Origin: an uncultured Granulosicoccaceae bacterium
Lineage (GTDB): Bacteria; Pseudomonadota; Gammaproteobacteria; Granulosicoccales; Granulosicoccaceae
Reading direction: 5' to 3'
Assembly (NCBI GenBank): GCA_938041955.1
Contig: CALISD010000118.1
Location: 1-64,000, forward strand
DNA: 64,000 nt
Numbering within the stretch: the stretch's first letter is position 1; each line of letters opens with the position of its first letter. Shown piece by piece: positions 1 to 64,000 of the stretch. The position numbers were made by a program, and so were the translations under genes. The notes under the pieces were generated by a model. That model was not told the DNA's origin. It searched no databases and saw nothing but the letters and a program-made list of their open reading frames with translations.

Positions 1-210
1 AACTGTAAGCTTCCCATTGGCGGCCAGTGCTGCCAGTGTTCGCATCTTGGAAGTGGAAAGGCCTTGCTCAGCCATAGCTGTCTGTAAGCTTTGATTATAG
101 CGATGCATGATTCGATTCATCAGGTACGGCGCAAATTGCGACAGACCGCGAGCTTCAAGATCTTTGTCAAGTTGGTTTGTTGGATCGAGCTCTTTCTTTT
201 TCAATTTCAC
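1..210 (-). CDS. MarR-family transcriptional regulator, N-terminal part (runs off window start)
   Basis: The minus strand is open from a GTG at 210 to the window edge, giving about 70 residues. The segment reading PYLMNRIMHRYNQSLQ, then a Gly-Leu-Ser turn and LAALAANGKLTV, matches the first helices of MarR dimeric winged-helix repressors up to the start of the DNA-binding helices. An in-frame stop lies just upstream (TAA at 226-228), so GTG at 210 or TTG at 204 are the only reasonable starts; no strong ribosome site is visible. The recognition helix and C-terminus lie outside the window, so the ligand and targets cannot be guessed. Confidence 0.65.
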   Translation of the reverse strand, partial: MKLKKKELDPTNQLDKDLEARGLSQFAPYLMNRIMHRYNQSLQTAMAEQGLSTSKMRTLAALAANGKLTV

Positions 211-482
211 TGGACCTAGCCCGGATTATTCATGGTGTGGCGAGCATATCGCGTAGAGATTTTATTTCACAGCGGATGTCTTCTTACGCCGAATACGTAT
301 TGATATTTGCAAAAGAAATAATTCGCTTTGCGATCAAGCATCAAGGGAGATGCGTCATCATCATGAATAATCTGGGCTAATGTGTGCCACTAAGATAAGA
401 ACGGCGTCGAGTTGAAGCCAATCCGGATTGAGGCTCACCCAACTGAATTTACAGATCAATCACAGACCAGCAAGCGTCAGCA

Positions 483-2309
483 TTAACTATCGGTGTCAAC
501 ATCCAAACCGATCATCCTCATCAGTGCCAGGCCATTACTCTTTCGCGTAACACCTGGTCGAATCTTGTAGTCAAAACTTATTTTTCCATCAATAAACTGA
601 TCTTCAAAGTGAATATTAATTGCGTTGCTTCCCAATGAATCGACTATGCGGGTGAGTGCAAGGTCGTGTGTAGTAACCAGGCCAATGGCGCTGTATTCCA
701 TAAGCTGATGAATAACCCCTTTGGCACCCACCAGTCTGTCATGGGAATTCGTTCCCTGGAGAATTTCGTCCAGCAAAAAAAGCAATGGCGGACCTGCTTT
801 AGCAAGGTCTACTACGCTTTTAAGTCTGGTAATAACCGCATAAAATAACGATGAACCGTCCTGGAGCGAATCATTAGCACGCATGGCACAGCCGATATTA
901 AAACTCGAAAGTTCCAGATGCTGCGCCTGAACAGGCGCGCCACTGGACGCCATTACTGCACCAATGCCGATAGATCGAAGCAGTGTGCTTTTGCCCGACA
1001 TGTTCGAGCCGCTGACCATTACCAATTGCTGATCATCATTCAGGCTGATGTCGTTGGCGACGCGCTCGGTGGCGGGAATCAAAGGATGTGACAGCGCGAG
1101 CGCACTAAATACCGGACTCGGCGATTCCGACAACATAGATGGGTAAGTATTCCCGGGATGCTCAAACCCATGGGTAGCAAGTGAAGACAGCGCCTCGATC
1201 TGCCCGACAGCATCCAGCCAAAGCTCAATATTCTGTCCGACATGTTTACGCCAATGCTCGAGCCGGAAGGCTAGATGGACCGGTATGCCAAACAGAAGAG
1301 CAAATGGCATGAGCAGCTGATTTCTTACACATTGATTAAGTCTCTCTAACAAGTTGTACATCTTACCGATCTGTACCGATGGTATTGATTCAGTGGCTTG
1401 CAGGGGATCTGTTAACTGCTTTAACAAAATGGAGTCGAACTTATTAGGTTCTATAACGCCCAGCACCTGCTTTAGATCCGCAAGTGTTGAACTGATACGT
1501 TGTGCCTGCTGAGCCATTTTTTTGATGGGCCGATAGCAGGAAACATAGAGCGGAATTTCCAACAATATAACCAGTAAAAGAGGCCAGCGCCCATAACCGA
1601 GAGCCCAAATCAACAGAGCCACAACGGCCAGCACGCCAAGAATAGTAGCAAGAACCCGTTGCCACTGTTTTATGGGGTAGTCTTCCTGAATCCAATGCTG
1701 GATATCAATTTTACCTACACCGTTATCCGATACCGCATCGAGCAGTGCTAAGGCTTCGCGAAACTCCAGATGATTGCTTAGCTCTCGAACTGCATCCTGT
1801 CTCAGGGCAACCGTTTGGGCGTCAGCGCGCCGGCTTAACCATTGCGCTAAAGTATCTTCACCTAGCCGAGTTCGTGCGCAACACAGAAATTCATACAGGG
1901 AATCAGAACCAAAAATATCTAAATCAGAAGTGTACGGATGGCTGGCATCAATATAACGGGTTCCAGTTTGCCCTTGCCCTTGCCAGTTACCGACAATGTG
2001 ATCCATCCGGTGCGAGTAGAAACGCTGTGCTTGCTGCACCTTTGCGAGGCGCTTATCTGCCCGTGAGTGCTGCCACACCAGCAATGCAAACATCGCCACC
2101 GGTATCAGCAGCCATTCAAACGCTATGCTCATCTTAATCAAAGAAAACCAGATGATGGCAACTGCGAACAGAAACACCACTGCCCGAGCAGTGGCTAATC
2201 GAGACGACGCGGATTCTGATTCGCTATACTCGGCTTGAAGTTGCGTGAGCTTCGCCTGGTATATTTCGACAGGATCCGCCGTACTTTTTTGTATTTTTTG
2301 TACTTCCAT
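483..2309 (-). CDS. Membrane-anchored MutS-family ATPase
   Basis: 608 residues. The C-terminal third is a MutS-type ABC ATPase: Walker A GSNMSGKST near residue 436, Walker B LLFLLDEILQGTNS near residue 511, and a TTHD switch near residue 545. The N-terminus lacks the MutS mismatch-recognition and connector domains; instead there are hydrophobic segments at about residues 45-80 and another hydrophobic pair near 215-260, followed by a lever/clamp-like helical region. The layout fits the short MutS-like proteins of about 600 residues found in many bacteria, whose role is not established; mismatch repair should not be assumed. The gene stands alone, with 117 bp to the next gene and 272 bp to the MarR gene. 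Confidence 0.85.
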   Translation of the reverse strand: MEVQKIQKSTADPVEIYQAKLTQLQAEYSESESASSRLATARAVVFLFAVAIIWFSLIKMSIAFEWLLIPVAMFALLVWQHSRADKRLAKVQQAQRFYSHRMDHIVGNWQGQGQTGTRYIDASHPYTSDLDIFGSDSLYEFLCCARTRLGEDTLAQWLSRRADAQTVALRQDAVRELSNHLEFREALALLDAVSDNGVGKIDIQHWIQEDYPIKQWQRVLATILGVLAVVALLIWALGYGRWPLLLVILLEIPLYVSCYRPIKKMAQQAQRISSTLADLKQVLGVIEPNKFDSILLKQLTDPLQATESIPSVQIGKMYNLLERLNQCVRNQLLMPFALLFGIPVHLAFRLEHWRKHVGQNIELWLDAVGQIEALSSLATHGFEHPGNTYPSMLSESPSPVFSALALSHPLIPATERVANDISLNDDQQLVMVSGSNMSGKSTLLRSIGIGAVMASSGAPVQAQHLELSSFNIGCAMRANDSLQDGSSLFYAVITRLKSVVDLAKAGPPLLFLLDEILQGTNSHDRLVGAKGVIHQLMEYSAIGLVTTHDLALTRIVDSLGSNAINIHFEDQFIDGKISFDYKIRPGVTRKSNGLALMRMIGLDVDTDS

Positions 2310-2426
2310 AATCCAGGTCAGAAAGCTGCCACAGTTGCGGAGTGCACCGTGTTCTCAGAGGGCCACGAGACCATCCGGCTGGATGGCTAAGCCACTATGA
2401 AGCTATTCTACCGCCAACAGCCATGT

Positions 2427-3119
2427 CTAAAACGGGTATTGCAGCGCTGGTACCCATTTATTCCAAATTGATTCAAGGCGACCGTCCAGTTTTATCTGCG
2501 CAATAGATGCATTGACGGTTTCCGTCAGGTCGTCATTGCCTTTACGCACACCCATGCCCCATGGGTTGCGCGTTTTGACGGTGAAGGCCATGTCGATGTC
2601 GGATGTCTCTGCAATAGGGATTAACGCCACGTCATCATCAACTACTGCATCGACTTCCCCTGATCGCAGTGCACTAAGCATATCGAGGAAGACGTCAGCA
2701 GAACCGCCATCAAAAGCCACCAAAATTGCGTCATCGAAGGTTTTAGCTAGCCGCATATTAGCGCTGTTAGCGATCGCACCGACTCGCTTGCCTGCTAAAC
2801 CGCTTGCTGTTGGTACCGCTTCACCAGCACGCATAATGACTGACTCATTGAAAATCGCGTATGGATCAGTGAAATCCAGAATTTCGAGACGCTCAGGTAT
2901 TATTCCCTGTCCGCACCACACGCCGTCCACGCGGCCTTCAGCTACCGCTGGCAGAAAGTCACTCTAAGGCAGCAAGACCCACTCGAAGTCGAGGCCGCCC
3001 TCGGCAAACACCAGTTCTGCGATATCAGGTTCGAATCCGAATCGGCTGCCATTTTTCTCTGTCCAAAAGAGCGGTTTCGCATTGATCGGGGCACATGCAA
3101 TCTTTAAGCGACAACTCAT
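2427..3119 (-). pseudogene. Family 3 extracellular solute-binding protein, interrupted by an amber codon
   Basis: From ATG at 3119 (preceded at 7 nt by GAGGG, 3127-3131) the frame reads a SBP_bac_3 protein of 230 codons, but codon 52 is TAG (2966-2964). The frame continues without a shift on both sides: FEWVLLP-stop-SDFLPAVAEGRVDGVWCGQ, so a CAG-to-TAG change is the simplest history. Downstream are normal family features: the IPERLEILDFTDPY segment, the GLAGKRVGAIANS hinge and the LRSGEVDAVVDD segment. There is no signal peptide on the visible start, which is odd for a periplasmic binding protein. It follows the gcvT-like gene by 30 bp on the same strand and was probably the last gene of that operon, perhaps sensing or binding the methylated amine. 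A downstream ATG at 2930 could still give a truncated 167-residue product. Confidence 0.8.
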
Positions 3120-3149
3120 TCCGGGTCCCTCAAATGGATGATAATCTGA

Positions 3150-4247
3150 TTAGCTTTGATGGGTCTTGGATTTATCCGGGTCGTATATTGGTATAGCTAC
3201 CACCGTCGCCTCACAGTCAATGTCACCACCCTTGATATGTACATTTGTACCTGGTTTTGCTGCAGTGGGCTCAACATGGCAAAGCGCCAGGGATTTTCCA
3301 AGACGGTGTGAATAGCACGGGCTATTGACTACACCCACGGTCTGTCCGTTCATTATTATTGTTTCTGTTCCATTGACCATATCCGGGTGTGCAATATCGA
3401 GGCAGACGTTGTTGATTTTTTCATTGCCTTTTGCAACCGCCAACGCATCGCAGCCACGATAACCCGACTTTGTCCCGGTGACTGTTAACCCCAGTCCCAC
3501 TTCATATGGAGTGTGATCGGTGGTCATGTCATAACCGTAGAAAAGCAACCCGGCTTCGATACGAACCTTATCCAGAGATGCAAACGAACAAGGCATGACA
3601 CCGGCTGTAACCAGCTTGTCCCAGACATCACCTACATGTTTTTCATCAACAAATACTTCATACCCTCTTTCACCTGAATAGCCGGTACGGGAGATTCTGC
3701 ACGGATGATCAAACAGGGAATACACACCGTGCTGAAAGTAGGCAAGCTTAGCCAGATCGCCATCGCAATGAGTGTTTAGCACCGATAAAGATTCCGGCCC
3801 TTGAACCGAAATGTTGTGCAGTGTGTCGGTGAAACTGACCGAAACCGATTTTCCCTCAGCAGATTCGTTCAATAAGCTCATTGTATCGCCGGAACCGTGC
3901 ACGATCATCCACTCATCATTTCCATTGTTGTACACAATCGCATCGTCTGCCATGGTTCCCTGTTCGGTCAACACGCTTAAATATGCCGCGTTACCCACCG
4001 CTATATTTTGTACCTCCCGAGTCGTGAGATGATTAAGCACTGCAACTGAATCAGTGCCACTAATCAAAACCTTTTTCAACGGCGACATATCAAACATTCC
4101 GACTCGCTCACGAACCGCATCGTGCTCAACGTTAGGATCGCTATGGTAGGACCACGCAGTCCCCATTCCATTCCAGTCTTCTAAACCGGACCCAAGTGTT
4201 GTGTGGCGGGATGCAAGTGCCGATGTGCGACTGAGTTCTTTTGTCAT
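3150..4247 (-). CDS. GcvT-like aminomethyltransferase / THF-dependent demethylase
   Basis: 365 residues, the usual length of the GcvT fold. The GcvT start is recognisable (HSDPNVEHDAVRERVGMFDMS), as is the RTGYSGERGYEVFV motif at about residue 190 and KSGYRGCDAL after it. Such proteins pass a one-carbon unit from an amine or sulfonium donor to tetrahydrofolate. It starts 15 bp after the stop of the MttB-type methyltransferase gene, with AGGAATC before the ATG. MttB plus a GcvT-like partner suggests the methyl group of a quaternary or tertiary amine ends up on THF. True glycine cleavage is unlikely because gcvH and gcvP are absent. The substrate is unknown. Confidence 0.85.
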   Translation of the reverse strand: MTKELSRTSALASRHTTLGSGLEDWNGMGTAWSYHSDPNVEHDAVRERVGMFDMSPLKKVLISGTDSVAVLNHLTTREVQNIAVGNAAYLSVLTEQGTMADDAIVYNNGNDEWMIVHGSGDTMSLLNESAEGKSVSVSFTDTLHNISVQGPESLSVLNTHCDGDLAKLAYFQHGVYSLFDHPCRISRTGYSGERGYEVFVDEKHVGDVWDKLVTAGVMPCSFASLDKVRIEAGLLFYGYDMTTDHTPYEVGLGLTVTGTKSGYRGCDALAVAKGNEKINNVCLDIAHPDMVNGTETIIMNGQTVGVVNSPCYSHRLGKSLALCHVEPTAAKPGTNVHIKGGDIDCEATVVAIPIYDPDKSKTHQS

Positions 4248-4262
4248 TGAGATTCCTGATTG

Positions 4263-5813
4263 CTAGTACCATTCGTCGGGCATTGAGGACTTTCGTTCCG
4301 CAATGAATTCTTTCAAGTTTTCGTTAACTGTATCTTCGATCTGTGGCTTTACATAGCTATCCAACATAGCTTTATACACAGCGTTAGCACGTTGCTCAGC
4401 TGTCAGTGCACCGTTTTCAATCCAGGTTTCGAACGGACCGGCATCGGGCAGAAGTGACTCATAATTGGCTGTGGCAAAGTGTCTCATCGTATGTTTTGTG
4501 GATAGAAAATTATCACCCGGTCCGGTTTCGCCGTAAGATGCAAGAGATAGCGACTCATCATCTACATCTATGCCCTGCATTAGCTTCATCATGGCCCCAC
4601 AATTGTCCAGGTCCATAATAAATTTTTCATAAGACATCGTTAGACCCCCTTCAAGCCAGCCGGCTGCGTGCCATACCTGATGTGTGCCGGAAATCATCGT
4701 AGACCACATGGCATTGGTGCTATCCATCATGGCCTGACCATCAGGCGTATTGGAGGCGGTAATCTGGCCGCCACCTGATCGAACGGGAACCCCCAGACGA
4801 CGACCAAGTTGAGATAGTGTCATGGTTGCTAAATTGGCTTCAGGGGTTCCGAAAGTGAGAGAACCGGTACGAAGATTCATGGTTGAATGAAAAGAGCCGA
4901 GCACTGCCGGGCAACCGGGGCGCACCAACTGCGCCAAAGCAATACCTACCATTGCCTCTGCCAGCGTTTGTGCGCACACAGCGCTCATGCTTACCGGGCC
5001 CATGGCTCCAGCGAAGATAGCTGGTGACACACAAACGCATTGGTTAGCCTGAGCGTAGATGCGTAAAGCACCGGACATGGTGCTGTCATAAACAAAAGGT
5101 GAATTGACGTTAATGTTGCCTTGCATGACCGCATTGGATTCCATAAACGATTTGCCATAGACAATTCTGGCCATGTCAATTGAGTCCTGAGCACGCAATA
5201 GTGAGGTGACACTGCCCATAAACGGTTTGGTCGTCAGGTGCAGATGCGCATAGACCATATCAAGATGGCGCTTGTTAACCGGTACGTCAGTTGGTTCACA
5301 AACGGTGCCTCCGGAATGATGAAGATACGGAGTAAGGTAAGTGAGTTTTACGAAATTGTGGAAGTCTTCAAGTGTTGCATATCGTCGACCATTGTCCATA
5401 TCAGACACAAATGGTGAGCCATAACCGGGCATTAGAATGACATGCTCCCCACCAAGATTCACAGTGTGATTTTCGTTGCGACTGTGTAGCTTGAATTCGC
5501 TCGGCGCAGTGGAGCATAAATGACGCGCCAATCCGTTTTCAAACCTGATGAGCTCGCCTTCAATCGTTGCACCGGCTTCACGAAAGAGTTCGATGGCCAC
5601 TGAATCCCCACGAAACTCAACGCCGGTATTTTCAAGCAACCAATCCGCTTGTTGTTCAAGCTTGATCAAAGATTCAACGCTGAGCAGTTCGTATGCTGGT
5701 ATATGTCGTTGATGATCAACAGCGGGCTGGCAAGCGTCCCTCGTGGTTTTGCGTGATTTACGGCCACGCCTTCTTGCTCTGTTCTGTGTGGGCGCTGGCT
5801 CTCGGGTTAGCAT
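4263..5813 (-). CDS. MttB-family (trimethylamine methyltransferase superfamily) methyltransferase, non-pyrrolysine type
   Basis: 516 residues along an uninterrupted frame. The Arg/Lys-rich N-terminus (RRRGRKSRKTTR) is common in proteobacterial members. Family features include the FEHD-less segment ADWLLENTGVEF, a MPGYGSPFVSD loop, the SGALRIYAQANQC helix, and Gly-rich AMGPVSM and RSGGGQITASN segments. Archaeal MttB has an in-frame amber codon read as pyrrolysine; this gene has none, so it belongs to the MtgB-like non-Pyl branch that demethylates glycine betaine, proline betaine, carnitine or related compounds. It is first in an operon with the GcvT-like gene and a binding-protein pseudogene, and divergent from a LysR gene 131 bp away. 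The precise substrate cannot be read from sequence. Confidence 0.88.
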   Translation of the reverse strand: MLTREPAPTQNRARRRGRKSRKTTRDACQPAVDHQRHIPAYELLSVESLIKLEQQADWLLENTGVEFRGDSVAIELFREAGATIEGELIRFENGLARHLCSTAPSEFKLHSRNENHTVNLGGEHVILMPGYGSPFVSDMDNGRRYATLEDFHNFVKLTYLTPYLHHSGGTVCEPTDVPVNKRHLDMVYAHLHLTTKPFMGSVTSLLRAQDSIDMARIVYGKSFMESNAVMQGNINVNSPFVYDSTMSGALRIYAQANQCVCVSPAIFAGAMGPVSMSAVCAQTLAEAMVGIALAQLVRPGCPAVLGSFHSTMNLRTGSLTFGTPEANLATMTLSQLGRRLGVPVRSGGGQITASNTPDGQAMMDSTNAMWSTMISGTHQVWHAAGWLEGGLTMSYEKFIMDLDNCGAMMKLMQGIDVDDESLSLASYGETGPGDNFLSTKHTMRHFATANYESLLPDAGPFETWIENGALTAEQRANAVYKAMLDSYVKPQIEDTVNENLKEFIAERKSSMPDEWY

Positions 5814-5865
5814 GACACTACTTCTCGATCGTTCAAGTTATATAGAGCGGAAGATTCGGTATGAC

Positions 5866-5880
5866 TGGTTAGTCTAACCA
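5866..5880. promoter_or_regulatory. Palindrome TGGTTAG-T-CTAACCA, candidate LysR operator
   Basis: A perfect 7-bp inverted repeat with one central base lies in the 131-bp gap between the divergent methyltransferase and LysR genes. Its symmetric half-sites and position are what one expects of a LysR-type recognition site; GcvA-type regulators bind CTAAT-like half-sites, which this resembles. Assignment to the adjacent LysR protein is inference. Confidence 0.5.
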
Positions 5881-5912
5881 GAAAGCAAGTACTTAAAAAT
5901 CGAAATATTTTG

Positions 5913-5945
5913 TACCTACCGTTTAACTATGTTAAACGGTAGGTA
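5913..5945. promoter_or_regulatory. Perfect 15-bp inverted repeat overlapping the lysR start codon
   Basis: TACCTACCGTTTAAC, the spacer TAT, and its exact reverse complement end on the first base of the ATG at 5945. The right arm contains the only plausible ribosome site (GGTAGG). In RNA this would form a 15-bp hairpin burying the ribosome site; as DNA it would be a high-affinity autoregulatory site. Either reading implies tight control of the regulator's own synthesis. Confidence 0.7.
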
Positions 5946-6811
5946 TGCATTTCAGACATCACAATCAATTGCGTGTTTTTACCATCGTTGCCCAATTCGG
6001 AAGTATTTCTGCCGCCAGTAATCATTTGAACCTCACTAAAGGGGCTGTTAGTCAGCAGATTCGTCAACTGGAAATCGCACTGGGTTTTAGTATGTTTGAA
6101 CGCTTACCACGAGGTATCTCACTGACGGCCAAGGGTCAGGAACTTCTACTTTCGGCGAATCTGGGCTATGGAAATATTGAAGACAAAATCAGTAGTCTGC
6201 AGCGCTCAGAATCCCGGGCACTGACAGTCGGTGTCACCACATATTTTGCTTCTCGATGGCTGTCACCGCGGTTAATGGATTTTTTGCAGCAACATCCGAA
6301 TATCCAATTGCGGATACAACCGATGATCGAATTAACAGATTTGCAAAACAGCGGTATTGACCTGGCAATTCGCTGGGGTGATGGCAATTGGAATGATATC
6401 GAAACATCGTTATTGTTTCATTGTCCGGCATGGCCGTGCGGCAATACCGCCGTTAATGCTCTGGTGGGGAGTAAAGGCCTGGAGTATGTATTAACACATA
6501 CAACACTATTGCACGACAGTGAAAACAGCAGCGCCTGGCAAGCGTGGTTTCTGGCAGCCGGCTTTGCCTACCACAACCCGGAAAATACACTGATTATTCC
6601 CGATCCGAATGTGCGTGTGCAAGCAGTTATTGATGGTCAGGGAATCGCACTTAATGATGCACTGGTTGAACAGGAACAACGCATCGGGAAATTACACCGT
6701 CTCTGCGACGCCGAGCTGGATAACTATGGGTATTATCTGGCTTGGCCAAAATCCACACATGTTAATACAGACGTTTTGGCACTATCCGGTTGGCTTCAAT
6801 GCCAGGTGTAG
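5945..6811 (+). CDS. LysR-family transcriptional regulator (GcvA-like)
   Basis: 288 residues. Residues 1-60 form the usual winged helix: FTIVAQFGSISAASNHLNLTKGAVSQQIRQLEIALGFSMFER. The rest is a periplasmic-binding-like effector domain with the IDLAIRWGDGNW segment seen in GcvA-type regulators. It is divergent from the MttB/GcvT operon and therefore the natural candidate to control it, probably with the methylated substrate or a one-carbon intermediate as coinducer (inference). The start is embedded in a perfect inverted repeat and another palindrome sits 65 bp upstream. Confidence 0.9.
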   Translation: MHFRHHNQLRVFTIVAQFGSISAASNHLNLTKGAVSQQIRQLEIALGFSMFERLPRGISLTAKGQELLLSANLGYGNIEDKISSLQRSESRALTVGVTTYFASRWLSPRLMDFLQQHPNIQLRIQPMIELTDLQNSGIDLAIRWGDGNWNDIETSLLFHCPAWPCGNTAVNALVGSKGLEYVLTHTTLLHDSENSSAWQAWFLAAGFAYHNPENTLIIPDPNVRVQAVIDGQGIALNDALVEQEQRIGKLHRLCDAELDNYGYYLAWPKSTHVNTDVLALSGWLQCQV

Positions 6812-7068
6812 CTATTTTATTCAATACGTTCACTAAAACCTTAGGGAAAAGTATGAGGCTTATCCTTACACTGACGCGTGCGAGGTGTTAAATGTGATTC
6901 ATAGTGAGGCTGAAACTGAGGTTCGCTAGCTGTGCAAGAAAAGCCTACTCTAATAATGAGTTTTCCTCTGCATTCCGGGTTAGCTATAGTTTTCTATTAT
7001 TGATTTTGTACTAGTTATTATTATTTACGACCTAGTATATCGCCATTACATGAAGAGATCAGAGACCT

Positions 7069-7440
7069 ATGACTATACTGGACACACCCATTTCATTTAT
7101 TGCAACCGTCAATTCTGTCGAATCCCGTAATTTTTATGAGACGGTACTGAGCCTGAAGTGCCTGTCAGACGATCCGTTCGCGCTGGTATTTGATCTTGGG
7201 GCCAGCACTTTGCGAATTCAAAAAGTGGAGTCAGTCCCCGCAGTGAACCACACCGTTCTTGGTTGGAAAGTGGTCGACATTCGAAAGTGTGTTGCCGAGC
7301 TATCGGCTAGGGGAGTTCAGTTTCAGAGATTCTCACAGCTACCTCAAGACGAATTGGGTGTCTGGTCGGCACCGGGCGGCGCGTCAGTTGCCTGGTTTAA
7401 CGATCCCGATGGAAATACATTATCACTTACAGAATCATAA
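7069..7440 (+). CDS. VOC-superfamily (glyoxalase/bleomycin-resistance fold) protein
   Basis: 123 residues, the length of a single VOC module pair. It starts with the typical first strand and helix, ISFIATVNSVESRNFYETVLSL, and ends with the metal-binding strand AWFNDPDGNTLSLTE. The last Glu-containing strand and the FNDPDGN turn are hallmarks of this fold. Members include isomerases, dioxygenases and resistance proteins, so the reaction cannot be assigned. It is convergent with the RidA gene (31 bp between stops) and 257 bp after lysR; nothing notable is seen in that gap. Confidence 0.85.
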   Translation: MTILDTPISFIATVNSVESRNFYETVLSLKCLSDDPFALVFDLGASTLRIQKVESVPAVNHTVLGWKVVDIRKCVAELSARGVQFQRFSQLPQDELGVWSAPGGASVAWFNDPDGNTLSLTES

Positions 7441-7471
7441 GCTGTTTCAACGGTTTTAATCCTGAATTTCT

Positions 7472-7876
7472 CTATTTATCGGGCTTTAATACCGCTGTCG
7501 CTTCAATTTCAATTAAAGCGTCATCTTCAATGAGACCCGCCACTACGACCATGGTCATTGCAGGAAAATGCCTGTCTAATACACGACGATAAACTTCACC
7601 TACTTCTTTTTGTCGCGCCGCATATTCTTTCTTGTCTATGACAAACCATGTTAGCCGTGTGATATCGGTGACCGATCCACCGGCATGTTCAACAACAGCC
7701 ACTATATTTCTTAGTGTTTGTTCCATTTGTCCGATAAAGTCATGGCTTTCAAACACCTGATCTGCATTCCAGCCAATTTGGCCGCCTATAAAAAGCAATC
7801 CGTCTTCGGTTAATACACCATTGGCGTATCCTTTTGCCTTTGCCCAGCCATCAGGTTGGATTACTACAGTTGACAC
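7472..7876 (-). CDS. RidA/YjgF-family enamine/imine deaminase
   Basis: 134 residues of the YjgF/YER057c/UK114 fold. LLFIGGQIGWNADQ, the FIGQMEQTLRNIVAVVEHAGGSVTDI helix and the C-terminal LIEDDALIEIEATAVL strand are family signatures. RidA proteins hydrolyse reactive enamines and imines. The start overlaps the end of the thioesterase gene by 13 bp, so it belongs to the anthranilate operon. Dearomatised anthraniloyl-CoA is a cyclic enamine, so this protein may speed release of ammonia from a pathway intermediate (inference). The canonical active-site Arg at the 'NGR' position is not obvious, so the substrate may differ from 2-aminoacrylate. Confidence 0.88.
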   Translation of the reverse strand: MSTVVIQPDGWAKAKGYANGVLTEDGLLFIGGQIGWNADQVFESHDFIGQMEQTLRNIVAVVEHAGGSVTDITRLTWFVIDKKEYAARQKEVGEVYRRVLDRHFPAMTMVVVAGLIEDDALIEIEATAVLKPDK

Positions 7877-8280
7877 TGGTCATCTCCTTGCAAATTAGTT
7901 TCCAGAGCCCGACGCAATGCATCAGGCCATGGTTTTGGTATTCCGGACTCATTGACAAAAACCAAAGTTAAGCTTGCAATGAATCGAAGTTGTTCTTCGC
8001 AGGTGGTTGCAATGCTGAGATCAACGCTCGAACGTCCCAATCGGGTTACTTTAAGCCCTATCGCCAGCTGATCTCCGTGCCTGCTTGGAGCTGAGAAATT
8101 AGCATTGATTTGTACTGTCGGGACGCCGCCTGTTTGGAGAATTTGAACAAACGAATGTTTCAGCTTACGTTCAAAGAAATCTTCGACGGTATCATTTATC
8201 ATTTCAAAGTATCGGGGGTAGAAAACAATACCCGCGGGGTCACAATGTTTGAACAGTACCTTTTGATCGTATTGAAACAT
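7864..8280 (-). CDS. 4HBT-type hotdog acyl-CoA thioesterase
   Basis: 138 residues. The N-terminus VLFKHCDPAGIVFYPRYFEMINDTVEDFFE is the 4-hydroxybenzoyl-CoA thioesterase motif, with the catalytic Asp in HCDPAGIVFYPRY. Its role is probably release of CoA from an aromatic or dearomatised acyl-CoA, as a safety valve or final step of the anthraniloyl-CoA pathway. It is separated from the CoA-ligase stop by 98 bp and overlaps the RidA start by 13 bp, implying translational coupling of the last two genes. Confidence 0.88.
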   Translation of the reverse strand: MFQYDQKVLFKHCDPAGIVFYPRYFEMINDTVEDFFERKLKHSFVQILQTGGVPTVQINANFSAPSRHGDQLAIGLKVTRLGRSSVDLSIATTCEEQLRFIASLTLVFVNESGIPKPWPDALRRALETNLQGDDQCQL

Positions 8281-8378
8281 GAATTACACGCCCAACAACA
8301 ATTGAAATTGATGATTCAAACTACCTTCCCGTAATAAGTTATAAGAAATACACTGGTTAAACAAATATCCCACATAGA

Positions 8379-9995
8379 CTACGTTTTCAACAAATAGCGT
8401 TGTATTTTGCCAGTGGCTGTTTTTGGCAAGCCTTCACAAAAAACAATCGATCTGGGGTATTTGTAAGGCGCAATAGTCGCTTTTACATGATCTTTAAGTT
8501 GCAAGGCGGTGCTGTCGGATTCCTCAATGCCATCCTTCACTACAACATGTGCTTGAACAATGGTTCCACGTCCTACATCAGAAGCCGCGACCACGGCGCA
8601 TTCCGCTACTGACGGGTGCGCCAGTAACGCTGCTTCGACCTCAGGCCCAGCTATGTTATAGCCGCCGGAAATGATCATGTCGTCGTTTCGCGCTGCAAAG
8701 TGCAGGTATCCGTCATCATCCATTGAGAAACTGTCACCGGTGATGTTCCAGCCGTCCAGCACATAGTTGGCTTGACGATCATCAGCCAGATATCGACATC
8801 CAGTTGGCCCTTTAACGGCCAGTCTGCCGACAGTACCATTGGGTACAGTTTTATTGTTTTCATCAATAACCTTTACTTCGTAACCCGTCACTGGGCGGCC
8901 GGTACAGGCAGGTGCATGGTCATCAAACCGGTTAGAGATAAAGATATGCAGCATTTCAGTCGCGCCGATTCCATCAAGCATTGGCTTACCGGTTTTGTCG
9001 ATCCAGTCTTTGTATACGGGTGCCGGCAGCGTTTCACCGGCAGAGACCGCGGCACGAAGACTGGATAAATCAGCACCATCATCCATAGCTGCCAACATGA
9101 ATCGATACGCCGTTGGAGCGGTGAAACATACCGTTGCATTGTACTTCTCAATGATTTCGATCATGTTCGGTGGGCTGGCTGTTTCCAATAGTGTTGCAGT
9201 TGCCCCGAAGCGCAGTGGAAATATTGCCAGGCCGCCTAATCCGAATGTGAATGCTAACGGAGGTGAACCGACAAAAATATCTTCTGGTGTAACTTCCAGT
9301 ACTTCCTTTGCGTAACCGTCAGCGATTATCAGTAAGTCACGATGGAAGTGCATAGTGGCTTTAGGCACACCGGTGGTACCAGAAGTAAACCCTAACAGCG
9401 CGACGTCATCACGGCCTGTTTGAACGGCGTCGTAGTGCACCGGTTTTTCAAGAGCCAGGCGATCCAGCTCTGATTCATGATTTTGACTTCCGTCAAAACT
9501 CATGATCTGACGCAATGTATTGCTGCTTTGTTTTACCTCTTCGATCTCACTTAGCATTCGGCTGTCGCATAAGGCATGGCTGACTTCGGCTATATCAACA
9601 ATCTGGGAGAGTTCTGTCGCGCGTAACATTGGCATGGTGTTGACCACCACGGCGCCCACCTTGGTGGCGGCAAGCCAACATGCCACCATCGCCGGTGTAT
9701 TTGCCGAGCGTACCAGCACGCGGTTGCCGGGCTTTACGTCAAAATCATCAACCAATACGTGAGCCAGACGATTTGTCCAGTCTGTTAACTCTTTATAGGT
9801 ACGGTGGCGCCCATTGCCAATCAATGCTGTGTGATCACCGAACCCTTTCTCAACCATTTTATCGGTGAGTTCAACGGCAACGTTTATATGATCCGGGTAG
9901 TCGAACCGGTCTAACAGAAATTCCGGCCAAAGAGATTCCGGGGGTAAGTTATTCCTTGAAAAAGTATCTGTATGTGCTGTTGGCCCGAGCATCAC
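8379..9995 (-). CDS. abmG: 2-aminobenzoate (anthranilate)-CoA ligase
   Basis: 538 residues, an AMP-forming acyl-CoA synthetase. The P-loop [14 protein letters not shown] lies near residue 200, the ATEMLH motif follows, and WNITGDSF plus the C-terminal [14 protein letters not shown] lysine motif are intact. The whole sequence looks like the 2-aminobenzoate-CoA ligase branch, supported by the partner monooxygenase/reductase in the same operon. It makes anthraniloyl-CoA from anthranilate, ATP and CoA in the cytosol. ATG at 9995 overlaps the dehydrogenase stop by 4 bp. Alternative aryl-CoA ligases are possible but less likely here. Confidence 0.85.
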
Positions 9996-11161
9996 TTTCC
10001 CCCCTCATATGCTGTCAGAGTCTGGCGCGCAATGATAATTTTTTGAACGTCTGAGGCGCCTTCATATATTCTCAGTGCTCGAATTTCTCGATACAGCTTC
10101 TCAACGACCATACCCGTTCGAACCCCGTCACCTCCATGCAGCTGAACCGACTGGTCAATTATTTTTTGCGCCTGTTCTGTTGAAAACAGCTTCGCCATTG
10201 CCGCCTCTCTTGAAATGCGGGAAGCGCCGGTATCTTTCAGCCAGGCTGCTCTGTAAACAAGTAGTGCACTGGCATCAACGTTAAGCGCCATATCAGCGAT
10301 GTGCCCCTGTACCATTTGTAGCTCTGCCAGCTTGGTTCCCTGTATTTCCCGCACAGTGACTCTTTCCAGTGCTTCATCTAAAGCACGCCGTGCAAAACCG
10401 AGCGCTGCGGCGGCCACTGTCGGGCGGAAAATATCCAACACTGACATGGCAATTTTAAAACCAGCTCCTGCTTCACCCAGCAGCGCCGATGCAGGTACAC
10501 GACAATCGGTAAACTTAAGTGTTGCAAGTGGATGAGGGGCAATTGTTCCCAATCGCTCTACTACTTCGAATCCGGGTGTGTCTGCCGGTACGATGAAGGC
10601 AGAAAGACCGCGGGCTCCAGGCGCCTCGCCTGTTCTCGCAAATACTGTATAGACATTGGCAATACCGCCGTTTGATATCCATGTTTTTCCCCCATTGAGA
10701 ACATAACCATCACCCTCACGTGTTGCCGTCATTGTGGAGTTAGCGACATCAGAGCCGGACTGTGCTTCGGTTAAAGCAAAGGCTGATAGTGTTTGACCGG
10801 CACGCGTAGCAGGTAGCCATTCGGCTTGTTGCTCCGGTGTACCAAACAGTGAGATAGCGCCAGTGCCCAGGCCTTGCATAGCAAACGCAAAATCTGCCAG
10901 CCCGTCATGCCTTGCCAGAATCTCACGTATAAGACATAAACTGCGTACATCAAGAGTGCTAGTAGAATCAGAGGGATCAACCGCTGAATAATGACACCAG
11001 CCGCCGGCCCCGAGTGCTTTGACCAGCGATTGGCACACCGCATCGGTATCGCTGTGGTCAATATTTACCAGATGATTTACCGACCAGGTTTCAAGCTCTT
11101 CTGCTAGACGACGGTGCCGGTCGTCAAAAAACGGCCAGTCTACATAAGTTTTGTCTGACAT
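9992..11161 (-). CDS. Acyl-CoA dehydrogenase of the anthranilate operon
   Basis: 389 residues with the standard acyl-CoA dehydrogenase order: N-terminal helices, FAD/substrate strand ([19 protein letters not shown]), and the C-terminal helical domain ending in [18 protein letters not shown], which carries the catalytic Glu. It should oxidise a cyclic or ring-opened acyl-CoA from the dearomatised intermediate. The start follows the hydratase stop with no gap (TAAATG) and its stop overlaps the ligase start by 4 bp, so it is tightly coupled. The exact substrate is inferred from context. Confidence 0.88.
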
Positions 11162-11971
11162 TTAATTGCCCTCAAAAACAGGTCTTTCTTTTTTAGTAAA
11201 CGCTACGAACGCTCGTTTGAAATCTTCTGTTTGCATGCACAGTGCCTGCGTTTGTGCCTCGGCTTCAATGGCCTGTTCTATAGACATAGACCACTCTTGC
11301 TGCAACATCGTTTTAGTCATCATGTGGGCAAAGTTCGGCCCTGCTGCGATGCTGGTAGCCAATGCCATAGCTTCCTCTTCGAGCGCTGTAGCTGCAACAA
11401 TACGATTATAAAACCCCCACCGCTCGCCTTCATCTGCACTCATTGAACGGCCGGTATAGAATAACTCTGCTGCCCTTCCCTGGCCGATCAGGCGAGGCAA
11501 TATGGCACAGGCTCCCATATCACATCCGGCCAACCCTACCCTCGCAAACAGAAACGCTGTTTTCGCTTCCGGCGTGGCAAGCCGTAAGTCTGATGCCATG
11601 GCGATGATTGCGCCCGCTCCGACACAAATACCGTCAACGGCCGCTATGACTGGTTTGCCACAATTAATAATGGCTTTGACGAGATCCCCTGTCATTCTGG
11701 TGAACTGCAGCAGTTCTTTCATCGACATATTGGTGAGTGGGCCAATGATGTCGTGCACATCACCACCGGAAGAAAAGTTACCCCCATTGGAGCCGAACAC
11801 AACAGCATCAACATTATCGCAATAGGCTAACTCTCTGAACCAATCGCGCAGCTCTGCATAGCTGTCAAACGTTAGCGGGTTTTTACGTTCGGGACGGTTA
11901 AGTGAAACCTGTGCAATACGATTAGTAATACTGCATTGAAAATGTGAAACATTAGTTCGGCAGCTGGTCAT
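11162..11971 (-). CDS. Enoyl-CoA hydratase/isomerase family protein
   Basis: 269 residues of the crotonase fold. The oxyanion-hole segments [17 protein letters not shown] and [43 protein letters not shown] are clear. In the aerobic 2-aminobenzoyl-CoA pathway, beta-oxidation-like enzymes act after ring reduction; this is a candidate for the hydration or ring-opening step. Its ATG overlaps the MarR stop (ATGA) and its stop abuts the dehydrogenase start. Another crotonase reaction such as a hydrolase cannot be excluded. Confidence 0.88.
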
Positions 11972-12450
11972 TGGTCTTCTTTCTCATCAGGGGCGGTTGA
12001 GATAACCTTGTCTGCAATCTCTATCATCATCTCAGCGTCATCTATGGATACAGCACTTAGCAGGGCGTCAACCCATTCTTCATGTTGTTTTGCCTGTAGC
12101 AGGAATTCTTTCTTACCGGTGGCGGTTAGTTTTACACGTAGCGCGCGCCTATCACCCGGTACGGCTACTCTGGTAACGCTTGTGTCGTTGACCAGTCTGT
12201 CTACAATGCCGGTAACATTTCCATTCGATACTTTTAGCACTGCAGACAATTCATTCATGCGCAAGCCTTTAGGAAAGCGATACAAAGCGGCCATCACATC
12301 AAAGCGAGGCAATGTTGACTCAAACTCAACGCGCAAATTTTCACGCAACTCACCCTCAATCTGGCGTGACATTTTCAGCAGCTTTAACCATAGGCGTAGT
12401 CGTGTTTTTGTCGCAGGCTCTATCGTTGGATTCTTTGCTGATTGGGTCAT
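11968..12450 (-). CDS. MarR-family regulator of the anthranilate operon
   Basis: 160 residues from ATG at 12450, which overlaps the SDR stop as ATGA and follows GGGGGAGA at good spacing; a longer frame to 12516 exists but runs inside the SDR gene and is less likely. The protein has the MarR layout: [70 protein letters not shown] (winged helix), and [17 protein letters not shown] (wing). It sits inside the catabolic operon between SDR and hydratase, so it is made with the enzymes. It likely represses the operon until an aryl-CoA appears, as for other MarR regulators of aromatic-CoA routes (inference). Confidence 0.9.
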
Positions 12451-13220
12451 AACTCTCCCCCGTTTACTGACACTGCCTGGCCGTTGATTGAATTGCTGCT
12501 GTTGTCCGCCAGCCACATGACAGTAGCGGCAACTTCCTCTGTAGTGATAAAGCGATTCATAGGATTGTTGGATTGTAGAATCCTTGCAGCGTCTTCTACA
12601 GTCTTGCCGGTGGTCGCAACGATATTGGCGATTGACTTTTCCAGCATAGGCGTATCAACAAAACCCGGGCAGACTGCATTGACCGTAATGCCGGTTCGAG
12701 CAAGCTCCAGGGCCAGGGCACGAGTCAGCCCGATAACCGCATGTTTTGCGGCGCAATAGCCTGCTACATACGGGTATCCTTTTAATCCGGCGCTTGACGC
12801 AATCGCCAACATACGCCCCCACTTATGCTCACGCATATCGGCAAGTGATGCATGCCAGAGGTTAAAAACCCCTAAAGCATTGACGTCTATCATTGAAGAA
12901 AAATCACCTGCCGACATTGATCCAAAGGGTTTGCTGATAGCACCGCCGGCATTTGCCACCGCTATTGCAACAGGGCCATGTATTTCGCGCGCCGCAGCTA
13001 ATGCAGATTTAACACTTTTTTCATCTGTGACATCACAGACAATCGGTGCCGCGCCTGTTGCAGATGCTACTGCTTGTAAATTGCTTTCACGGCGACCAAG
13101 AATAGTTAACGCTGCACCTCTTCTAGAAAATTGCGCTGCGATCTCGGCACCGACACCGCTACCGCCGCCGGAGATAACAACATGTTTGCCTATAACGCTT
13201 ACCTCAGGGAAGTCTTTCAT
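12447..13220 (-). CDS. SDR-family dehydrogenase (3-hydroxyacyl-CoA type)
   Basis: 257 residues, classical short-chain dehydrogenase: cofactor loop [12 protein letters not shown] near residue 17, NAG motif VANAGGA, catalytic Ser then YxxxK as [20 protein letters not shown], and the C-terminal [20 protein letters not shown] with GQAVSVNGG. It likely oxidises the hydroxyacyl-CoA produced in the beta-oxidation-like part of the anthranilate route. The ATG overlaps the stop of the monooxygenase/reductase gene by 4 bp and its own stop overlaps the MarR start. Confidence 0.88.
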
Positions 13221-15508
13221 GATTCTGCTGCCATCTGCGCCGCGCGATCAGCTAACCGCCATGCCTGATCTTTACCTGCGTCGTACGGTAATGGCCATGA
13301 TTCATGTCTGTCACCCAGCTGCGTCGCAGCGTGCAAAGTCCAATACGGATCTGCAAGGTGCGGGCGGGCCAGGCACACCAGATCTGCACGCCCGGCCATT
13401 AATATTGAGTTCACGTGATCAGCTTCATAGATATTGCCAACCGCCATGGTAGAGATTCCCGCCTCGTTACGAATGCGATCAGAGAACGGCGTCTGGTACA
13501 TACGGCCATACACAGGTTTTGCATCAGTTGATGTTTGACCCGATGAGACGTCAATAATGTCACTACCGGCGGCATCAAACAGCTTGGCTATTTCAACCGC
13601 TTCTTCAGGCTTGACGCCATTGGCTGTCCAGTCGTTAGCGGAGATGCGAACCGACATCGGTCTATTTTTTGGCCACACCGCACGCATCGCTTCGAAGACC
13701 TCTAACGGGTAGCGCATACGATTAGCAAGCGATCCACCGTATTCATCAGTGCGTGTATTAGACAGAGGTGAGATAAACGATGAGATTAAATAGCCATGGG
13801 CAGCATGAAGCTCAATCATGTCAAAGCCTGCGCGCTCTGCCATGTTAACGGCATCAACGAATTGCTTTTTTACAGCATCCATATCATCCCGGTTCATCTC
13901 TCTCGGGGTAGCGTTTTCATCTGACCATGCAATAGCAGAGGCAGAAATCAACTCCCAGTTGTCGGAGGTTAACGGTTGATCCATACCTTCCCATCCAATA
14001 CGGGTTGAACCTTTTCGACCTGAGTGCCCTATCTGGCAGCAGATCTTTGCCTGCGTCTCCCGATGCACGAATTCACACAGTCGCCGCCATGCGGCTTCGT
14101 GCTCTGGTTCATAAAGGCCGGGGCATCCTGGTGTTATTCGACCGGTGGGAGATACACATGTCATCTCTGTATACAGCAGGCCACAACCCCCTTTAGCACG
14201 CTCACCATAATGGACTAAGTGCCAGTCTGTCGGGCAACCATCAACGGCTTTATACTGAGCCATTGGAGATACGACGATACGATTCTTAAGTTGTAATTCA
14301 CGTAGCTTAAACGGTGCGAACATTGGCGCGCGCACCGGGCTATCCGAACTGACACCCGCCTGTTCCTGAAACCATTTTTCGGCGCTCTCTAGCCACTTGG
14401 GATCTCGCAGGCGAAGGTTCTCATGACTGATTCGTTGAGAGCGAGTGAGTAGCGAGTAGTTGAGTTGAATCGGATCAAGATGTAAGTAGCGTTCAACATC
14501 TTCAAACCATTCAACTGAATTTCGTGCAGCTGACTGCAGGCGCAACACTTCAAGTCGGCGTGCCTCTTCATACTTTGCAAAGGCACTTGGCAGATCAGGT
14601 TCGTCAGATAAGTGCTGTGCCAGTGCGGCCCCGCTTTCCAGGGCGAGCTTGGTGCCGGAGCCTATTGAAAAATGAGCAGTTGCTGATGCATCTCCTAATA
14701 AAACCATATTCTTATGGCTCCATTTTTCACACAGCACACGTGGGAATTGTATCCATGCGGAGCCGCGAATATGATTCGCGTTGGTCATTAGCGAATGACC
14801 ATCAAGATGTTCTTTAAAGATTTCTTCACAGATAGCAATGCTTTGCTGCTGATCTAACTTACCAAATTTAAAAGCATCGAATGTTTCCTGTGAGCACTCC
14901 ACTATGAAAGTGGCCGTATCTTCATCGAATTGATAGGCGTGTGCCCACACCCAGCCCTTATCTGTTTGTTCAAAAATGAAGGTAAAGGCGTCATCAAATT
15001 TTTGTTTCGTACCCAACCAGACAAATTGACACAGCAGGTTTTCGACATTGGGTTTGAATATTTCATCGAACTCGTTGCGGGTTTTAGAATTCAACCCGTC
15101 ACTTGCAACCACTACATCGTATTCATCGGCGTAACTTGAGGCGCTGCCTATCTCTGTTTCAAAATGCATGTCGACGCCAAGTTCGAGCGCACGTGCCTGC
15201 AAAAGAATGAGTAACTGACGGCGGCTGATTCCACAAAAGCCGTGCCCGGTAGAGAGCATTTTCCGGCCTTTATGATGTACCGCAATATCGTCCCAGTACG
15301 CGAAGTGCTCTTTGATAGACGCCGCACTGACGGGATCGTTTAGCTTCAGGTTATCGAGGGTTTCATCAGAAAGCACCACTCCCCAGCCGAACGTATCATC
15401 AGCCTTATTCCTTTCAAGAACGACGACATTAGCGTCGGGTTGCCGAAGCTTTAAAGAAATGGCGAAGTACAGCCCTGCCGGGCCTCCACCTAAACAAGCA
15501 ATACGCAT
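13217..15508 (-). CDS. abmA: 2-aminobenzoyl-CoA monooxygenase/reductase (two-domain flavoenzyme)
   Basis: 763 residues. Residues 1-380 are a FAD hydroxylase: [18 protein letters not shown] at the N-terminus, [20 protein letters not shown], and [23 protein letters not shown]. Residues about 395-750 are an old-yellow-enzyme domain: [41 protein letters not shown], and [10 protein letters not shown]. This fusion is characteristic of 2-aminobenzoyl-CoA monooxygenase/reductase and salicylyl-CoA 5-hydroxylase fusions; with the CoA ligase in the operon, anthraniloyl-CoA is the likely substrate. It hydroxylates and then reduces (dearomatises) the ring. It is the first gene of the operon, with the promoter in the gap above 15508. 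Confidence 0.9.
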
Positions 15509-15550
15509 TTACGGTTCATCCAATGACGTTGTGAGCTGCTCTTGTGATCA

Positions 15551-15572
15551 GTATATGATTCGAACACATACG
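15551..15572. promoter_or_regulatory. Imperfect palindrome upstream of the anthranilate operon, candidate MarR operator
   Basis: GTATATGATTCGAACACATA lies about 45 bp upstream of the first operon start. It is centred on TTCGAA with arms GTATATGA and CACATAC that pair after a one-base slip. Location and symmetry fit a MarR binding site covering the promoter. The assignment is by position only. Confidence 0.35.
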
Positions 15573-15657
15573 TTACAAGCTTAAATTATTTATATTTAAA
15601 CTATAAGTTTCATGGCCGCACAAAGGCTGTCCGGAAGCAGATTGCAGATAGCAGATC

Positions 15658-16316
15658 TGGATCGATTTCAGGTATCCCGCTGCGTGGCAGGGATCTGCGT
15701 TAACGCGGTTGATGTTGTTGGACGAGCGGTTCTGTCCTTGCTCACGCGGCGGGTTGCCTTGATCTTCTGTGTCTGAAGATTCTGTTTTCATTCCGGCTTC
15801 TGTGGCAGTACGAAACAGATGCAGACCTGGATCGATTACAGGTAGCCCGCTGCGTGAGCAAGGATCAGCGTTTACGCTGGTGATGCTGTTGGACGAGCGG
15901 TTCTGGCCTTGCTCACGCGGCGGGTTGCCTTGTTCTTCTGTGTCTGAAGATTCTGTTTTCATTCCGGCTTCTGTGGTCGCGCGAAACATGGCAGGAAATA
16001 TATAGTAGTTCTAGATCGATTACAGGTAGCCCGCTGCCTGAGCAAGGATCAGCGTTTACGCTGGTGATGCGGTTGGACGAGTGGTTCTGGCCTTGCTCAC
16101 GCGGCGGGTTGCTTTGATCTTCTATGGCTGATGATTCTGTTTTCATACCGGTTGTTTGGGGGAAACAATGGCGGATCTGGATCGATTTCTGGTGGCCCGC
16201 TACGTGGGCATAGATCTAATAAAAATGGTGATTCTAGCTCAGGCGCAACTCAGGTTCAGTTTGTACACCATCGACGAATCGCGGAACGGCTCGTCCAACC
16301 GCGTAAACGCAGAAAC
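15658..16316 (+). repeat. Tandem array A of a ~180-bp palindromic repeat (three full units and a decayed fourth)
   Basis: Cores lie at 15671-15759, 15841-15930 and 16025-16113; a fourth is only a left arm at 16191-16212 and a fragment near 16287-16312. Each core begins with CCCGCTGCGTGAGCAAGG or a close variant, has an inner small hairpin (CAGCG-TTTA-CGCTG), then ends with CCTTGCTCACGCGGCGGG, the near-perfect reverse complement of the start. Units are linked by about 90 bp containing TTCTGTTTTCATTCCGGCTT. Start-to-start spacing is 170-184 bp. The same family, inverted, lies at 17665 and 43367. Confidence 0.85.
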
Positions 16317-16466
16317 CTGGCCATGCGTTTGTTGAGATTCGGATCATCTGTGGCGCTAACAGGCATCAGTCACAAAGTACTGAAATGACCGTTGGGCATC
16401 GGTATGGATTATCGGTACGATGAGAAACCTGTATTCCGATTCAATTCCCTGATTAGCGACTCCCAT

Positions 16467-17564
16467 ATGCAAGCAAAACCAACCTTGTGGCTGCGTGCTG
16501 AGCACAAACCAAAAGAAGCACGTACCGCTGTGACGCCCACCGCTGCCAAAGCGCTTATTGCTGCGGGATATAACGTGGTGTTTGAAGCGTCAAATCAACG
16601 TGCTTTCGCAGACAGTCTTTATGTTGATGCTGGTTGCACGCTCGCTGAAGAACACAGCTGGCAACAGGCACCGGACGACGCGATTATAATAGGATTGAAG
16701 GAACTATCAGCATCGCTCGGGCCTTTTCGCCATCGTCATATCCATTTTGCCCATGTTTATAAGGGGCAGTCGGGCTGGCAAACGTTTTTGAATCAGTTCA
16801 ACAATGGTGCGGGTACTTTATATGATCTTGAATACCTTGTTGATGAAGATGGTCGTCGTATTGCGGCATTTGGTTATTGGGCCGGTTATGTAGGTGCGGC
16901 AATCGCGTTATTACAATGGAGCGCTCAACAAAATCAACATCTGTTGGGTTCGCTAATGCCGTGGAATAGTCGTGAACAACTATTAGCCGATGTTCAAACA
17001 GCAATCAAAGCATGTGGTTTAAGTCCCGCTGTGATGGTGATCGGTGCGAAAGGTCGTAGCGGCGGTGGAGCCGTGGAACTCTGTCAGGCCTGTGGCCTGA
17101 AGGTGACACAATGGGATCAGAATGAAACCAAAAATGGTGGGCCTTTTGATGAGATGTTACAGCATCACTTGATGATCAATTGTGTGTTCCTGAGCAAGCC
17201 TGTACCACCATTTACCACGATGCCTCATTTGCAGAAGCCCGGACGTCTGCTGAGTGTTATCAGCGATGTCAGCTGTGACCCGTTCAGCGACGCCAATCCG
17301 CTTCCAATTTACAATGACTGCACCTCAATGGATGAGCCGAGTATGCGTATTATTGAAAGCTCTGCTGATCAGCTACAACCACTTGACCTGATATCAATAG
17401 ATCATTTGCCTTCTTTGTTACCGGTAGAGAGCAGTGAAGAGTTTGCCAATGCACTCATGCCGTATCTGTTGTCCATCGACCAGATAGATACAGGAGTCTG
17501 GCAAAGAGCTGCGGATGTTTTTAACAGAAAAAGTGCTGAAGCACAAAGCGAAGTAGGTGATTAA
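16467..17564 (+). CDS. Saccharopine dehydrogenase (NAD+, L-lysine-forming), LYS1-like
   Basis: 365 residues from ATG at 16467; a longer in-frame start (16404, or TTG at 16392) exists but homologous proteins begin with a strand like TLWLRAEHKPKEARTAVTP, which starts four residues into the chosen start. Other LYS1 segments are IIIGLKEL, HFAHVYKGQSGWQ, AAFGYWAGYVGAAIAL, the Rossmann-like VMVIGAKGRSGGGAVEL, NGGPFDE, NCVFLSKPVPPFT and LISIDHLPSLLP. The enzyme interconverts saccharopine with lysine plus 2-oxoglutarate; in a bacterium a catabolic or osmoadaptive lysine role is likelier than fungal-style biosynthesis. No partner reductase gene is adjacent. The gene is isolated between oppositely oriented palindromic repeats, which may mark a mobile or rearranged segment. 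Confidence 0.87.
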   Translation: MQAKPTLWLRAEHKPKEARTAVTPTAAKALIAAGYNVVFEASNQRAFADSLYVDAGCTLAEEHSWQQAPDDAIIIGLKELSASLGPFRHRHIHFAHVYKGQSGWQTFLNQFNNGAGTLYDLEYLVDEDGRRIAAFGYWAGYVGAAIALLQWSAQQNQHLLGSLMPWNSREQLLADVQTAIKACGLSPAVMVIGAKGRSGGGAVELCQACGLKVTQWDQNETKNGGPFDEMLQHHLMINCVFLSKPVPPFTTMPHLQKPGRLLSVISDVSCDPFSDANPLPIYNDCTSMDEPSMRIIESSADQLQPLDLISIDHLPSLLPVESSEEFANALMPYLLSIDQIDTGVWQRAADVFNRKSAEAQSEVGD

Positions 17565-17664
17565 GAAACGTAAGCAATAGAAGATCAAGGCCATCTGCTT
17601 CCAGCCTTGTTTCGGACGACCACAGAAGCCGGAACGGAAGCAGAATCATAGCCGTATAAGATCA

Positions 17665-17753
17665 AGGCAACCCGCCGCGTGAGCAAGGCCGCAAACGCTC
17701 GTTCAACAGATCACAGCGTTAACGCTGATCCTTGCTTACGCGGCGGGCTACCT
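17665..17753 (-). repeat. Palindromic repeat B (inverted copy of the array A unit)
   Basis: The sequence GGCAACCCGCCGCGTGAGCA through CAGCGTTAACGCTGATCC to TTACGCGGCGGGCTACC is the array A unit in the opposite orientation. The flanking linker, including GCCGGAACGGAAGCAGAATC just upstream (about 17629-17648), is also the reverse complement of the array A linker, so a whole unit is present. It begins 100 bp after the saccharopine dehydrogenase stop. A decayed second copy lies at about 17820-17902. Confidence 0.8.
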
Positions 17754-17819
17754 GAGATCGATCAACATCTGCCTTCGCCTACTTGCTATGCGTCGAGCAG
17801 TCACAGAACTTAGCAAAGC

Positions 17820-17902
17820 AAACAGACTCATCGGAAACACTCGTCCAACTGATCACAACATGACCGCTGATCCTGGCTTATACAGCGGGCTGTTTCTGAG
17901 CG
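17820..17902 (-). repeat. Decayed copy of the palindromic repeat
   Basis: ACTCGTCCAACTGATCACAA followed by GCTGATCCTGGCTTATACAG and CGGGCT keeps the order of the repeat's right half but with many changes. It follows copy B at roughly the array period. Confidence 0.5.
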
Positions 17903-18006
17903 ATACACGTCGCCTTTAGATTCTTAACATGTTTCGTGTGGCCAAAATAAATTGAAAAGAAGGAGAATCGTCACTGTCTCAATTAGAAGCTTCTAGAAGC
18001 TTGCGG

Positions 18007-18825
18007 CTACTTGCTACTACTAACAATCGTCGCCGGCGGAATCAAGCTTTCGGAAAAACCTACAATCCGCTGCTTCCAATAACCACCGGGCGGATACTCT
18101 TGACCTCTACTGGTGTATTTGGCTGGCCAATCCCACCAGTGCGTCGTGATGTTATTGTCTTTCCCTGCCCGCTCACCATGATACATTTTCCACTCAACTA
18201 CGTTCCCGTCTAAATCCTTTTTAACCGAATATATTGTGGCCATGTGTCCTATCATGCCAGTGGATTCGTTGTACAAGGCTTTCTTGCCGTTTGCAGCGAG
18301 GGGTTTCTTAAATGAAAACCACAGCACAGACCCGGGCTTGATTCTGTTGCGCACTTCTTGCAGATTTGCAGGTGCGTCAGAGATGTCAGTTGCATCATAA
18401 TAAACAGGTACAAACATTCCTTTCTGGTCGTACCATTTGGCGATGCCTCTGGTGGTTCTGGCCTCGGCCTTGCCGGGTCTTTTATTATTCCCACCAACCA
18501 TGTATTCACTGACTCCCGGGGGCGCTACCAGTTGAACGTTCGGGCAAACAGAAGCAATACGACTGGATAAACGTAGAAAGTTTCCACTACAGTCACGCCA
18601 TTCATCACGCGGGCTTTGCGCGTAGGTGATTTTTTGCGATTTCATCCAATCGATCGCAGAACCAATATCACACTCCTCCGACGATGAAACCGGATTTACC
18701 GGGTCTCTGTTGCTGATCGGAATCGGAGTCGGCAATGGTGTCGGTGGAGCCATGGGAATTGAAGATGAACAGGATGAAACAAGTATAACGAGCAAGCTAT
18801 GTATCGAAAATGATTTTAACGTCAT
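18007..18825 (-). CDS. Putative lipoprotein with NlpC/P60-like cysteine peptidase fold
   Basis: 272 residues. The N-terminus is a lipoprotein signal: hydrophobic stretch and lipobox VSSC at about residues 16-19, then a Pro/Ser-rich linker. The body has a Cys in WRDCSGNFLRLSSRIASVCP, a later TGMIGHMATIYSV with a His, and KMYHGER near the C-terminus; DCSG followed by GH is the arrangement of NlpC/P60 and CHAP cysteine peptidases. It may trim peptidoglycan peptides or another amide from the outer-membrane side. GGGAAAA before ATG at 18825 supports the start. It stands alone downstream of repeat copies. Peptidase activity is inference from the short motif pair. Confidence 0.6.
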   Translation of the reverse strand: MTLKSFSIHSLLVILVSSCSSSIPMAPPTPLPTPIPISNRDPVNPVSSSEECDIGSAIDWMKSQKITYAQSPRDEWRDCSGNFLRLSSRIASVCPNVQLVAPPGVSEYMVGGNNKRPGKAEARTTRGIAKWYDQKGMFVPVYYDATDISDAPANLQEVRNRIKPGSVLWFSFKKPLAANGKKALYNESTGMIGHMATIYSVKKDLDGNVVEWKMYHGERAGKDNNITTHWWDWPAKYTSRGQEYPPGGYWKQRIVGFSESLIPPATIVSSSK

Positions 18826-19381
18826 CGTTTTCCCAAACCTGTTGGATTAAGTGATTTACTGTACCAGTACCTTCCAATTTATGCATAACTTCTGGCAACC
18901 ATAAGTTGCAGAACTTACAGTATTGTTCACACGCAACATACGCTGGGTGTAATAGTTACTTGCCTGGTCGCGCTCCCACAGTATGCCTAAATTTCAACCC
19001 AGAAAATAATACTTTTATAGCGCCGTAAACACTGAGAGATGTTAATTTTGATGTGACTGACGTACCTGCATGGCGAAACATATAAAGTTGAACACAATTT
19101 CCTAATGTTGCATATGCAATCGGTTCATTTGAATCAGAATTACCCGATAACAGACTTCCTCAAAGCAGGGATAACAAAATCTCACTCCCGAACAAGTTAC
19201 AGAACAATGTATTCCTGTTGATAATGGATATTGGCTTTTTTCACCGAATAAGATACCGGTAATTAACCACTATTCCACCTTTGGCAAAGATTTGCCTATT
19301 AATTCAAATATCGAAGACACATTAAATCAAAACGATCACCTGCCTGCCGTTAGAACTTCATACCAAAAGCGTTGCTATGAT
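18826..19381. other. Gene-poor stretch between lipoprotein and FIST genes
   Basis: AT-rich DNA between divergent genes. It must hold both promoters. I see no RNA gene or mobile element. An in-frame TTG at 19292 could extend the FIST protein by 30 residues into this stretch. Confidence 0.5.
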
Positions 19382-20599
19382 ATGAATCGAAAGCTGATCG
19401 CCACATCCGCCTCTGCCTATAATACTGGACAAGATCTCTCTGTGGCAGCAGAATCCTTGCTCGCACAGCTGGACGGTAAACCTGATCTCCTTATCGCAAG
19501 CTACTCAAGTCTGTGTAATACAAAAGAGTTGGTTGACGATCTCGGTGAGTTATTTCCTGGCTGTGCAATTGCCGGAGCATCCACTTGCCGGGGTGCACTT
19601 ACGTCGGAGGGCTTATGTGCTTTTGGTCAACCCAATATAGCACTGTGGGGATTGTGCGATAAGGACGGAAGCTACGGAGTCGGCTTTGCCGCCTTCGAAG
19701 ATGCCAGTGATCGTGAAACTATACAGACTGCAACCGCTAAGGCGTTGGACATCGCGCTTGCAAAGAGTGGGCGTAATGGTGAGCTACCCGGCTTAATCTG
19801 GATGCACGCGTCACCGGGAAACGAGGAAGCGATAGTTGAGACGCTCGACGGAATATTCGACGGTGATGTCTCGATAGTTGGGGGTTCTGCCGCAGATGAA
19901 AGCCTGGAAGGCAAGTGGACCTGTTTCGCTGGTGACAGTATTGGCGTTAACGGGGTCTCATTGATTGTATTCTTTTCAAGTTATGACATCGGTACCAGCT
20001 TTCAAAGCGGATATGCGCCAACAGAGAAGCAAGGTACCGCAACACGTTGTAAAGGCAGAATAGTATATGAAATTGATGGTATGCCGGCAGCATTGGTATA
20101 CAACAGCTGGACGAATAATCTGATTGACATGGATACGGTAGCGATGCCAGCCAATGTTCTAGGGTCAAGCACACTTAGTCCGGTTGGTATCGCAGTCGGT
20201 GATGTCAGTGGAATACCGTACTTCAATCTTGCACATCCGGAAACATATACCGAAGAAATGGCATTATCGTTTTTCTGCGAAATCGAAGAAGGTCAGAAAC
20301 TTACGCTAATGTCAGGCTCACAAGACAACATAATCAGTCGTCCTGGTAGAGTTGCTAATGAAGCGATTTACAATTCAGATTCAACGGCCCCTGAAGTTAT
20401 TGGTGGACTTGTGGTGTTTTGTGGTGGTTGCCTGCTCGCAGTAGAGCCGAGAGCTAATGAAATTTCCGGGCACCTAAACACAAGTATGCATAATCAGCCC
20501 TATTTAGGCTGCTTTACCTTTGGGGAGCAAGGGTGTCTTATGGGGGGTGAAAACAGGCACGGAAATCTGATGATCTCAGTCACTGTTTTTAAACTGTAG
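19382..20599 (+). CDS. FIST-domain sensor protein
   Basis: 405 residues from ATG at 19382 (a TTG at 19292 would add 30 residues that look non-conserved). The FIST N domain covers roughly residues 10-190 (PDLLIASYSSLCNTKELVDD, FPGCAIAGASTCRGAL, VSIVGGSAADE) and the FIST C domain the remainder, ending in PYLGCFTFGEQGCLMGGENRHGN. FIST proteins are small-molecule sensing modules often paired with signalling domains. It is followed by a GGDEF-EAL gene 10 bp later, so it probably feeds a signal into c-di-GMP turnover. No transmembrane segment is visible, so sensing is cytosolic. Confidence 0.87.
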   Translation: MNRKLIATSASAYNTGQDLSVAAESLLAQLDGKPDLLIASYSSLCNTKELVDDLGELFPGCAIAGASTCRGALTSEGLCAFGQPNIALWGLCDKDGSYGVGFAAFEDASDRETIQTATAKALDIALAKSGRNGELPGLIWMHASPGNEEAIVETLDGIFDGDVSIVGGSAADESLEGKWTCFAGDSIGVNGVSLIVFFSSYDIGTSFQSGYAPTEKQGTATRCKGRIVYEIDGMPAALVYNSWTNNLIDMDTVAMPANVLGSSTLSPVGIAVGDVSGIPYFNLAHPETYTEEMALSFFCEIEEGQKLTLMSGSQDNIISRPGRVANEAIYNSDSTAPEVIGGLVVFCGGCLLAVEPRANEISGHLNTSMHNQPYLGCFTFGEQGCLMGGENRHGNLMISVTVFKL

Positions 20600-20608
20600 C
20601 AGTTATTT

Positions 20609-22513
20609 GTGAAGAACTTTAACAACTCAAACGAGGAGGCCCTGCGCGAATCTCTTCTGAATGTACAGCGATTACGAGCAAAAGAGAAGTGCGCTCTCAA
20701 GCAGTCTGAAACACTGATAAAAGGGCTGCAAATTCTAAATGAAAGCACCAGCGTTTCGGATATATATGAACAAATATTGGGCACACTTCAACATGTCATA
20801 CCGTTTGATTCGGCCGCCATTCTGATCGAAACCGCAGATGGTAATCTATCCAGCGTTGTTTGCACAGATGACAGGCTAAAGTTTTCAAGAATCCCTATCA
20901 CTGGCGTATTTCAGCGTTGCCTGAACGGTAAATCGGCAGTTCTGAACCAGCTGTCTCGCGTGCAGGAATGGCCATCTGGCAGTTCGGCACCGGATGACAC
21001 CCTGAGCTCCGCCATATTGGTATCATTAACAGGGCTTGCGCAATCTACGCTAATCATTTGTGCCGGTACAGACAGGCATAAGCTACGACGTGAGGACCTC
21101 AGCTTATTGACGACGTTCATTCCCCTGGCAACCCAAGCGGTGAAACGCACGGGAGAGATTGAAGAATTAAACATGCTGGTGAGCAAGCTTGATTACTATG
21201 CACACTACGATATGCTTACCGGTCTTCCAAACCGGACTCTTTTTGATATCAGGCTTGAGCAGGAGTTAAGTACACCAGATAATGAGTTTGCGGTTTTATT
21301 CCTGGACGTTGATGATTTTAAAAACATCAACGATACCTATGGTCATCACACCGGAGACGTACTATTAAGCGAGATTGCATTTCGCTTTACTGGAGTAATT
21401 GACAAAAGCGACACGATTGCACGTATGGGTGGTGACGAATTTGCGTTAATTATCAGAGGCGGGAAGGACATTGAATCCCTAAACGCTTTATGTGAACGAA
21501 TGTTAACCAGGGTTTCACACCCCGTCTATCTGAGCATGAACTGCATTGAGCCTTCAGTTAGTATTGGTATGGTTACACCTGCACAGAATAGTGGCTCTGC
21601 GCAGTTGATCATGCAAAATGCGGACATTGCTCTATACGACGCGAAACACAGAGGTCGAGGCTGTTTCAGCTTATTCAACCTCCAAATGAAAAACCGTTTG
21701 AATCGCAGCAATGAGATAGAAAAACGACTAAAAACTGCGCTGGCAAAAAATGAACTGAGACTTGCGTATCAACCGATCGTTTCATCTAAATCACTGTGGT
21801 GTGAATTAGTTGAAGTGCTGGTACGTTGGGAAGTTGATGGCGTGGCGCAATTTTACCCTGATGAATTTATACCAATAGCAGAGAGAACGGGTGTTATCCG
21901 TGAGATTGGAAAATGGATTTTCAGCAAAGCATTGGAAGATCTATTGCAGTGGTTGACGGATGATGTACGACGGACGGTGGCGATAAATATCAGTGACATT
22001 CAACTGTACGAGCCGGATTTTTCGATGCAACTATTAACTATAGCTACCTCTGTCGGGATAGATCCGGTACAGATAGAGCTCGAATTGAGTGAGCGCATCG
22101 TTGCCTCCGAGATCAATAACACCGTTTCAGATAACCTTGAGGCTTTGCAAAAGAGCGGCTTCAGGTTTTCATTTGATGATTTCGGGACGGGCCAGTCGTC
22201 GTTTCTCAATTTACAGAAATTCCCGGGCACGACTTTAAAAATTGACAAAACCTTCGTTGATGAAGTGGAGCAATCCAATGATCAGCGTAAGCTGCTAATG
22301 GGCATTGTGAACTTTGCTCACAGTCTCGATTTACTTGTTGTCGCTGAAGGTGTGGAAACAGATGCGCAGTTAAGAATCCTTCAAGGTATGGGATGCGACT
22401 ACATACAGGGATACCTGTTGGCCAAACCTATGAGATTGAACGATTTTATTGCCGGGTACAGTCAGATAGCAATCTGTGGAGACACAGAACATATTGAGCG
22501 TAAGGCGGGCTGA
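20609..22513 (+). CDS. GAF-like / GGDEF / EAL c-di-GMP signalling protein
   Basis: 634 residues from GTG at 20609. A coiled-coil start (residues 5-45) leads to a GAF-like domain (about 45-190), then GGDEF (about 200-360) with intact MGGDEF, then EAL (about 375-625). In the EAL domain the signature reads EVLVRW rather than EALVRW, but the Glu is kept, as are DDFGTG, the Lys in LKIDKTF, AEGVET and the Gln in YIQGYLL, so phosphodiesterase activity is plausible. It starts 10 bp after the FIST gene and is followed 16 bp later by a Cys-rich gene, so the three are likely one operon. Confidence 0.92.
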   Translation: MKNFNNSNEEALRESLLNVQRLRAKEKCALKQSETLIKGLQILNESTSVSDIYEQILGTLQHVIPFDSAAILIETADGNLSSVVCTDDRLKFSRIPITGVFQRCLNGKSAVLNQLSRVQEWPSGSSAPDDTLSSAILVSLTGLAQSTLIICAGTDRHKLRREDLSLLTTFIPLATQAVKRTGEIEELNMLVSKLDYYAHYDMLTGLPNRTLFDIRLEQELSTPDNEFAVLFLDVDDFKNINDTYGHHTGDVLLSEIAFRFTGVIDKSDTIARMGGDEFALIIRGGKDIESLNALCERMLTRVSHPVYLSMNCIEPSVSIGMVTPAQNSGSAQLIMQNADIALYDAKHRGRGCFSLFNLQMKNRLNRSNEIEKRLKTALAKNELRLAYQPIVSSKSLWCELVEVLVRWEVDGVAQFYPDEFIPIAERTGVIREIGKWIFSKALEDLLQWLTDDVRRTVAINISDIQLYEPDFSMQLLTIATSVGIDPVQIELELSERIVASEINNTVSDNLEALQKSGFRFSFDDFGTGQSSFLNLQKFPGTTLKIDKTFVDEVEQSNDQRKLLMGIVNFAHSLDLLVVAEGVETDAQLRILQGMGCDYIQGYLLAKPMRLNDFIAGYSQIAICGDTEHIERKAG

Positions 22514-22529
22514 TTAAGGAAAAAATGAC

Positions 22530-23117
22530 ATGAATAGAACCGACAGACAAACCGGAATTCATGAAGTGCTTTCATTCGAGGTTGATGAATTCGATTTCAT
22601 TTGCGGCACCATTTGTGGAGGCGACACTCTCGTTGAAGGAGAGACATCAGCAGATAAACAGCTAGTGCCATTTAAAGAAATATTTTCTGATGCGAAAACA
22701 CGCTCGGTATTTGTCATGCTGTTAGAGCATGTTCGGGAGACCTCTGAGACAATCAGCTTTCCGTACCGGTGTGATACTGAAACACACTGCGTTTTTCTTC
22801 GAGCGATCGTTTCCAAATCATCTTCCAAACGCGTGGGATTCCTGAATAAAGTCATGGGCTATGAGCCCAGGCATGCAGGCATTCGGTTAGTTCAAAGAGT
22901 GGCCACTGATCACTCTGATTTCACTGTCTGCAGTATCTGTAACCGTTTGAGTCACAATGACACCTGGCAGGAATTTCAACAGTTGGTGGATCAGCGCGCC
23001 TGGCCGGGCAACAATAAAGTTATGCATTGCTCGTTTGACTCGTGCAGTGATTGCGTTAATGCAATCAGTCAACGTGTTGCGGAGACGCAAAGATCATATA
23101 ATAGAAAAGTGGCGTAG
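22530..23117 (+). CDS. Cys-rich putative signalling protein (possible zinc ribbon)
   Basis: 195 residues. The middle contains FPYRCDTETHCVFLRAIVS, resembling a segment seen in small proteins associated with sensor kinases. The C-terminus has paired cysteines, VCSICNRLSHNDTW then CSFDSCSDC, a possible zinc site. There is no signal peptide or membrane segment. It is the third gene after FIST and GGDEF-EAL, so likely an input or output component of that c-di-GMP module. I cannot name a family. The last 24 bp overlap the 3' end of the convergent CBM protein gene. Confidence 0.7.
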   Translation: MNRTDRQTGIHEVLSFEVDEFDFICGTICGGDTLVEGETSADKQLVPFKEIFSDAKTRSVFVMLLEHVRETSETISFPYRCDTETHCVFLRAIVSKSSSKRVGFLNKVMGYEPRHAGIRLVQRVATDHSDFTVCSICNRLSHNDTWQEFQQLVDQRAWPGNNKVMHCSFDSCSDCVNAISQRVAETQRSYNRKVA

Positions 23118-24080
23118 CGTTTTCTGCTTTGGCGATTCAACCGCGGGTTTATCCCCTGCCATTTCCGAATGACTAGTAATTTTCTTGAGTACGATATTGG
23201 TAAACCAGATGGTCCCAATATTCAATGAATTTGACCCTCCACTATTATCGCCAAGGTTAAACGTCACTCGAGCGTTGCTGTCTGTCACTGGCAGATAGAA
23301 GTCTGCCTGAAAACGTACCGGAGTGATGCCTATACTGAAATCAGTGCGTTGCATATGTGGTGTAAAACTGGCTCCGTTTTCGACCACTACTGAACCTACT
23401 GCGTCACCTGTTTTTCCACCTGACTCACGAGTGAACTCCAGTCGATAGGTATGCCCACCTTCCAGATGAATGGGTGCTGTATAGGCTTGAGAATGCCACC
23501 ACTCTGAACCGGCGTCTCGATAAGACAAACGCAGATCTCTGCTTAGGTCAAACGAAGATTCTTCGGCATCCGGGTGAATGTAAGTCGTCCAGTGAGTCGC
23601 TCCGTCACGGAAACTCCCGTTTTTTACCAGGTTGGCCTCAACTACGCAGGACGCGAATCCAGTCCATCCCCAACCGTCCCCATGCGGTAGCGTATCTTCA
23701 CAGTACTGGTAGGCAAGGAATCGTTCATATTCATTTAGATTGTCTGAACTTGTTTGAATCGGGCAAGACGTAACCCCATTCCAGCCCCAGCCATCACCTG
23801 TTGGCGGAGAGTCAACACAAGCGCTTTGTTGTACTGGTATGCGACAAGAGGTAATTCCGTCCCAACCCCATCCATCGTTAAGTGGCGGTGAATCTATGCA
23901 TTCATTAGCTGGAACGACAGGATCAACCAGGCACGATCGAACACTGTCCCATCCCCAGCCATCACCATCGGTATCAGTGCAGAGTCCGACAGTTGCTGCA
24001 TGAGTTAACGGTACTGCAAGATTTATAAAAGCGATTACAGCAACGGATCCTGTAAGCACCTGAGCTTTGTAACTTCGCAT
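23094..24080 (-). CDS. Exported protein: four GWGW mini-domains plus a C-terminal CBM4/9-like domain
   Basis: 328 residues. Residues 1-28 are a signal peptide ending LTHAA. Residues 33-145 hold four Cys-bounded repeats (CTDTDGDGWGWDSVRSC and three variants with CxDSPPxxDGWGW or CEDTLPHGDGWGW). Residues about 148-315 form a jelly-roll carbohydrate-binding-like domain starting NLVKNGSFRDGATHWTTYIH and ending with a TIWFTNIVLKKI strand. No catalytic domain is present, so it is probably a surface or secreted glycan-binding protein. It carries the shared TGTNATGACA-type palindrome 49 bp upstream of the start. Its 3' end overlaps the Cys-rich gene by 24 bp. Confidence 0.85.
   Translation of the reverse strand: MRSYKAQVLTGSVAVIAFINLAVPLTHAATVGLCTDTDGDGWGWDSVRSCLVDPVVPANECIDSPPLNDGWGWDGITSCRIPVQQSACVDSPPTGDGWGWNGVTSCPIQTSSDNLNEYERFLAYQYCEDTLPHGDGWGWTGFASCVVEANLVKNGSFRDGATHWTTYIHPDAEESSFDLSRDLRLSYRDAGSEWWHSQAYTAPIHLEGGHTYRLEFTRESGGKTGDAVGSVVVENGASFTPHMQRTDFSIGITPVRFQADFYLPVTDSNARVTFNLGDNSGGSNSLNIGTIWFTNIVLKKITSHSEMAGDKPAVESPKQKTLRHFSII
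23646..23981 (-). repeat. Four GWGW mini-domain repeats
   Basis: Each copy runs from a Cys, through an Asp-rich or Pro/Gly-rich loop, to DGWGW, three residues, Ser, Cys. Only the first copy keeps the full DxDGDGWGW loop; copies 2-4 have replaced the acidic part by SPPLN, SPPTG or TLPHG. The paired Cys probably form a disulfide. Confidence 0.85.
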
Positions 24081-24128
24081 TGATACACTCTATTTCTGAC
24101 AACTAAACTGACATCAGGAAGATTATTA

Positions 24129-24138
24129 TGTAATGACA
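24129..24138. promoter_or_regulatory. Shared palindromic box, variant TGTAATGACA
   Basis: One mismatch from TGTCATGACA. It lies 49 bp upstream of the CBM/GWGW gene and on the coding strand is followed by TAATAAT, a -10-like sequence. The same box precedes three other GWGW genes. Confidence 0.55.
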
Positions 24139-24512
24139 TAAAAGTCAAATGGTTGCTTTTGAAAGGGGTTAACTTTACTAACATAGCCAGCACCTGATGA
24201 CGCGCATACGGTTGCGTAAAATCAGTGGATCGGGAGTCAGAGTGAGTGGATAGAAAGAGTTTCAATTGACATAACTCGAGTATAAAACCAGCATATATCT
24301 TCAGCCATGAATGAAGCATACTGAAGTAGGCGAGTATTATGGGATATGACACATCTGATGACAGAGAGCTACATTCAGGGGGTATTAATCAGGCGCTGCT
24401 GTCATATTGCATGCAACACACTGGTAAATTGATAGTGGTGAAACTAGCTTATATAAGGTTCTCCCAGGCTGATAAATCTATAAGCACAAGACAAAGTACT
24501 GTTGATAGTATG
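24139..24512. other. Gene-free stretch, promoter side of the CBM/GWGW gene
   Basis: Between the convergently placed MFS stop and the box region. A 66-codon frame at 24339-24539 has no family features and overlaps the MFS 3' end, so it is not called. No repeat or RNA gene is seen. Confidence 0.5.
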
Positions 24513-25778
24513 TTAACGACGCTGCTGTTGTCCGCCTGACTCCTTCACTAAAACACAGCATGCCAGGCTGATGGCCATAATAGCTACAAGAGAACTGAAG
24601 GCAAAACCATAATTCTGTGTTGAGTAAATGCGTGCGCCGTTGACCACTTCACCAGACCATTGACTGTCAAGCAGCATGCCGATTACAGGTTGCATCACGG
24701 CACCGGACCCCACAATACCCATGTTCGTCAGCGCCATGGCAGATGCTGCGTGTGCCGGCTGGTTCCACTCCCGTACCAGTCCGAACAACACCACCATTGA
24801 ACTGCACGATACACCAAGCAGAAATAACAGTAATGCCATTAGCACCATGTTATCAATAGCGGCGTAGAGCGTCACAATCAGTAGTACGTTGGCGATGATT
24901 ACGCCAGTTAACAACACTGGTTTGCGCCTACCGATTCGATCAGATAACCAACCGAGTAAAGGAGAGCCAATCATCCAACCGGCAAAATTCCATGACACAA
25001 TAGCGCCCGCATCAACGGCCGAAAGCGCTTGAGTACCCATGAGCCAGGGCACAGCCCAGAGACCTGAAAAACTCAACATTGATGAGGCAAGCCCGAAGCC
25101 TGCAATCGCGCATAGCATCGACTGACGATTGCACAGCACCGCAATCAGGTTCTGCCAGATGCGACGGGATGAACTGTCATCACGGTTTCGTTCGGCACGG
25201 CCAAAAGGTGGAACCACCAGGACAGCGACTGCGAGCAGCGCTGCTATCACAGCAAGCCCCTGGAACACTTCCCGCCAACCGAACTGCTCTACAAATACAC
25301 GCAGTGGTGCCTGCCCTGCCATAGCACCCAGCATTCCGGTGGCGAGCAGCAAGCCTGTGAGCATGGCAAATCGGTTCGGTGCGAACAGGCGGGATATGAT
25401 GCTTAGTGTACACACAAACGGGAATGCTACGGCCGCACCAATCAGTGCACGAAAAACTGAAGCGGTAGCAAGTGTATCGCTGACCGAAAAACCGTACGAC
25501 GCCATCATGCTTAAAAGCGCTGCGACACACATAAGGTTACGAGGACCAAATCTATCGACCAACAAGCCTACCGGTAACTGCATTATTGCGTAGCTGTAGA
25601 AATAGGTACCAGACAAAATGCCTAGCGCCGCACCACCTACCGCAAATTCAGCCATTAATTCGCTTGTCATAACGCTGGGTGAAACACGCTGCACAAATGC
25701 ATAAAGAAAAAACAGCGTGCCGATAGCATAGGCTGCTATTGATCGCACGCCGGTGGTCGAAATTTGAGTAGTTGGCAT
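24513..25778 (-). CDS. MFS transporter
   Basis: About 421 residues from ATG at 25778; an in-frame TTG at 25793 adds five residues and neither start has a clear ribosome site. Twelve hydrophobic segments are visible. The MFS loop-2 signature appears as GLLVDRFGPRNLM after TM2 and again as GWLSDRIGRRKPV after TM8. The C-terminal half contains a WNQPAHAASAMALTNMG segment. The sequence looks like the nitrate/sugar-phosphate-type MFS group of general anion or drug porters; the substrate cannot be inferred. It stands alone between the CBM gene and the large regulator. Confidence 0.87.
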   Translation of the reverse strand: MPTTQISTTGVRSIAAYAIGTLFFLYAFVQRVSPSVMTSELMAEFAVGGAALGILSGTYFYSYAIMQLPVGLLVDRFGPRNLMCVAALLSMMASYGFSVSDTLATASVFRALIGAAVAFPFVCTLSIISRLFAPNRFAMLTGLLLATGMLGAMAGQAPLRVFVEQFGWREVFQGLAVIAALLAVAVLVVPPFGRAERNRDDSSSRRIWQNLIAVLCNRQSMLCAIAGFGLASSMLSFSGLWAVPWLMGTQALSAVDAGAIVSWNFAGWMIGSPLLGWLSDRIGRRKPVLLTGVIIANVLLIVTLYAAIDNMVLMALLLFLLGVSCSSMVVLFGLVREWNQPAHAASAMALTNMGIVGSGAVMQPVIGMLLDSQWSGEVVNGARIYSTQNYGFAFSSLVAIMAISLACCVLVKESGGQQQRR

Positions 25779-25913
25779 CTGACGAAACTGCAAAGAGGGG
25801 CTTCGATCATACCGGTTTTCTAAACAGCACGTTCACGAAACCAGACAAACCTATTCTTACAGCATTTGCCGCTGAATATTTTTAGATTATTGATTTTCCA
25901 AGTCGGGCATTAC

Positions 25914-28900
25914 TTAGGAATTTAGTGACAGGCCCTCTGTCTGTTGTTTCTGCATGGCCTGTTCCAGCTTTGGTACTGCCGTCAGATGCTGGATGGATTT
26001 TGCAGTTCTAATCAGTTTTTCAATATTCGTTTTGTGATCAGCTGAATCACCACTACGTAGCAACACCTCACCTCTTTTCAGGTAAAAATCTGACCATGGG
26101 CAAGGTTCGTTATTGGCGAAATTCCGAAATTTCTCAATGTAGTCCTTCGTACGATCATACATTCCGTGATTAAGCGTGGTTTCAATCGCCTCCATGTAAA
26201 AGCGATAGTAATTATGCCCCACGCACCCGTTTTCGATTATAGGCTCAGCACGATCAAGATAGCTCTCAGCCTCCCTACGCGTCTTCGATAGTAACGCACA
26301 GGTCCCCAGCACCCATGGGCCGATAAACGCCTGTGCATCCAGTTTTTCAACCTCTGCGAGAGCCTCCTCAATTGAAAGGATAGCAGCATCGGCATTGCCG
26401 GATAGCCATAAACAACGGCTTTTGCATTCTCTTAGAAACGGGACGAAACGCAATGCACCAATTTCGTTTGCGATTTCCATCGCCAGCGCAATATGTGATT
26501 CGGCTTCAATAACACGAAGCGATTCAACAAGAATCCAGGACGCGGTTAATCGGGACACGATCTCTGCGCGTTTGTGCCCCACCATCTGTGCGGTAGTTAT
26601 GGATCGTTCAACATCTGCAAGCCCCTGTTCACTTTCATTGAGGTAAATTCGTACTGTGCCGAGCATAAACATATTTGCAGCGGAAACTGCTTTTAGATCG
26701 TGTTCGTCACACAGTGCTAAACACTGTTTAAAGTATTCATAAGCGGTGACCATTTTTCCGCTTGCATAAGCGGCATCACCGAGACCACCGAGTGAACGGG
26801 CCTCAAGTTCCGGTTCAGAAGCCTTTCGAGCAAAAAGGAGTGCTTTCTCCTGTGATTCTATGCAGTCCCGTGACTGTCCTTTAGGGAACAAAAAATTCCC
26901 TCGAAGGTAATATACACTGGACAATTGTTTTAACAGACTGGAACCGCTGGCAATATCACCAGCTTCATTAAGCGCCTGCATCGCGTCGTCAAACTTATCT
27001 AATGTGTTTAGACAATTAGCTTTACCAATCAGCGCATTCGCTCTTTCCTCTGGCGCGATAGCATGGCGTTGCATCATTTCAAAAGACGACAGAGCTTCCA
27101 TAGTATCTCCAACGCGTAGGTTCACATCAGCCCGTAACTCATGTAAGGCCAATGGCGCTGACCGGTTTCCCGGCAACCGCAACGCAATGTCAATAAAATC
27201 CTTTGCGCGTTCAAAGTGGTAACCGCTAATTAGATACTTTATAGCGGGAATGAGCTTATCGATAGCTTCAGGATGCTGCCCTTTTAATAAGTGCTGGCAT
27301 TGCAAAACGATGTCGTCGGTATACCACTGAGCACATTGATAATGCAGCTTGCGTTGATCCTCCGCAGAGATAGACAGATAGATTCCTTCAACAATTAGCG
27401 CATGATTAAACGAATAATTGTCATCATCACCGTTGATAATATTGTTAGCCACCAGAGCAGCGGGATCGTAGGCAGGCGAATTCAGTAATTTTCGTAATAA
27501 ACGCAAAGTAAACCGTTGCCCTATTACAGACGCTGTTCGAACAGCCAGTTGATCTTCTTTTGGCATATCGTCAATGCGTGAAACAATCAGACTTTGCAAA
27601 GAGTAAGGCAGGCCACCGAGTTCACTGCCACGCCGGTCCTTCAACAACTGTTCCAGAAATAGCGGGTTGCCCTGTGCCTTTAAAATGCACTTCTCCCGAT
27701 AGTCCGCATCGATACCGGAAATATGCTCTGCGAAAATTTGCGCATCGAGCCTGGAAAGTGGTCCCAGGCTAATATTGGTGACCGATGCTCCACTTGATTC
27801 ACTCGTCAGAACAACTGAACCGGATGTCTCGCCGGGTCTTGCGGTGATAAGCAATACTACCGATTCACCAAGCAGGTTGTTCATTAAATAATCAATGTAT
27901 GCACGCTCGGTGTTCTGCGACCAGTGGTAGTCTTCGATAACAATCAATAAGGGAGAGCATCGCGCTTTTATAGCCAGGATTCTTGTGATCAACTGGCACT
28001 GAGATTTAAAAAGTTGCTCTTGTGACATTGCCCCGAACAGAGACTCCCATCGGTTGCTAATTCGCCAATTCAAAAGTGAATGCAGCAGTGGCAAGTGTGT
28101 TGTTTCCTGGAGAATCACAGTCTTATTGCGAGAGTTGATTTCATCCAGCGAGAGGTTTGAGTCCGAGTCGTCAATACCCAACAATGACTTTAACAATTTG
28201 GGAATTGTTTGCTTTTTCTGTTCTACCTGAAAATCTGTCATATTGGTTGTGTGGCAGGAAAATCCGTCTAATGAAGCGACTCGAACAAATTCTTCTGTGA
28301 GACGACTTTTGCCAACACCCGCGCTACCCACAAGGTGTACCACCTGCAACGCCTCGTATTCTTTTGCGGATTCAAGAACCGCGTTAAACAATGTGATTTC
28401 AACACGGCGGCCAATAATAGGAGAATAGTCCCGGGTGTCTGAATCATCGTTTGCATTAATAACCCAAAAGGACCCGCTGTTTAATTCAGTGCTAATGGGG
28501 CTACAGTGATCATCAACAGCAAAAAGCAACTCGTCAGACATGGTAAGAATGCCCGGTGTCGCGGACAGCATTAATGCATCGATACTTGATTCTATGGTGC
28601 TAACATCAATCTCAATATCAGTCTCTGACCGGGTTAGTTTCCCTACGCAGAGCCCTAATTTGACGGCCTCTCGGGTACCCCAAAGCGAGAAAAATATTTG
28701 CTGGCAACGCTGAGCAAAACTTATAGCGCGCTTGGCCTCGTTGCCGTGTGTATGACTAGCACCAAAGGAGTAGTACACGCGCTGTTTATCACAGCAAATA
28801 AATTCTGCGTTGTACTGGGGAGCAATATGGCCAAGTATTGACTCAAGTCCGGCAGCTTCAACCACAGTGGAAGTTGTTAGGTCTGACTGCTCGCAACAGA

Positions 28901-29228
28901 ACAAAACAAACTCCCGTTGCACTGCCATAGTTTGTGTTGAGTGACCATCCTGTTCCGCTGATTTCGGGGCGTCAGAATCGACAGAGACTTCACTGAAGCC
29001 ACGAAGCTGTTCTACCGCAACATCATAAAAGCGAGCCAGATCTCGAGCAGTACGATAAAGCACATTCTTGCTTGTTTCAGCGCGTTTCAATGATGAGATA
29101 GAAACGCAAAGGCCACGTTCAGCACATAGAAACGCTACCTTTTCCTGACTTGCGCCCAAGCTCCTGCGCAGTGTTTTCAACTGATCCTTACAGAGAACGA
29201 CTCTACCATCCTGGTATGTTTGTATCAT
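25914..29228 (-). CDS. Large regulator: XRE-type HTH, degenerate cyclase-like domain, AAA ATPase, TPR array
   Basis: 1104 residues. Residues about 10-80 form a helix-turn-helix of XRE type (LKTLRRSLGASQEKVAFLCA, SISSLKRAE). Residues about 100-280 resemble a class III nucleotide cyclase domain that lacks obvious metal-binding Asp residues. A P-loop, LVGSAGVGKSRLTEEFV, lies near residue 305, with a Walker B-like LLIVIEDYHWS near residue 420. From about residue 650 to the end are helical repeats of TPR type. The layout parallels the adenylate-cyclase-like/MalT-type STAND regulators, here with a DNA-binding head. It is divergent from the Tat-exported flavoprotein gene, a candidate target. Confidence 0.85.
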   Translation of the reverse strand: MIQTYQDGRVVLCKDQLKTLRRSLGASQEKVAFLCAERGLCVSISSLKRAETSKNVLYRTARDLARFYDVAVEQLRGFSEVSVDSDAPKSAEQDGHSTQTMAVQREFVLFCCEQSDLTTSTVVEAAGLESILGHIAPQYNAEFICCDKQRVYYSFGASHTHGNEAKRAISFAQRCQQIFFSLWGTREAVKLGLCVGKLTRSETDIEIDVSTIESSIDALMLSATPGILTMSDELLFAVDDHCSPISTELNSGSFWVINANDDSDTRDYSPIIGRRVEITLFNAVLESAKEYEALQVVHLVGSAGVGKSRLTEEFVRVASLDGFSCHTTNMTDFQVEQKKQTIPKLLKSLLGIDDSDSNLSLDEINSRNKTVILQETTHLPLLHSLLNWRISNRWESLFGAMSQEQLFKSQCQLITRILAIKARCSPLLIVIEDYHWSQNTERAYIDYLMNNLLGESVVLLITARPGETSGSVVLTSESSGASVTNISLGPLSRLDAQIFAEHISGIDADYREKCILKAQGNPLFLEQLLKDRRGSELGGLPYSLQSLIVSRIDDMPKEDQLAVRTASVIGQRFTLRLLRKLLNSPAYDPAALVANNIINGDDDNYSFNHALIVEGIYLSISAEDQRKLHYQCAQWYTDDIVLQCQHLLKGQHPEAIDKLIPAIKYLISGYHFERAKDFIDIALRLPGNRSAPLALHELRADVNLRVGDTMEALSSFEMMQRHAIAPEERANALIGKANCLNTLDKFDDAMQALNEAGDIASGSSLLKQLSSVYYLRGNFLFPKGQSRDCIESQEKALLFARKASEPELEARSLGGLGDAAYASGKMVTAYEYFKQCLALCDEHDLKAVSAANMFMLGTVRIYLNESEQGLADVERSITTAQMVGHKRAEIVSRLTASWILVESLRVIEAESHIALAMEIANEIGALRFVPFLRECKSRCLWLSGNADAAILSIEEALAEVEKLDAQAFIGPWVLGTCALLSKTRREAESYLDRAEPIIENGCVGHNYYRFYMEAIETTLNHGMYDRTKDYIEKFRNFANNEPCPWSDFYLKRGEVLLRSGDSADHKTNIEKLIRTAKSIQHLTAVPKLEQAMQKQQTEGLSLNS

Positions 29229-29444
29229 GACTTTAGTAAGAACGGATAAATGTTCAGCAGCTCCTGACGCTCAGAATGCTATCACAAACATCTGGCTTAG
29301 AAAAAACGGGTTTACGCTCATTCGATCTTTCCTTTTGTACAATCACGCACTATTCTCTTGCTAGGGAATGTCACATTCAGGCCGGATGAAACAGGATTTA
29401 ATCTACGGCCTCAATCTATTTCGGTATAAATGGAGCTAAACGAA

Positions 29445-31190
29445 ATGGGTATTTCAAGACGTAAAGCGTTAGGGATCTTCGGTGGCGGAGCCGTATTGGC
29501 TGCCACGGCGAGTAGGACGGCACAAGCTCGCGATAAACCTAATTCTGTAGCTATAATAGGTGGCGGCATATCCGGCCTTTCTGTTGCCTACAATCTGGTC
29601 CGCTGCGGGTTTAAAGGTAAGATCACCGTCGTTGAAAAAAGCCCCACACTAGGAGGCAATGCTGCGACGGCAGAAGTCATTCTTGGAACTGACTTCCGCG
29701 GCGCAGGAGATATACAGCCCTTTGTGAGGTTTGCCGACCTCGGCGTGAACGATGTAAACTTGCAGAGCTACGTTAGGCTCAAGGAGGCCATGGACTATAT
29801 CCATTACTCCACAGACAAATATCTGCGTCCTCTCGAAGACACCGTTACACATTTCACACCGGATTTTAAGGAAATCTGGACCAAAGACGGCTACTTAACC
29901 GGACAGGCGGAGCCATATACTGAAAAGCCAATAGACGATCGCAGAGGCGTTGTTGATACACGACACTCGCTACACATCGAAGACGCACAGTTAGCTGACG
30001 ACGAGCGCAGCTTCATGTTGATAGCAGCCGATGACTTTAATCGTAAGAACCACTTCAAACCACCGGAATGGTGGGACCTTACAGTCGCAGCCTATGTTGA
30101 ATTCTTCAAGAAATACAGGCTGTCAAAAACTAAGATATCAAGTGAAAATTTGAAGCGTCTGGTTCGTTTGTTTCTCTATCCACGTATTTCGGCAATGTAT
30201 TTCGCAGACGACAGTGGCCCGCAAAACATGCCAATGCTTGGTGTTATGAGCTACTACAGCCTGCAGGAAGGTATCGGCATCACAGATCCTAAAAACGGGA
30301 CGGAACCTGATCGCCGATATTTCACTCATGGCTCTCAACACTGGATAGAGGAATTAGCCAGATGGCTTGAGACCAACGACGAGAATCAGGTAGAAATACT
30401 CCGTGGCTTTGAAGCTGCTTTGACAGGAAACAGCAAACATGGCGTTAGTGTGATTAACCTTTCGGAAAACAGTAGTGCTTTAGATGCTCGATATAGAACC
30501 TTTGATGTAGATCAGGTCGTAATGGCAGGCCATGCAGATCACCAACTTCATGCATTAAAGCCAGAAGCAATCACGAAAAGAGATAGTACTGCGGACCCTC
30601 TTCTTTCTACAACGATGGAACAATACCTTAGCAGCGTCCAACATTCAGAAAGTCAAGCATACGCGCACACATGGAATAGATTGCTTCCACCAGATCCGGG
30701 AAGTTGGCGAACCTACAATGTGACGATACGCGATCAAAAGCAAAGACACGGCTTGCAAAGCGGGTATCAGATGACATACGTGCAAAACCGCCACCGAAAC
30801 GACCGTCAGAACAAAACCTACAATCAGTATGCTTTGCCAGTGTACTTCGTATCTCTTAATCCACAGGAGAAAATACCGGATGAATACATACTGCGGCGAA
30901 CCCAAAAGGACAAAATACAAGCTCTGAAAAGACAGGAAGGGTACGGTCGAAAACTGAATGCGGACGACCCGGAGGCCCAACTCGCAAAAGCAACATTTCG
31001 CCACACAGTGATGACATCACGGCTACTTGAGATTCAACAAGACCTGCACAATCACCAGGGAATGGCGGACGGACGCGTTTTCTTTGCTGGTTGTTGGACG
31101 AATGGCGCGGGACTTCATGAGGAGTGTTTTGCGCAGGCAGAGCACGTTGTTGATGTAATGCTGGGCAAGAGTGCATCGGATCGAAGTTGA
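29445..31190 (+). CDS. Tat-exported FAD-dependent oxidoreductase (amine-oxidase-like)
   Basis: 581 residues from ATG at 29445, which has GGAG at 29432-29435 upstream; an earlier ATG at 29430 has none. The N-terminus MGISRRKALGIFGGGAVLAA is a twin-arginine signal, so the folded flavoprotein is exported. FAD binding is shown by VAIIGGGISGLSVAYNLV followed by VVEKSPTLGGNAAT, and the C-terminus has VFFAGCWTNGAGLHEECFAQAEHVV, the usual last FAD segment. It resembles NAD(P)-binding amine oxidase or phytoene-desaturase-like flavoproteins. The substrate is unknown. It is divergent from the large XRE/ATPase regulator. Confidence 0.85.
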   Translation: MGISRRKALGIFGGGAVLAATASRTAQARDKPNSVAIIGGGISGLSVAYNLVRCGFKGKITVVEKSPTLGGNAATAEVILGTDFRGAGDIQPFVRFADLGVNDVNLQSYVRLKEAMDYIHYSTDKYLRPLEDTVTHFTPDFKEIWTKDGYLTGQAEPYTEKPIDDRRGVVDTRHSLHIEDAQLADDERSFMLIAADDFNRKNHFKPPEWWDLTVAAYVEFFKKYRLSKTKISSENLKRLVRLFLYPRISAMYFADDSGPQNMPMLGVMSYYSLQEGIGITDPKNGTEPDRRYFTHGSQHWIEELARWLETNDENQVEILRGFEAALTGNSKHGVSVINLSENSSALDARYRTFDVDQVVMAGHADHQLHALKPEAITKRDSTADPLLSTTMEQYLSSVQHSESQAYAHTWNRLLPPDPGSWRTYNVTIRDQKQRHGLQSGYQMTYVQNRHRNDRQNKTYNQYALPVYFVSLNPQEKIPDEYILRRTQKDKIQALKRQEGYGRKLNADDPEAQLAKATFRHTVMTSRLLEIQQDLHNHQGMADGRVFFAGCWTNGAGLHEECFAQAEHVVDVMLGKSASDRS

Positions 31191-31307
31191 TGCATGCACT
31201 TACATTTACCACTACTGTGAGCATGTAGAAAATATTGAATCACCGTGTGCCACAATTCCTACTCAATTCGATTCTAACCGGTGATTCATGCCGAAAGTTA
31301 AGTAGAA

Positions 31308-31329
31308 GGACATCGCATTTCCGATGTCC
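31308..31329. terminator. 8-bp perfect hairpin between convergent genes
   Basis: GGACATCG, loop CATTTC, CGATGTCC lies between the flavoprotein stop (31190) and the Flp pilin stop (31400, other strand). It has no flanking T-tract, so it may be a weak bidirectional terminator or an mRNA 3' end stabiliser. Confidence 0.4.
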
Positions 31330-31399
31330 GTTCACGGTCCGAAAAAGATTACGTATCGGCATCAATAAAGGAATGAAACACTCTGCTGTGCCCGAAAAT

Positions 31400-31579
31400 C
31401 TATATGTTGAATACAACGCGGGTTAGAAGGTCGATTCTGTCTATAACGATGCCTTGCATGTGTGTAAAGAAAGTGACAGCGCCAAGGGTTACCAGCGTGC
31501 CCGCAAGGGCATACTCTACAGTTGTTGTGCCCTCCTCGTCACGAATAAAGTTCTTAACAACAGTTGTAAGGTTATTCAT
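31400..31579 (-). CDS. Flp/Fap-type type IVb pilin
   Basis: 59 residues, short but clear: MNNLTTVVKNFIRDEEGTTT leads to VEYALAGTLVTLGAVTFF, which is the Flp pilin pattern (acidic residue pair before Gly, Thr-Thr-Val-Glu-Tyr, then a hydrophobic helix). The prepilin peptidase cleaves before the hydrophobic segment, and the Glu-Tyr pair is the family hallmark. It begins 1 bp after the stop of the upstream small gene, so the two are one operon. No tad/rcp/cpa assembly genes are in the window; the pilin is an orphan here and must use machinery encoded elsewhere. Confidence 0.85.
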   Translation of the reverse strand: MNNLTTVVKNFIRDEEGTTTVEYALAGTLVTLGAVTFFTHMQGIVIDRIDLLTRVVFNI

Positions 31580-31580
31580 C

Positions 31581-31838
31581 TTATACCTTCCTTGTTAACG
31601 TATTAATATCAACGACAGGGGCTGACTGCACAGTTTCCTTGCCTGTCAGCACACAATCTGTCTTGACCTGGAAAGCCTCATTCATGACGCTTATACGGCC
31701 CTGGTGCCTACCAACACAAGCTGCTGCATCTGCCCGCACTATAAGGCCACCGGCAAGGCTCACTAAAAGTGATAAAGTGATGGTTGCGAGCGTCGTAACC
31801 ATTACACTCAGTCCGCGCTGTGTTATCCCAATATTCAT
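31581..31838 (-). CDS. Small exported or membrane-anchored protein of the Flp operon
   Basis: 85 residues from ATG at 31838, which follows AGGAG at 7-nt spacing; a longer frame to 31937 lacks such support. The N-terminus MNIGITQRGLSVMVTTLATI with a following hydrophobic run is a signal anchor or pilin-like leader, followed by about 45 polar residues with two Cys (AACVGRHQG and TDCVLTG). I do not recognise a family. Being one base ahead of the Flp pilin gene and sharing its regulated promoter, it may be a minor pilin or pilin-processing helper (inference). Confidence 0.65.
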   Translation of the reverse strand: MNIGITQRGLSVMVTTLATITLSLLVSLAGGLIVRADAAACVGRHQGRISVMNEAFQVKTDCVLTGKETVQSAPVVDINTLTRKV

Positions 31839-31934
31839 GAATATTCTCCTATAGATCATTTGGCAATCTGGAATGTTATTACCCGCTGACAAAACCTTTG
31901 CATATATAATTTCTGCACGAGGTATTCGTGGTTG

Positions 31935-32027
31935 CAACCCGTCGGGCTGCAGGGATCATAATTACTGTTATACGCAAAGGTATCGATATCATTTCGGATT
32001 CACTTTGGTATCAAACGGGTATCAGTT
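31935..32027 (-). promoter_or_regulatory. Upstream element copy 1: stem-loop plus four 11-bp-spaced boxes
   Basis: On the plus strand TATCA, ATTCA, TATCA and TATCA start at 31987, 31998, 32009 and 32020, an exact 11-bp period (TGATA on the coding strand). The stem-loop GCAACCC-GTC-GGGCTGC at 31934-31950 lies between the boxes and the gene. Candidate -10 sequences lie near 31956-31962. Exact 11-bp direct repeats are typical of OmpR/PhoB-type response regulators. The identical layout occurs 2933 bp away at 34868. Confidence 0.7.
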
Positions 32028-32166
32028 GTAATTTTGACGACGACTGAATTGCTCTGAGTTCAATGACCAGGGCGGTGGCTATACGATCGGCCATACAAAG
32101 TGAAGATGATTTGGCAAGTGAATGTTCTTAATCGGTCTAGGTGTTGGCACTTAGCTCCATTGGGAG

Positions 32167-32201
32167 AGAAAAATCCCTGTCAACCAGTAGCTGACAGGGA
32201 T
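32167..32201 (-). terminator. Rho-independent terminator of the 844-residue exported protein gene
   Basis: On the minus strand, ATCCCTGTCA pairs perfectly with TGACAGGGAT around a 9-nt loop and is followed by TTTTTC. It sits 27 bp past the stop codon at 32228. Confidence 0.88.
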
Positions 32202-32227
32202 CCAACGCACCATCATTCGTCTATGAA

Positions 32228-34762
32228 TTACAGGGTCGTACAAGCCTCACCAAACGTGGGAACTGTGATGCAAGCACTTAGTTCGGGTACGAATGCCAGT
32301 TCACCGGTCAGCGCCGGATACCCATTGATGCTCGCGCTAACTGTTCCTCCAATTCCACTGACACCGAGTTCCATTTCCAGTTGTGCCTCGATCGAAGCGT
32401 CGATCGGCGGAATCAGTTCGAATGGCTTTTTGGCTATTTCCAGCGCGAGGTTTGCGGTTTCCTGCGCAGCAAACATTGCAACCATTCTCGGATCGAGATC
32501 TATCGGAAACACCTCCAGGCCCTGCTTTATCCCTTCAAGTGTCAGCTTGGCTGCTTCCAGTGCACCCTTTGCCACAACCAATGCAGTCCTAAGTGTACCT
32601 ATGGTGATGTGTCTGCGTGCGATGTCAGCACTTCTCCACGACTTCTCCGAAAGGTAACGCGCGTATCGGCTGGCTTTTTCATACCATTTTGCCGCTTTAT
32701 ACCATCGGTAATAGTAAGCTATGCGTGACTTCTGATTGTTGATTGCCCGGTATTGAGCACTGATACTGCTATTAATGCCATCGATCTTGTCTTGTGCCGC
32801 TGTCATAACAGCTTGCGCTTGCGACAGGTTTTGTTGACCGGACTCGCGCTCTGAGGTGATCGTAGCGCGCATAGCAGTGATGCCGGTGTTTATTTTTGCA
32901 ACTTCGTTTTGAGCCGCAGTCAGTGCGGCAGTGGCCGATTGCATTGCATCAGATACTCCACTAAAGTCCAGTGTTACAAGGCCAAGCCCGGACATTTGCG
33001 GGCCCTCTGCGGTTACTGATCCACTCAGTTCAATGCGTGAGACCGGAGTGACAAATGCGCCGTTAACAAACATGCCATTCGAACTGATCTCAAGCTTAAC
33101 GTCTTCCAGCGCAACGCCGAAAACGTCCATATTGCCCTGCAATCGGAGCAACACATCTTCAGGGTTGTTCCAGTCAAAAGCGGCGAAGACGTCAATATTG
33201 CTGTTCACCTGGATATCCGGTGAAATTTGCATGTTAGTTGAACCAGTAATCTCTACACCATTGGCTCCGACTGACATCCTTGCGCGTGTCATTTGTAGTT
33301 GGTTCATATCGACACCGATCAACTCACCAAGCAGATCAGCACCAAGTCCCATCTCACCTTCTATAACAAGTTGGGTGTTCTCAAGATCATCACCAATATA
33401 TCCCTGCGCTGTCGCACCAGCACTTGGCATGATTGGCAATACGCCTTCAAGGAACCGAGTGTCGGGATCAAGTTCACCTGCCACGAAAACTTTTTGCGTG
33501 TTATCCGTTACCTGCAACGCAGCACTGGCGTTTCCCAGTCTGATATCAAAATCAATAAAGTCCGGCAGGCCGGGGATGCCTATCGAAACTTCGCCGTTAC
33601 CACCCTGTGCAATACCATGCTCGCCAATGTAGGTCACCACATCGCCATCAAGGGATACGGCTGGTGAGATTGGAATCTCACCATGCAGATAGATCTGACC
33701 GGCAAAGTCCGCTACATCTTCCGGCAGTGTGCCGTTTGTCTGCGCTTCGTAGGCAATCCAGCCATTGGCAGAGAATCCGATAGCATCGATAAAATCGCCG
33801 CCATTTGAATCATCGGGCTTCTTATCATCGTCAGCGTCCCTGCGATCAATCCGCTCAAACTGACTACCGGCCAGCACAATCGGGTCGCTTTCAACGTTTT
33901 GCTGTACATAGTCACCGTCTGTATTGCGTTCGTAGTAGATGCGGGTATCTGCAACATAATTGCGCTCTTCCATTACCCCTGTGTTCGGATCAAGCGTGAA
34001 CACCATGGCGACATTTTCATTACTCTCGTCCATAATTTCATAAACGATCAGATCATTGGAGCCGTCAGATTCTTTACGTTTTAGACTATTAAGATCTATG
34101 CCTTCAGTGCGCGTGTAGCTGAGATAAAAGTAAGGATCAAAAACATCGAGGATGGCTGTCGCGGTAAAACTGCCAGGTATGGTAAAAGCAACGTCATTCA
34201 GAAAATTAAGGTCTTGTCCGAAATCAAGTTTAAAAGAGACGCCTGCGTCGAGATGAAAAAGAAAGTAGGGTTTTGTTGAATCCCGTAGTGTTCCTGCTTC
34301 ACTAAGCGTATCGTTCAGTGGAAGGTTATTATTTCCGGTCAGTTGCGCAAGGCTTGCTCCATTGGCAAACCCGAGCACGGCACGGGGAACAGTTTCAAAA
34401 TTCACGTCCTGTAGCAGTGGCATTTGCGATAGTGGCACTTCAGACTCGCCATATAACTCCGGTGCATCACCTAGCTGCACTATGATGTTGGCATTGTTTA
34501 GAGGAAATCGAGTGGACCCCGCGACAACCTGTATATCACCCCAGATCTCATAGCGCTGATCACCGATATTCTCCATCGTGCCGACAGTCGTCTCCAGCGT
34601 CAGGCCGTGGTTCATGTCAATTCTGCAAACAGCGGTAGCTACACTGCTCTCACATTCGACCGGTGAGGCAATTACCGTATTCGAAAAGGTAGCTCCGCAC
34701 CCCATCAGCAGGCCAAAGGCGACCGTACGACTGATATGATTTAACTTGAAAAAACCATCCAT
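32228..34762 (-). CDS. Large exported protein of unknown function with C-terminal coiled coil
   Basis: 844 residues from ATG at 34762, which follows AGGAGA; a frame to 34837 adds 25 unlikely residues. The first 34 residues form a signal peptide ending at VIAS-PVEC. Residues about 40-600 are beta-rich with repeated Gly/Asp strands and little Cys. Residues about 605-745 form a coiled coil (TAALTAAQNEVAKINTGI onward) with an unusual aromatic stretch YYYRWYKAAKWYEKASRYAR. The last 80 residues return to beta structure with a final Cys pair (ACITVP and EACTTL). I recognise no named family. It shares a duplicated promoter element with the Flp pilin operon, which suggests co-expression at the cell surface, and has its own terminator. 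Confidence 0.75.
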   Translation of the reverse strand: MDGFFKLNHISRTVAFGLLMGCGATFSNTVIASPVECESSVATAVCRIDMNHGLTLETTVGTMENIGDQRYEIWGDIQVVAGSTRFPLNNANIIVQLGDAPELYGESEVPLSQMPLLQDVNFETVPRAVLGFANGASLAQLTGNNNLPLNDTLSEAGTLRDSTKPYFLFHLDAGVSFKLDFGQDLNFLNDVAFTIPGSFTATAILDVFDPYFYLSYTRTEGIDLNSLKRKESDGSNDLIVYEIMDESNENVAMVFTLDPNTGVMEERNYVADTRIYYERNTDGDYVQQNVESDPIVLAGSQFERIDRRDADDDKKPDDSNGGDFIDAIGFSANGWIAYEAQTNGTLPEDVADFAGQIYLHGEIPISPAVSLDGDVVTYIGEHGIAQGGNGEVSIGIPGLPDFIDFDIRLGNASAALQVTDNTQKVFVAGELDPDTRFLEGVLPIMPSAGATAQGYIGDDLENTQLVIEGEMGLGADLLGELIGVDMNQLQMTRARMSVGANGVEITGSTNMQISPDIQVNSNIDVFAAFDWNNPEDVLLRLQGNMDVFGVALEDVKLEISSNGMFVNGAFVTPVSRIELSGSVTAEGPQMSGLGLVTLDFSGVSDAMQSATAALTAAQNEVAKINTGITAMRATITSERESGQQNLSQAQAVMTAAQDKIDGINSSISAQYRAINNQKSRIAYYYRWYKAAKWYEKASRYARYLSEKSWRSADIARRHITIGTLRTALVVAKGALEAAKLTLEGIKQGLEVFPIDLDPRMVAMFAAQETANLALEIAKKPFELIPPIDASIEAQLEMELGVSGIGGTVSASINGYPALTGELAFVPELSACITVPTFGEACTTL

Positions 34763-34867
34763 TGCTTTCTCCTGGCCATAGGCCTCGTTTCGATATTCCG
34801 GAACGCCGAAATGACGTCCTTGTCTAACAATCGCCACTCATGCTTTCTCAGGCCTGCCTGGCGATGA

Positions 34868-34960
34868 CAATCCATCGGATTGCGGAAAACATAGTCACTT
34901 CTTTGTGCGAAACGCGCGATATCATCGCGGGATCAGTTTGGTATCAGTTGAGTATCAGTT
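34868..34960 (-). promoter_or_regulatory. Upstream element copy 2: stem-loop plus four 11-bp-spaced boxes
   Basis: TATCA, GATCA, TATCA and TATCA start at 34920, 34931, 34942 and 34953. The stem-loop CAATCC-ATC-GGATTG lies at 34868-34882, 43 bp from the first box, exactly as in copy 1 at 31935, but with different paired bases, so pairing is conserved while sequence is not. The 844-residue exported protein gene starts 106 bp further on. Confidence 0.7.
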
Positions 34961-35381
34961 GTTGTTTTGGCTACTGGGTGTCGTTCTCACAACCCATTTT
35001 GCAGTGTCTTCAGGCTGCTCACACCAGTGCCTCATTGTTAATTCGCCGTGTTTGGTATGAGTACTTTTTGCAGACAGCGCTGCTAGGAATCGTATCGGGA
35101 AAAGGTTCCCCGCCAGATCATGTGCTGAACCACAGGGCGGCGTCAGGGGATTGAAGGTGTTACCTCCCACATCTAAGGCCAAATGCCATAGACAACACCC
35201 ATCGGCCCTAATCATCTTGCCATCATAAAATGGGTGGAAAAGCAATTTTTTGGCGTTTTTTCTGTACAATTAAGGCAATAGCCTCGCGGAAACAGTCAGT
35301 ATGGCAACGAGCTTGCAATGTTTCATATCTGACCACCAGGCACTGTAAGCAGCTGCTGTAAACCACCCTCCATCCATACCA
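34961..35381. other. Gene-free stretch upstream of the haloperoxidase gene
   Basis: Open frames here (for example 34955-35269 on the minus strand) lack family features. An A/T-rich run near 35250-35275 may hold the haloperoxidase promoter. No RNA gene is seen. Confidence 0.5.
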
Positions 35382-37547
35382 ATGAAGTTCCTTTTGAATA
35401 TTTCGAAGTCACATCACTTGATCCTATTGGTGTTGCTAACGTCACTCAGCACGCCGGTATTCGCGCAATCCGGCACAGAAGAACATACGGAAACAAGTGC
35501 GAGGCAATGGACCGAAGCCATCCTCTATGCCATCCGACGTGACCTTGCCCGACCTACTGTACACGCGAGAAACCTGTTTCACTTATCGGCTGCTATGTAC
35601 GATGCATGGTCACTCTTTGATGACCAGGCCGCGCCGCTATTCATGCAAACGTCCGCAGCACCGGAATGCGGGTTTTCAACTATTGAAAAAAATAGTCTGC
35701 TCGCCACTCTCGATGACATCGCAGCTGACAGAAAGACCTTACAGGAAACTGCATTGGGCCATGCAGCGTGGAACCTTTTAAACCATCGCTTCCAAAACAC
35801 CCGAAGAAGCGCCTTATTGCTGTCTCAGTTTCAACAAGTTGCAACAAGGCTCAACCTGGACAAAACAGACGAACAAAGCAGCAATGATAATCACCCGGCA
35901 AGAATAGGCCTGAGGGTAGCCAACTGCATTATTGCCATGGGCAAAAACGACACGTCTAATGAGACAAACAATTACGCCAACAACAACTATCAGGCATCGA
36001 ATACGGCACTTGATCCCACCATGCCCGGCAACCCCGGTCTGGACAATCCCAATCGTTGGCAACCATTGTTACTGGGAACTTTTGTTGATCAGTCAGGTGT
36101 TGTCACCGACATACCGAACTTTCTGGGAGCAGACTGGGGCCTGCTCGAACCGTTCGCGCTGACACAATCTGACAAAACCATCAAAGCAATTGACGACACC
36201 AACGTGCCAGTCTGGCTGGATCCGGGTACCCCGCCGCAACTTACCGACGACCCGACGACCAATGCCACTTATCAGGCGGGTAACGCACTGGTGGTGATGT
36301 GGTCAGCACATCTCGACCCAGACGCCAACAACACGATAGATATTTCACCAGGCGTCATTGGCAATCTTGAACCGTTATCATCACTTGCCACTGATCATGC
36401 AGGCATTCTGGCCGAATATAACGCGACAAATGGTGGTCTGTATAAAGCCACAGGCCACAGCGTTAACCCATATACAGGAGAAGCTTATTCTCCAAACCTT
36501 GTTGCACTGGGTGACTACACACGTGTACTGGCAGAGTTCTGGGCTGACGGTCCGGACAGCGAAACCCCACCCGGACATTGGTTCGCCATTTATAATAAAG
36601 CGGTAGCCTCTCACCCGCTTCATGAAACCAGGTTGGAAGGCAGCGGTGAGCTAATCGACCCGCTACAATATGATCTCCTAGCCTACTTAGCCCTTGGTGG
36701 TGCCATGCACGATAGCGCAATTGCGGCGTGGAGCGTCAAACGTGCGTACGACTACGTGCGGCCTATTAGTGCGATTCGGTATATGGCATCGTTAGGGCAA
36801 AGCACCGACTTCACAGCTGGCAATTACCATGTGCACGGGATACCGCTACAACAAGGTTATATAGAAACCGTCTTGCCACAAGACCCTTTGGCCGGTAGCA
36901 ACAATGAAAATACAGGCAAGATAAAAGCACGTGCCTGGAGAGGTCCCGGGTTTATTAATAATCCAGCGCAGGATGTTGCCGGCGTTGACTGGATCCTGTT
37001 GGAAAACTGGTGGCCTTACCAGAGACCTGCCTTTGTCACACCCCCGTTTGCCGGATACGTTTCAGGTCACTCGACGTTCTCCAGAGCTGCTGCTGAAGTA
37101 CTGACACTTCTGACCGGCGACGTATTTTTCCCCGGAGGGCTTGCAGAGTTTGTAGCAGAAAAAGACTCATTTCTAGCTTTTGAAAAAGGCCCCGCTGCAG
37201 AGGTACGGTTGCAGTGGGCAACGTATCGGGACGCAGCAGATCAAACCAGTCTCAGCCGTATATGGGGTGGTATTCACCCGCCAGCTGATGACATTGCCGG
37301 CAGACGTATGGGTGAACAGATCGGCAAGAAAGCATGGCAACGAGCGAAGAGCCTGGCCAATGGCGACAATAGCAGCAGCGGCAGCAGTGATGATCAACTG
37401 GACAGTGGCATCAACGACGAAACCGGATTATCCGGATCAGGCTGTTCTATTCACAGTAGTCAGAACTCAAGCCTATTTTTTCCACTGCTTTGTTTTATGG
37501 CGTTTCTGCAGATAATATGGCGACGAAAGGCAGCATCATCGCGTTGA
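35382..37547 (+). CDS. Exported vanadium-dependent haloperoxidase-like (PAP2-fold) protein
   Basis: 721 residues with a signal peptide ending TPVFAQ. The vanadate-site residues appear in order: Lys and Arg in KRAYDYVRPISAIR near residue 452, SGHSTFS near residue 561, and the final Arg and His in SRIWGGIHPPADDIAG near residue 630. These match vanadium haloperoxidases and bacterial acid phosphatases; halogenation is not proven by sequence. The C-terminus has a Gly-Ser-Gly-Cys motif, a hydrophobic helix and a short RRK tail, a tripartite sorting signal resembling GlyGly-CTERM or MYXO-CTERM types. This would anchor and then process the protein at the surface. It is monocistronic. Confidence 0.85.
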   Translation: MKFLLNISKSHHLILLVLLTSLSTPVFAQSGTEEHTETSARQWTEAILYAIRRDLARPTVHARNLFHLSAAMYDAWSLFDDQAAPLFMQTSAAPECGFSTIEKNSLLATLDDIAADRKTLQETALGHAAWNLLNHRFQNTRRSALLLSQFQQVATRLNLDKTDEQSSNDNHPARIGLRVANCIIAMGKNDTSNETNNYANNNYQASNTALDPTMPGNPGLDNPNRWQPLLLGTFVDQSGVVTDIPNFLGADWGLLEPFALTQSDKTIKAIDDTNVPVWLDPGTPPQLTDDPTTNATYQAGNALVVMWSAHLDPDANNTIDISPGVIGNLEPLSSLATDHAGILAEYNATNGGLYKATGHSVNPYTGEAYSPNLVALGDYTRVLAEFWADGPDSETPPGHWFAIYNKAVASHPLHETRLEGSGELIDPLQYDLLAYLALGGAMHDSAIAAWSVKRAYDYVRPISAIRYMASLGQSTDFTAGNYHVHGIPLQQGYIETVLPQDPLAGSNNENTGKIKARAWRGPGFINNPAQDVAGVDWILLENWWPYQRPAFVTPPFAGYVSGHSTFSRAAAEVLTLLTGDVFFPGGLAEFVAEKDSFLAFEKGPAAEVRLQWATYRDAADQTSLSRIWGGIHPPADDIAGRRMGEQIGKKAWQRAKSLANGDNSSSGSSDDQLDSGINDETGLSGSGCSIHSSQNSSLFFPLLCFMAFLQIIWRRKAASSR

Positions 37548-37644
37548 TGTTTGCTGAATAAAACCCGGTCTATCGAGTCTTTTAGTTTCGACGTTTGTAC
37601 ATGTAATATATAAGCAAGTGAAAGCATGCTGGTGGAAGAATAAA

Positions 37645-39222
37645 ATGTCGCATGATGCAGATGTCGCCATCATAGGCGCAGGACCAGTAGGCACCCTACT
37701 CGCTATACTGCTGGGTAAGCAGGGCAAACGTGTCACACTGGTTGAACGTTGGCCATCTATATACGACCGACCGCGTGCGGTAACCATGGATCACGAAGTC
37801 GCACGCATTCTTGCCACCTTTGGTATCGATGCCAACAACGATCCTGCCATTGAATATCATGAAGAGCTTTACTACTGGAAAAATGCCGATCTGGAAGATC
37901 TACAGCTGGTCGACTGGAAGAGCGTCTCTCCCTCCGGTTGGCGGGTAACTTACTGGTTTAATCAGCCGGAGCTCGAATCGCGTTTGCATGGTATTGCGGC
38001 CACCATTCCTTCAATACAATTGATTCGGGGCTGGGAGGCTGTCTCTCTTACCGAAGAAGCAGACGGTGTCACTGTAGATCTGCAAGAAACAAAAGAACTG
38101 GTCGGAAACGACGGTAAGCGACGCAACCTGCAGGCACGGTATGTTGTTGGTTGCGATGGTGCCAATAGTTTTGTGCGCGAACAGCTTGATATCACTGTTA
38201 TAGATAAAGGGTATTTTTTCGATTGGCTCATTCTCGATGTTGTGCCCCACGGCGACTACAAAGTCGTCCCTGCACAGTGGCAGCTTTGTGATCCGAATCG
38301 GCCCACCACCTTAGTCCCTGGTGGCCCGGGCCGACGTCGTTGGGAGTTTATGGTTAAACCCGATGAATCGTCTGAGGAGATTGCAAGCCCTGAGAGTGCC
38401 TGGAAACTCCTCGAGCCATGGGGTATCACCAAAGACAACGCAACCCTTGAGCGAAGTGCTGTGTATCGGTTTCAGGCCCGTTGGGCGGAAACCTGGCGTG
38501 TTGGTCGCTCCATGATTGCAGGTGATGCAGCGCACCTTATGCCGCCTTTTGCAGGTGAAGGAATGTGCGCAGGCTTCAGGGACGCCCTTTCACTTGGTTG
38601 GCGTTTGAATGCAATCATTGAAGGTAAGCTAAAAGATGCGGTTCTGGACAGCTACGAAAGTGAACGGATTCATCACGCAAAGCACTACATCGATTTTAGC
38701 CAGGAGCTAGGTAATATTATCTGTATCACCGATCCGGAAAAAGCAGCCGAAAGAGACCGTACAATGAAGGCCGCTCTGACCGCGCGCAATCATGAACCCA
38801 TTAGTGGTGACCTGGTGCACCTCGGTCCCGGGGTATGGTGCGAAGATACTGCCGCCGCCGGTGAGGTCTCCACTCAAGGTGTGGTAGAAGTTGACGGCAA
38901 GCGGGATCGCTTTGATCAAGTGGTCGGGCTGGGCTGGATGATCATTGGTCTCAACATCGATCCAGCGCAAGCTCTCAATGATGATCAGTTAAAAAGCTTA
39001 CACAGGCTTGACGGTCGAACCATAATAATTGGTACACCCGGCACCGACTGCGATGCCATTGACGTTGAAGGCACATATGCGCAGTGGATGGCTTCCATTG
39101 ATGCTACCTATTTTATTCTGCGACCGGATTTTTATGTCGCTGCCACCGCAAATTCAGCAGACCTTCTTTGTCGACGATTCGATGATGTACTGAAGAAATT
39201 GCATTTAAACAGTATCCAATAA
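37645..39222 (+). CDS. FAD-dependent aromatic monooxygenase (MhpA-like)
   Basis: 525 residues from ATG at 37645, preceded by GGAAG; a GTG at 37618 is in frame but lacks support. The FAD Rossmann motif VAIIGAGPVGTLLAILLGKQ is near the N-terminus, the DG motif VGCDGANSFVRE at about residue 175, and the GD motif IAGDAAHLMPPFAGEGMCAG near residue 290. The layout and C-terminal thioredoxin-like region match 3-(3-hydroxyphenyl)propionate hydroxylase-type enzymes. Its phenolic substrate is unknown and no ring-cleavage genes are adjacent. Confidence 0.88.
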   Translation: MSHDADVAIIGAGPVGTLLAILLGKQGKRVTLVERWPSIYDRPRAVTMDHEVARILATFGIDANNDPAIEYHEELYYWKNADLEDLQLVDWKSVSPSGWRVTYWFNQPELESRLHGIAATIPSIQLIRGWEAVSLTEEADGVTVDLQETKELVGNDGKRRNLQARYVVGCDGANSFVREQLDITVIDKGYFFDWLILDVVPHGDYKVVPAQWQLCDPNRPTTLVPGGPGRRRWEFMVKPDESSEEIASPESAWKLLEPWGITKDNATLERSAVYRFQARWAETWRVGRSMIAGDAAHLMPPFAGEGMCAGFRDALSLGWRLNAIIEGKLKDAVLDSYESERIHHAKHYIDFSQELGNIICITDPEKAAERDRTMKAALTARNHEPISGDLVHLGPGVWCEDTAAAGEVSTQGVVEVDGKRDRFDQVVGLGWMIIGLNIDPAQALNDDQLKSLHRLDGRTIIIGTPGTDCDAIDVEGTYAQWMASIDATYFILRPDFYVAATANSADLLCRRFDDVLKKLHLNSIQ

Positions 39223-39401
39223 CTTACCGGAGCCATTAACGGGGAGTGAATTCATATCCGTTGGATTGAGTCCTGAAGGTATCGCCGTTATCAGTCCGTT
39301 ACCGTGTTTAAAATCCAACCTGAAATAGTCCATCAAGCCCGGGGTCCCAATCTGAATGACTGGCAGGTCAGCCGTGACTTGAGTCCGGCAGATCCGTCCT
39401 G

Positions 39402-39731
39402 CTACAGGTCGTCGTCTTTCAGTGGGTCACTACATAAATCGAGCACCACGGAATGCCACTCAACCGAAAACCAACGCTGGAACATTTTAAAAGTTCTATT
39501 CGCTGGCCAGTCCTCTTCATACTGATGCCAACTGGCCAGTTCTGACTCAAACAGCCCTTCGTAACATTGTTCGATTGTCTGGCTGCCATCGTGATCTGCT
39601 TCATTTGCGGGAAGTAGATAGGCTGTTTTTTCTCCATCGGCTGATGGCAGGGTACCACCATCGTTCAAGCTATCTGCCCAGTCTATATAAGCTTGTTTTG
39701 GTCTGACAACTACCACACAACGGTTTAGCAT
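39402..39731 (-). CDS. Small conserved protein of unknown function
   Basis: 109 residues. The pattern VVRPKQAYIDWADSLNDGG, a mid segment ATYLLPANEAD-like, then FESELASWHQYEEDWPANRT and FKMFQRWFSVEWHSVVLDLC is typical of a widespread bacterial family whose function is not known. No signal peptide or membrane helix is visible, so it is cytosolic. It is convergent with the FAD monooxygenase gene and divergent from the TrmH gene region. Confidence 0.75.
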   Translation of the reverse strand: MLNRCVVVVRPKQAYIDWADSLNDGGTLPSADGEKTAYLLPANEADHDGSQTIEQCYEGLFESELASWHQYEEDWPANRTFKMFQRWFSVEWHSVVLDLCSDPLKDDDL

Positions 39732-39897
39732 TTCAGGCGCCTTTGGTCATGGTTACAGGGCTCTATCTTACAGAAGTTCTAAAACGCTTACAGGACTGTC
39801 GTAGTATGGACAATAACAGGACAGACCCTCGTTGTAGTATTTTTGTAAAACTCAGGCTACCGTTAGATAAGCCTGGAAGCAGCCTTGTCCTGTACAT

Positions 39898-39912
39898 CCC
39901 TGTAAGGGTTAC
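39898..39912 (+). repeat. 15-bp repeat CCCTGTAAGGGTTAC, copy 1
   Basis: It contains the small hairpin CCCT-GTA-AGGG and lies 39 bp before the TrmH start. An identical copy in the same orientation follows the gene at 40444; both are preceded by GTAC. Confidence 0.5.
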
Positions 39913-39950
39913 AATCAACCGTATCAATATTCAATGGAATAATAGCGCAC

Positions 39951-40424
39951 GTGGCGCGAACAAAGGACACGGCCAATAATCAAGGGTTCTACGGTATCGG
40001 AATACTCCATACCGATGACCATCTGAATATTGGTACTCTGTGGAGATCGGCATTCGTATTGGGTGCCAGTTACATATTCACAGTAGACAAAAAATATAAA
40101 CGGCAAGGTAGCGATGTGAATAACGCCTGGGCAAGTATCCCGCTTTACCACTTCAAATCTATGATTGATTTAAAAAACCATTTGCCTTACTCAACCAAGC
40201 TTGTCGCAGTGGAATTGTCACAGGAAGCAAAAGCGATTGAAAAATATCAGCACCCCAGCAGAGCAGTCTACCTTTTGGGTAGCGAAAGAATCGGGCTGCC
40301 ACCTGCTGTCATGGCAGAGTGCCATGACATAGTGAAACTACCGGGCGCGCAATCGCTCAATGTCGCTGTCGCTGGAAGCCTGGTCATGTATGACAGATTG
40401 AGTAAATCACCTGCTAAACCGTAA
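39951..40424 (+). CDS. SpoU/TrmH-family RNA 2'-O-methyltransferase
   Basis: 157 residues from GTG at 39951, the length of a bare SPOUT domain without extensions. Motif 1 is NIGTLWRSAFVLGASYIFTV, motif 2 is VYLLGSERIGLPPAVMAECH, motif 3 is SLNVAVAGSLVMYDRL, the AdoMet-knot binding loop. It methylates a ribose in tRNA or rRNA; the exact site is not inferable. It is flanked by identical 15-bp repeats. Confidence 0.9.
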   Translation: MARTKDTANNQGFYGIGILHTDDHLNIGTLWRSAFVLGASYIFTVDKKYKRQGSDVNNAWASIPLYHFKSMIDLKNHLPYSTKLVAVELSQEAKAIEKYQHPSRAVYLLGSERIGLPPAVMAECHDIVKLPGAQSLNVAVAGSLVMYDRLSKSPAKP

Positions 40425-40443
40425 AGTGTTTTTACAGTACGCG

Positions 40444-40458
40444 CCCTGTAAGGGTTAC
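40444..40458 (+). repeat. 15-bp repeat CCCTGTAAGGGTTAC, copy 2
   Basis: Identical to copy 1 at 39898. It overlaps the stop codon of the convergent fatty acid hydroxylase gene. The small hairpin could serve as a shared 3' end structure. Confidence 0.5.
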
Positions 40459-41468
40459 TGAATATCGGGTTTTTGGTTTCGGTACATGTTTCGCCTTCGA
40501 ACCTTTACCATCTGTGTACCTTCATCCGAACCGTCATGCAGTGACCCAAACCATCGATCCCACGGAGCATCCACGTTTCCGTAATTACATTCAAAGTACT
40601 TATGGTGCAACTGATGATGAAAATCCGCTGCTTCTGTTAGTGTTTTGTCTTTTACCAAAATCTTTTCGAATCCGGCGTGTGAAAAAGCCGGTGCCATGCA
40701 CCGGGTATAAAGATGCAGAAGAACAATTACCGGATGCGAAGGGATAACAAAATGAATCAGCACTGAGGATATATAGATAATATGCTCCACCGGGTGCATC
40801 GACATTCCGGACCATGGTCCAATATGAACATTGCGGTGATGCAGGCGGTGCACACTTTTAAAAAGTGGCGGCCAATGCAGGAGACGATGGGTTAGATAAA
40901 AGTGCGACGACAGTAGTATCGGCAGTACAGCTAGCCAGGCGAAAAAGGCCACCGGGTGATCAGAGAAACTTAATACTGGTAACAGGCCGTTGGCTGCTCC
41001 CCAGAAGTACAGAACCTCGTAGCACGACCAGACAGTTGCACCACTGACAAGGCTCCAGAATATATTGTCACGAACCTGGTTTTGAAATTTAAATTTACTA
41101 TTCGATTCCATGTTTTCGCGAGAGTCAAACTTCAGCTTTTTACCTTGCCCGCGCAGGACAAAAAGGTAGATGTGTAAACCACCTGCCACTATTGTAAGCA
41201 GCACGATATTTCTAAGAAAAACAGAAACAACCCACTGCCAAGCAAGTGTTTTCATGCCGGACAATTCAGGCGTAAGGTAGTTGTATACGCACACAGCCAT
41301 GATCAGGAACAGCAGGTTTCTTGTCACAGTCACCCAGCGCTTGGTAAGAGCAAGGAAAGCAGCCATTGGCCTCGGCGGCCAGTCAAAAACGGCTGAAAAG
41401 ACTACAGGCCCCTTATGGTGCCAAGTGTTCTTACCAGTTGTGTCTGCTTTGGACTGAGCTGATGGCAT
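40455..41468 (-). CDS. Fatty acid hydroxylase / sterol desaturase family membrane protein
   Basis: 337 residues. After a polar N-terminus there are several hydrophobic segments. The di-iron histidine boxes are HFYLTHRLLH, HRLHHRNVH and FHHQLHHKYFECNYGN, in the order seen in sterol desaturase-like C-4 or alkyl hydroxylases. These membrane enzymes hydroxylate lipids; the substrate is unknown. It is convergent with the TrmH gene, with 30 bp between stops. Confidence 0.88.
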   Translation of the reverse strand: MPSAQSKADTTGKNTWHHKGPVVFSAVFDWPPRPMAAFLALTKRWVTVTRNLLFLIMAVCVYNYLTPELSGMKTLAWQWVVSVFLRNIVLLTIVAGGLHIYLFVLRGQGKKLKFDSRENMESNSKFKFQNQVRDNIFWSLVSGATVWSCYEVLYFWGAANGLLPVLSFSDHPVAFFAWLAVLPILLSSHFYLTHRLLHWPPLFKSVHRLHHRNVHIGPWSGMSMHPVEHIIYISSVLIHFVIPSHPVIVLLHLYTRCMAPAFSHAGFEKILVKDKTLTEAADFHHQLHHKYFECNYGNVDAPWDRWFGSLHDGSDEGTQMVKVRRRNMYRNQKPDIQ

Positions 41469-41588
41469 GATTTCTCCAGGCGATACAAGAATATGGTCAC
41501 CGGTACAGGGCCATAAGTCAGAGTGTCAGATGCAGAATACCTGAACCGAGCCGGGTTGTAATGTTCAGTTTAAAGGAAAAATCCTGCC

Positions 41589-41616
41589 GGTAGTCGGTAG
41601 TCGGTAGTCGGTAGTC
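41589..41616 (+). repeat. Tandem repeat (GGTAGTC) x 4
   Basis: Four exact 7-bp units in the gap between the fatty acid hydroxylase gene and the broken GWGW gene. It may vary in copy number by slipping. Confidence 0.9.
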
Positions 41617-41844
41617 AATGTATTCCGTCATTAAAGCGTATCGCACCAGGCAGTTTTACTATATCGATCGCCGTGACTGAAAAATCATCTGGTACACCAA
41701 ACCCGAAAAACCTGCCGTTGCCAGGTTATACCAACAATAATTCAACTGGATGCGAAGTGACATCCAAATAATAGAATATAGATGTGAATGAAGTTCGGCA
41801 CCTGTTAAACCGAAGGATGGGGTGTAACAGAAAAACTAAAGTCT

Positions 41845-41895
41845 GCAAGACGCCGAACCAGTCCACCCCCAGCCGTCCCCATCGGTATCAATGCA
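41845..41895 (-). repeat. GWGW mini-domain, copy in second Lcl_C module
   Basis: CIDTDGDGWGWTGSASC ends the protein two residues before the stop. All consensus positions are present. Confidence 0.85.
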
Positions 41896-42453
41896 AACTG
41901 GATTGAGGCCAATGGGTATCCCAATGTCACCATCATGCACCGGCCACGCGAAGTAACTTTTGCGCCAATCAACGTCAGTGACATAGGTCGAACTATTACT
42001 GTTGTAGGTACGTGATTGAGCGCCTAATATCAGCGAGTTGCTCTCAACAAAATAGTCCCCGTCGGTAAGTTCGAAACGGTTGCCAATTTCTGATGTCAAT
42101 CGAACATAGTGAGCACTAAGCACCTCAAGCTCTGAATCATATTTTCTACTGGAAAATGTAGTCTCATTAGTATCAATCGCTTTCGGCAAACGCCATTGGT
42201 TGTGGCCAAGGTACTCAGCCTGGTTTATGCGGCCTATCCAGTCGCGGGCGAAAGACCTTTGATCAAATGATCCGTCAGGGTTTAATCCATCGGTCAATCC
42301 CAGTGGCGCTGATAGCGCCGTCTTACTGTCTGCCAACCACGTCATCTCAAGTTGCGGGTGATAATAAGCCTCGGCAGTGGTTAGGTCTCCGTCCAGATCC
42401 CTTGGTTCCATAGGACGTATTACTTCAACATATGAAGAGTGGTTTTCAACCAC

Positions 42454-42504
42454 GCAGGTGGACGTGCCATTCCAGCCATAACCGTCTCCGTCAAAGTCGC
42501 TACA
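42454..42504 (-). repeat. GWGW mini-domain, copy in first Lcl_C module
   Basis: CSDFDGDGYGWNGTSTC, with Tyr replacing the first Trp. It separates the two Lcl_C modules. Confidence 0.85.
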
Positions 42505-43178
42505 GACCTGTTGTGCGTTTGCATTAACCGGCGTTCCTACGTCACCATCCAGCACCGGCCAAACAGTAAAACGTGTCAGACCATCGGAGAGGTTCGTCCC
42601 CAGTGCACGGGCAGTACCCCATCTGACATAAGCGCGCCCACCTTCCGGGTGGTAGCTCTCTGTGACGAATCTATAGTTAAAAACCTCATAGATAGGTAGG
42701 TACATGGAGTATCTCTGACCTAGAATTTCATCAAGCTCATGTGAATCACCAAGCCAACCATATAGGTTATTCGGAACAAAGCCGGTTCTGGGTAATCACC
42801 AATCGCTGCGGCCCATATAGTTTTCATTGTTCATCGAAGCAATATATTCGTCAGCAGTCGGCCATTCCATAAAACCAAACCGATCAATTCCAGGCTGCGT
42901 TTCGTTGCAAAATATTCCGTTGGTACAAGTGGTATCAACTGTGCGGGGAATGCCGAACCTTTCTGACAGAGGTAGATTCGGATGAGCAATAGCGGTGATA
43001 TCAAACTCGGTGTCGTAGTACGCTTCGACGGTAGATGGATCCTGATCCAGATCACGAGGAAGTACGTCTGCTACTGCTGCAGTTGCCAGAAAAGGTAATG
43101 AAATACTGGATTTAACAAAACCTGAAACGATATTTTTCAACCTGTTCATAAAGTACTCCATCAACTAATAATTTTATG

Positions 43179-43188
43179 TGTCATGACA
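43179..43188. promoter_or_regulatory. Shared palindromic box TGTCATGACA
   Basis: Perfect 10-bp palindrome 30 bp upstream of the Lcl_C-GWGW start; on the coding strand CATAAAAT follows, a -10-like sequence. Confidence 0.6.
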
Positions 43189-43366
43189 TTATTTCAGGAA
43201 TTTCCACAAAGTCAATGCATTGTGAGGGTACGGGTTCTTATATTACTAATGCGTGATTCGCTCAGCCGAGCATCAATAGAAATCAGCGCGTACTCTGTTC
43301 TGATTCAAGCCATCAACAAGTCAGTTGCCTGGTACGCATTATGCCGAATTTCGTGCGGTAATTTCA

Positions 43367-43965
43367 GGTAACCCGCCGCGTGATAACGCTCGTGTAACAG
43401 ATCAACAGCGTAAGCGCTGATCCTTGCTCACGCAGTGGGTTGCCTAGATCGATCAACGCTTGTGTTCTGCCTATTGCCATGCGTTATGTGGCTATAGAGC
43501 CAGAATAGAAGTACACATCATCAGTAATAACTGATCAGGGTAACCCGCTGCGTGAGCAAGCTCTGATAGCGCTCGTGCAACAGATCAACAGCGTAAGCGC
43601 TGATCCTTGCTCACGCAGCGGGTTGCCTGAGTTCGATCTGCGGATGACTTCTACTTCTTGCCCTGCGTCGTGTGATTACGAAAGTCTGAAAAGAAATACA
43701 CATCATGAGTAATAGACCATCAACGTAACCCGCCGCGTGAGCAAGGCCGGATAACGCTCGTACAACAGATCAACAGCGTAAGCGCTGATCCTTGCTCACG
43801 CAGTGGGTTGCCTGAGTTAGATCTGCAGCTGACTTCTACTTTTTGACCTGCGTCATGTGATTACGAAAGTCTGAAAAAAATACACATCATGAGTAATAGA
43901 CCATCAAGGTAACCCGCCGCGTGAGCAAGGCCGGATAACGCTCATCCAACAGATCAACAGCGCTG
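43367..43965 (-). repeat. Tandem array C of the palindromic repeat (three units and a partial fourth)
   Basis: Cores at 43367-43445 (lacks part of the left arm), 43539-43628, 43725-43813, and a left part at 43908-43965. Each reads GTAACCCGCCGCGTGAGCAA, inner CAACAGCGTAAGCGCTG, then CCTTGCTCACGCAGTGGGTT. Linkers repeat with GAAATACACATCATGAGTAA. Period is 172-186 bp. The orientation is opposite to array A. Confidence 0.85.
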
Positions 43966-44031
43966 TTCATTACCTATGCAGGATTTACTCATCATCAAGT
44001 ACCAGCATAGAACTTCTTAGCTAATATAAAA

Positions 44032-44793
44032 TCAGGGAACCAGGTTAACAACTACCGTCTTTTTGCGACTGGCGCTAATGCTTCCTCCTTTTCCGTAAGC
44101 TCTGTCCAGTACCCCTTGAGTGGTACGTTTTACAGTGACCGTTAACGGACAAGATTCACCACTGATCAACCTGTGTCGGATGCCCAAAACATCTAGTATG
44201 TCATTCACAGCAAAAGTACGGGTCCCATCGTCAACTACGAGAAAGCCTCTGCCAAAGCTGACACCGGAAGGAAGCCCGTTACTGTCCCTGACTTGACAGT
44301 TTAAGAAAAAACCTACCGAAACGGTACTCGATGGATTAGCTGGAGACCAGGCGACAGTAATCGTTTCGCCCGCATTATATGTTTTCGCATAGTGTGGAGC
44401 TGTGATCTCCAGCCAATCAGGAACAACAACCAGAGAGTCTGGCGCATCGGTATCATTGATACGTGAAAGCGATACACTCACCTCTTCGCCACCGGCAGCA
44501 CTATTGAACACGCCGATATACACAGAGGTATCAGATCTATTCAACGCTACGCTTTCCCCGGACATACTCGCTACCAGATTGTCACCCGGTGACAGAACTA
44601 TTTTATCCGCGTCAAGCGCCCTGCCTGTGCGAAGGCGTGCCTGAACTTGTGTGTTGCTGTCATCCACAACGATCTGTATGTCAGCGTAAAAACCGGAGGT
44701 GCGCAGGTCAGCCGAATCCACTTCTGCGCAGCCGGATAAAACAATTGCAAAAATACCGAATAGCACTGCAGCAATATTTCTAATCACCCTCAT
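44032..44793 (-). CDS. Putative lipoprotein of unknown function
   Basis: 253 residues. The signal ends in a lipobox IVLSGC at about residues 17-22, so it is lipid-anchored, probably to the outer membrane. The remaining sequence is beta-rich with an immunoglobulin-like flavour (LEITAPHYAKTYNAGETITV, WSPANPSSTVSV) and two further Cys. The ITAPxxGxxYxAGExxxVxW pattern is like a surface-protein repeat domain (Kre9/KNH-like). No enzymatic motif is visible. It lies between repeat array C and the LysE gene. Confidence 0.75.
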   Translation of the reverse strand: MRVIRNIAAVLFGIFAIVLSGCAEVDSADLRTSGFYADIQIVVDDSNTQVQARLRTGRALDADKIVLSPGDNLVASMSGESVALNRSDTSVYIGVFNSAAGGEEVSVSLSRINDTDAPDSLVVVPDWLEITAPHYAKTYNAGETITVAWSPANPSSTVSVGFFLNCQVRDSNGLPSGVSFGRGFLVVDDGTRTFAVNDILDVLGIRHRLISGESCPLTVTVKRTTQGVLDRAYGKGGSISASRKKTVVVNLVP

Positions 44794-45006
44794 TTCTCGG
44801 TAGCCCTCTATTTATTTAAACAGCGCTTAGATCACGCATGGCGAGCGGCCATGACGTTTACATAATAACTGGAAAAAAGAGATGACAAAGCTAGCGATGC
44901 TAGACCACAGGGGTTGTATAAGTATGCCTGAACAGCTCACGTGCAACACAGAAGAGCTAACACCACATTGAGAAAGGAATTGAATATCTCGAACTAAACC
45001 ACAACG

Positions 45007-45639
45007 TTAAGGCCGGAACGTCGCCAGCTTGAGGCCGAATCCGATGAACGACACTCCGGTAACAATACTTAACCAGCGCTGGAATTTACCCTGCCGTGTA
45101 AAGTTACTTAGACGCGTTAGCAGCATGACCATTGTTCCGAACCACATAACATTGATGGTCGAGTGCAACAAGACTAAGAAAAATGCGGACAACATTGCGT
45201 TCTCCCCGGTGGAAATAAATTGCGGAAATGCTGCGAGATAAAACATCGAGGTTTTCGGGTTCAATACATTGGTCAGCAGCCCCTCAATATAGGCTGAGCG
45301 AAGGTCTCGTGGTTGGCCGTTGGGTCGCGCTATGGGTCGGGTCGAATTGTACCTATAAGCCTCGTATAATGCTTTTAACCCGATCCAACAGAGATAGGCC
45401 GCACCGAGAATCTTTAAAACAAAAAAGGCTTGTGCTGACGCCATCAGAATCGCTGAGATTCCAAGTATTGAAAGTGTACCGTGAAAACTAAACGCTGTAA
45501 TAAACCCGGCCACATTCGCAAACCCCGCCACCTTGCCTGAGAGAGGCACCGTTCTGGCAATGAGCAAGCTGTTAGGACCAGGTGAAATCACAAGCAGCGC
45601 TGCTACTGCCATAAAGGAAACTGCATTTATCCAATCCAT
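45007..45639 (-). CDS. LysE/RhtB-family amino acid exporter
   Basis: 210 residues with about six hydrophobic segments. The start AVSFMAVAALLVISPGPNSLLIARTVPLSG carries the SPGPN motif of LysE/RhtB exporters, and FLTNVLNPK-like GLLTNVLNPKTSMFYLAAFPQF is the second family signature. It exports an amino acid or derivative, possibly a homoserine-lactone-like compound. It is a single gene. Confidence 0.9.
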   Translation of the reverse strand: MDWINAVSFMAVAALLVISPGPNSLLIARTVPLSGKVAGFANVAGFITAFSFHGTLSILGISAILMASAQAFFVLKILGAAYLCWIGLKALYEAYRYNSTRPIARPNGQPRDLRSAYIEGLLTNVLNPKTSMFYLAAFPQFISTGENAMLSAFFLVLLHSTINVMWFGTMVMLLTRLSNFTRQGKFQRWLSIVTGVSFIGFGLKLATFRP

Positions 45640-45760
45640 ATTTCTTATTCTATTTTACATTACGGAGGGCTTCGCCAGACCAATTACAGGTGATTACACT
45701 ACGCGGCATCATAATCTGCTTGCGATCTGCTGAAATACCACTTTTCACACCTGCCAACGG

Positions 45761-47875
45761 TTACTGCACTCTGCAAGAGCTGTTATCCTCCCATCCCCAG
45801 CCATCGCCATCTGTGTCAGCAGCAGTGCTTGAACAGATGTTCTGCAGGGGACTGCTTTGTACGATGCAGGTGGTGCCGTTTTCCCAACCGAAGCCATCAC
45901 CATCTGAATCAAACGCAGCACTGGAGCATACAGGTCTTCCCTGTGGGGTAACAGGCGCTTGTTGCATAACGCATGAAGTGTTGTTCTCCCAGCCCCAGCC
46001 GTCACCGTCAGAATCAAATGCTGCGCTACTGCAATAGATAGTGGTTTCCGTGTTTGTTATGGTTTGAACCAGGCATGACTGGCCATTCTCCCAACCCCAT
46101 CCGTCGCCGTCACTGTCAAAACTCGCATCACTACAAAGAGCATCAGACTCAGCCGACGTAGCGGACCGTTCATAGGCACCGATATCACAAGCACCCCCCT
46201 GTGGCCGTACGATGCCTCGCTGATCGAGCGTGACAACACCATCGCTACAGTTGCCATTATCGACGGCATCACTGGACACGAGCAGCGCGTGTGTAAGACC
46301 GATGCCCCCATTGGCGTTTAAAACGTCCAGTCCTGCAAAGCCGAATGCTAAATCCCCTGTTTGTACCGGGCTACAGCTGGCATCTGTATGAAGGTTATAC
46401 CCTTCTGATGTGATCGGTACGAGCCCACCACATTCTGAGCTTTCACCATTGCCGACAATAATGCTATTCGAAAGAGTTAGTTGCCCTGCGTTACCTACCT
46501 GCCGGCCATATAAATTGTTGTAGATGGTACTGTTTTTCACTCGCATCAATCCTTGATTGGCTAGCGCCGCACCCCCATAGTCTCCATCACCGTAAGGTCC
46601 ACTCGAATTACCGCTGATGGTTGTGTTAATAATGTCTGCAAGGCCTTCGTTGAACACCATACTGTTTTGCATGTCGTTACGAGTGATTGAAGTGTTTTGC
46701 AACTCAAGAACACCGGAACTGTCAATTAACGGCTGATCTCCACGATTCCTATCAATGTGGGAGTTTTCTATGATCAGTGTACCGTTGTTATCAACAAAAC
46801 TTGCACCAAGGTTATCGAATACCTCACATTCATTAAGCGATAGTCGGGCGCCCTGATTGTTACTCACAGCGTACACGTTATTAGTGCCGATCCCGGTAAT
46901 CGTGCAACCTTCAAATTCAATTACGCCATAGTTGCTTACAGCGGGCCCTGCAGAAGGCACATGACTTCCAATGGTGACGTCTTTGCCGGTAACGCGACCA
47001 TAGTTTGACAGTGCTGACTCATAATTCAGGCTGTTATTACTAATGCTGCTACGTTCAAGATGTAATCGTCCCAGATTGAAGATCACACCAGTGTTGCCTC
47101 TGTTTCTAAAAATTTTCGAATCAAATAGCCTGGTGTCACCCAGGTTATATATCGCACTGCCTGTGGTGCCGTTGTCAGTACTCTCCGTGATCGTTACATT
47201 GTTAAGTATCAGCAGCACACCAGGCTGAACACGAAACAATCGGTTGGTGTTGGCACCGCTGAGAGTCAGGTTGTCTGCAGCATTGATAATGGTATCGCGT
47301 GTGATGGCGAGTTCAGGCACTGTAATTTTTCCGTTGCAGCTAAAGTTGATCTGTCTGCCACCTGCCAGCGCCGCGGCCAGCGTCCCGATCTCCTTGACGG
47401 AACCGAATGAGTCACACTCGTTAACAGAGATTGTATCTACTCTGTTGTCAGTTGCATCAACTCGCGGCATCACCTCTTGTGGCAAATTAACGGGTTCACT
47501 ATTTTGTATATTTAAACGAGTAGGCACCGCAGCCCCACCATGAAAGTGATCCAGATAAATACGGCCCTGATCCGGATACGGTGTGTCAGTGGTATATAGG
47601 TAAGGATTAATATCCTGAAAAAGCACACGATAGTTGCCGTATGGCAGGTCTCTGAAGGTATAGCGACCATAAACATCAGATATCGCCTTTACCACGGTGT
47701 TGTCGCTGGCATTCAGCAAACTCACCGTGATATTGGAAAGTGTTCTTCCGGAGGTGTTTTTTATGACTCCGCTTGCCATACCATCGTCCCGGGCGTAAGC
47801 CGGGACTGGTTTCAGGCTGAACAGACCCACTACCAGCAGGCACACCAGCGATAAATTCCCCGAACGACCTTTCAT
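45761..47875 (-). CDS. Exported right-handed beta-helix protein with four C-terminal GWGW mini-domains
   Basis: 704 residues from ATG at 47875, preceded by GGTGGAAA; a longer frame to 47926 is unsupported. After a signal peptide (ending VPAYA) residues about 30-115 form a carboxypeptidase-regulatory/SpaA-like beta sandwich (GVIKNTSGRTLSNITVSLL, YTFRDLPYGNYRVLFQD). Residues about 195-565 are a parallel beta-helix with repeating NxGxxxIxxSxIxxN turns, of the polymorphic-outer-membrane or adhesin type, ending in the choice-of-anchor-like GIGLTHALLVSSDAVDNG and RGIVRPQGGACDIGAYE. The last 125 residues hold four GWGW copies. The box TGTCATGACA is 33 bp upstream. A surface adhesin or glycan-binding protein is likely. 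Confidence 0.85.
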   Translation of the reverse strand: MKGRSGNLSLVCLLVVGLFSLKPVPAYARDDGMASGVIKNTSGRTLSNITVSLLNASDNTVVKAISDVYGRYTFRDLPYGNYRVLFQDINPYLYTTDTPYPDQGRIYLDHFHGGAAVPTRLNIQNSEPVNLPQEVMPRVDATDNRVDTISVNECDSFGSVKEIGTLAAALAGGRQINFSCNGKITVPELAITRDTIINAADNLTLSGANTNRLFRVQPGVLLILNNVTITESTDNGTTGSAIYNLGDTRLFDSKIFRNRGNTGVIFNLGRLHLERSSISNNSLNYESALSNYGRVTGKDVTIGSHVPSAGPAVSNYGVIEFEGCTITGIGTNNVYAVSNNQGARLSLNECEVFDNLGASFVDNNGTLIIENSHIDRNRGDQPLIDSSGVLELQNTSITRNDMQNSMVFNEGLADIINTTISGNSSGPYGDGDYGGAALANQGLMRVKNSTIYNNLYGRQVGNAGQLTLSNSIIVGNGESSECGGLVPITSEGYNLHTDASCSPVQTGDLAFGFAGLDVLNANGGIGLTHALLVSSDAVDNGNCSDGVVTLDQRGIVRPQGGACDIGAYERSATSAESDALCSDASFDSDGDGWGWENGQSCLVQTITNTETTIYCSSAAFDSDGDGWGWENNTSCVMQQAPVTPQGRPVCSSAAFDSDGDGFGWENGTTCIVQSSPLQNICSSTAADTDGDGWGWEDNSSCRVQ
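45773..46135 (-). repeat. Four GWGW mini-domain repeats at the C-terminus
   Basis: CSDASFDSDGDGWGWENGQS-C and three more, with CSSAAFDSDGDGxGWENxTxC spacing of about 33-36 residues. These copies have the longest Cys-to-Asp spacer and the GWGWEN form closest to CBM10. Confidence 0.85.
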
Positions 47876-47907
47876 GATGTTTCCACCGGCTGTATGAGAC
47901 TTTATAT

Positions 47908-47917
47908 TGTCATGACA
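47908..47917. promoter_or_regulatory. Shared palindromic box TGTCATGACA
   Basis: Perfect palindrome 33 bp upstream of the beta-helix gene start; the coding strand continues ATATAAA, a -10-like sequence. Confidence 0.6.
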
Positions 47918-48069
47918 TTTGTGCACCCGTCAATATATACCCTCATAAGTGTGCACCATGAGTGAAAAAATAGAAATCTTATGCGGGTATCAAGGGTAAA
48001 CCAGAACCGAAAGGCCGGGTTTGTGAGAGGTTCCCAAGATAATCAGCTGATCTCGCCTGTCTCTATGTT

Positions 48070-48108
48070 GATCCCTGTCTTATGTCGATCCCTGTCTTAT
48101 GTCGATCC
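48070..48108 (+). repeat. 17-bp tandem repeat, two full units and part of a third
   Basis: GATCCCTGTCTTATGTC repeated exactly at 48070 and 48087, followed by GATCC. It lies just past the stop of the broken FG-GAP/GWGW gene. Confidence 0.85.
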
Positions 48109-48168
48109 AGGGAGTCGATGTACAACGGCCCTTGTAAAATGACTGGTGATCTTCGGAAAGCGGAGTTG

Positions 48169-49316
48169 TCACCGGGGTATTCTGCAAGATTCAATACCAT
48201 TCCAACCCCAGTAGTCTCCATCAGAATCTTCACAGGTACCCGTCTGTGTATGGCCAATACGACAGGTGTTTGCACTATCCCATCCCCAGCCGTCACCATC
48301 TGAATCTGTACAGTAAGCCAGCCCGATCAATGCAGGCAATGTGTTGATAAAGGTCCAACCGCGCTCTCTGGTCACTGCATGATTATTGCCGAGGCCTATG
48401 TGTTTGCCAATATCAAGGTGAGCCCCAGTGTAGCCTCGTGCGATCCAGATCCCCATAGGGGGTTTCTCAAAGTGATAGAGTTCGTTGTAACTTTGTACCA
48501 CCGCACGGTTTGAAGAAATTGCAACAGAGCCGCTTGCTATGCCGTATTCCTGGGTGAGGGTCCACATGCCTGTACCGTAGGCAGTGTAGAAAAATAGCTT
48601 TTCACCGGCCGCCAATAGCAGCGTGTCATTGAATACAGCCAGATCAGCATCGTATCTGAACAATGTGGATGGTGATATTTGTTGCCCTTCCTGCCACTCT
48701 CCCTGAGCGTGCGAGAAAATCTGTACAACCTATCGGGTACAGCAGTATCGCTTATTGCGTGTGTCAGCACTACCAGCGTGTTTTCGTATAAGTCTACAGC
48801 TTCGATAAACCTGGCTGCATCACTTGCAATATCAATTTCCTGCTCCAGAAACAGCATAGTGTCTTCTATGCGAATTATGAACAGCACTCCACCACGCACG
48901 TAAACAAGCTTATCCTCAAACAAACTAGTGTCGTGTATTCCCCCTGCCCTAACAGGGCCACGGGCGCATATTTTATCCAGACCCCTTCTTCTTTTTTAAA
49001 CAGGTGTAAATATTTTTCTGCAGGTCCATGACAGGCAACAATCGCCGTATCGTTGGATAACTGTATTTTTGACCAACAGTCCCCGACATTAAATGTCTGA
49101 ATGGCATTCCATGTGCCGTCCACGGATTGCTCAATAAATGAAACTTCTTGAGGGTTACTTTCAGAGTCGGCCAGTATTGCCCGACATATCATAGGCATAC
49201 GAATCTAAAACAGTTCTCTCGACCGGGATGTTCATTGATATATCGGCAAGTGCAGACTGTTGAGTAAAAAACAAAGGAACAATCGCGACAGCATGTTTTA
49301 GCGTTTGCCGGTGCAT
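48169..49316 (-). pseudogene. Exported beta-propeller-like protein with two GWGW copies, broken by frameshifts
   Basis: ATG at 49316 begins a signal peptide (MHRQTLKHAVAIVPLFFTQQ, then SALADIS). The reading frame then changes three times: from the start frame to another near 49180-49200, back near 48880-48920, and to the third near 48650-48700. Pieces read as one protein: VEVSFIEQSVDGTWN-like, DIASDAARFIEAVDLYENTL, and VAISSNRAVVQSYNELYHFE, a pattern of repeated strand-turn units resembling FG-GAP or integrin-alpha propellers. The C-terminus has CTDSDGDGWGWDSANTC and CEDSDGDYWGWNGIESC. The TGTCATGACT box lies 29 bp upstream. Three shifts favour a real pseudogene, but sequencing error is possible. 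Confidence 0.75.
48184..48312 (-). repeat. Two GWGW mini-domain repeats
   Basis: CTDSDGDGWGWDSANTC and CEDSDGDYWGWNGIESC, in one open frame at the protein end; the second has Tyr in place of Gly in the loop. Confidence 0.85.
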
Positions 49317-49344
49317 GGTCAGTACACACCTATAAAAATTATAT

Positions 49345-49354
49345 TGTCATGACT
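49345..49354. promoter_or_regulatory. Shared palindromic box, variant TGTCATGACT
   Basis: One mismatch from the palindrome. It lies 29 bp upstream of the broken propeller gene, and the coding strand continues to ATATAAT, a strong -10 match. Confidence 0.55.
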
Positions 49355-49698
49355 CTAATTTAGTCACAATCAGATTGCAATCATGCATAACCGACAAAGA
49401 ATCAGATCTATTGCTGGATCCAGGGAAAACTGCAATAGCGGTTTTACATTCCAGGCTATATACGTTCGTGGACTTTAGTCGTATCCACAACCATAATAGA
49501 ATGGATATGCTAAAACGGATCAGCTCTATACGCTTTCGCTGGTGCTGATAACGCCATTATTACAACCGCTGTCTGTGTGGAAAGCTACTTTGCCACAAAG
49601 TCGCTGTTATGCGTTTTCCCCTGCAGTGTCAGTTATACATTAATGTTTATCTCCAGCGCTCATGCATACAGTAACAAGCTGCTTGAATAGTTCGCAAG
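49355..49698. other. Gene-free stretch
   Basis: Between the broken propeller gene promoter and the PhyH stop codon. I see no repeat, hairpin or RNA gene worth naming. Confidence 0.5.
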
Positions 49699-50880
49699 TT
49701 ACGCCATTTTTGCACTGTTTAATTGATCCAGCGTCCTTCCGAAGTTTTCTTCATTGATCCCCTCCAACAACGCTCGGTGAAATAATGCCGCCTGTGTCTC
49801 TGGAGCCAGCCCATTGATTGGAGGATCAAGATCGAGGTTTGTGGGGAAGGAATAACCTTCAGCAGTCGCGGCGACTGCAGCGGATAACTCAGCAGTAGTC
49901 AATCTATTATCTGCTTTGGCTTGAACAGCGTGAGAGAACAACAACCTGCACATTCTGTCCCTGTCTATCGTCTCCATGGCACGGCCGAAAGCTGAGGAGA
50001 CCTGCAACAGATTGGCTAACCGGTGAATATCCCGGCTGGTGTTTTCACCTGCTGCATGAAACAAAGCTGGATTAAAAAAGACGGCATCTCCTTTGGCAAG
50101 CGGTAATTGCACATAGCGCTCTTCAAACAGCGCCCGGAAATCATCTCTGCGCCAGGCAGCATAGCCGGGACGATAAGCTTGCGAGAATGGCAACAGTTTC
50201 GTAGGACCACTTTCCAAAGGCATCTCGTCATGCGCAACCGCTCCCTGAAGCGTAAGAACCGGAGAGATATCGTGAACATGCGCCGGGTAAGATGCACTAA
50301 CATCAGCACTCTGAAACCCCAGATGATAATCACGATGCGCCTGCTGCGCAGCACCCCCGGGATGCACAAGGTTCACCTGCGCCGTCATCTGATAGTTTGG
50401 GCCCAGCCAAGCTTCGCAGACTGCAGCGATACCGGTATTGGCAAAGTAGTCCAGGTGCACGTCCGGCGCCGCTTCACAGAGCTTTTGCAGTGAATTCCAA
50501 ATCCGGTCGTTGCTGCCTGCTGCTGCAAAGTGATCGCCACCCCCAGCCTTGCCCTGCTTTTCTTCGGTGATAATGCGCTCAAAAATTTCGGTTGCCTTAT
50601 CGAGCACGGAGGCATCGGCGTAGGTTTTTTTAAGAGCGACAACCCCTGCCCCGGCACTAAGAACGCGGGCCCACTCAGCCATCAGCTGTCTGCGAGTTTG
50701 AGCATCTTCAAGAATTGGACGCAGGTCCTTCATATCATATACGGGAATATTCTTTTCAATGGCAGCAGCATAAGGCACGTCCTCAGCACGCGTGCTTTGG
50801 TCGATAAGTGCATTAAACTCCTGCAGGTTGCAGGCATCGGGGTCGTAGTACGCAGCAGTCGTCTCGATGGGTTCTTTCAT
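49699..50880 (-). CDS. Phytanoyl-CoA dioxygenase (PhyH)-family Fe(II)/2-oxoglutarate oxygenase
   Basis: 393 residues from ATG at 50880, preceded by GGAAGAA; an upstream extension to 50940 is in the intergenic region. The iron site is HRD in QQAHRDYHLGFQ near residue 180 with the distal His in FFNPALFHAAGENTS near residue 275, followed by an Arg that can hold 2-oxoglutarate. PhyH-family enzymes hydroxylate lipids, ectoine and diverse metabolites, so the substrate is open. It is divergent from a LacI-type regulator 80 bp away, which suggests regulation by a catabolic substrate. Confidence 0.85.
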   Translation of the reverse strand: MKEPIETTAAYYDPDACNLQEFNALIDQSTRAEDVPYAAAIEKNIPVYDMKDLRPILEDAQTRRQLMAEWARVLSAGAGVVALKKTYADASVLDKATEIFERIITEEKQGKAGGGDHFAAAGSNDRIWNSLQKLCEAAPDVHLDYFANTGIAAVCEAWLGPNYQMTAQVNLVHPGGAAQQAHRDYHLGFQSADVSASYPAHVHDISPVLTLQGAVAHDEMPLESGPTKLLPFSQAYRPGYAAWRRDDFRALFEERYVQLPLAKGDAVFFNPALFHAAGENTSRDIHRLANLLQVSSAFGRAMETIDRDRMCRLLFSHAVQAKADNRLTTAELSAAVAATAEGYSFPTNLDLDPPINGLAPETQAALFHRALLEGINEENFGRTLDQLNSAKMA

Positions 50881-50960
50881 TGCAATTCTTCCGTCTTTTA
50901 GCAGTACCATACCGAGATTGGCGTTATATTGGGTGCACAATTACATCAGAAACACATCAT
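50881..50960. promoter_or_regulatory. Divergent promoter region with imperfect palindrome
   Basis: The 80-bp gap between the PhyH and LacI genes must carry both promoters. ATTGGGTGCACAAT at 50928-50941 has pairing outer ends ATTG/CAAT and an internal GTGCAC palindrome, so it is a weak operator candidate for the LacI protein. Confidence 0.35.
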
Positions 50961-51980
50961 ATGACGCATCGCTTTCCGATAAAGGAAATAGCCAGGCAAG
51001 CAGGCCTGGGGACCGCCACAGTTGATCGTGCACTTAACGCACGAGGGTATGTCAGCCCTCAAACCAAGCTTCGAGTGAGCGCCGCTATTGAAGAATTGGT
51101 TGAACAGGAGAGCCAACTCGCCGCCCGTGGCAGACGGCTGTTCTTTGATTTCGTCGTTGAAGCTCCAATGCGGTTTAGTCGCGAGGTAAAAACGGCGGCA
51201 GAGGCCGTACTGCCCCGTATTGGCACAGCAGTATGTCGATCGCGCTTCGTGCTGAACGAGATTATGGAAGAAGATGAAGTGGTTGTTGCCCTGATGCGGA
51301 TAATGAAACGCGGTAGCCACGGAGTGTGCCTCAAGGCGCGCGATACACCCAGGATCAGAGACGCTGTAAACACGCTATCTACAAACAACATTCCAGTGGT
51401 CACTCTGGTGACGGATATTGGCGGCACCGATCGGACCACTTATGTGGGATTGGACAATGCCGGCGCCGGACGCACCGCTGCATACCTTGTAGCAAAAACC
51501 GTAGGTAATGTTGCAGGATCCGTATTAACTACACGCAGCCATGAGCGGTTTTTAGGCGAAGAGGAACGTGAGACAGCCTTTATCGAATCGTTGGCTAGTC
51601 ATTGTGCGCAACAGAGAGTAGTTGCGGTTCGAGGTGGCTACGGGGTCAGCGAGGAAACAGCCAGACTTTTAAAAGATGTTATACAAGACATCCCCGATTT
51701 ATGCGCAGTGTATTCGATGGGTGGTGGGAATCGTTCAATTTTAGACACGCTTGAGCACAACGGGCTTAAACCAAAGGTATTTGTGGCTCATGATCTTGAT
51801 CAAGAAAATCGCCGTCTTATTTTAGATCAGCGACTGGATTTTATTCTACATCACGACCTGCGGTCAGACGTAAAAAACGCGTTCAGCGCATTCCTTACTT
51901 ATCATCACCTATCAAGCGAACATGGGGAGACACCCCTCTCGACAGTTCAGATTCTGACCCCCGAAAACATTCCGAAGTAG
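50961..51980 (+). CDS. LacI-family transcriptional regulator
   Basis: 339 residues from ATG at 50961, aligned with the typical start THRFPIKEIARQAGLGTATVDRALNARGYVSPQTKLRVSAAIEEL (helix-turn-helix and hinge). The rest is a periplasmic-binding-like domain with the TDIGGTDRTTYVGLDNAGAG segment and the AVYSMGGGNRSILDTLE segment typical of ligand-sensing LacI members. It probably represses the divergent PhyH gene in the absence of its substrate. A GTG/CTG-type upstream extension to 50880 is unlikely because it would overlap the promoter. Confidence 0.87.
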   Translation: MTHRFPIKEIARQAGLGTATVDRALNARGYVSPQTKLRVSAAIEELVEQESQLAARGRRLFFDFVVEAPMRFSREVKTAAEAVLPRIGTAVCRSRFVLNEIMEEDEVVVALMRIMKRGSHGVCLKARDTPRIRDAVNTLSTNNIPVVTLVTDIGGTDRTTYVGLDNAGAGRTAAYLVAKTVGNVAGSVLTTRSHERFLGEEERETAFIESLASHCAQQRVVAVRGGYGVSEETARLLKDVIQDIPDLCAVYSMGGGNRSILDTLEHNGLKPKVFVAHDLDQENRRLILDQRLDFILHHDLRSDVKNAFSAFLTYHHLSSEHGETPLSTVQILTPENIPK

Positions 51981-52152
51981 CGGTCATACCCGGCTGCAGA
52001 AGTTCCGACTTGTTCTAACACTTTACTTCAAAAACATTCATTTTTTCATACATTATATTGTCCCCCATAGCTCTTCGTTTTCACTTCACCAGTTTTCAAT
52101 GACGACTGTCACAACAGAGTTGCTAAAGGCTGCTTTTCTTTTTCTCTACGTA

Positions 52153-52866
52153 CTATATCTCTAATCTATTAACTAAATCCAAAACTTCTAACGTTCTATT
52201 ATCGCTTTCCCCAAAGGTTAGCTCGCTTGCAGTTAGGGCCCTTTCATAATACGATTTTGCGATAGCATGTTGGTTTTTAATGACATGCATTTCCGCTAAT
52301 TTCCTAAATGTTGCGATGGTACCTTCATTATTTAACCTGATATAACTAATCCGGGATTTATGCATTTTGGTTGAAAAGCCATCATTTTCATGTTCCGCTT
52401 CTGTTTTATCGCCTAACCTTGTGGATAGTGCCTTTTCAAAGTACATTAAAGCCTGGTCGTATTGCTGTTGCTCCTCCGCCAAAAAACCCAGTTGATAATA
52501 TGTATTAGCAAAGGAAAAAACATCGTTTTTAGCCAGTTTTTCTTTAACACCTAAAGACTTCAAATAGTAATTCTTTTCTTCAGTTGTATTGCCAAGCGAA
52601 GAATGTAATTTCGCCATGTCCTCATACATAATGGCTGTTTCAGCATTGATTTCTTTACCGTTACTTATCCTTTCATCTACTAACAATTTGTAGGAAGTTA
52701 GCGCCTGGTTGTGATCCCCTTTTTCCACAGCCTCTTTTAGTAAGAGCTCTTCCTGGGTTTTACCAAGGTCTGCAAATATCTCCGGGTTAGTAACTTGTAC
52801 TATTATCGCGGTTACGACAAATGAAATAACGGTATAAAATATTATGTTCGACTGACGATTGGTCAT
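52153..52866 (-). CDS. Membrane-anchored TPR-like protein
   Basis: 237 residues. One N-terminal hydrophobic segment (IIFYTVISFVVTAIIVQ) anchors it in the inner membrane, with the rest outside or in the periplasm. Helical repeats follow: ALTSYKLLVDE, EKNYYLKSLGVKEKL, ALMYFEKALSTRL, AKSYYERALTASELTFG. The gene is visibly more AT-rich than its neighbours and Lys/Asn-rich, perhaps a transferred gene. Partners are unknown. Confidence 0.75.
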   Translation of the reverse strand: MTNRQSNIIFYTVISFVVTAIIVQVTNPEIFADLGKTQEELLLKEAVEKGDHNQALTSYKLLVDERISNGKEINAETAIMYEDMAKLHSSLGNTTEEKNYYLKSLGVKEKLAKNDVFSFANTYYQLGFLAEEQQQYDQALMYFEKALSTRLGDKTEAEHENDGFSTKMHKSRISYIRLNNEGTIATFRKLAEMHVIKNQHAIAKSYYERALTASELTFGESDNRTLEVLDLVNRLEI

Positions 52867-52958
52867 TACACTTCTTCTGGTTGTAGATTACTATTTATCG
52901 CTGATTCAACATTGTTGATAGCTTCAGCAAGCACCGTAAACTTCATCTTTCTGCTATG

Positions 52959-53819
52959 TCAGCGTGAAGGCTTGGCTGCAATGACGGTACTGCGGTGGAG
53001 ATATCTGTCTTCGTTATAGTCCTGAATCGCGTAGTGCATGGTTGCACGATTATCCCAGATAACCAGATCATTGGGTTGCCAGGGGTGGCGGTAGATAAAT
53101 TCGGGCTGCACGATATGCTTGTAGAGGAAGCCAAGCAGGGTTGCGCTTTCTTGTGACTCAAACCCGTCTATGTGAGATGTGAATCCAGGATTTATAAACA
53201 AAGCCGATTGGCCGGTATCCGGGTGTGTTATCACCAGTGGGTGCAGGCATCTGTTGGTGCCGTCAAAGTCACCACTATTGATATCACTTTCACTGTAGCT
53301 GCCGCTGGTTCTGGCGGCTACTCTGAAGTCATGCACTGCATTGAGTGGTGCCAGCATCTTCTGCATAGCAGGCGAAAGTGCATTGTATGCAGCTATCTGA
53401 CTTGCAAACTGCGTATCCCCACCCACACCGGGTATTTCAATGGCGTAAAGCAGTGATGCCATGGCGGGTCGGTCGCGAAATGATACGTCCGAATGCCAGT
53501 AGCTTCCCGCGCGGGCGCGACCCAGCGCTTTGCCATCATCGGTTTTTTTGTTTGAGACTCTATAAATAGTCGGGTATTCCGGCATCAGATAAGGCAGCAC
53601 AGTATCCTGAAAGTGATCGTCCTCACCAAACAGGGGGCCAAAGCGTCGGCTGAAGTCGGTTTGGCTTTGCGGCGTTAAATGCTGATCCCGTACCACAGCG
53701 AGACCACCTGCCTCATTCCATTTTTCCCGCAACGAATTAAACTGCTCATCGGTGCACTGAGTAACATCAATACTTGACACCTCAATGCCTAGTGCGGGTG
53801 AGAGTTTTTTGGTTTGCAT
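52959..53819 (-). CDS. TauD/TfdA-family Fe(II)/2-oxoglutarate dioxygenase
   Basis: 286 residues. The start LGIEVSSIDVTQCTDEQFNSLREKW is typical of TauD/TfdA. The iron facial triad is HSD in SYWHSDVSFRD and the distal His in QPNDLVIWDNRATMHYAIQDYNEDR, with the 2-oxoglutarate-binding Arg in the final LHRSTV. These enzymes oxidise taurine, 2,4-D-like ethers, sulfonates or amines; the substrate is unknown. AGGA precedes the start at 53819. It is a single gene, though divergent from nothing nearby. Confidence 0.88.
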   Translation of the reverse strand: MQTKKLSPALGIEVSSIDVTQCTDEQFNSLREKWNEAGGLAVVRDQHLTPQSQTDFSRRFGPLFGEDDHFQDTVLPYLMPEYPTIYRVSNKKTDDGKALGRARAGSYWHSDVSFRDRPAMASLLYAIEIPGVGGDTQFASQIAAYNALSPAMQKMLAPLNAVHDFRVAARTSGSYSESDINSGDFDGTNRCLHPLVITHPDTGQSALFINPGFTSHIDGFESQESATLLGFLYKHIVQPEFIYRHPWQPNDLVIWDNRATMHYAIQDYNEDRYLHRSTVIAAKPSR

Positions 53820-54401
53820 TCACTGATCCTTTTCCCATGATGCCAATGGTAACTTGTCAGATCCTGAGTCATCCGTCAACGCAGAGTTAATTGCGTTCGA
53901 CCACGCCGACGATTTATCTGCCTAAGAAAGCCACGACCAGTGCAGTACATCGTGAAAAATCAACGCTTAACTTCCTGTCATTAGGTTGCTACTAAGCGGA
54001 TAACCATGCCGCGGCGTAGCATACTGATTGAGTTCGCTGGCAGGGGATTAACGATCTCTGGATTGGCACACTACAACGTAATGAATCATCGGTAGTGAAG
54101 AAGTATTTACATGGCCGGCTTAAGGACTTGCATAGCCTTTCACCACCGGTAGCCCCGTTCTATCTTATGAGGAGACCCATGGAATTCTGGCTCTATGGTC
54201 GCGACGAACAGAGCAATGGCACGAGTGTTTCCCGATCGTGTGCGTAGCGTACTGAAGCACTTGTATCTCCCGGTAATCTAAAGCACCTGTACGGATGTTG
54301 GGGTTGTCCTTCCACTGGCCTGCCAACTCAGAGGATACCGCGTTAAGCAGAGTACGATTGATAACGTTGATTTGCTCTAAACCGTCACTTTCGCTCTTTA
54401 T
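53820..54401. other. Gene-poor stretch between dioxygenase and ferric-reductase-like genes
   Basis: No complete gene. On the minus strand the frame of the preceding reductase gene stays open after its TAA for about 70 codons (EQINVINRTLLNAVSSELAG, GALDYREIQVLQYATHT), without a start codon. This looks like a coding remnant of unidentified origin. No tRNA or repeat is seen. Confidence 0.4.
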
Positions 54402-55736
54402 TTAGCCATCGCTTCTCTGATTTTCTCGAGCTGCCTGTGCCGCTTTTAACGAACGATTCAGAATAAAGTTGAAGAGAGAATCCAAACCAATGCCCGTCCG
54501 GATTTCAAAAAGCTCATAGTGAAATCGTCGAGCTGAAAGTCCGTGCTCACGCAACTCCTCCCACAACGTTTTCCGGAATGCTGAAGGGCCACAGTACAAT
54601 ACATGCTTTCCTTTCAGAGAGCCTGCCTGATCAATAATTTCTGAAGGTGTAATCCGGCCATCAACTGTTGTCTCACGTAACACCAGTTGAAAGTTTTGGT
54701 GTTGAGCTGCAATGGCTTCCAACTCTTCAAGGTGCGCCGCACGTCGTCGGTCCTTTACTGAATAATATAGTGTTATCGGCCCTTCCCCGGCTTTAAGCGT
54801 TCCCGCCATCGCCGCGAACGGTGTTATCCCAATACCGGCCGCCACCCAAATCTGCTCTCCACGTGCTTTCGAAAAATCACCAAACGGGCCTTCCACGCGC
54901 GCATCAACTCCCACTTTGAGCCTGGACATCAAACGAATGGTGTAGTCCCCCAGCGGACCGATACTCATTCTTAGCCGCCCGTCGTCATCAGGCGCTGCAC
55001 TCAAAGTAAAGGGATGAGGTTCACTCAGGCCAAGATCTGCGAAACTCACAAAACAGAACTGCCCTGCCCGATGTCGTATAGGGCGCCCCTGTGGCACCAG
55101 CGAAACCGCCAAAGCGTCACCGTGCTGCTCAAGGTGCTCAACTCGATACCGACGTGCCGGTCTGAACCGGCGTGGTGCTGACGTGTAGGCATAGGCGATT
55201 AATCCCAACATACACACTGACGCCATGTAGAGCCCCAGCGCATCCGTGTTGGAAAACGGTTTTTCAATAAAGAGATAGTGGAAAGCCGACAAGATAAAGA
55301 ACACACCGATGAATCGATGCGTCCATTTCCAGAGATGATAAGGAACAAACGTAGCAACAGTAATCAAAACCAGAATCAACAAGCCGTTGAGCCCGATCTC
55401 ACCTGCGGTTTCGGCAATTTCGGCAAGCACTGTGCGCCCGTCCGGCCCTTCAATGTCAGCGTCAACTGTATCGTGTAGAAAAGTTGCTGCAAGCGCCCAA
55501 AGACCCAACCACTTATGCAGCCGATAAGATTGATCAAGAGGTCCGAAAAGGCGCTCAACACCCCACCAACGTGTCGCAATAAGCTGTGAGATAGCCATTG
55601 CAATAATGGCCGTCATCCCGAGATACTGACTAAAGAGTGCAACAGCATTGCGCCCGGTTATTAAGCCTGGTAGCCACATCAAAGGCAGTAACATTGCTAC
55701 CCCGACAATAATAAAACCCGATAGCCTAGGCGCCAT
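54402..55736 (-). CDS. Ferric-reductase-like transmembrane protein with FAD/NAD(P) module
   Basis: 444 residues. Residues about 1-205 have five to six membrane helices with His residues (RLHKWLGLW, FLHDTVDAD, WKWTHRFIGVFF, FHYLF) that can bind two hemes. Residues about 215-310 form a FAD-binding barrel (HPFTLSAAP, LSIGP-like) and the rest an NAD(P) domain (WVAAGIGITPFAAM and YCGPSAFRKTLWEEL). It moves electrons from NAD(P)H across the membrane, probably to Fe(III) or another acceptor, or to oxygen as in NOX-like enzymes. It stands alone. Confidence 0.87.
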   Translation of the reverse strand: MAPRLSGFIIVGVAMLLPLMWLPGLITGRNAVALFSQYLGMTAIIAMAISQLIATRWWGVERLFGPLDQSYRLHKWLGLWALAATFLHDTVDADIEGPDGRTVLAEIAETAGEIGLNGLLILVLITVATFVPYHLWKWTHRFIGVFFILSAFHYLFIEKPFSNTDALGLYMASVCMLGLIAYAYTSAPRRFRPARRYRVEHLEQHGDALAVSLVPQGRPIRHRAGQFCFVSFADLGLSEPHPFTLSAAPDDDGRLRMSIGPLGDYTIRLMSRLKVGVDARVEGPFGDFSKARGEQIWVAAGIGITPFAAMAGTLKAGEGPITLYYSVKDRRRAAHLEELEAIAAQHQNFQLVLRETTVDGRITPSEIIDQAGSLKGKHVLYCGPSAFRKTLWEELREHGLSARRFHYELFEIRTGIGLDSLFNFILNRSLKAAQAARENQRSDG

Positions 55737-56195
55737 TGGTACACTCTATCGTTAACAGTAGACGAGATTATGTCTAAGTTAGGGAGCTTGCACAAGTGTG
55801 TATGCAATCGCAAAAAACACTCTTTGACTCAATAACCTCTGAGTGGATCTAACAGGACAGGCAAGGAAAAAGCAGACGGAATTCCAGCCAATTTTTCTTA
55901 CACAGGAATATTTTCAGATCAACAATCATATGCAGCTAATCAAGCTGGTTTTTAACTGTAACTGTGCATGTTTATTTCTCTTCCGGAAAATCCACAACCA
56001 CACATGTAGTCGGAGTTTCAAGATATACCACTAAAATTCACTGCCTCCTTTTTCCTCCGCTGAATGAATCAAAGAGCACTTTCATAGGATATTGTTAATG
56101 CGGCAGCCATTTTTCGGTGTATGTAACGGCTGTCGGCGCAGACCAGATGGGTTGTGATGTAGCCAATCGCTAAGCGAACTAGCTAACAGAACACA
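55737..56195. other. Gene-free stretch
   Basis: About 460 bp upstream of the ferric-reductase-like gene and downstream of the hydrolase gene. A 63-codon frame at 55843-56034 has no supporting feature. No RNA gene, repeat or hairpin is visible. Confidence 0.5.
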
Positions 56196-57059
56196 TCAGG
56201 TATTCGACTGTTTCTCAAGCCAGTTAGTGACCACAGGCCATAACGCTTCCTGCTGGCGCGCCTTAAAGAAACCGAAGTGACCAATGCGGTCCGTATTGAC
56301 ATCAGCCGGCTCGATGGTACGGAATTCTACCTCAGTGCCAGTGTAAGCCTCATTCATAAAACGACCGCCTGAAACCAAAAGCAATTCATCGTCTGTAAAA
56401 AATAAGTTGAGCACTGGGCACTGTATGGCAGCGTAGGCGGGTCTCGCCCCTGCTGCAGCATCTAATAAATACTCCGGGTTTAGACACCAGCGCCGCCATT
56501 CAAACATAGCGTGCTGCGGGACATCACCAACCACGCCAATTTTTGAACCCGGAAAATAACCAAATACAGGGCATAACAAAGGTGTTAGCACATGCCATAG
56601 CAATGGCATCACAGGTTGTAATCGGCTTTGAATATGCCGTGTTGCGCCACTGCCAATAGCAATATTAATAATTCCACTGATACTTTTTATTGAAGGTAAA
56701 AACGGTGTTATTAAGCCACCCAGGCTGTGACCCAAAACATAGAGTGGTAAGTCCGACATATCCTTACCGGCTTGCATTACAACCGCTTCGTAGTCAGCAT
56801 TGATCCATGTTGAAATAGTCGCCTTACAAGCGCGCATTGCCCCTTGTTTTGATTCACCAATTCCCTGGTAGTCAAAAGTCCACACTCTATACCCTTGCGT
56901 TGCCAGGTATTCGGCAAAGGCAGCATAAAAAAGTTGCTGTACTGCCATAGCAGGTGCGATAACAACTCCTGCCCTTACGGGGCAAGACGGCTCATAGCAG
57001 GTGGCGGTTAGTTTATGACCATCTGATGATCGTATACTGAGATTGCAAGGCTTGATAAC
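56196..57059 (-). CDS. Alpha/beta-hydrolase-family protein with no canonical start codon
   Basis: The fold is clear: nucleophile elbow GHSLGG near the middle, DYQGIGES before it, and a final His in RIGHFGFFKARQQ. A conventional start is the ATG at 56948, but homology extends upstream into IKPCNLSIRSSDGHKLTATC and VRAGVVIAPAMAVQQLFYA, beginning 37 codons earlier and ending at an in-frame TAG at 57060-57062. That segment has no ATG, GTG or TTG. AGAAGGAAG precedes it and the first codons are GTT, ATC, AAG. Either an unusual start such as ATC is used, a short version is made from 56948, or the start is lost. Confidence 0.75.
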   Translation of the reverse strand, partial: VIKPCNLSIRSSDGHKLTATCYEPSCPVRAGVVIAPAMAVQQLFYAAFAEYLATQGYRVWTFDYQGIGESKQGAMRACKATISTWINADYEAVVMQAGKDMSDLPLYVLGHSLGGLITPFLPSIKSISGIINIAIGSGATRHIQSRLQPVMPLLWHVLTPLLCPVFGYFPGSKIGVVGDVPQHAMFEWRRWCLNPEYLLDAAAGARPAYAAIQCPVLNLFFTDDELLLVSGGRFMNEAYTGTEVEFRTIEPADVNTDRIGHFGFFKARQQEALWPVVTNWLEKQSNT

Positions 57060-57334
57060 CTACTTCCTTCTAAAGGTTCTATGTTGGCGATTCCTGTAAA
57101 GACTTTGCATCTCTACTCCCTCGGTATAACAAAAAAGGCACTTTCTTGTAAAAATACAGTTTTCAGTGCTTTCTTCTTCGGGCCCATTTATGAGTATTAA
57201 AGGTGAGAGACCACTTTCTCTTACAATGATTTAACTGGATTCGCAATGCCTGTGACGGCGAGCCCTCCAGTGCATCAGATCAAATTCTTTTTTCAGTGAC
57301 TGCCCATGCTTATTTCTTTCCATTTTTGTTCTTT

Positions 57335-57769
57335 TTAACTTAACCACTTCATCTCTGCCGAGACCAATCCATCAGGTAATTTGGGTGCAGGTAATCCAGC
57401 ATAGCTTAGTAAGGGTATTAATCTGGCCAAGTCCATAACCTCACCTAGCTCAAGTAATCTATCCGGTGCACACCAACGAGCGTCCATACACTCTTTAACT
57501 GAAATTGACGGAGTGCGATCCACACCCTTTGCTAAAAGGCACAACAAGTAGACTGAGTGTCCTGCCATAGCAAGCTGTTCAGAAACTTCCACCACCAGCC
57601 CGGCCTCTTCTTTAGTCTCTCGAATGACAGCCTCTTCTAAAGTCTCATTGGCTTCTATACTACCGCCTGGTAAACCCCACTGCCCCGGCCTTGACGTTGT
57701 CTGTGAACGCTGCAAGAGCAATACTTCAGATTGATCAGTTACTAAAGCAAAAACAGAACGTATTTTCAT
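57335..57769 (-). CDS. NUDIX hydrolase
   Basis: 144 residues. The full Nudix box GSIEANETLEEAVIRETKEE followed by AGL is intact near residues 35-58. The protein hydrolyses a nucleoside diphosphate derivative; MutT-like, ADP-ribose or GDP-mannose-like substrates are all possible. It is a single gene with a weak ribosome site before 57769. The upstream gap to the hydrolase gene (57060-57334) has nothing notable. Confidence 0.88.
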   Translation of the reverse strand: MKIRSVFALVTDQSEVLLLQRSQTTSRPGQWGLPGGSIEANETLEEAVIRETKEEAGLVVEVSEQLAMAGHSVYLLCLLAKGVDRTPSISVKECMDARWCAPDRLLELGEVMDLARLIPLLSYAGLPAPKLPDGLVSAEMKWLS

Positions 57770-57808
57770 ACCCTAATTATCTTTTTTACCTAATACTTTG
57801 TCTGGGAG

Positions 57809-58276
57809 CTACGATACTTGCCCAAGATTGATGATCTCTGTTGAATCAAAGGCATACCAGCGAGACCGGAACAACCAGTTTATCCGGCCAAACATTTCGG
57901 AGTTTACGAAATGGGGGCTGACGAATTCACGCACTATATCACCGTCCGGAGTCACCTCGAAAAGACAGCCTTTATTCCCCTCACAAATAAGCGTATTCCC
58001 AGATGGCAGGCGTTTTACACCACCCATGTGCGGCGAATAGAACGAAGTCATATCGTCCTTCGCAGCATAGTGCCAGACTATCTCTTGGGTATCAGGGTTG
58101 ATTTCCCAGACCTGGCTGTGACTTAGATCGGCCGCATATAATCCATTCGCAAAAACAAGTACGTTTCCATTATCCAGCATCTGCGCGTCGTGCTGCCCAC
58201 CCAATTCGTCATTCTGATACTTCCACTTCACCTTGTTCGTCACGAAATTAGTTTCGAATCGAACCATCAGGCACAA
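57809..58276 (-). pseudogene. Fragment of an arylsulfotransferase-like (ASST) beta-propeller protein
   Basis: 155 codons read GGQHDAQMLDNGNVLVFANG, SQVWEINPDTQEIVWHYAAK, and GGVKRLPSGNTLICEGNKG, typical of the C-terminal blades of ASST-type propellers. The family is usually 400-500 residues, so most of the protein is missing. The frame starts at a TTG at 58276 with no ribosome site, and the preceding codons fit another frame (IRIVPDGSIR), so a frameshift joins here. Residues such as the catalytic His region of ASST cannot be seen. Treat as a decayed fragment. Confidence 0.6.
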
Positions 58277-58416
58277 TACGAATCAACAAGTAGAGCAGCG
58301 TCAAGGCTGTAATTCTACATTAGCTTCGGGGTTGGCTTTCCAGGCAATCTTTGAGGCCAGGCATGATGAGCCTTCCCCCGAGCTAATCCAATTCCCTGCA
58401 CTGCGCAAAAGGAATT

Positions 58417-59265
58417 TTAGTTTGCAGTGACCTGTCCACTTGACTCGAGAAAGCTTGCCATCCCTTCTATATTTAACGGCAGCCAGCTTTCGTAGTTCGA
58501 CCAATCTTTATAGTCGCTCATTGTGATATCTTTTTTCAGATCATCTATAGACTTGCCTTCTTTAAGGCCGGCAAGAACTGATGTCTTCAGTTGCTCCATA
58601 TAGATTCGCGCATCGGTGGCGTCGGCTTTGACACCAACATTCCCGTGAGCCGGTGCGAAGATTTCAAAATCCAGTGATTCAATCTTGCGTACCTGATCTA
58701 TCCAGTTGTCAATATTGGCGCCACCCATGTTTCTCCATGGCAGACGCTTGGGAGCAGCCGCATCGGTGATAAAGGCCACGTTTGCAGGCCTGACGACCAC
58801 AGCGATAAGGTCCTCGCCGTGGCCAGGGCCAAGCCAGGTAAGCTCGAATGTCTTGTCGCCCTGAACGAATTCATGAGTATCATCAAAACGCAGTGTTGGT
58901 TTCACGCCATCAATCAGGTTGGGTGCATTGGCTTGTGTAATAACCGTGGCATTCTCGGCCAGTACCGCGCCACCGGAGGCGTGATCGCCATGGCTATGAC
59001 TGTAGATAAGGTGGGTAATAGGCTTGTCTGTCAATTTGGCCACTTCAGTTTTTATCCACCCTGCTGCATCAGCGTTGATCGGATCGGTGACTACTGCGCC
59101 TTCAGTTGTTATCACGACCATGGAATAGTGAAAATTGTTTTGCAGACGATAAACATCAGGGGCGATTTCAGTGACAGAGCGCGTTACATCAGCCTGCGCA
59201 AGTGTCTGTGGAGCTTGTAACAACAATAACGTCACGACAGCGACGGATGAGAGTAGCGTTTTCAT
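58417..59265 (-). CDS. Exported metallo-beta-lactamase-fold hydrolase
   Basis: 282 residues. Residues 1-24 are a signal peptide ending TLAQA. The metal motif HSHGDH lies near residue 92, with further ligands in GPGHGEDL, FITDAAAP and FAPAHGNV. This is a periplasmic or secreted MBL-fold enzyme, in the group of SoxH-like and N-acyl-lactonase-like hydrolases rather than clear resistance lactamases. The start follows CACTCAAATG-like spacing with a weak ribosome site. It is a single gene. Confidence 0.88.
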   Translation of the reverse strand: MKTLLSSVAVVTLLLLQAPQTLAQADVTRSVTEIAPDVYRLQNNFHYSMVVITTEGAVVTDPINADAAGWIKTEVAKLTDKPITHLIYSHSHGDHASGGAVLAENATVITQANAPNLIDGVKPTLRFDDTHEFVQGDKTFELTWLGPGHGEDLIAVVVRPANVAFITDAAAPKRLPWRNMGGANIDNWIDQVRKIESLDFEIFAPAHGNVGVKADATDARIYMEQLKTSVLAGLKEGKSIDDLKKDITMSDYKDWSNYESWLPLNIEGMASFLESSGQVTAN

Positions 59266-59521
59266 TTGAGTGATTCCTGTGTTGACGGGTTACTAGATGT
59301 GGCACTCCTACAGTTGTCGGACTGGAGCTCGGCCAGTTTAGTTCCGCTAACGAAGTAGCTAACTACTGATCTGAGCGCATTCCAGATGCCTCACCGTGAG
59401 GTTCTTGAGTGCTATGTCCATGCAGGATAATGCCGCTACCAAAATGATTCATACCCGGTGTTGCTGAACTGCATTCATTCAGAGTAGTGTGCGTTACTCT
59501 AACTGCATTTCGTTTGGTCCA

Positions 59522-60757
59522 ATGCGTACCCTGATTTCCTTTGCCGCCCTCTTCCTTTCAGTTGCATTGCTACAGTTAAGCAGCGGTGCAATTTCACCAC
59601 TTGATGCCCTTGGTGGTCTAAAAAGTGGATTTTCCACAACCGAAGTAGGATTGTTGGGCTCATCTCATTTTCTCGGTTTTTTTGTCGGATGCTGGCTAGC
59701 ACCGCGAATGATTGGCGTGGTGGGCCATTCTCGTACGTTTGCAGCGTTTGCCGCCTGTGGGGCGATTGGGGCAGTCGCCCATCCACTACTCGTTGAACCG
59801 ATGGTGTGGGCTGGACTTCGCGTGTTGACCGGATTTTGTGTGGCCGGGTGCTATACCGTAATTGAAGCGTGGTTGCATGCCAGGGTGACTAACAGCAATC
59901 GTGGCCGTGTTCTGGGTGTTTATCGGTCGGTTGATCTTGGTGCGTCATTGATTGCGCAGCTATTGATCAGTGTGCTTGAGCCGGCACACTATGTCGCTTA
60001 TAACCTGCTCACTATTCTTTGTTGTGCTTCGTTGTTTCCACTGGTTATCACCCGGGTGCAACAGCCGCAAATTTCAGAAGCGCCACGCCTAAGCCCGCTA
60101 AAAACGTTTCGAGTGTCACCTCTGGGTGCCTGTGGCGTTGCCGTGGCCGGTGTCACAGCGGCCTCTTTTCGCATGGTTGGTGCTGTCTATGGCCAACAGA
60201 TTGGGCTTGTTGCAACCGAGATTGCGTATTTTCTTGCAGCCTTCGTACTGGGAGGTGCGTTATCACAAATTCCAGTCGGCTGGCTTGCTGATCGATATGA
60301 CAGGCGCTGGGTATTGATTGTTGTGTCAGGCTTATCGGTATTAGCCTGTGCCGGTACAGTGATCTATGGTAATGAATCTCGTAGTGCAGTATATATTTCC
60401 GCCTTGCTTTTCGGGATGGTTACGTTCCCTGTATTTTCTCTCTCTGCTGCGCACGCCAATGACTTTTCCGAACCTGGGAAGGCGGTTGAGCTAAGTGCTT
60501 CTCTGATGTTTATCTATGGTGTGGGAGCAATTGCGAGTCCGCTCCTCTCATCATACCTAATGCAAATTGGCGGGCCCGCTATGTTGTTTGTCATGATCGC
60601 GTGCGCGCACCTGGGTCTGGTTATCTTCGGTTTTTACCGCATGCTGGCCGGGCCTCCGGCGGAGTCTCGGCGTCCGTACCGCTACATGCCCCGCACCAGT
60701 TTTATTCTAGGTCGACTATTGCGACGTGGACAACGTGACAAAAACAAAGGCAGCTAG
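59522..60757 (+). CDS. MFS transporter (YcaD-like sugar/drug type)
   Basis: 411 residues from ATG at 59522; an in-frame GTG at 59489 would add 11 residues but the hydrophobic N-terminus starts after the ATG. Twelve hydrophobic segments are visible. Signature loops are GCWLAPRMIGVVGHSRTFAA and VGWLADRYDRRWVLIVVSG. It resembles YcaD-like multidrug permeases. No transport substrate can be inferred. It stands alone and is convergent with a GWGW-like remnant. Confidence 0.87.
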   Translation: MRTLISFAALFLSVALLQLSSGAISPLDALGGLKSGFSTTEVGLLGSSHFLGFFVGCWLAPRMIGVVGHSRTFAAFAACGAIGAVAHPLLVEPMVWAGLRVLTGFCVAGCYTVIEAWLHARVTNSNRGRVLGVYRSVDLGASLIAQLLISVLEPAHYVAYNLLTILCCASLFPLVITRVQQPQISEAPRLSPLKTFRVSPLGACGVAVAGVTAASFRMVGAVYGQQIGLVATEIAYFLAAFVLGGALSQIPVGWLADRYDRRWVLIVVSGLSVLACAGTVIYGNESRSAVYISALLFGMVTFPVFSLSAAHANDFSEPGKAVELSASLMFIYGVGAIASPLLSSYLMQIGGPAMLFVMIACAHLGLVIFGFYRMLAGPPAESRRPYRYMPRTSFILGRLLRRGQRDKNKGS

Positions 60758-60820
60758 TGATGAAGGGAATTCTAAACCCTGATAACTGGTCAGGAACTGT
60801 ACAGACTTTACCCGATACAG

Positions 60821-61026
60821 CTAAAACCATTTGCTTGAAGGATCACAAGTCACTGTGCCGCTCACCCATAGCCATCACCATCTGAATCTATACAGCGTGT
60901 TACTTGTTCTTGAGCAGGGATAAACTCGGTGCCGCACGAGTCAATGTTGAAATTGTTAATTATGATGCGACCCACAGCCCAAACGAACGAAAACGGGGCA
61001 CGCAAATGAAAACTGAGATAGCTTTC
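60821..61026 (-). pseudogene. Vestige of a CBM-GWGW exported protein
   Basis: On the minus strand an open frame from 61026 reads SYLSFHLRAPFSFVWAVGRI and then NNFNIDSC, similar to the last strands of a CBM4/9-like domain, followed by CIDSDGDGYG and a stop TGA (60864-60862). A one-base shift restores WSGTVTCDP, giving CIDSDGDGYGWSGTVTC, so a deletion of one G in GGGTG(G)AGC is likely. Nothing of the signal peptide or other modules remains. The vestige shows that the family has been expanding and dying in this genome. Confidence 0.6.
60845..60894 (-). repeat. GWGW mini-domain vestige
   Basis: CIDSDGDGYG then frameshift then SGTVTC. It is the 13th copy in the window and the only one with a break inside the motif. 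Confidence 0.65.
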
Positions 61027-61125
61027 TCAGCGTCACTCAGCAATAGTCGGCAACCTAATTGGGTAGTCGGTGTTTAACTGTGACTGGCCATAATAATTTC
61101 TTTTACCCGAAGAATACCCTGCCAG

Positions 61126-61674
61126 CTAACAGCCAGCGGAGACTACAGATCGGTTCTTATCGCCGAAAACTGCAGAATTATTGACACGCGTGCCCTCAGG
61201 CGTAGCAAATTCAACTTGTATCGTAGCACCGTTCATCTCGCTGCCGGCAACACGGATGTTTCCAAGTTTTGATTGAAATAGTTGATCATCAACATCTATA
61301 GAAAATGAGTAGTCAGCTCCTGCAGGGAAGTCAGTGAATACAATTTCTATTGACTGCCCACCGTCGTTTGGTAACTTCAGCTCAGCGCTGCTCGCGGTCG
61401 AAGACTCTTTACGAAATGGTTGAAAAACCTCAACTCCCTTACCCCCGTCATTTGTGTCAAAGACCAGATCACCATCGGCGGTATCGAGCGAGAGCACAAT
61501 CTTTACCACAGACCATCCACTTTCTGATTCATGCCGAAACCTGAAATAGTCACGCGGAGCACTTTCCGTGAAACTCGCGGTTAAAGAAGCCAGACAAGCT
61601 TCATCGGCTTGCGTTTCCGGCGCCACCATCGGCAACAATAATAGTGCTAGAAAGGTAGTATTTTTTTGTATCAT
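61126..61674 (-). CDS. Exported protein of unknown function
   Basis: 182 residues. A signal peptide ends at PETQA-DEACL. The body is beta-rich, with an Asp/Gly-rich LVFDTNDGGKGVEV, SIEIVFTDFPAGADYSF and a final Cys. Two Cys (residues about 27 and the C-terminal) could form a disulfide. No family is recognised. It lies between the CBM-GWGW vestige and an AT-rich stretch. Confidence 0.65.
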   Translation of the reverse strand: MIQKNTTFLALLLLPMVAPETQADEACLASLTASFTESAPRDYFRFRHESESGWSVVKIVLSLDTADGDLVFDTNDGGKGVEVFQPFRKESSTASSAELKLPNDGGQSIEIVFTDFPAGADYSFSIDVDDQLFQSKLGNIRVAGSEMNGATIQVEFATPEGTRVNNSAVFGDKNRSVVSAGC

Positions 61675-62219
61675 ATTTTAGAGCACCATACTTTAAGACG
61701 CCGCATTGTGTTATCGCGTTGTCAGCGCATTCGCTCGCTATGGCGCTACAAGCGGATTTGTGGCATAGCATTATAGAACACCAATCAATACCAGTGTGAT
61801 GCCAAAAGTGCATATAAAAAGGAACTTTATTATGTCTACTCGCCGCCCCCATTTTACAAAGACTTGATATATCCACCGATTACTGGCTGGAATTATCCAA
61901 CAAGTTCGAAACACGTTTCAAAGGTATTGCAGGATCGGCTCAGTCAATACAAGCACTGGGCACATTATAACTTAACAAAGAAATTATGTGTAGCAAGGCC
62001 GTTCCCGAATGCTGGACAGCTAAAGTTCTTTGTTTTGCGGCCGTTATACCGCGCGGTTGCGAGGCCGGGCTTTCTAAGGCCTTCGTCTTCAGCTATCAGA
62101 TATCAGATATAGGGAAATGGAACGGTGCAATAGGCCGGTTGCGACTAGCGTAGTGGAATCCATCGCAAAACGGACTTATATGTGAATTGAAGCAAACTCT
62201 ACTGTAGATACCATTATAC
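61675..62219. other. Gene-poor stretch with a possible gene remnant
   Basis: Only a 46-codon frame (see the next entry) and the start region of the GGDEF-EAL gene are seen. A short direct repeat ATCAGAT occurs twice near 62096. No tRNA or hairpin is visible. Confidence 0.5.
61832..61970 (+). pseudogene. Possible broken 5' end of a gene (methyltransferase-like)
   Basis: ATG at 61832 follows AAGGAAC at good spacing and begins MSTRRPHFTK but stops after 11 codons. A second frame downstream reads DISTDYWLELSNKFETRFKG before a stop at 61968-61970, a pattern resembling the N-terminal helix of some class I methyltransferases. A frameshift near 61855-61865 would join them. This is weak; it may be chance. 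Confidence 0.25.
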
Positions 62220-64000
62220 GTGGCAATAAACGACCAACAACCGACTTCATCTTCAGGGATCGATATTCCCCTGCGCAATTCTATTAGTGTCCGTTTATTG
62301 CGATACATATTCGGATGCTTTGTGGTTGTTACCTTGGTGGTTACCGCGTTCCAATTGCTATTTGAGTATAAACACGTCAAACACACAATACTCAGCGAAG
62401 TAGTTGACTTACGAAAATCATTTTCGGGAGGTCTCTCTGCCGCCTTGTGGGATTATAGTCCAGCACAGTTGGATTCTATTCTCTCAGGAATGCATCAAAT
62501 TGAGAAAGTGAGTGGAGCGAAAGTAGTCGACGATCAAGACTCTTTGATGGCTTCCGTTGGCAGTGTCGTTACTCAGGATATCCAAGTCACAGCGCTCTCG
62601 ACTATGGAGCAAGAACACACGAGAGAAATCCAGATATTAACTGATCAAGGGAAGGAAACACTTTTCGAACACCGCTTCCCTATTGAATATAATGATCGTG
62701 GGAATATTCAGCTCCTTGGTTATGGGTATATCTATGTAAACCACAAAACTATTATCAGCAGTATCGTATACACGCTCACCTTAATCATCATCAATTCTAT
62801 TATCAAAACGCTGGCGCTGTGGGCGATATTCTTATTTTTCATTAACAAAGTACTCGTTCGGCCTCTAAATGCTTTGACAGCTGCAACTCAGGCATTGAAC
62901 CCTGACGATCCAGAATCTCTGTCAGAGTCGAAATCCCTGGAAGGCACCCTCGAAGCCAATCGTGCTGATGAGCTGAATATCTTAGCCATGAAATTCATTG
63001 AGATGCGAACAGCGATTCTGAATAGAATCGATATGATTCAGCGTCAAAACGAGATGTTGGATGCTCGTGTTGAGGAGCGTACTCGTGAATTGTCAAAAAG
63101 CAATGTTGCGCTAACGAAAGTCAATTCTGAACTCGAACACCTTAGTTTGCACGACCCGCTTACCGGACTTCCAAACCGTACGTTGTTTAGCGATCGGCTA
63201 AACCATCAACTACATATCGCCAAGCGTTATCAAAACGAATTTATCGTTCTAAGCATCGATCTGAGCAAATTCAAAAACATCAATGATGACTTTGGCCACC
63301 AAGTGGGCGACAAGATTCTTAAAGAAACTGCAACACGTATGTCCGGTTCGCTGCGTAAAACCGACACCATTGCCCGCATGGGTGGGGATGAGTTTGCCGC
63401 CATTTTGCCCGGTGCTGATGCGATCTACGGCAAACAAATAGCACAAAAATTGTTGACAGCCCTGGCGCCTACGATCAGATGTGAGGAGCACTCTATCGAT
63501 GCATACGCCAACATCGGAATCGCGACGTTTCCAGAGCATGGCACCACTGCTGAGGCCCTGTTCAACAACGCAGATGACGCTATGTATCAGGCCAAGCGTG
63601 CAGAAGAGGGTTTTGCACTGTTTAGCACTAAAGTCAATAAGACGCTAAGCAAGCAGCGAAAGCTGTGCGATCAAATTCCGCAGGCAATTCAATTAAATCA
63701 GTTTGAGTTGCACTATCAGCCGATAGTCTCTCTTCAAACCAATCAGTTGATCGGCGTTGAGGCTCTTGTGCGTTGGAATCATCCGAATTTCGGCATGATC
63801 CCTCCGGATGAGTTTATCGGATTAGCAGAAAAATCCGGCGTGATCGATCAACTGACACACTGGGTTTTGGAAACAGCTTGCTCGCAATGCAGAGAATGGC
63901 AAGAGCAAGGACATGAAATTCGAGTATCAATAAACCTGTCAAGGCGGTCATTCAACAACACGAACTTAGCTAAAAATCTGCAACAGACAGTCCGCAACCA
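62220..64000 (+). CDS. Membrane-bound GGDEF-EAL c-di-GMP protein (3' end beyond window)
   Basis: At least 593 residues from GTG at 62220, open to the window edge. Transmembrane helices at about residues 30-50 and 180-205 frame a periplasmic sensor loop with no recognised domain. A HAMP-like linker and a coiled coil lead to GGDEF (MGGDEF near residue 387) and EAL (GVEALVRWNHP near residue 512, VSINLSRRSFN after it). GGDEF and EAL signatures are intact so far. The sensor region probably tunes c-di-GMP turnover from outside the cell. It starts 545 bp after the exported protein gene and is separate from the FIST/GGDEF-EAL operon. Confidence 0.9.
   Translation, partial: MAINDQQPTSSSGIDIPLRNSISVRLLRYIFGCFVVVTLVVTAFQLLFEYKHVKHTILSEVVDLRKSFSGGLSAALWDYSPAQLDSILSGMHQIEKVSGAKVVDDQDSLMASVGSVVTQDIQVTALSTMEQEHTREIQILTDQGKETLFEHRFPIEYNDRGNIQLLGYGYIYVNHKTIISSIVYTLTLIIINSIIKTLALWAIFLFFINKVLVRPLNALTAATQALNPDDPESLSESKSLEGTLEANRADELNILAMKFIEMRTAILNRIDMIQRQNEMLDARVEERTRELSKSNVALTKVNSELEHLSLHDPLTGLPNRTLFSDRLNHQLHIAKRYQNEFIVLSIDLSKFKNINDDFGHQVGDKILKETATRMSGSLRKTDTIARMGGDEFAAILPGADAIYGKQIAQKLLTALAPTIRCEEHSIDAYANIGIATFPEHGTTAEALFNNADDAMYQAKRAEEGFALFSTKVNKTLSKQRKLCDQIPQAIQLNQFELHYQPIVSLQTNQLIGVEALVRWNHPNFGMIPPDEFIGLAEKSGVIDQLTHWVLETACSQCREWQEQGHEIRVSINLSRRSFNNTNLAKNLQQTVRN

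Follow-up and report, generated by a model that had tools for sequence, protein, structure and literature searches.

Exported proteins encoded in a 64,000-nucleotide stretch of DNA from an uncultured Granulosicoccaceae bacterium (contig CALISD010000118.1; hereafter the window) carry a short, cysteine-bounded module with two closely spaced aromatic residues, which raises the questions of where this module comes from and what it might do on such different proteins. Judged by their sequences, the modules are cut-down relatives of the sugar-binding CBM10 family, and their shortest version is missed by the family libraries that we tried.

The window holds 12 complete copies (4 + 2 + 4 + 2) and one cut copy, in agreement with the 13 copies at five loci that an earlier note had located. 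Modules measure 17 to 21 residues from Cys to Cys. A chance origin was rejected by 300 residue shuffles: in six frames, DxDGDG[WYF]GW was counted eight times (shuffle mean, 0.0; maximum, 0) and G[WYF]GW-x(3-5)-[ST]C 11 times (mean, 0.01; maximum, 1). One uniform motif was likewise rejected, since Cys-Cys spacings differ between types. Type A, C-x5-DxDGDG[WYF]GWEN-xx-[ST]C, is carried by gene 45761, and type B, C-x-DxDGDGWGW[DN]G-xx-[ST]C, occurs with its variant B′ in genes 23094, 41836, and 48169 (Table 1). The general formula proposed earlier, C-x(2-6)-DxDGDG, fits the four copies of gene 45761 and fails for all others: four further DxDGDG copies have the spacing C-x(1)-D, copy 2 of gene 48169 has the variant DxDGDYWGW, and three copies of gene 23094 read C-x-D-x(5)-DG. 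These three had been described as lacking the acidic loop; they actually belong to a subtype that recurs in the source genome, B′ (29 copies with exact spacing by one count, 30 by another), which retains the first Asp in 96% of copies and, for the most part, the GDG (82, 96, and 93%), these percentages referring to copies that fit a regular expression with fixed cysteines and W, Y, F, or I as the first aromatic. The DxDGDG aspartates are nearly invariant across types A and B. In the profile alignment, which is free of the regular-expression condition, W, Y, or F fills the first aromatic position in 174 of 178 copies (113, 36, and 25, respectively) and the second position in all 177 (160, 13, and 4), which is what a stacking face would show.

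Table 1. Module-bearing genes and module copies in the window (positions in nucleotides)
Feature	Position	Strand	Description
Exported protein, gene 23094	23094..24080	-	Signal-peptide-like start, B-B′-B′-B′, then CBM_4_9 (35.9 bits, cut-off 25.9)
Type B copy 1, gene 23094	23931..23981	-	
Type B′ copy 2, gene 23094	23844..23900	-	
Type B′ copy 3, gene 23094	23763..23819	-	
Type B′ copy 4, gene 23094	23646..23702	-	
Lcl_C-like/module repeat gene 41836	41836..43164	-	In-frame TGA at 42796-42798
Type B copy 1, gene 41836	42454..42504	-	
Type B copy 2, gene 41836	41845..41895	-	C-terminal; modeled
Exported protein, gene 45761	45761..47926	-	Signal-peptide-like start, CarboxypepD_reg, beta-helix, choice_anch_Q, four C-terminal type A modules
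Choice-of-anchor Q domain NF041518	46166..46330	-	66 bits, 70 bits in second search; cut-off 25
Type A copy 1, gene 45761	46073..46135	-	CBM_10 30.7 bits, above cut-off
Type A copy 2, gene 45761	45971..46033	-	CBM_10 29 bits, above cut-off
Type A copy 3, gene 45761	45866..45928	-	CBM_10 25.1 bits, 26 bits alone; cut-off 23; modeled
Type A copy 4, gene 45761	45773..45835	-	CBM_10 22.5 bits; 27.4 with neighbors
Type B copy 1, gene 48169	48262..48312	-	
Type B copy 2, gene 48169	48184..48234	-	DGDYWGW
Type B remnant, locus 60821	60865..60894	-	Stop cuts off second half

Three of the five genes (41836, 48169, and 60821) look broken from their reading frames. The frame of gene 41836, whose Lcl_C match is below cut-off, is interrupted by a TGA and continues upstream beyond it, and its relative L168 is open. 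In gene 48169, TTG is the sole start in the open frame, within which no signal-peptide-like segment was found, and over 48 residues its C-terminal end matches L181, a paralogue that is intact, at 69%. The copy at locus 60821 reads CIDSDGDGYG and then meets a stop, so that the second Cys and second Trp are absent. By these features, only genes 23094 and 45761 look intact.

The relationship to CBM10 that the earlier note had suggested proved stronger than claimed, type A being a member by Pfam's own cut-off. Gene 45761 scores 69.8 bits against CBM_10 (PF02013; cut-off, 23), and all 46 type A rows match this family and no other at E ≤ 1 (best, 4.4e-11; the modeled copy alone scores 26 bits, and the cut-off for single rows was displayed for the first row). 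The matches in gene 45761 begin at model position 5 or 11 of 36 and leave uncovered the model start, which contains both the first Cys and the first aromatic of CBM_10. Against PF02013, the source genome gave 80 matches at E ≤ 10, of which 35 lie above cut-off alone and 9 more with their neighbors; none of 14 control genomes had a match above cut-off. Among solved structures, 1e8r, the CBM10 of a Cellvibrio xylanase, comes closest to the type A profile (E, 2.6e-4, on GWGWE..SC), and GWGWE aligns with its residues 22 to 26, which include both Trp residues of the planar face (W22 and W24).

Types B and B′ are harder to place. Gene 23094 scores 15.6 bits against CBM_10, below the cut-off of 23, and Pfam gave no CBM_10 match for genes 41836 and 48169. 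Only 3 of 46 type B rows match CBM_10 at E ≤ 1 (best E, 0.056) and 6 of 46 match DUF5874 (best E, 0.0074); the type B profile reaches 1e8r at E 0.38. No Pfam or NCBIfam model above cut-off was found for types B/B′, the row search displaying E values (best, 0.0074) without cut-offs. The earlier statement that the pattern belongs to no named family is therefore wrong for type A and holds for types B/B′ insofar as these two libraries are concerned. That note had also named an ordinary CBM10 score as evidence against a separate module; gene 45761 has such a score, its type A copies lying above the Pfam cut-off, and types B/B′ stay below it. Aligned with hhalign, the type A and type B profiles (A2 and A3) match over 21 columns (probability, 98; E, 5.1e-14), and both types co-occur in one protein in 8 frames of the source genome and 5 fetched frames. 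Type B thus appears related to type A by descent; the stretch is short and loop-rich, and convergence could still produce such a likeness. An ordinary bacterial dockerin or TSP3 module was rejected: neither family appeared for four module proteins (E ≤ 10) or for type A and B rows (E ≤ 1), in searches whose HMMER filters discard most matches above about E 0.1. One source-genome protein matched Excalibur (17.8 bits; cut-off, 22) and one type B row matched EF-hand_5 (E, 0.3).

AlphaFold2 models of one type A copy and one type B copy (Table 1) gave pLDDT values of 87 to 95 for the module blocks, with two short strands forming a hairpin over GWGW..SC; whole-model quality was modest (mean pLDDT, 76 and 78; pTM, 0.47 and 0.42), and one of the five type B models averaged a pLDDT of 51. 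A disulfide is consistent with the one Cys pair per module and the exported location, and the DxDGDG loop may perhaps bind calcium. In the fold search, the type A model had no significant match (best E, 2.6), 1e8r was not among the best matches, and two of the three best were docking domains of Piromyces (1e8p and 2j4m; E, 2.6 and 5.4); the type B model matched no solved fold.

Across the source genome, at least 170 module copies are present in 58 frames (i-Evalue, 0.01), a lower bound because 150 of 303 candidates were scored and one listing ended at contig 82. The total is 178 in the profile alignment and 179 under a looser cut, with 18 of the latter unclassed and 1 outside the classes. At a contig end, L174 duplicates the final L170 copy; the two may be one and the same piece of DNA. 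The following tallies cover 52 frames (58 minus L174, two L175 fragments, and window frames 41839, 48172, and 60865). Signal-peptide-like starts were seen in 47 of the 52, versus 59 of 141 other long frames of the same loci, by a crude rule. The set of modules starts within 25 residues of the predicted mature N terminus in 24 frames and ends within 20 residues of the C terminus in 21 (4 frames do both and 11 neither), so that a placement "always at module junctions or C-termini," as first described, applies only in part. Single copies make up 8 of the 52 frames, and many linkers between copies are short. Four module proteins (L142, L143, L172:2117, and L180) have a lipobox-like motif, and in these the module is therefore probably not the sole cell anchor.

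The partners in the source genome include GH12, PL14, acetylesterases, proteases, VWA, and propeller proteins; in a Pfam search of 50 of the 53 frames outside the window (without L174, L175:3018, and L185), GH12 (four), SASA acetylesterase (five), PL14 (two), and GH18 were among those above cut-off. Attachment to carbohydrate-active enzymes alone was rejected, since M35, M12B, gamma-glutamyltranspeptidase, VWA, HbpS, and Spondin_N are also partners. C-terminal modules accompany GH12, SASA, PL14, or GH18 in 0 of 13 proteins, versus 11 of 21 others (Fisher P = 0.0018), in a post hoc comparison of 34 partner-assigned proteins that includes below-cut-off assignments (one GH12, two Lcl_C, DUF4185, one VWA, and broken 41836). 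Type A dominance with these four enzyme families did not differ significantly (10 of 13 versus 9 of 21; Fisher P = 0.079). In proteins with both types, type A leads in 7 of 8 from the source genome, the exception being L153:2757 (B, A, A), which may be misclassified because the stricter cut retains just one of its copies, and in 5 of 5 fetched proteins, one of which is A-B-A.

The expansion is lineage specific. Among the matches listed, it is found in all 14 genomes of the genus (the source genome included) and in the single genome of a second genus, and in 2 of 33 genomes elsewhere in the family; recognized copies in the 14 genus genomes range from at least 25 to at least 139. In 10 hand-picked fetched proteins with type A copies, these adjoin GH5 in 6 (Cellulosimicrobium, three Streptomyces, Catenovulum, and Vibrio) and GH26 in 2 (Gilvimarinus and Cellvibrio); the other 2 are proteins from metagenome-assembled genomes without GH5/GH26. 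A search of plasmids turned up a single match, to a cellulase-family protein from Eleftheria terrae.

We consider it likely that these are reduced CBM10-family modules that tether diverse exported proteins to a polysaccharide surface through glycan binding. One probable disulfide and the acidic turn DxDGDG, possibly calcium binding, would hold a small beta-hairpin presenting two aromatics (G-[WYF]-G-W), the counterparts of W22 and W24 in canonical CBM10. Sets of one to eight per protein would provide avidity for glycan, so that exported enzymes and surface proteins would stay on polysaccharide, which could be the wall of a host or an alga or the matrix of the cell itself. Types B/B′ would be further-shortened derivatives, expanded in the source genus and one neighboring genus. 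The support for glycan binding comes, by analogy, from published work on a similar CBM10 subgroup. Many partners are not carbohydrate active and type B is barely recognized as CBM10, both of which speak against a glycan tether. An account that we regard as unlikely takes types B/B′ as a distinct, unnamed mini-module family split from CBM10 that a single Granulosicoccaceae-related lineage would have made into a general tether, a few copies sufficing to bring any exported protein to one common surface, glycan or receptor, as a noncellulosomal counterpart of dockerins.

PF02013 modules of anaerobic fungi act as docking and assembly modules, and the family is described in Pfam as "Cellulose or protein binding domain." By analogy, the modules might bind a surface partner protein or its glycan and so assemble diverse exported proteins, in line with the Piromyces matches and with a distribution that resembles that of dockerins in its restriction to one lineage, its tandem copies, and its unrelated partners, among them proteases. 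The characterized CBM10s of the similar subgroup bind polysaccharide (PMC8121702) and the fold matches stand at E 2.6 and 5.4, and we think this reading quite unlikely. It is improbable that C-terminal sets substitute for other C-terminal sorting signals and anchor proteins to the producer cell. In gene 45761, a choice-of-anchor Q domain lies immediately before the four C-terminal copies, which would suit such a role, as would the post hoc contrast in C-terminal partners. Against it, N-terminal sets are about as common as C-terminal ones, the four lipobox-like proteins would need no further anchor, and the other three above-cut-off choice-of-anchor Q proteins extend beyond the 3 kb examined, with their C termini outside. 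That the modules are disulfide-closed acidic beads spacing or stabilizing domains, with the tryptophans as core residues, is very improbable, since the near-invariant aspartates and short linkers that would suit it are set against single-copy frames, sets often at free ends, and a W/Y/F variation at the first aromatic that is easier to reconcile with a face than with a core of this small size.

What is unusual here is the copy number in one genus, dozens to more than 100 per genome, spread over many exported proteins that are unrelated to one another. If the tether reading is true, a niche cellulose/mannan binder would have been reduced to 17 residues and one disulfide and multiplied in one genus, a very small portable binding tag indicating how little of CBM10 may suffice, and many poorly annotated secreted proteins would gain a testable common destination. 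Literature searches found nothing with the motif letters or on CBM10 together with GWGWE, and nothing linking Granulosicoccaceae to a carbohydrate-binding module or Granulosicoccus to CBM10; the one matching passage of the AB1 bryozoan paper was unrelated to the module. Granulosicoccus occurs on algae, according to the macroalgal passages retrieved (PMC10233909 and PMC9238374), which do not mention the module.

Among known systems, the EF-hand-type and Excalibur calcium loops have a similar DxDxDG spacing; they differ in Cys and aromatic positions and their scores are below cut-off. Type A keeps a Glu at position 10 of the loop, a feature of Excalibur as well. Fungal dockerins (1e8p and 2j4m), which belong to the same Pfam family, PF02013, are among the top fold matches of type A, none of them significant, and come from another kingdom with other partners. 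Canonical CBM10 (1e8r) and type A have in common GWGWE-xx-SC with W22 and W24, whereas type A leaves model positions 1-4 to 1-10, which hold the first Cys and aromatic, uncovered and has an acidic insert. In published work, W22 and W24 belong to the cellulose-binding face of canonical CBM10, and a CBM10 subgroup that lacks one disulfide and the first Tyr and has an insert of five residues (examples, SdGH5CBM10-2 and BaGH5CBM10) binds galactomannan with a Kd of about 0.3 to 0.4 g/l and Avicel weakly or not at all (PMC8121702). The word calcium is absent from the main text of that report; for a Streptomyces lividans mannanase, calcium raised stability, and CBM10 was reported to be without effect on it (PMC8952944). 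Type A is like this subgroup in its one Cys pair, the additional residues that separate the first Cys from GWGWE, lost first aromatic, tandem copies, and PF02013 score above cut-off; that the subgroup insert corresponds to DxDGD is suggested by its described length and position and by the GH5 relatives. Unlike that subgroup, the modules reported here sit mostly on partners other than GH5/GH26 mannanases and reach a very high copy number.

The earlier note had counted 13 copies of the Cys-bounded DxDGDG-GWGW module in five loci. A six-frame search and translations of the window yielded 12 complete modules in four minus-strand genes (named here by start coordinate), and the fifth locus proved to be a cut remnant; shuffled window translations gave essentially no module matches. 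The spacing proposed in that note, C-x(2-6)-D-x-D-G-D-G-[WYF]-G-W-x(3-4)-[ST]-C, describes the four copies of gene 45761 but none of the others. Genes 23094 and 45761 appear unbroken. An in-frame TGA breaks gene 41836, and a relative elsewhere in the genome (L168) aligns across it in one frame; in gene 48169 the sole start codon is TTG, and the signal-peptide-like segment sought there was not found. Part of the window set therefore seems to be decaying, unless the breaks are assembly errors. Over 48 residues, the C-terminal end of 48169 shares 69% identity with that of an open 527-residue frame (L181).

Modules in the window
Feature	Position	Strand	Complete modules
Gene 23094	23094	-	4
Gene 41836	41836	-	2
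Gene 45761	45761	-	4
Gene 48169	48169	-	2
Module remnant, cut	60865-60894	-	

The module is expanded in its own genome: when the 12 window copies served as query, at least 151 matches came from the 150 candidates scored (of 303), and the sampled genome regions plus the window hold at least 170 copies in 58 frames. In these, subtypes were assigned by spacing, with majority residues giving the patterns C-x5-D-x-D-G-D-G-[WYF]-G-W-E-N-x-x-[ST]-C (type A), C-[IV]-D-x-D-G-D-G-W-G-W-[DN]-G-x-x-[ST]-C (type B), and C-x-D-[TS]-x-P-x-G-D-G-W-G-W-[DN]-G-x-x-S-C (variant B'). Exact spacing was found in 62 A, 44 B, and 29 B' copies, and 179 copies were classed as 79 A, 51 B, 30 B', 18 unclassed, and 1 other. 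The first aromatic is W, Y, or F in 174 of 178 copies and the second in 177 of 177. B' copies, among them the three of gene 23094 whose acidic loop the earlier note had called lost, keep the first Asp and mostly GDG, so the loop is altered rather than simply lost. Consecutive B' copies at L141:2757-3959 and L170:72-3113 are very alike, which points to recent tandem amplification there. A contig-end module at L174 (C140) is identical to the last L170 copy (C102), perhaps one repeat split by assembly.

Types A and B are akin in sequence (profile comparison, E 5.1e-14) and co-occur within the same proteins; we take B and B' to be related to A, with convergence still possible over an alignment of 21 columns. 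Among 46 type B rows searched against Pfam, only 3 touched CBM_10 (best E, 0.056), 6 weakly matched DUF5874 (best E, 0.0074), 5 weakly matched Cleaved_Adhesin (best E, 0.079), and four further families each drew a weak match from one row. An NCBIfam search with 20 proteins listed no model for the modules.

Module proteins carry export signals: by a crude rule, 47 of 52 module frames have signal-peptide-like starts, versus 59 of 141 neighboring long frames without modules. In the 52 frames, modules lie near the mature N terminus in 24, at the C terminus in 21 (both in 4), and at neither in 11. Partner domains over Pfam cut-offs in 50 scanned module frames were GH12 (4 frames, plus one scoring under the cut-off), SASA acetylesterase (5), PL14 (2), M12B with CBM9 (2), GH18, GDSL lipase, M35, gamma-glutamyltranspeptidase, Kelch with GH115_C, VWA, Spondin_N, HbpS-like, FG-GAP, PD40, DUF2330, Big_9, DUF11, and Y_Y_Y; other frames showed no Pfam-known partner. 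Modules are C-terminal in none of 13 GH12, SASA, PL14, or GH18 proteins versus 11 of 21 other assigned proteins (P = 0.0018, post hoc). Adjacent module genes pair GH12 with SASA acetylesterase at L144 and with Ig-like and unassigned proteins at L162, loci that resemble small polysaccharide-use clusters.

We favor the module as a minimal glycan-binding tether, in which the aromatic pair would stack against sugar, the Cys pair (a putative disulfide) and the acidic turn would hold a hairpin, and tandem copies would supply avidity; glycan binding, calcium, and the target are what we infer. The modules may alternatively play a dockerin-like role, a reading kept because the partner proteins are unrelated to one another and the description of PF02013 (CBM_10) is dual. 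They may also retain proteins on the cell, as prompted by a choice-of-anchor Q domain directly N-terminal to the four C-terminal modules of gene 45761 (45764-47926, minus strand). In choice-of-anchor proteins, the site directly after the anchor-choice domain usually holds a surface sorting signal. The genome has three more choice_anch_Q proteins over cut-off, with C termini beyond the sampled stretches.

One window module of each of types A and B was modeled with AlphaFold2: the module blocks had mean pLDDT of 87-89 and 91-95 and two short strands over GWGW...SC, within modest whole models (mean pLDDT, 76 and 78; pTM, 0.47 and 0.42). Two of the top three fold matches of the type A model were fungal docking-domain entries (E 2.6 and 5.4, not significant), 1e8r (CBM10 of Cellvibrio xylanase A) was absent from its listed matches, and the type B model gave no match.

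At E ≤ 1e-4, the type B profile matched all 14 genomes of the genus, own genome included (25-139 matches each, three above 100), the lone representative of a second genus (47 matches), and 2 of 33 genomes elsewhere in the family (3 or 4 matches). A search with PF02013 at E ≤ 1e-3 gave the same genome counts in these three groups (14 of 14, 1 of 1, and 2 of 33) and none among 14 controls. When 369 genomes were drawn evenly from the class and few candidates were scored in each, the window's own genome was the sole match to either module profile (E ≤ 1e-6); this indicates rarity, not absence, since further genera of this class, Cellvibrio and Vibrio among them, also include carriers. Among the matches listed, exact DxDGDGWGW occurred in 80 named stretches, 39 from Granulosicoccaceae MAGs and 11 from Streptomyces, the others from Chromatiales MAGs, Acidimicrobiales MAGs, and scattered sources; from these names, the genus would be Granulosicoccaceae-related. 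Acidimicrobiales-labeled MAG contigs (L069, L097, L103, L108, and L110; GC, 0.55-0.62; two near 480 kb) bear type A or B modules, which suggests inter-phylum transfer or mis-binning. Several proteins of the low-GC CALKYB MAG (L038, L078, L089, L101, and L105; GC, 0.41-0.42) likewise bear modules of type A or B.

On sequence grounds, type A is CBM10. Gene 45761 scored 69.8 bits against PF02013 (Pfam cut-off, 23), all 46 type A rows matched this family and no other at E ≤ 1, and the nearest solved protein is 1e8r (E 2.6e-4, across GWGWE..SC). In hand-picked proteins, type A copies adjoin GH5 in six (Cellulosimicrobium, Streptomyces, Catenovulum, and Vibrio) and GH26 in two (Gilvimarinus and Cellvibrio). 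The main text of PMC8121702, in which the term calcium does not occur, describes a CBM10 subgroup that lacks one disulfide and the first Tyr, has an insert of five to six residues, and binds soluble galactomannan, with little or no binding to Avicel. That insert would correspond to DxDGD, and, as far as the subgroup is described there, the type A profile and its GH5 and GH26 neighbors fit it.
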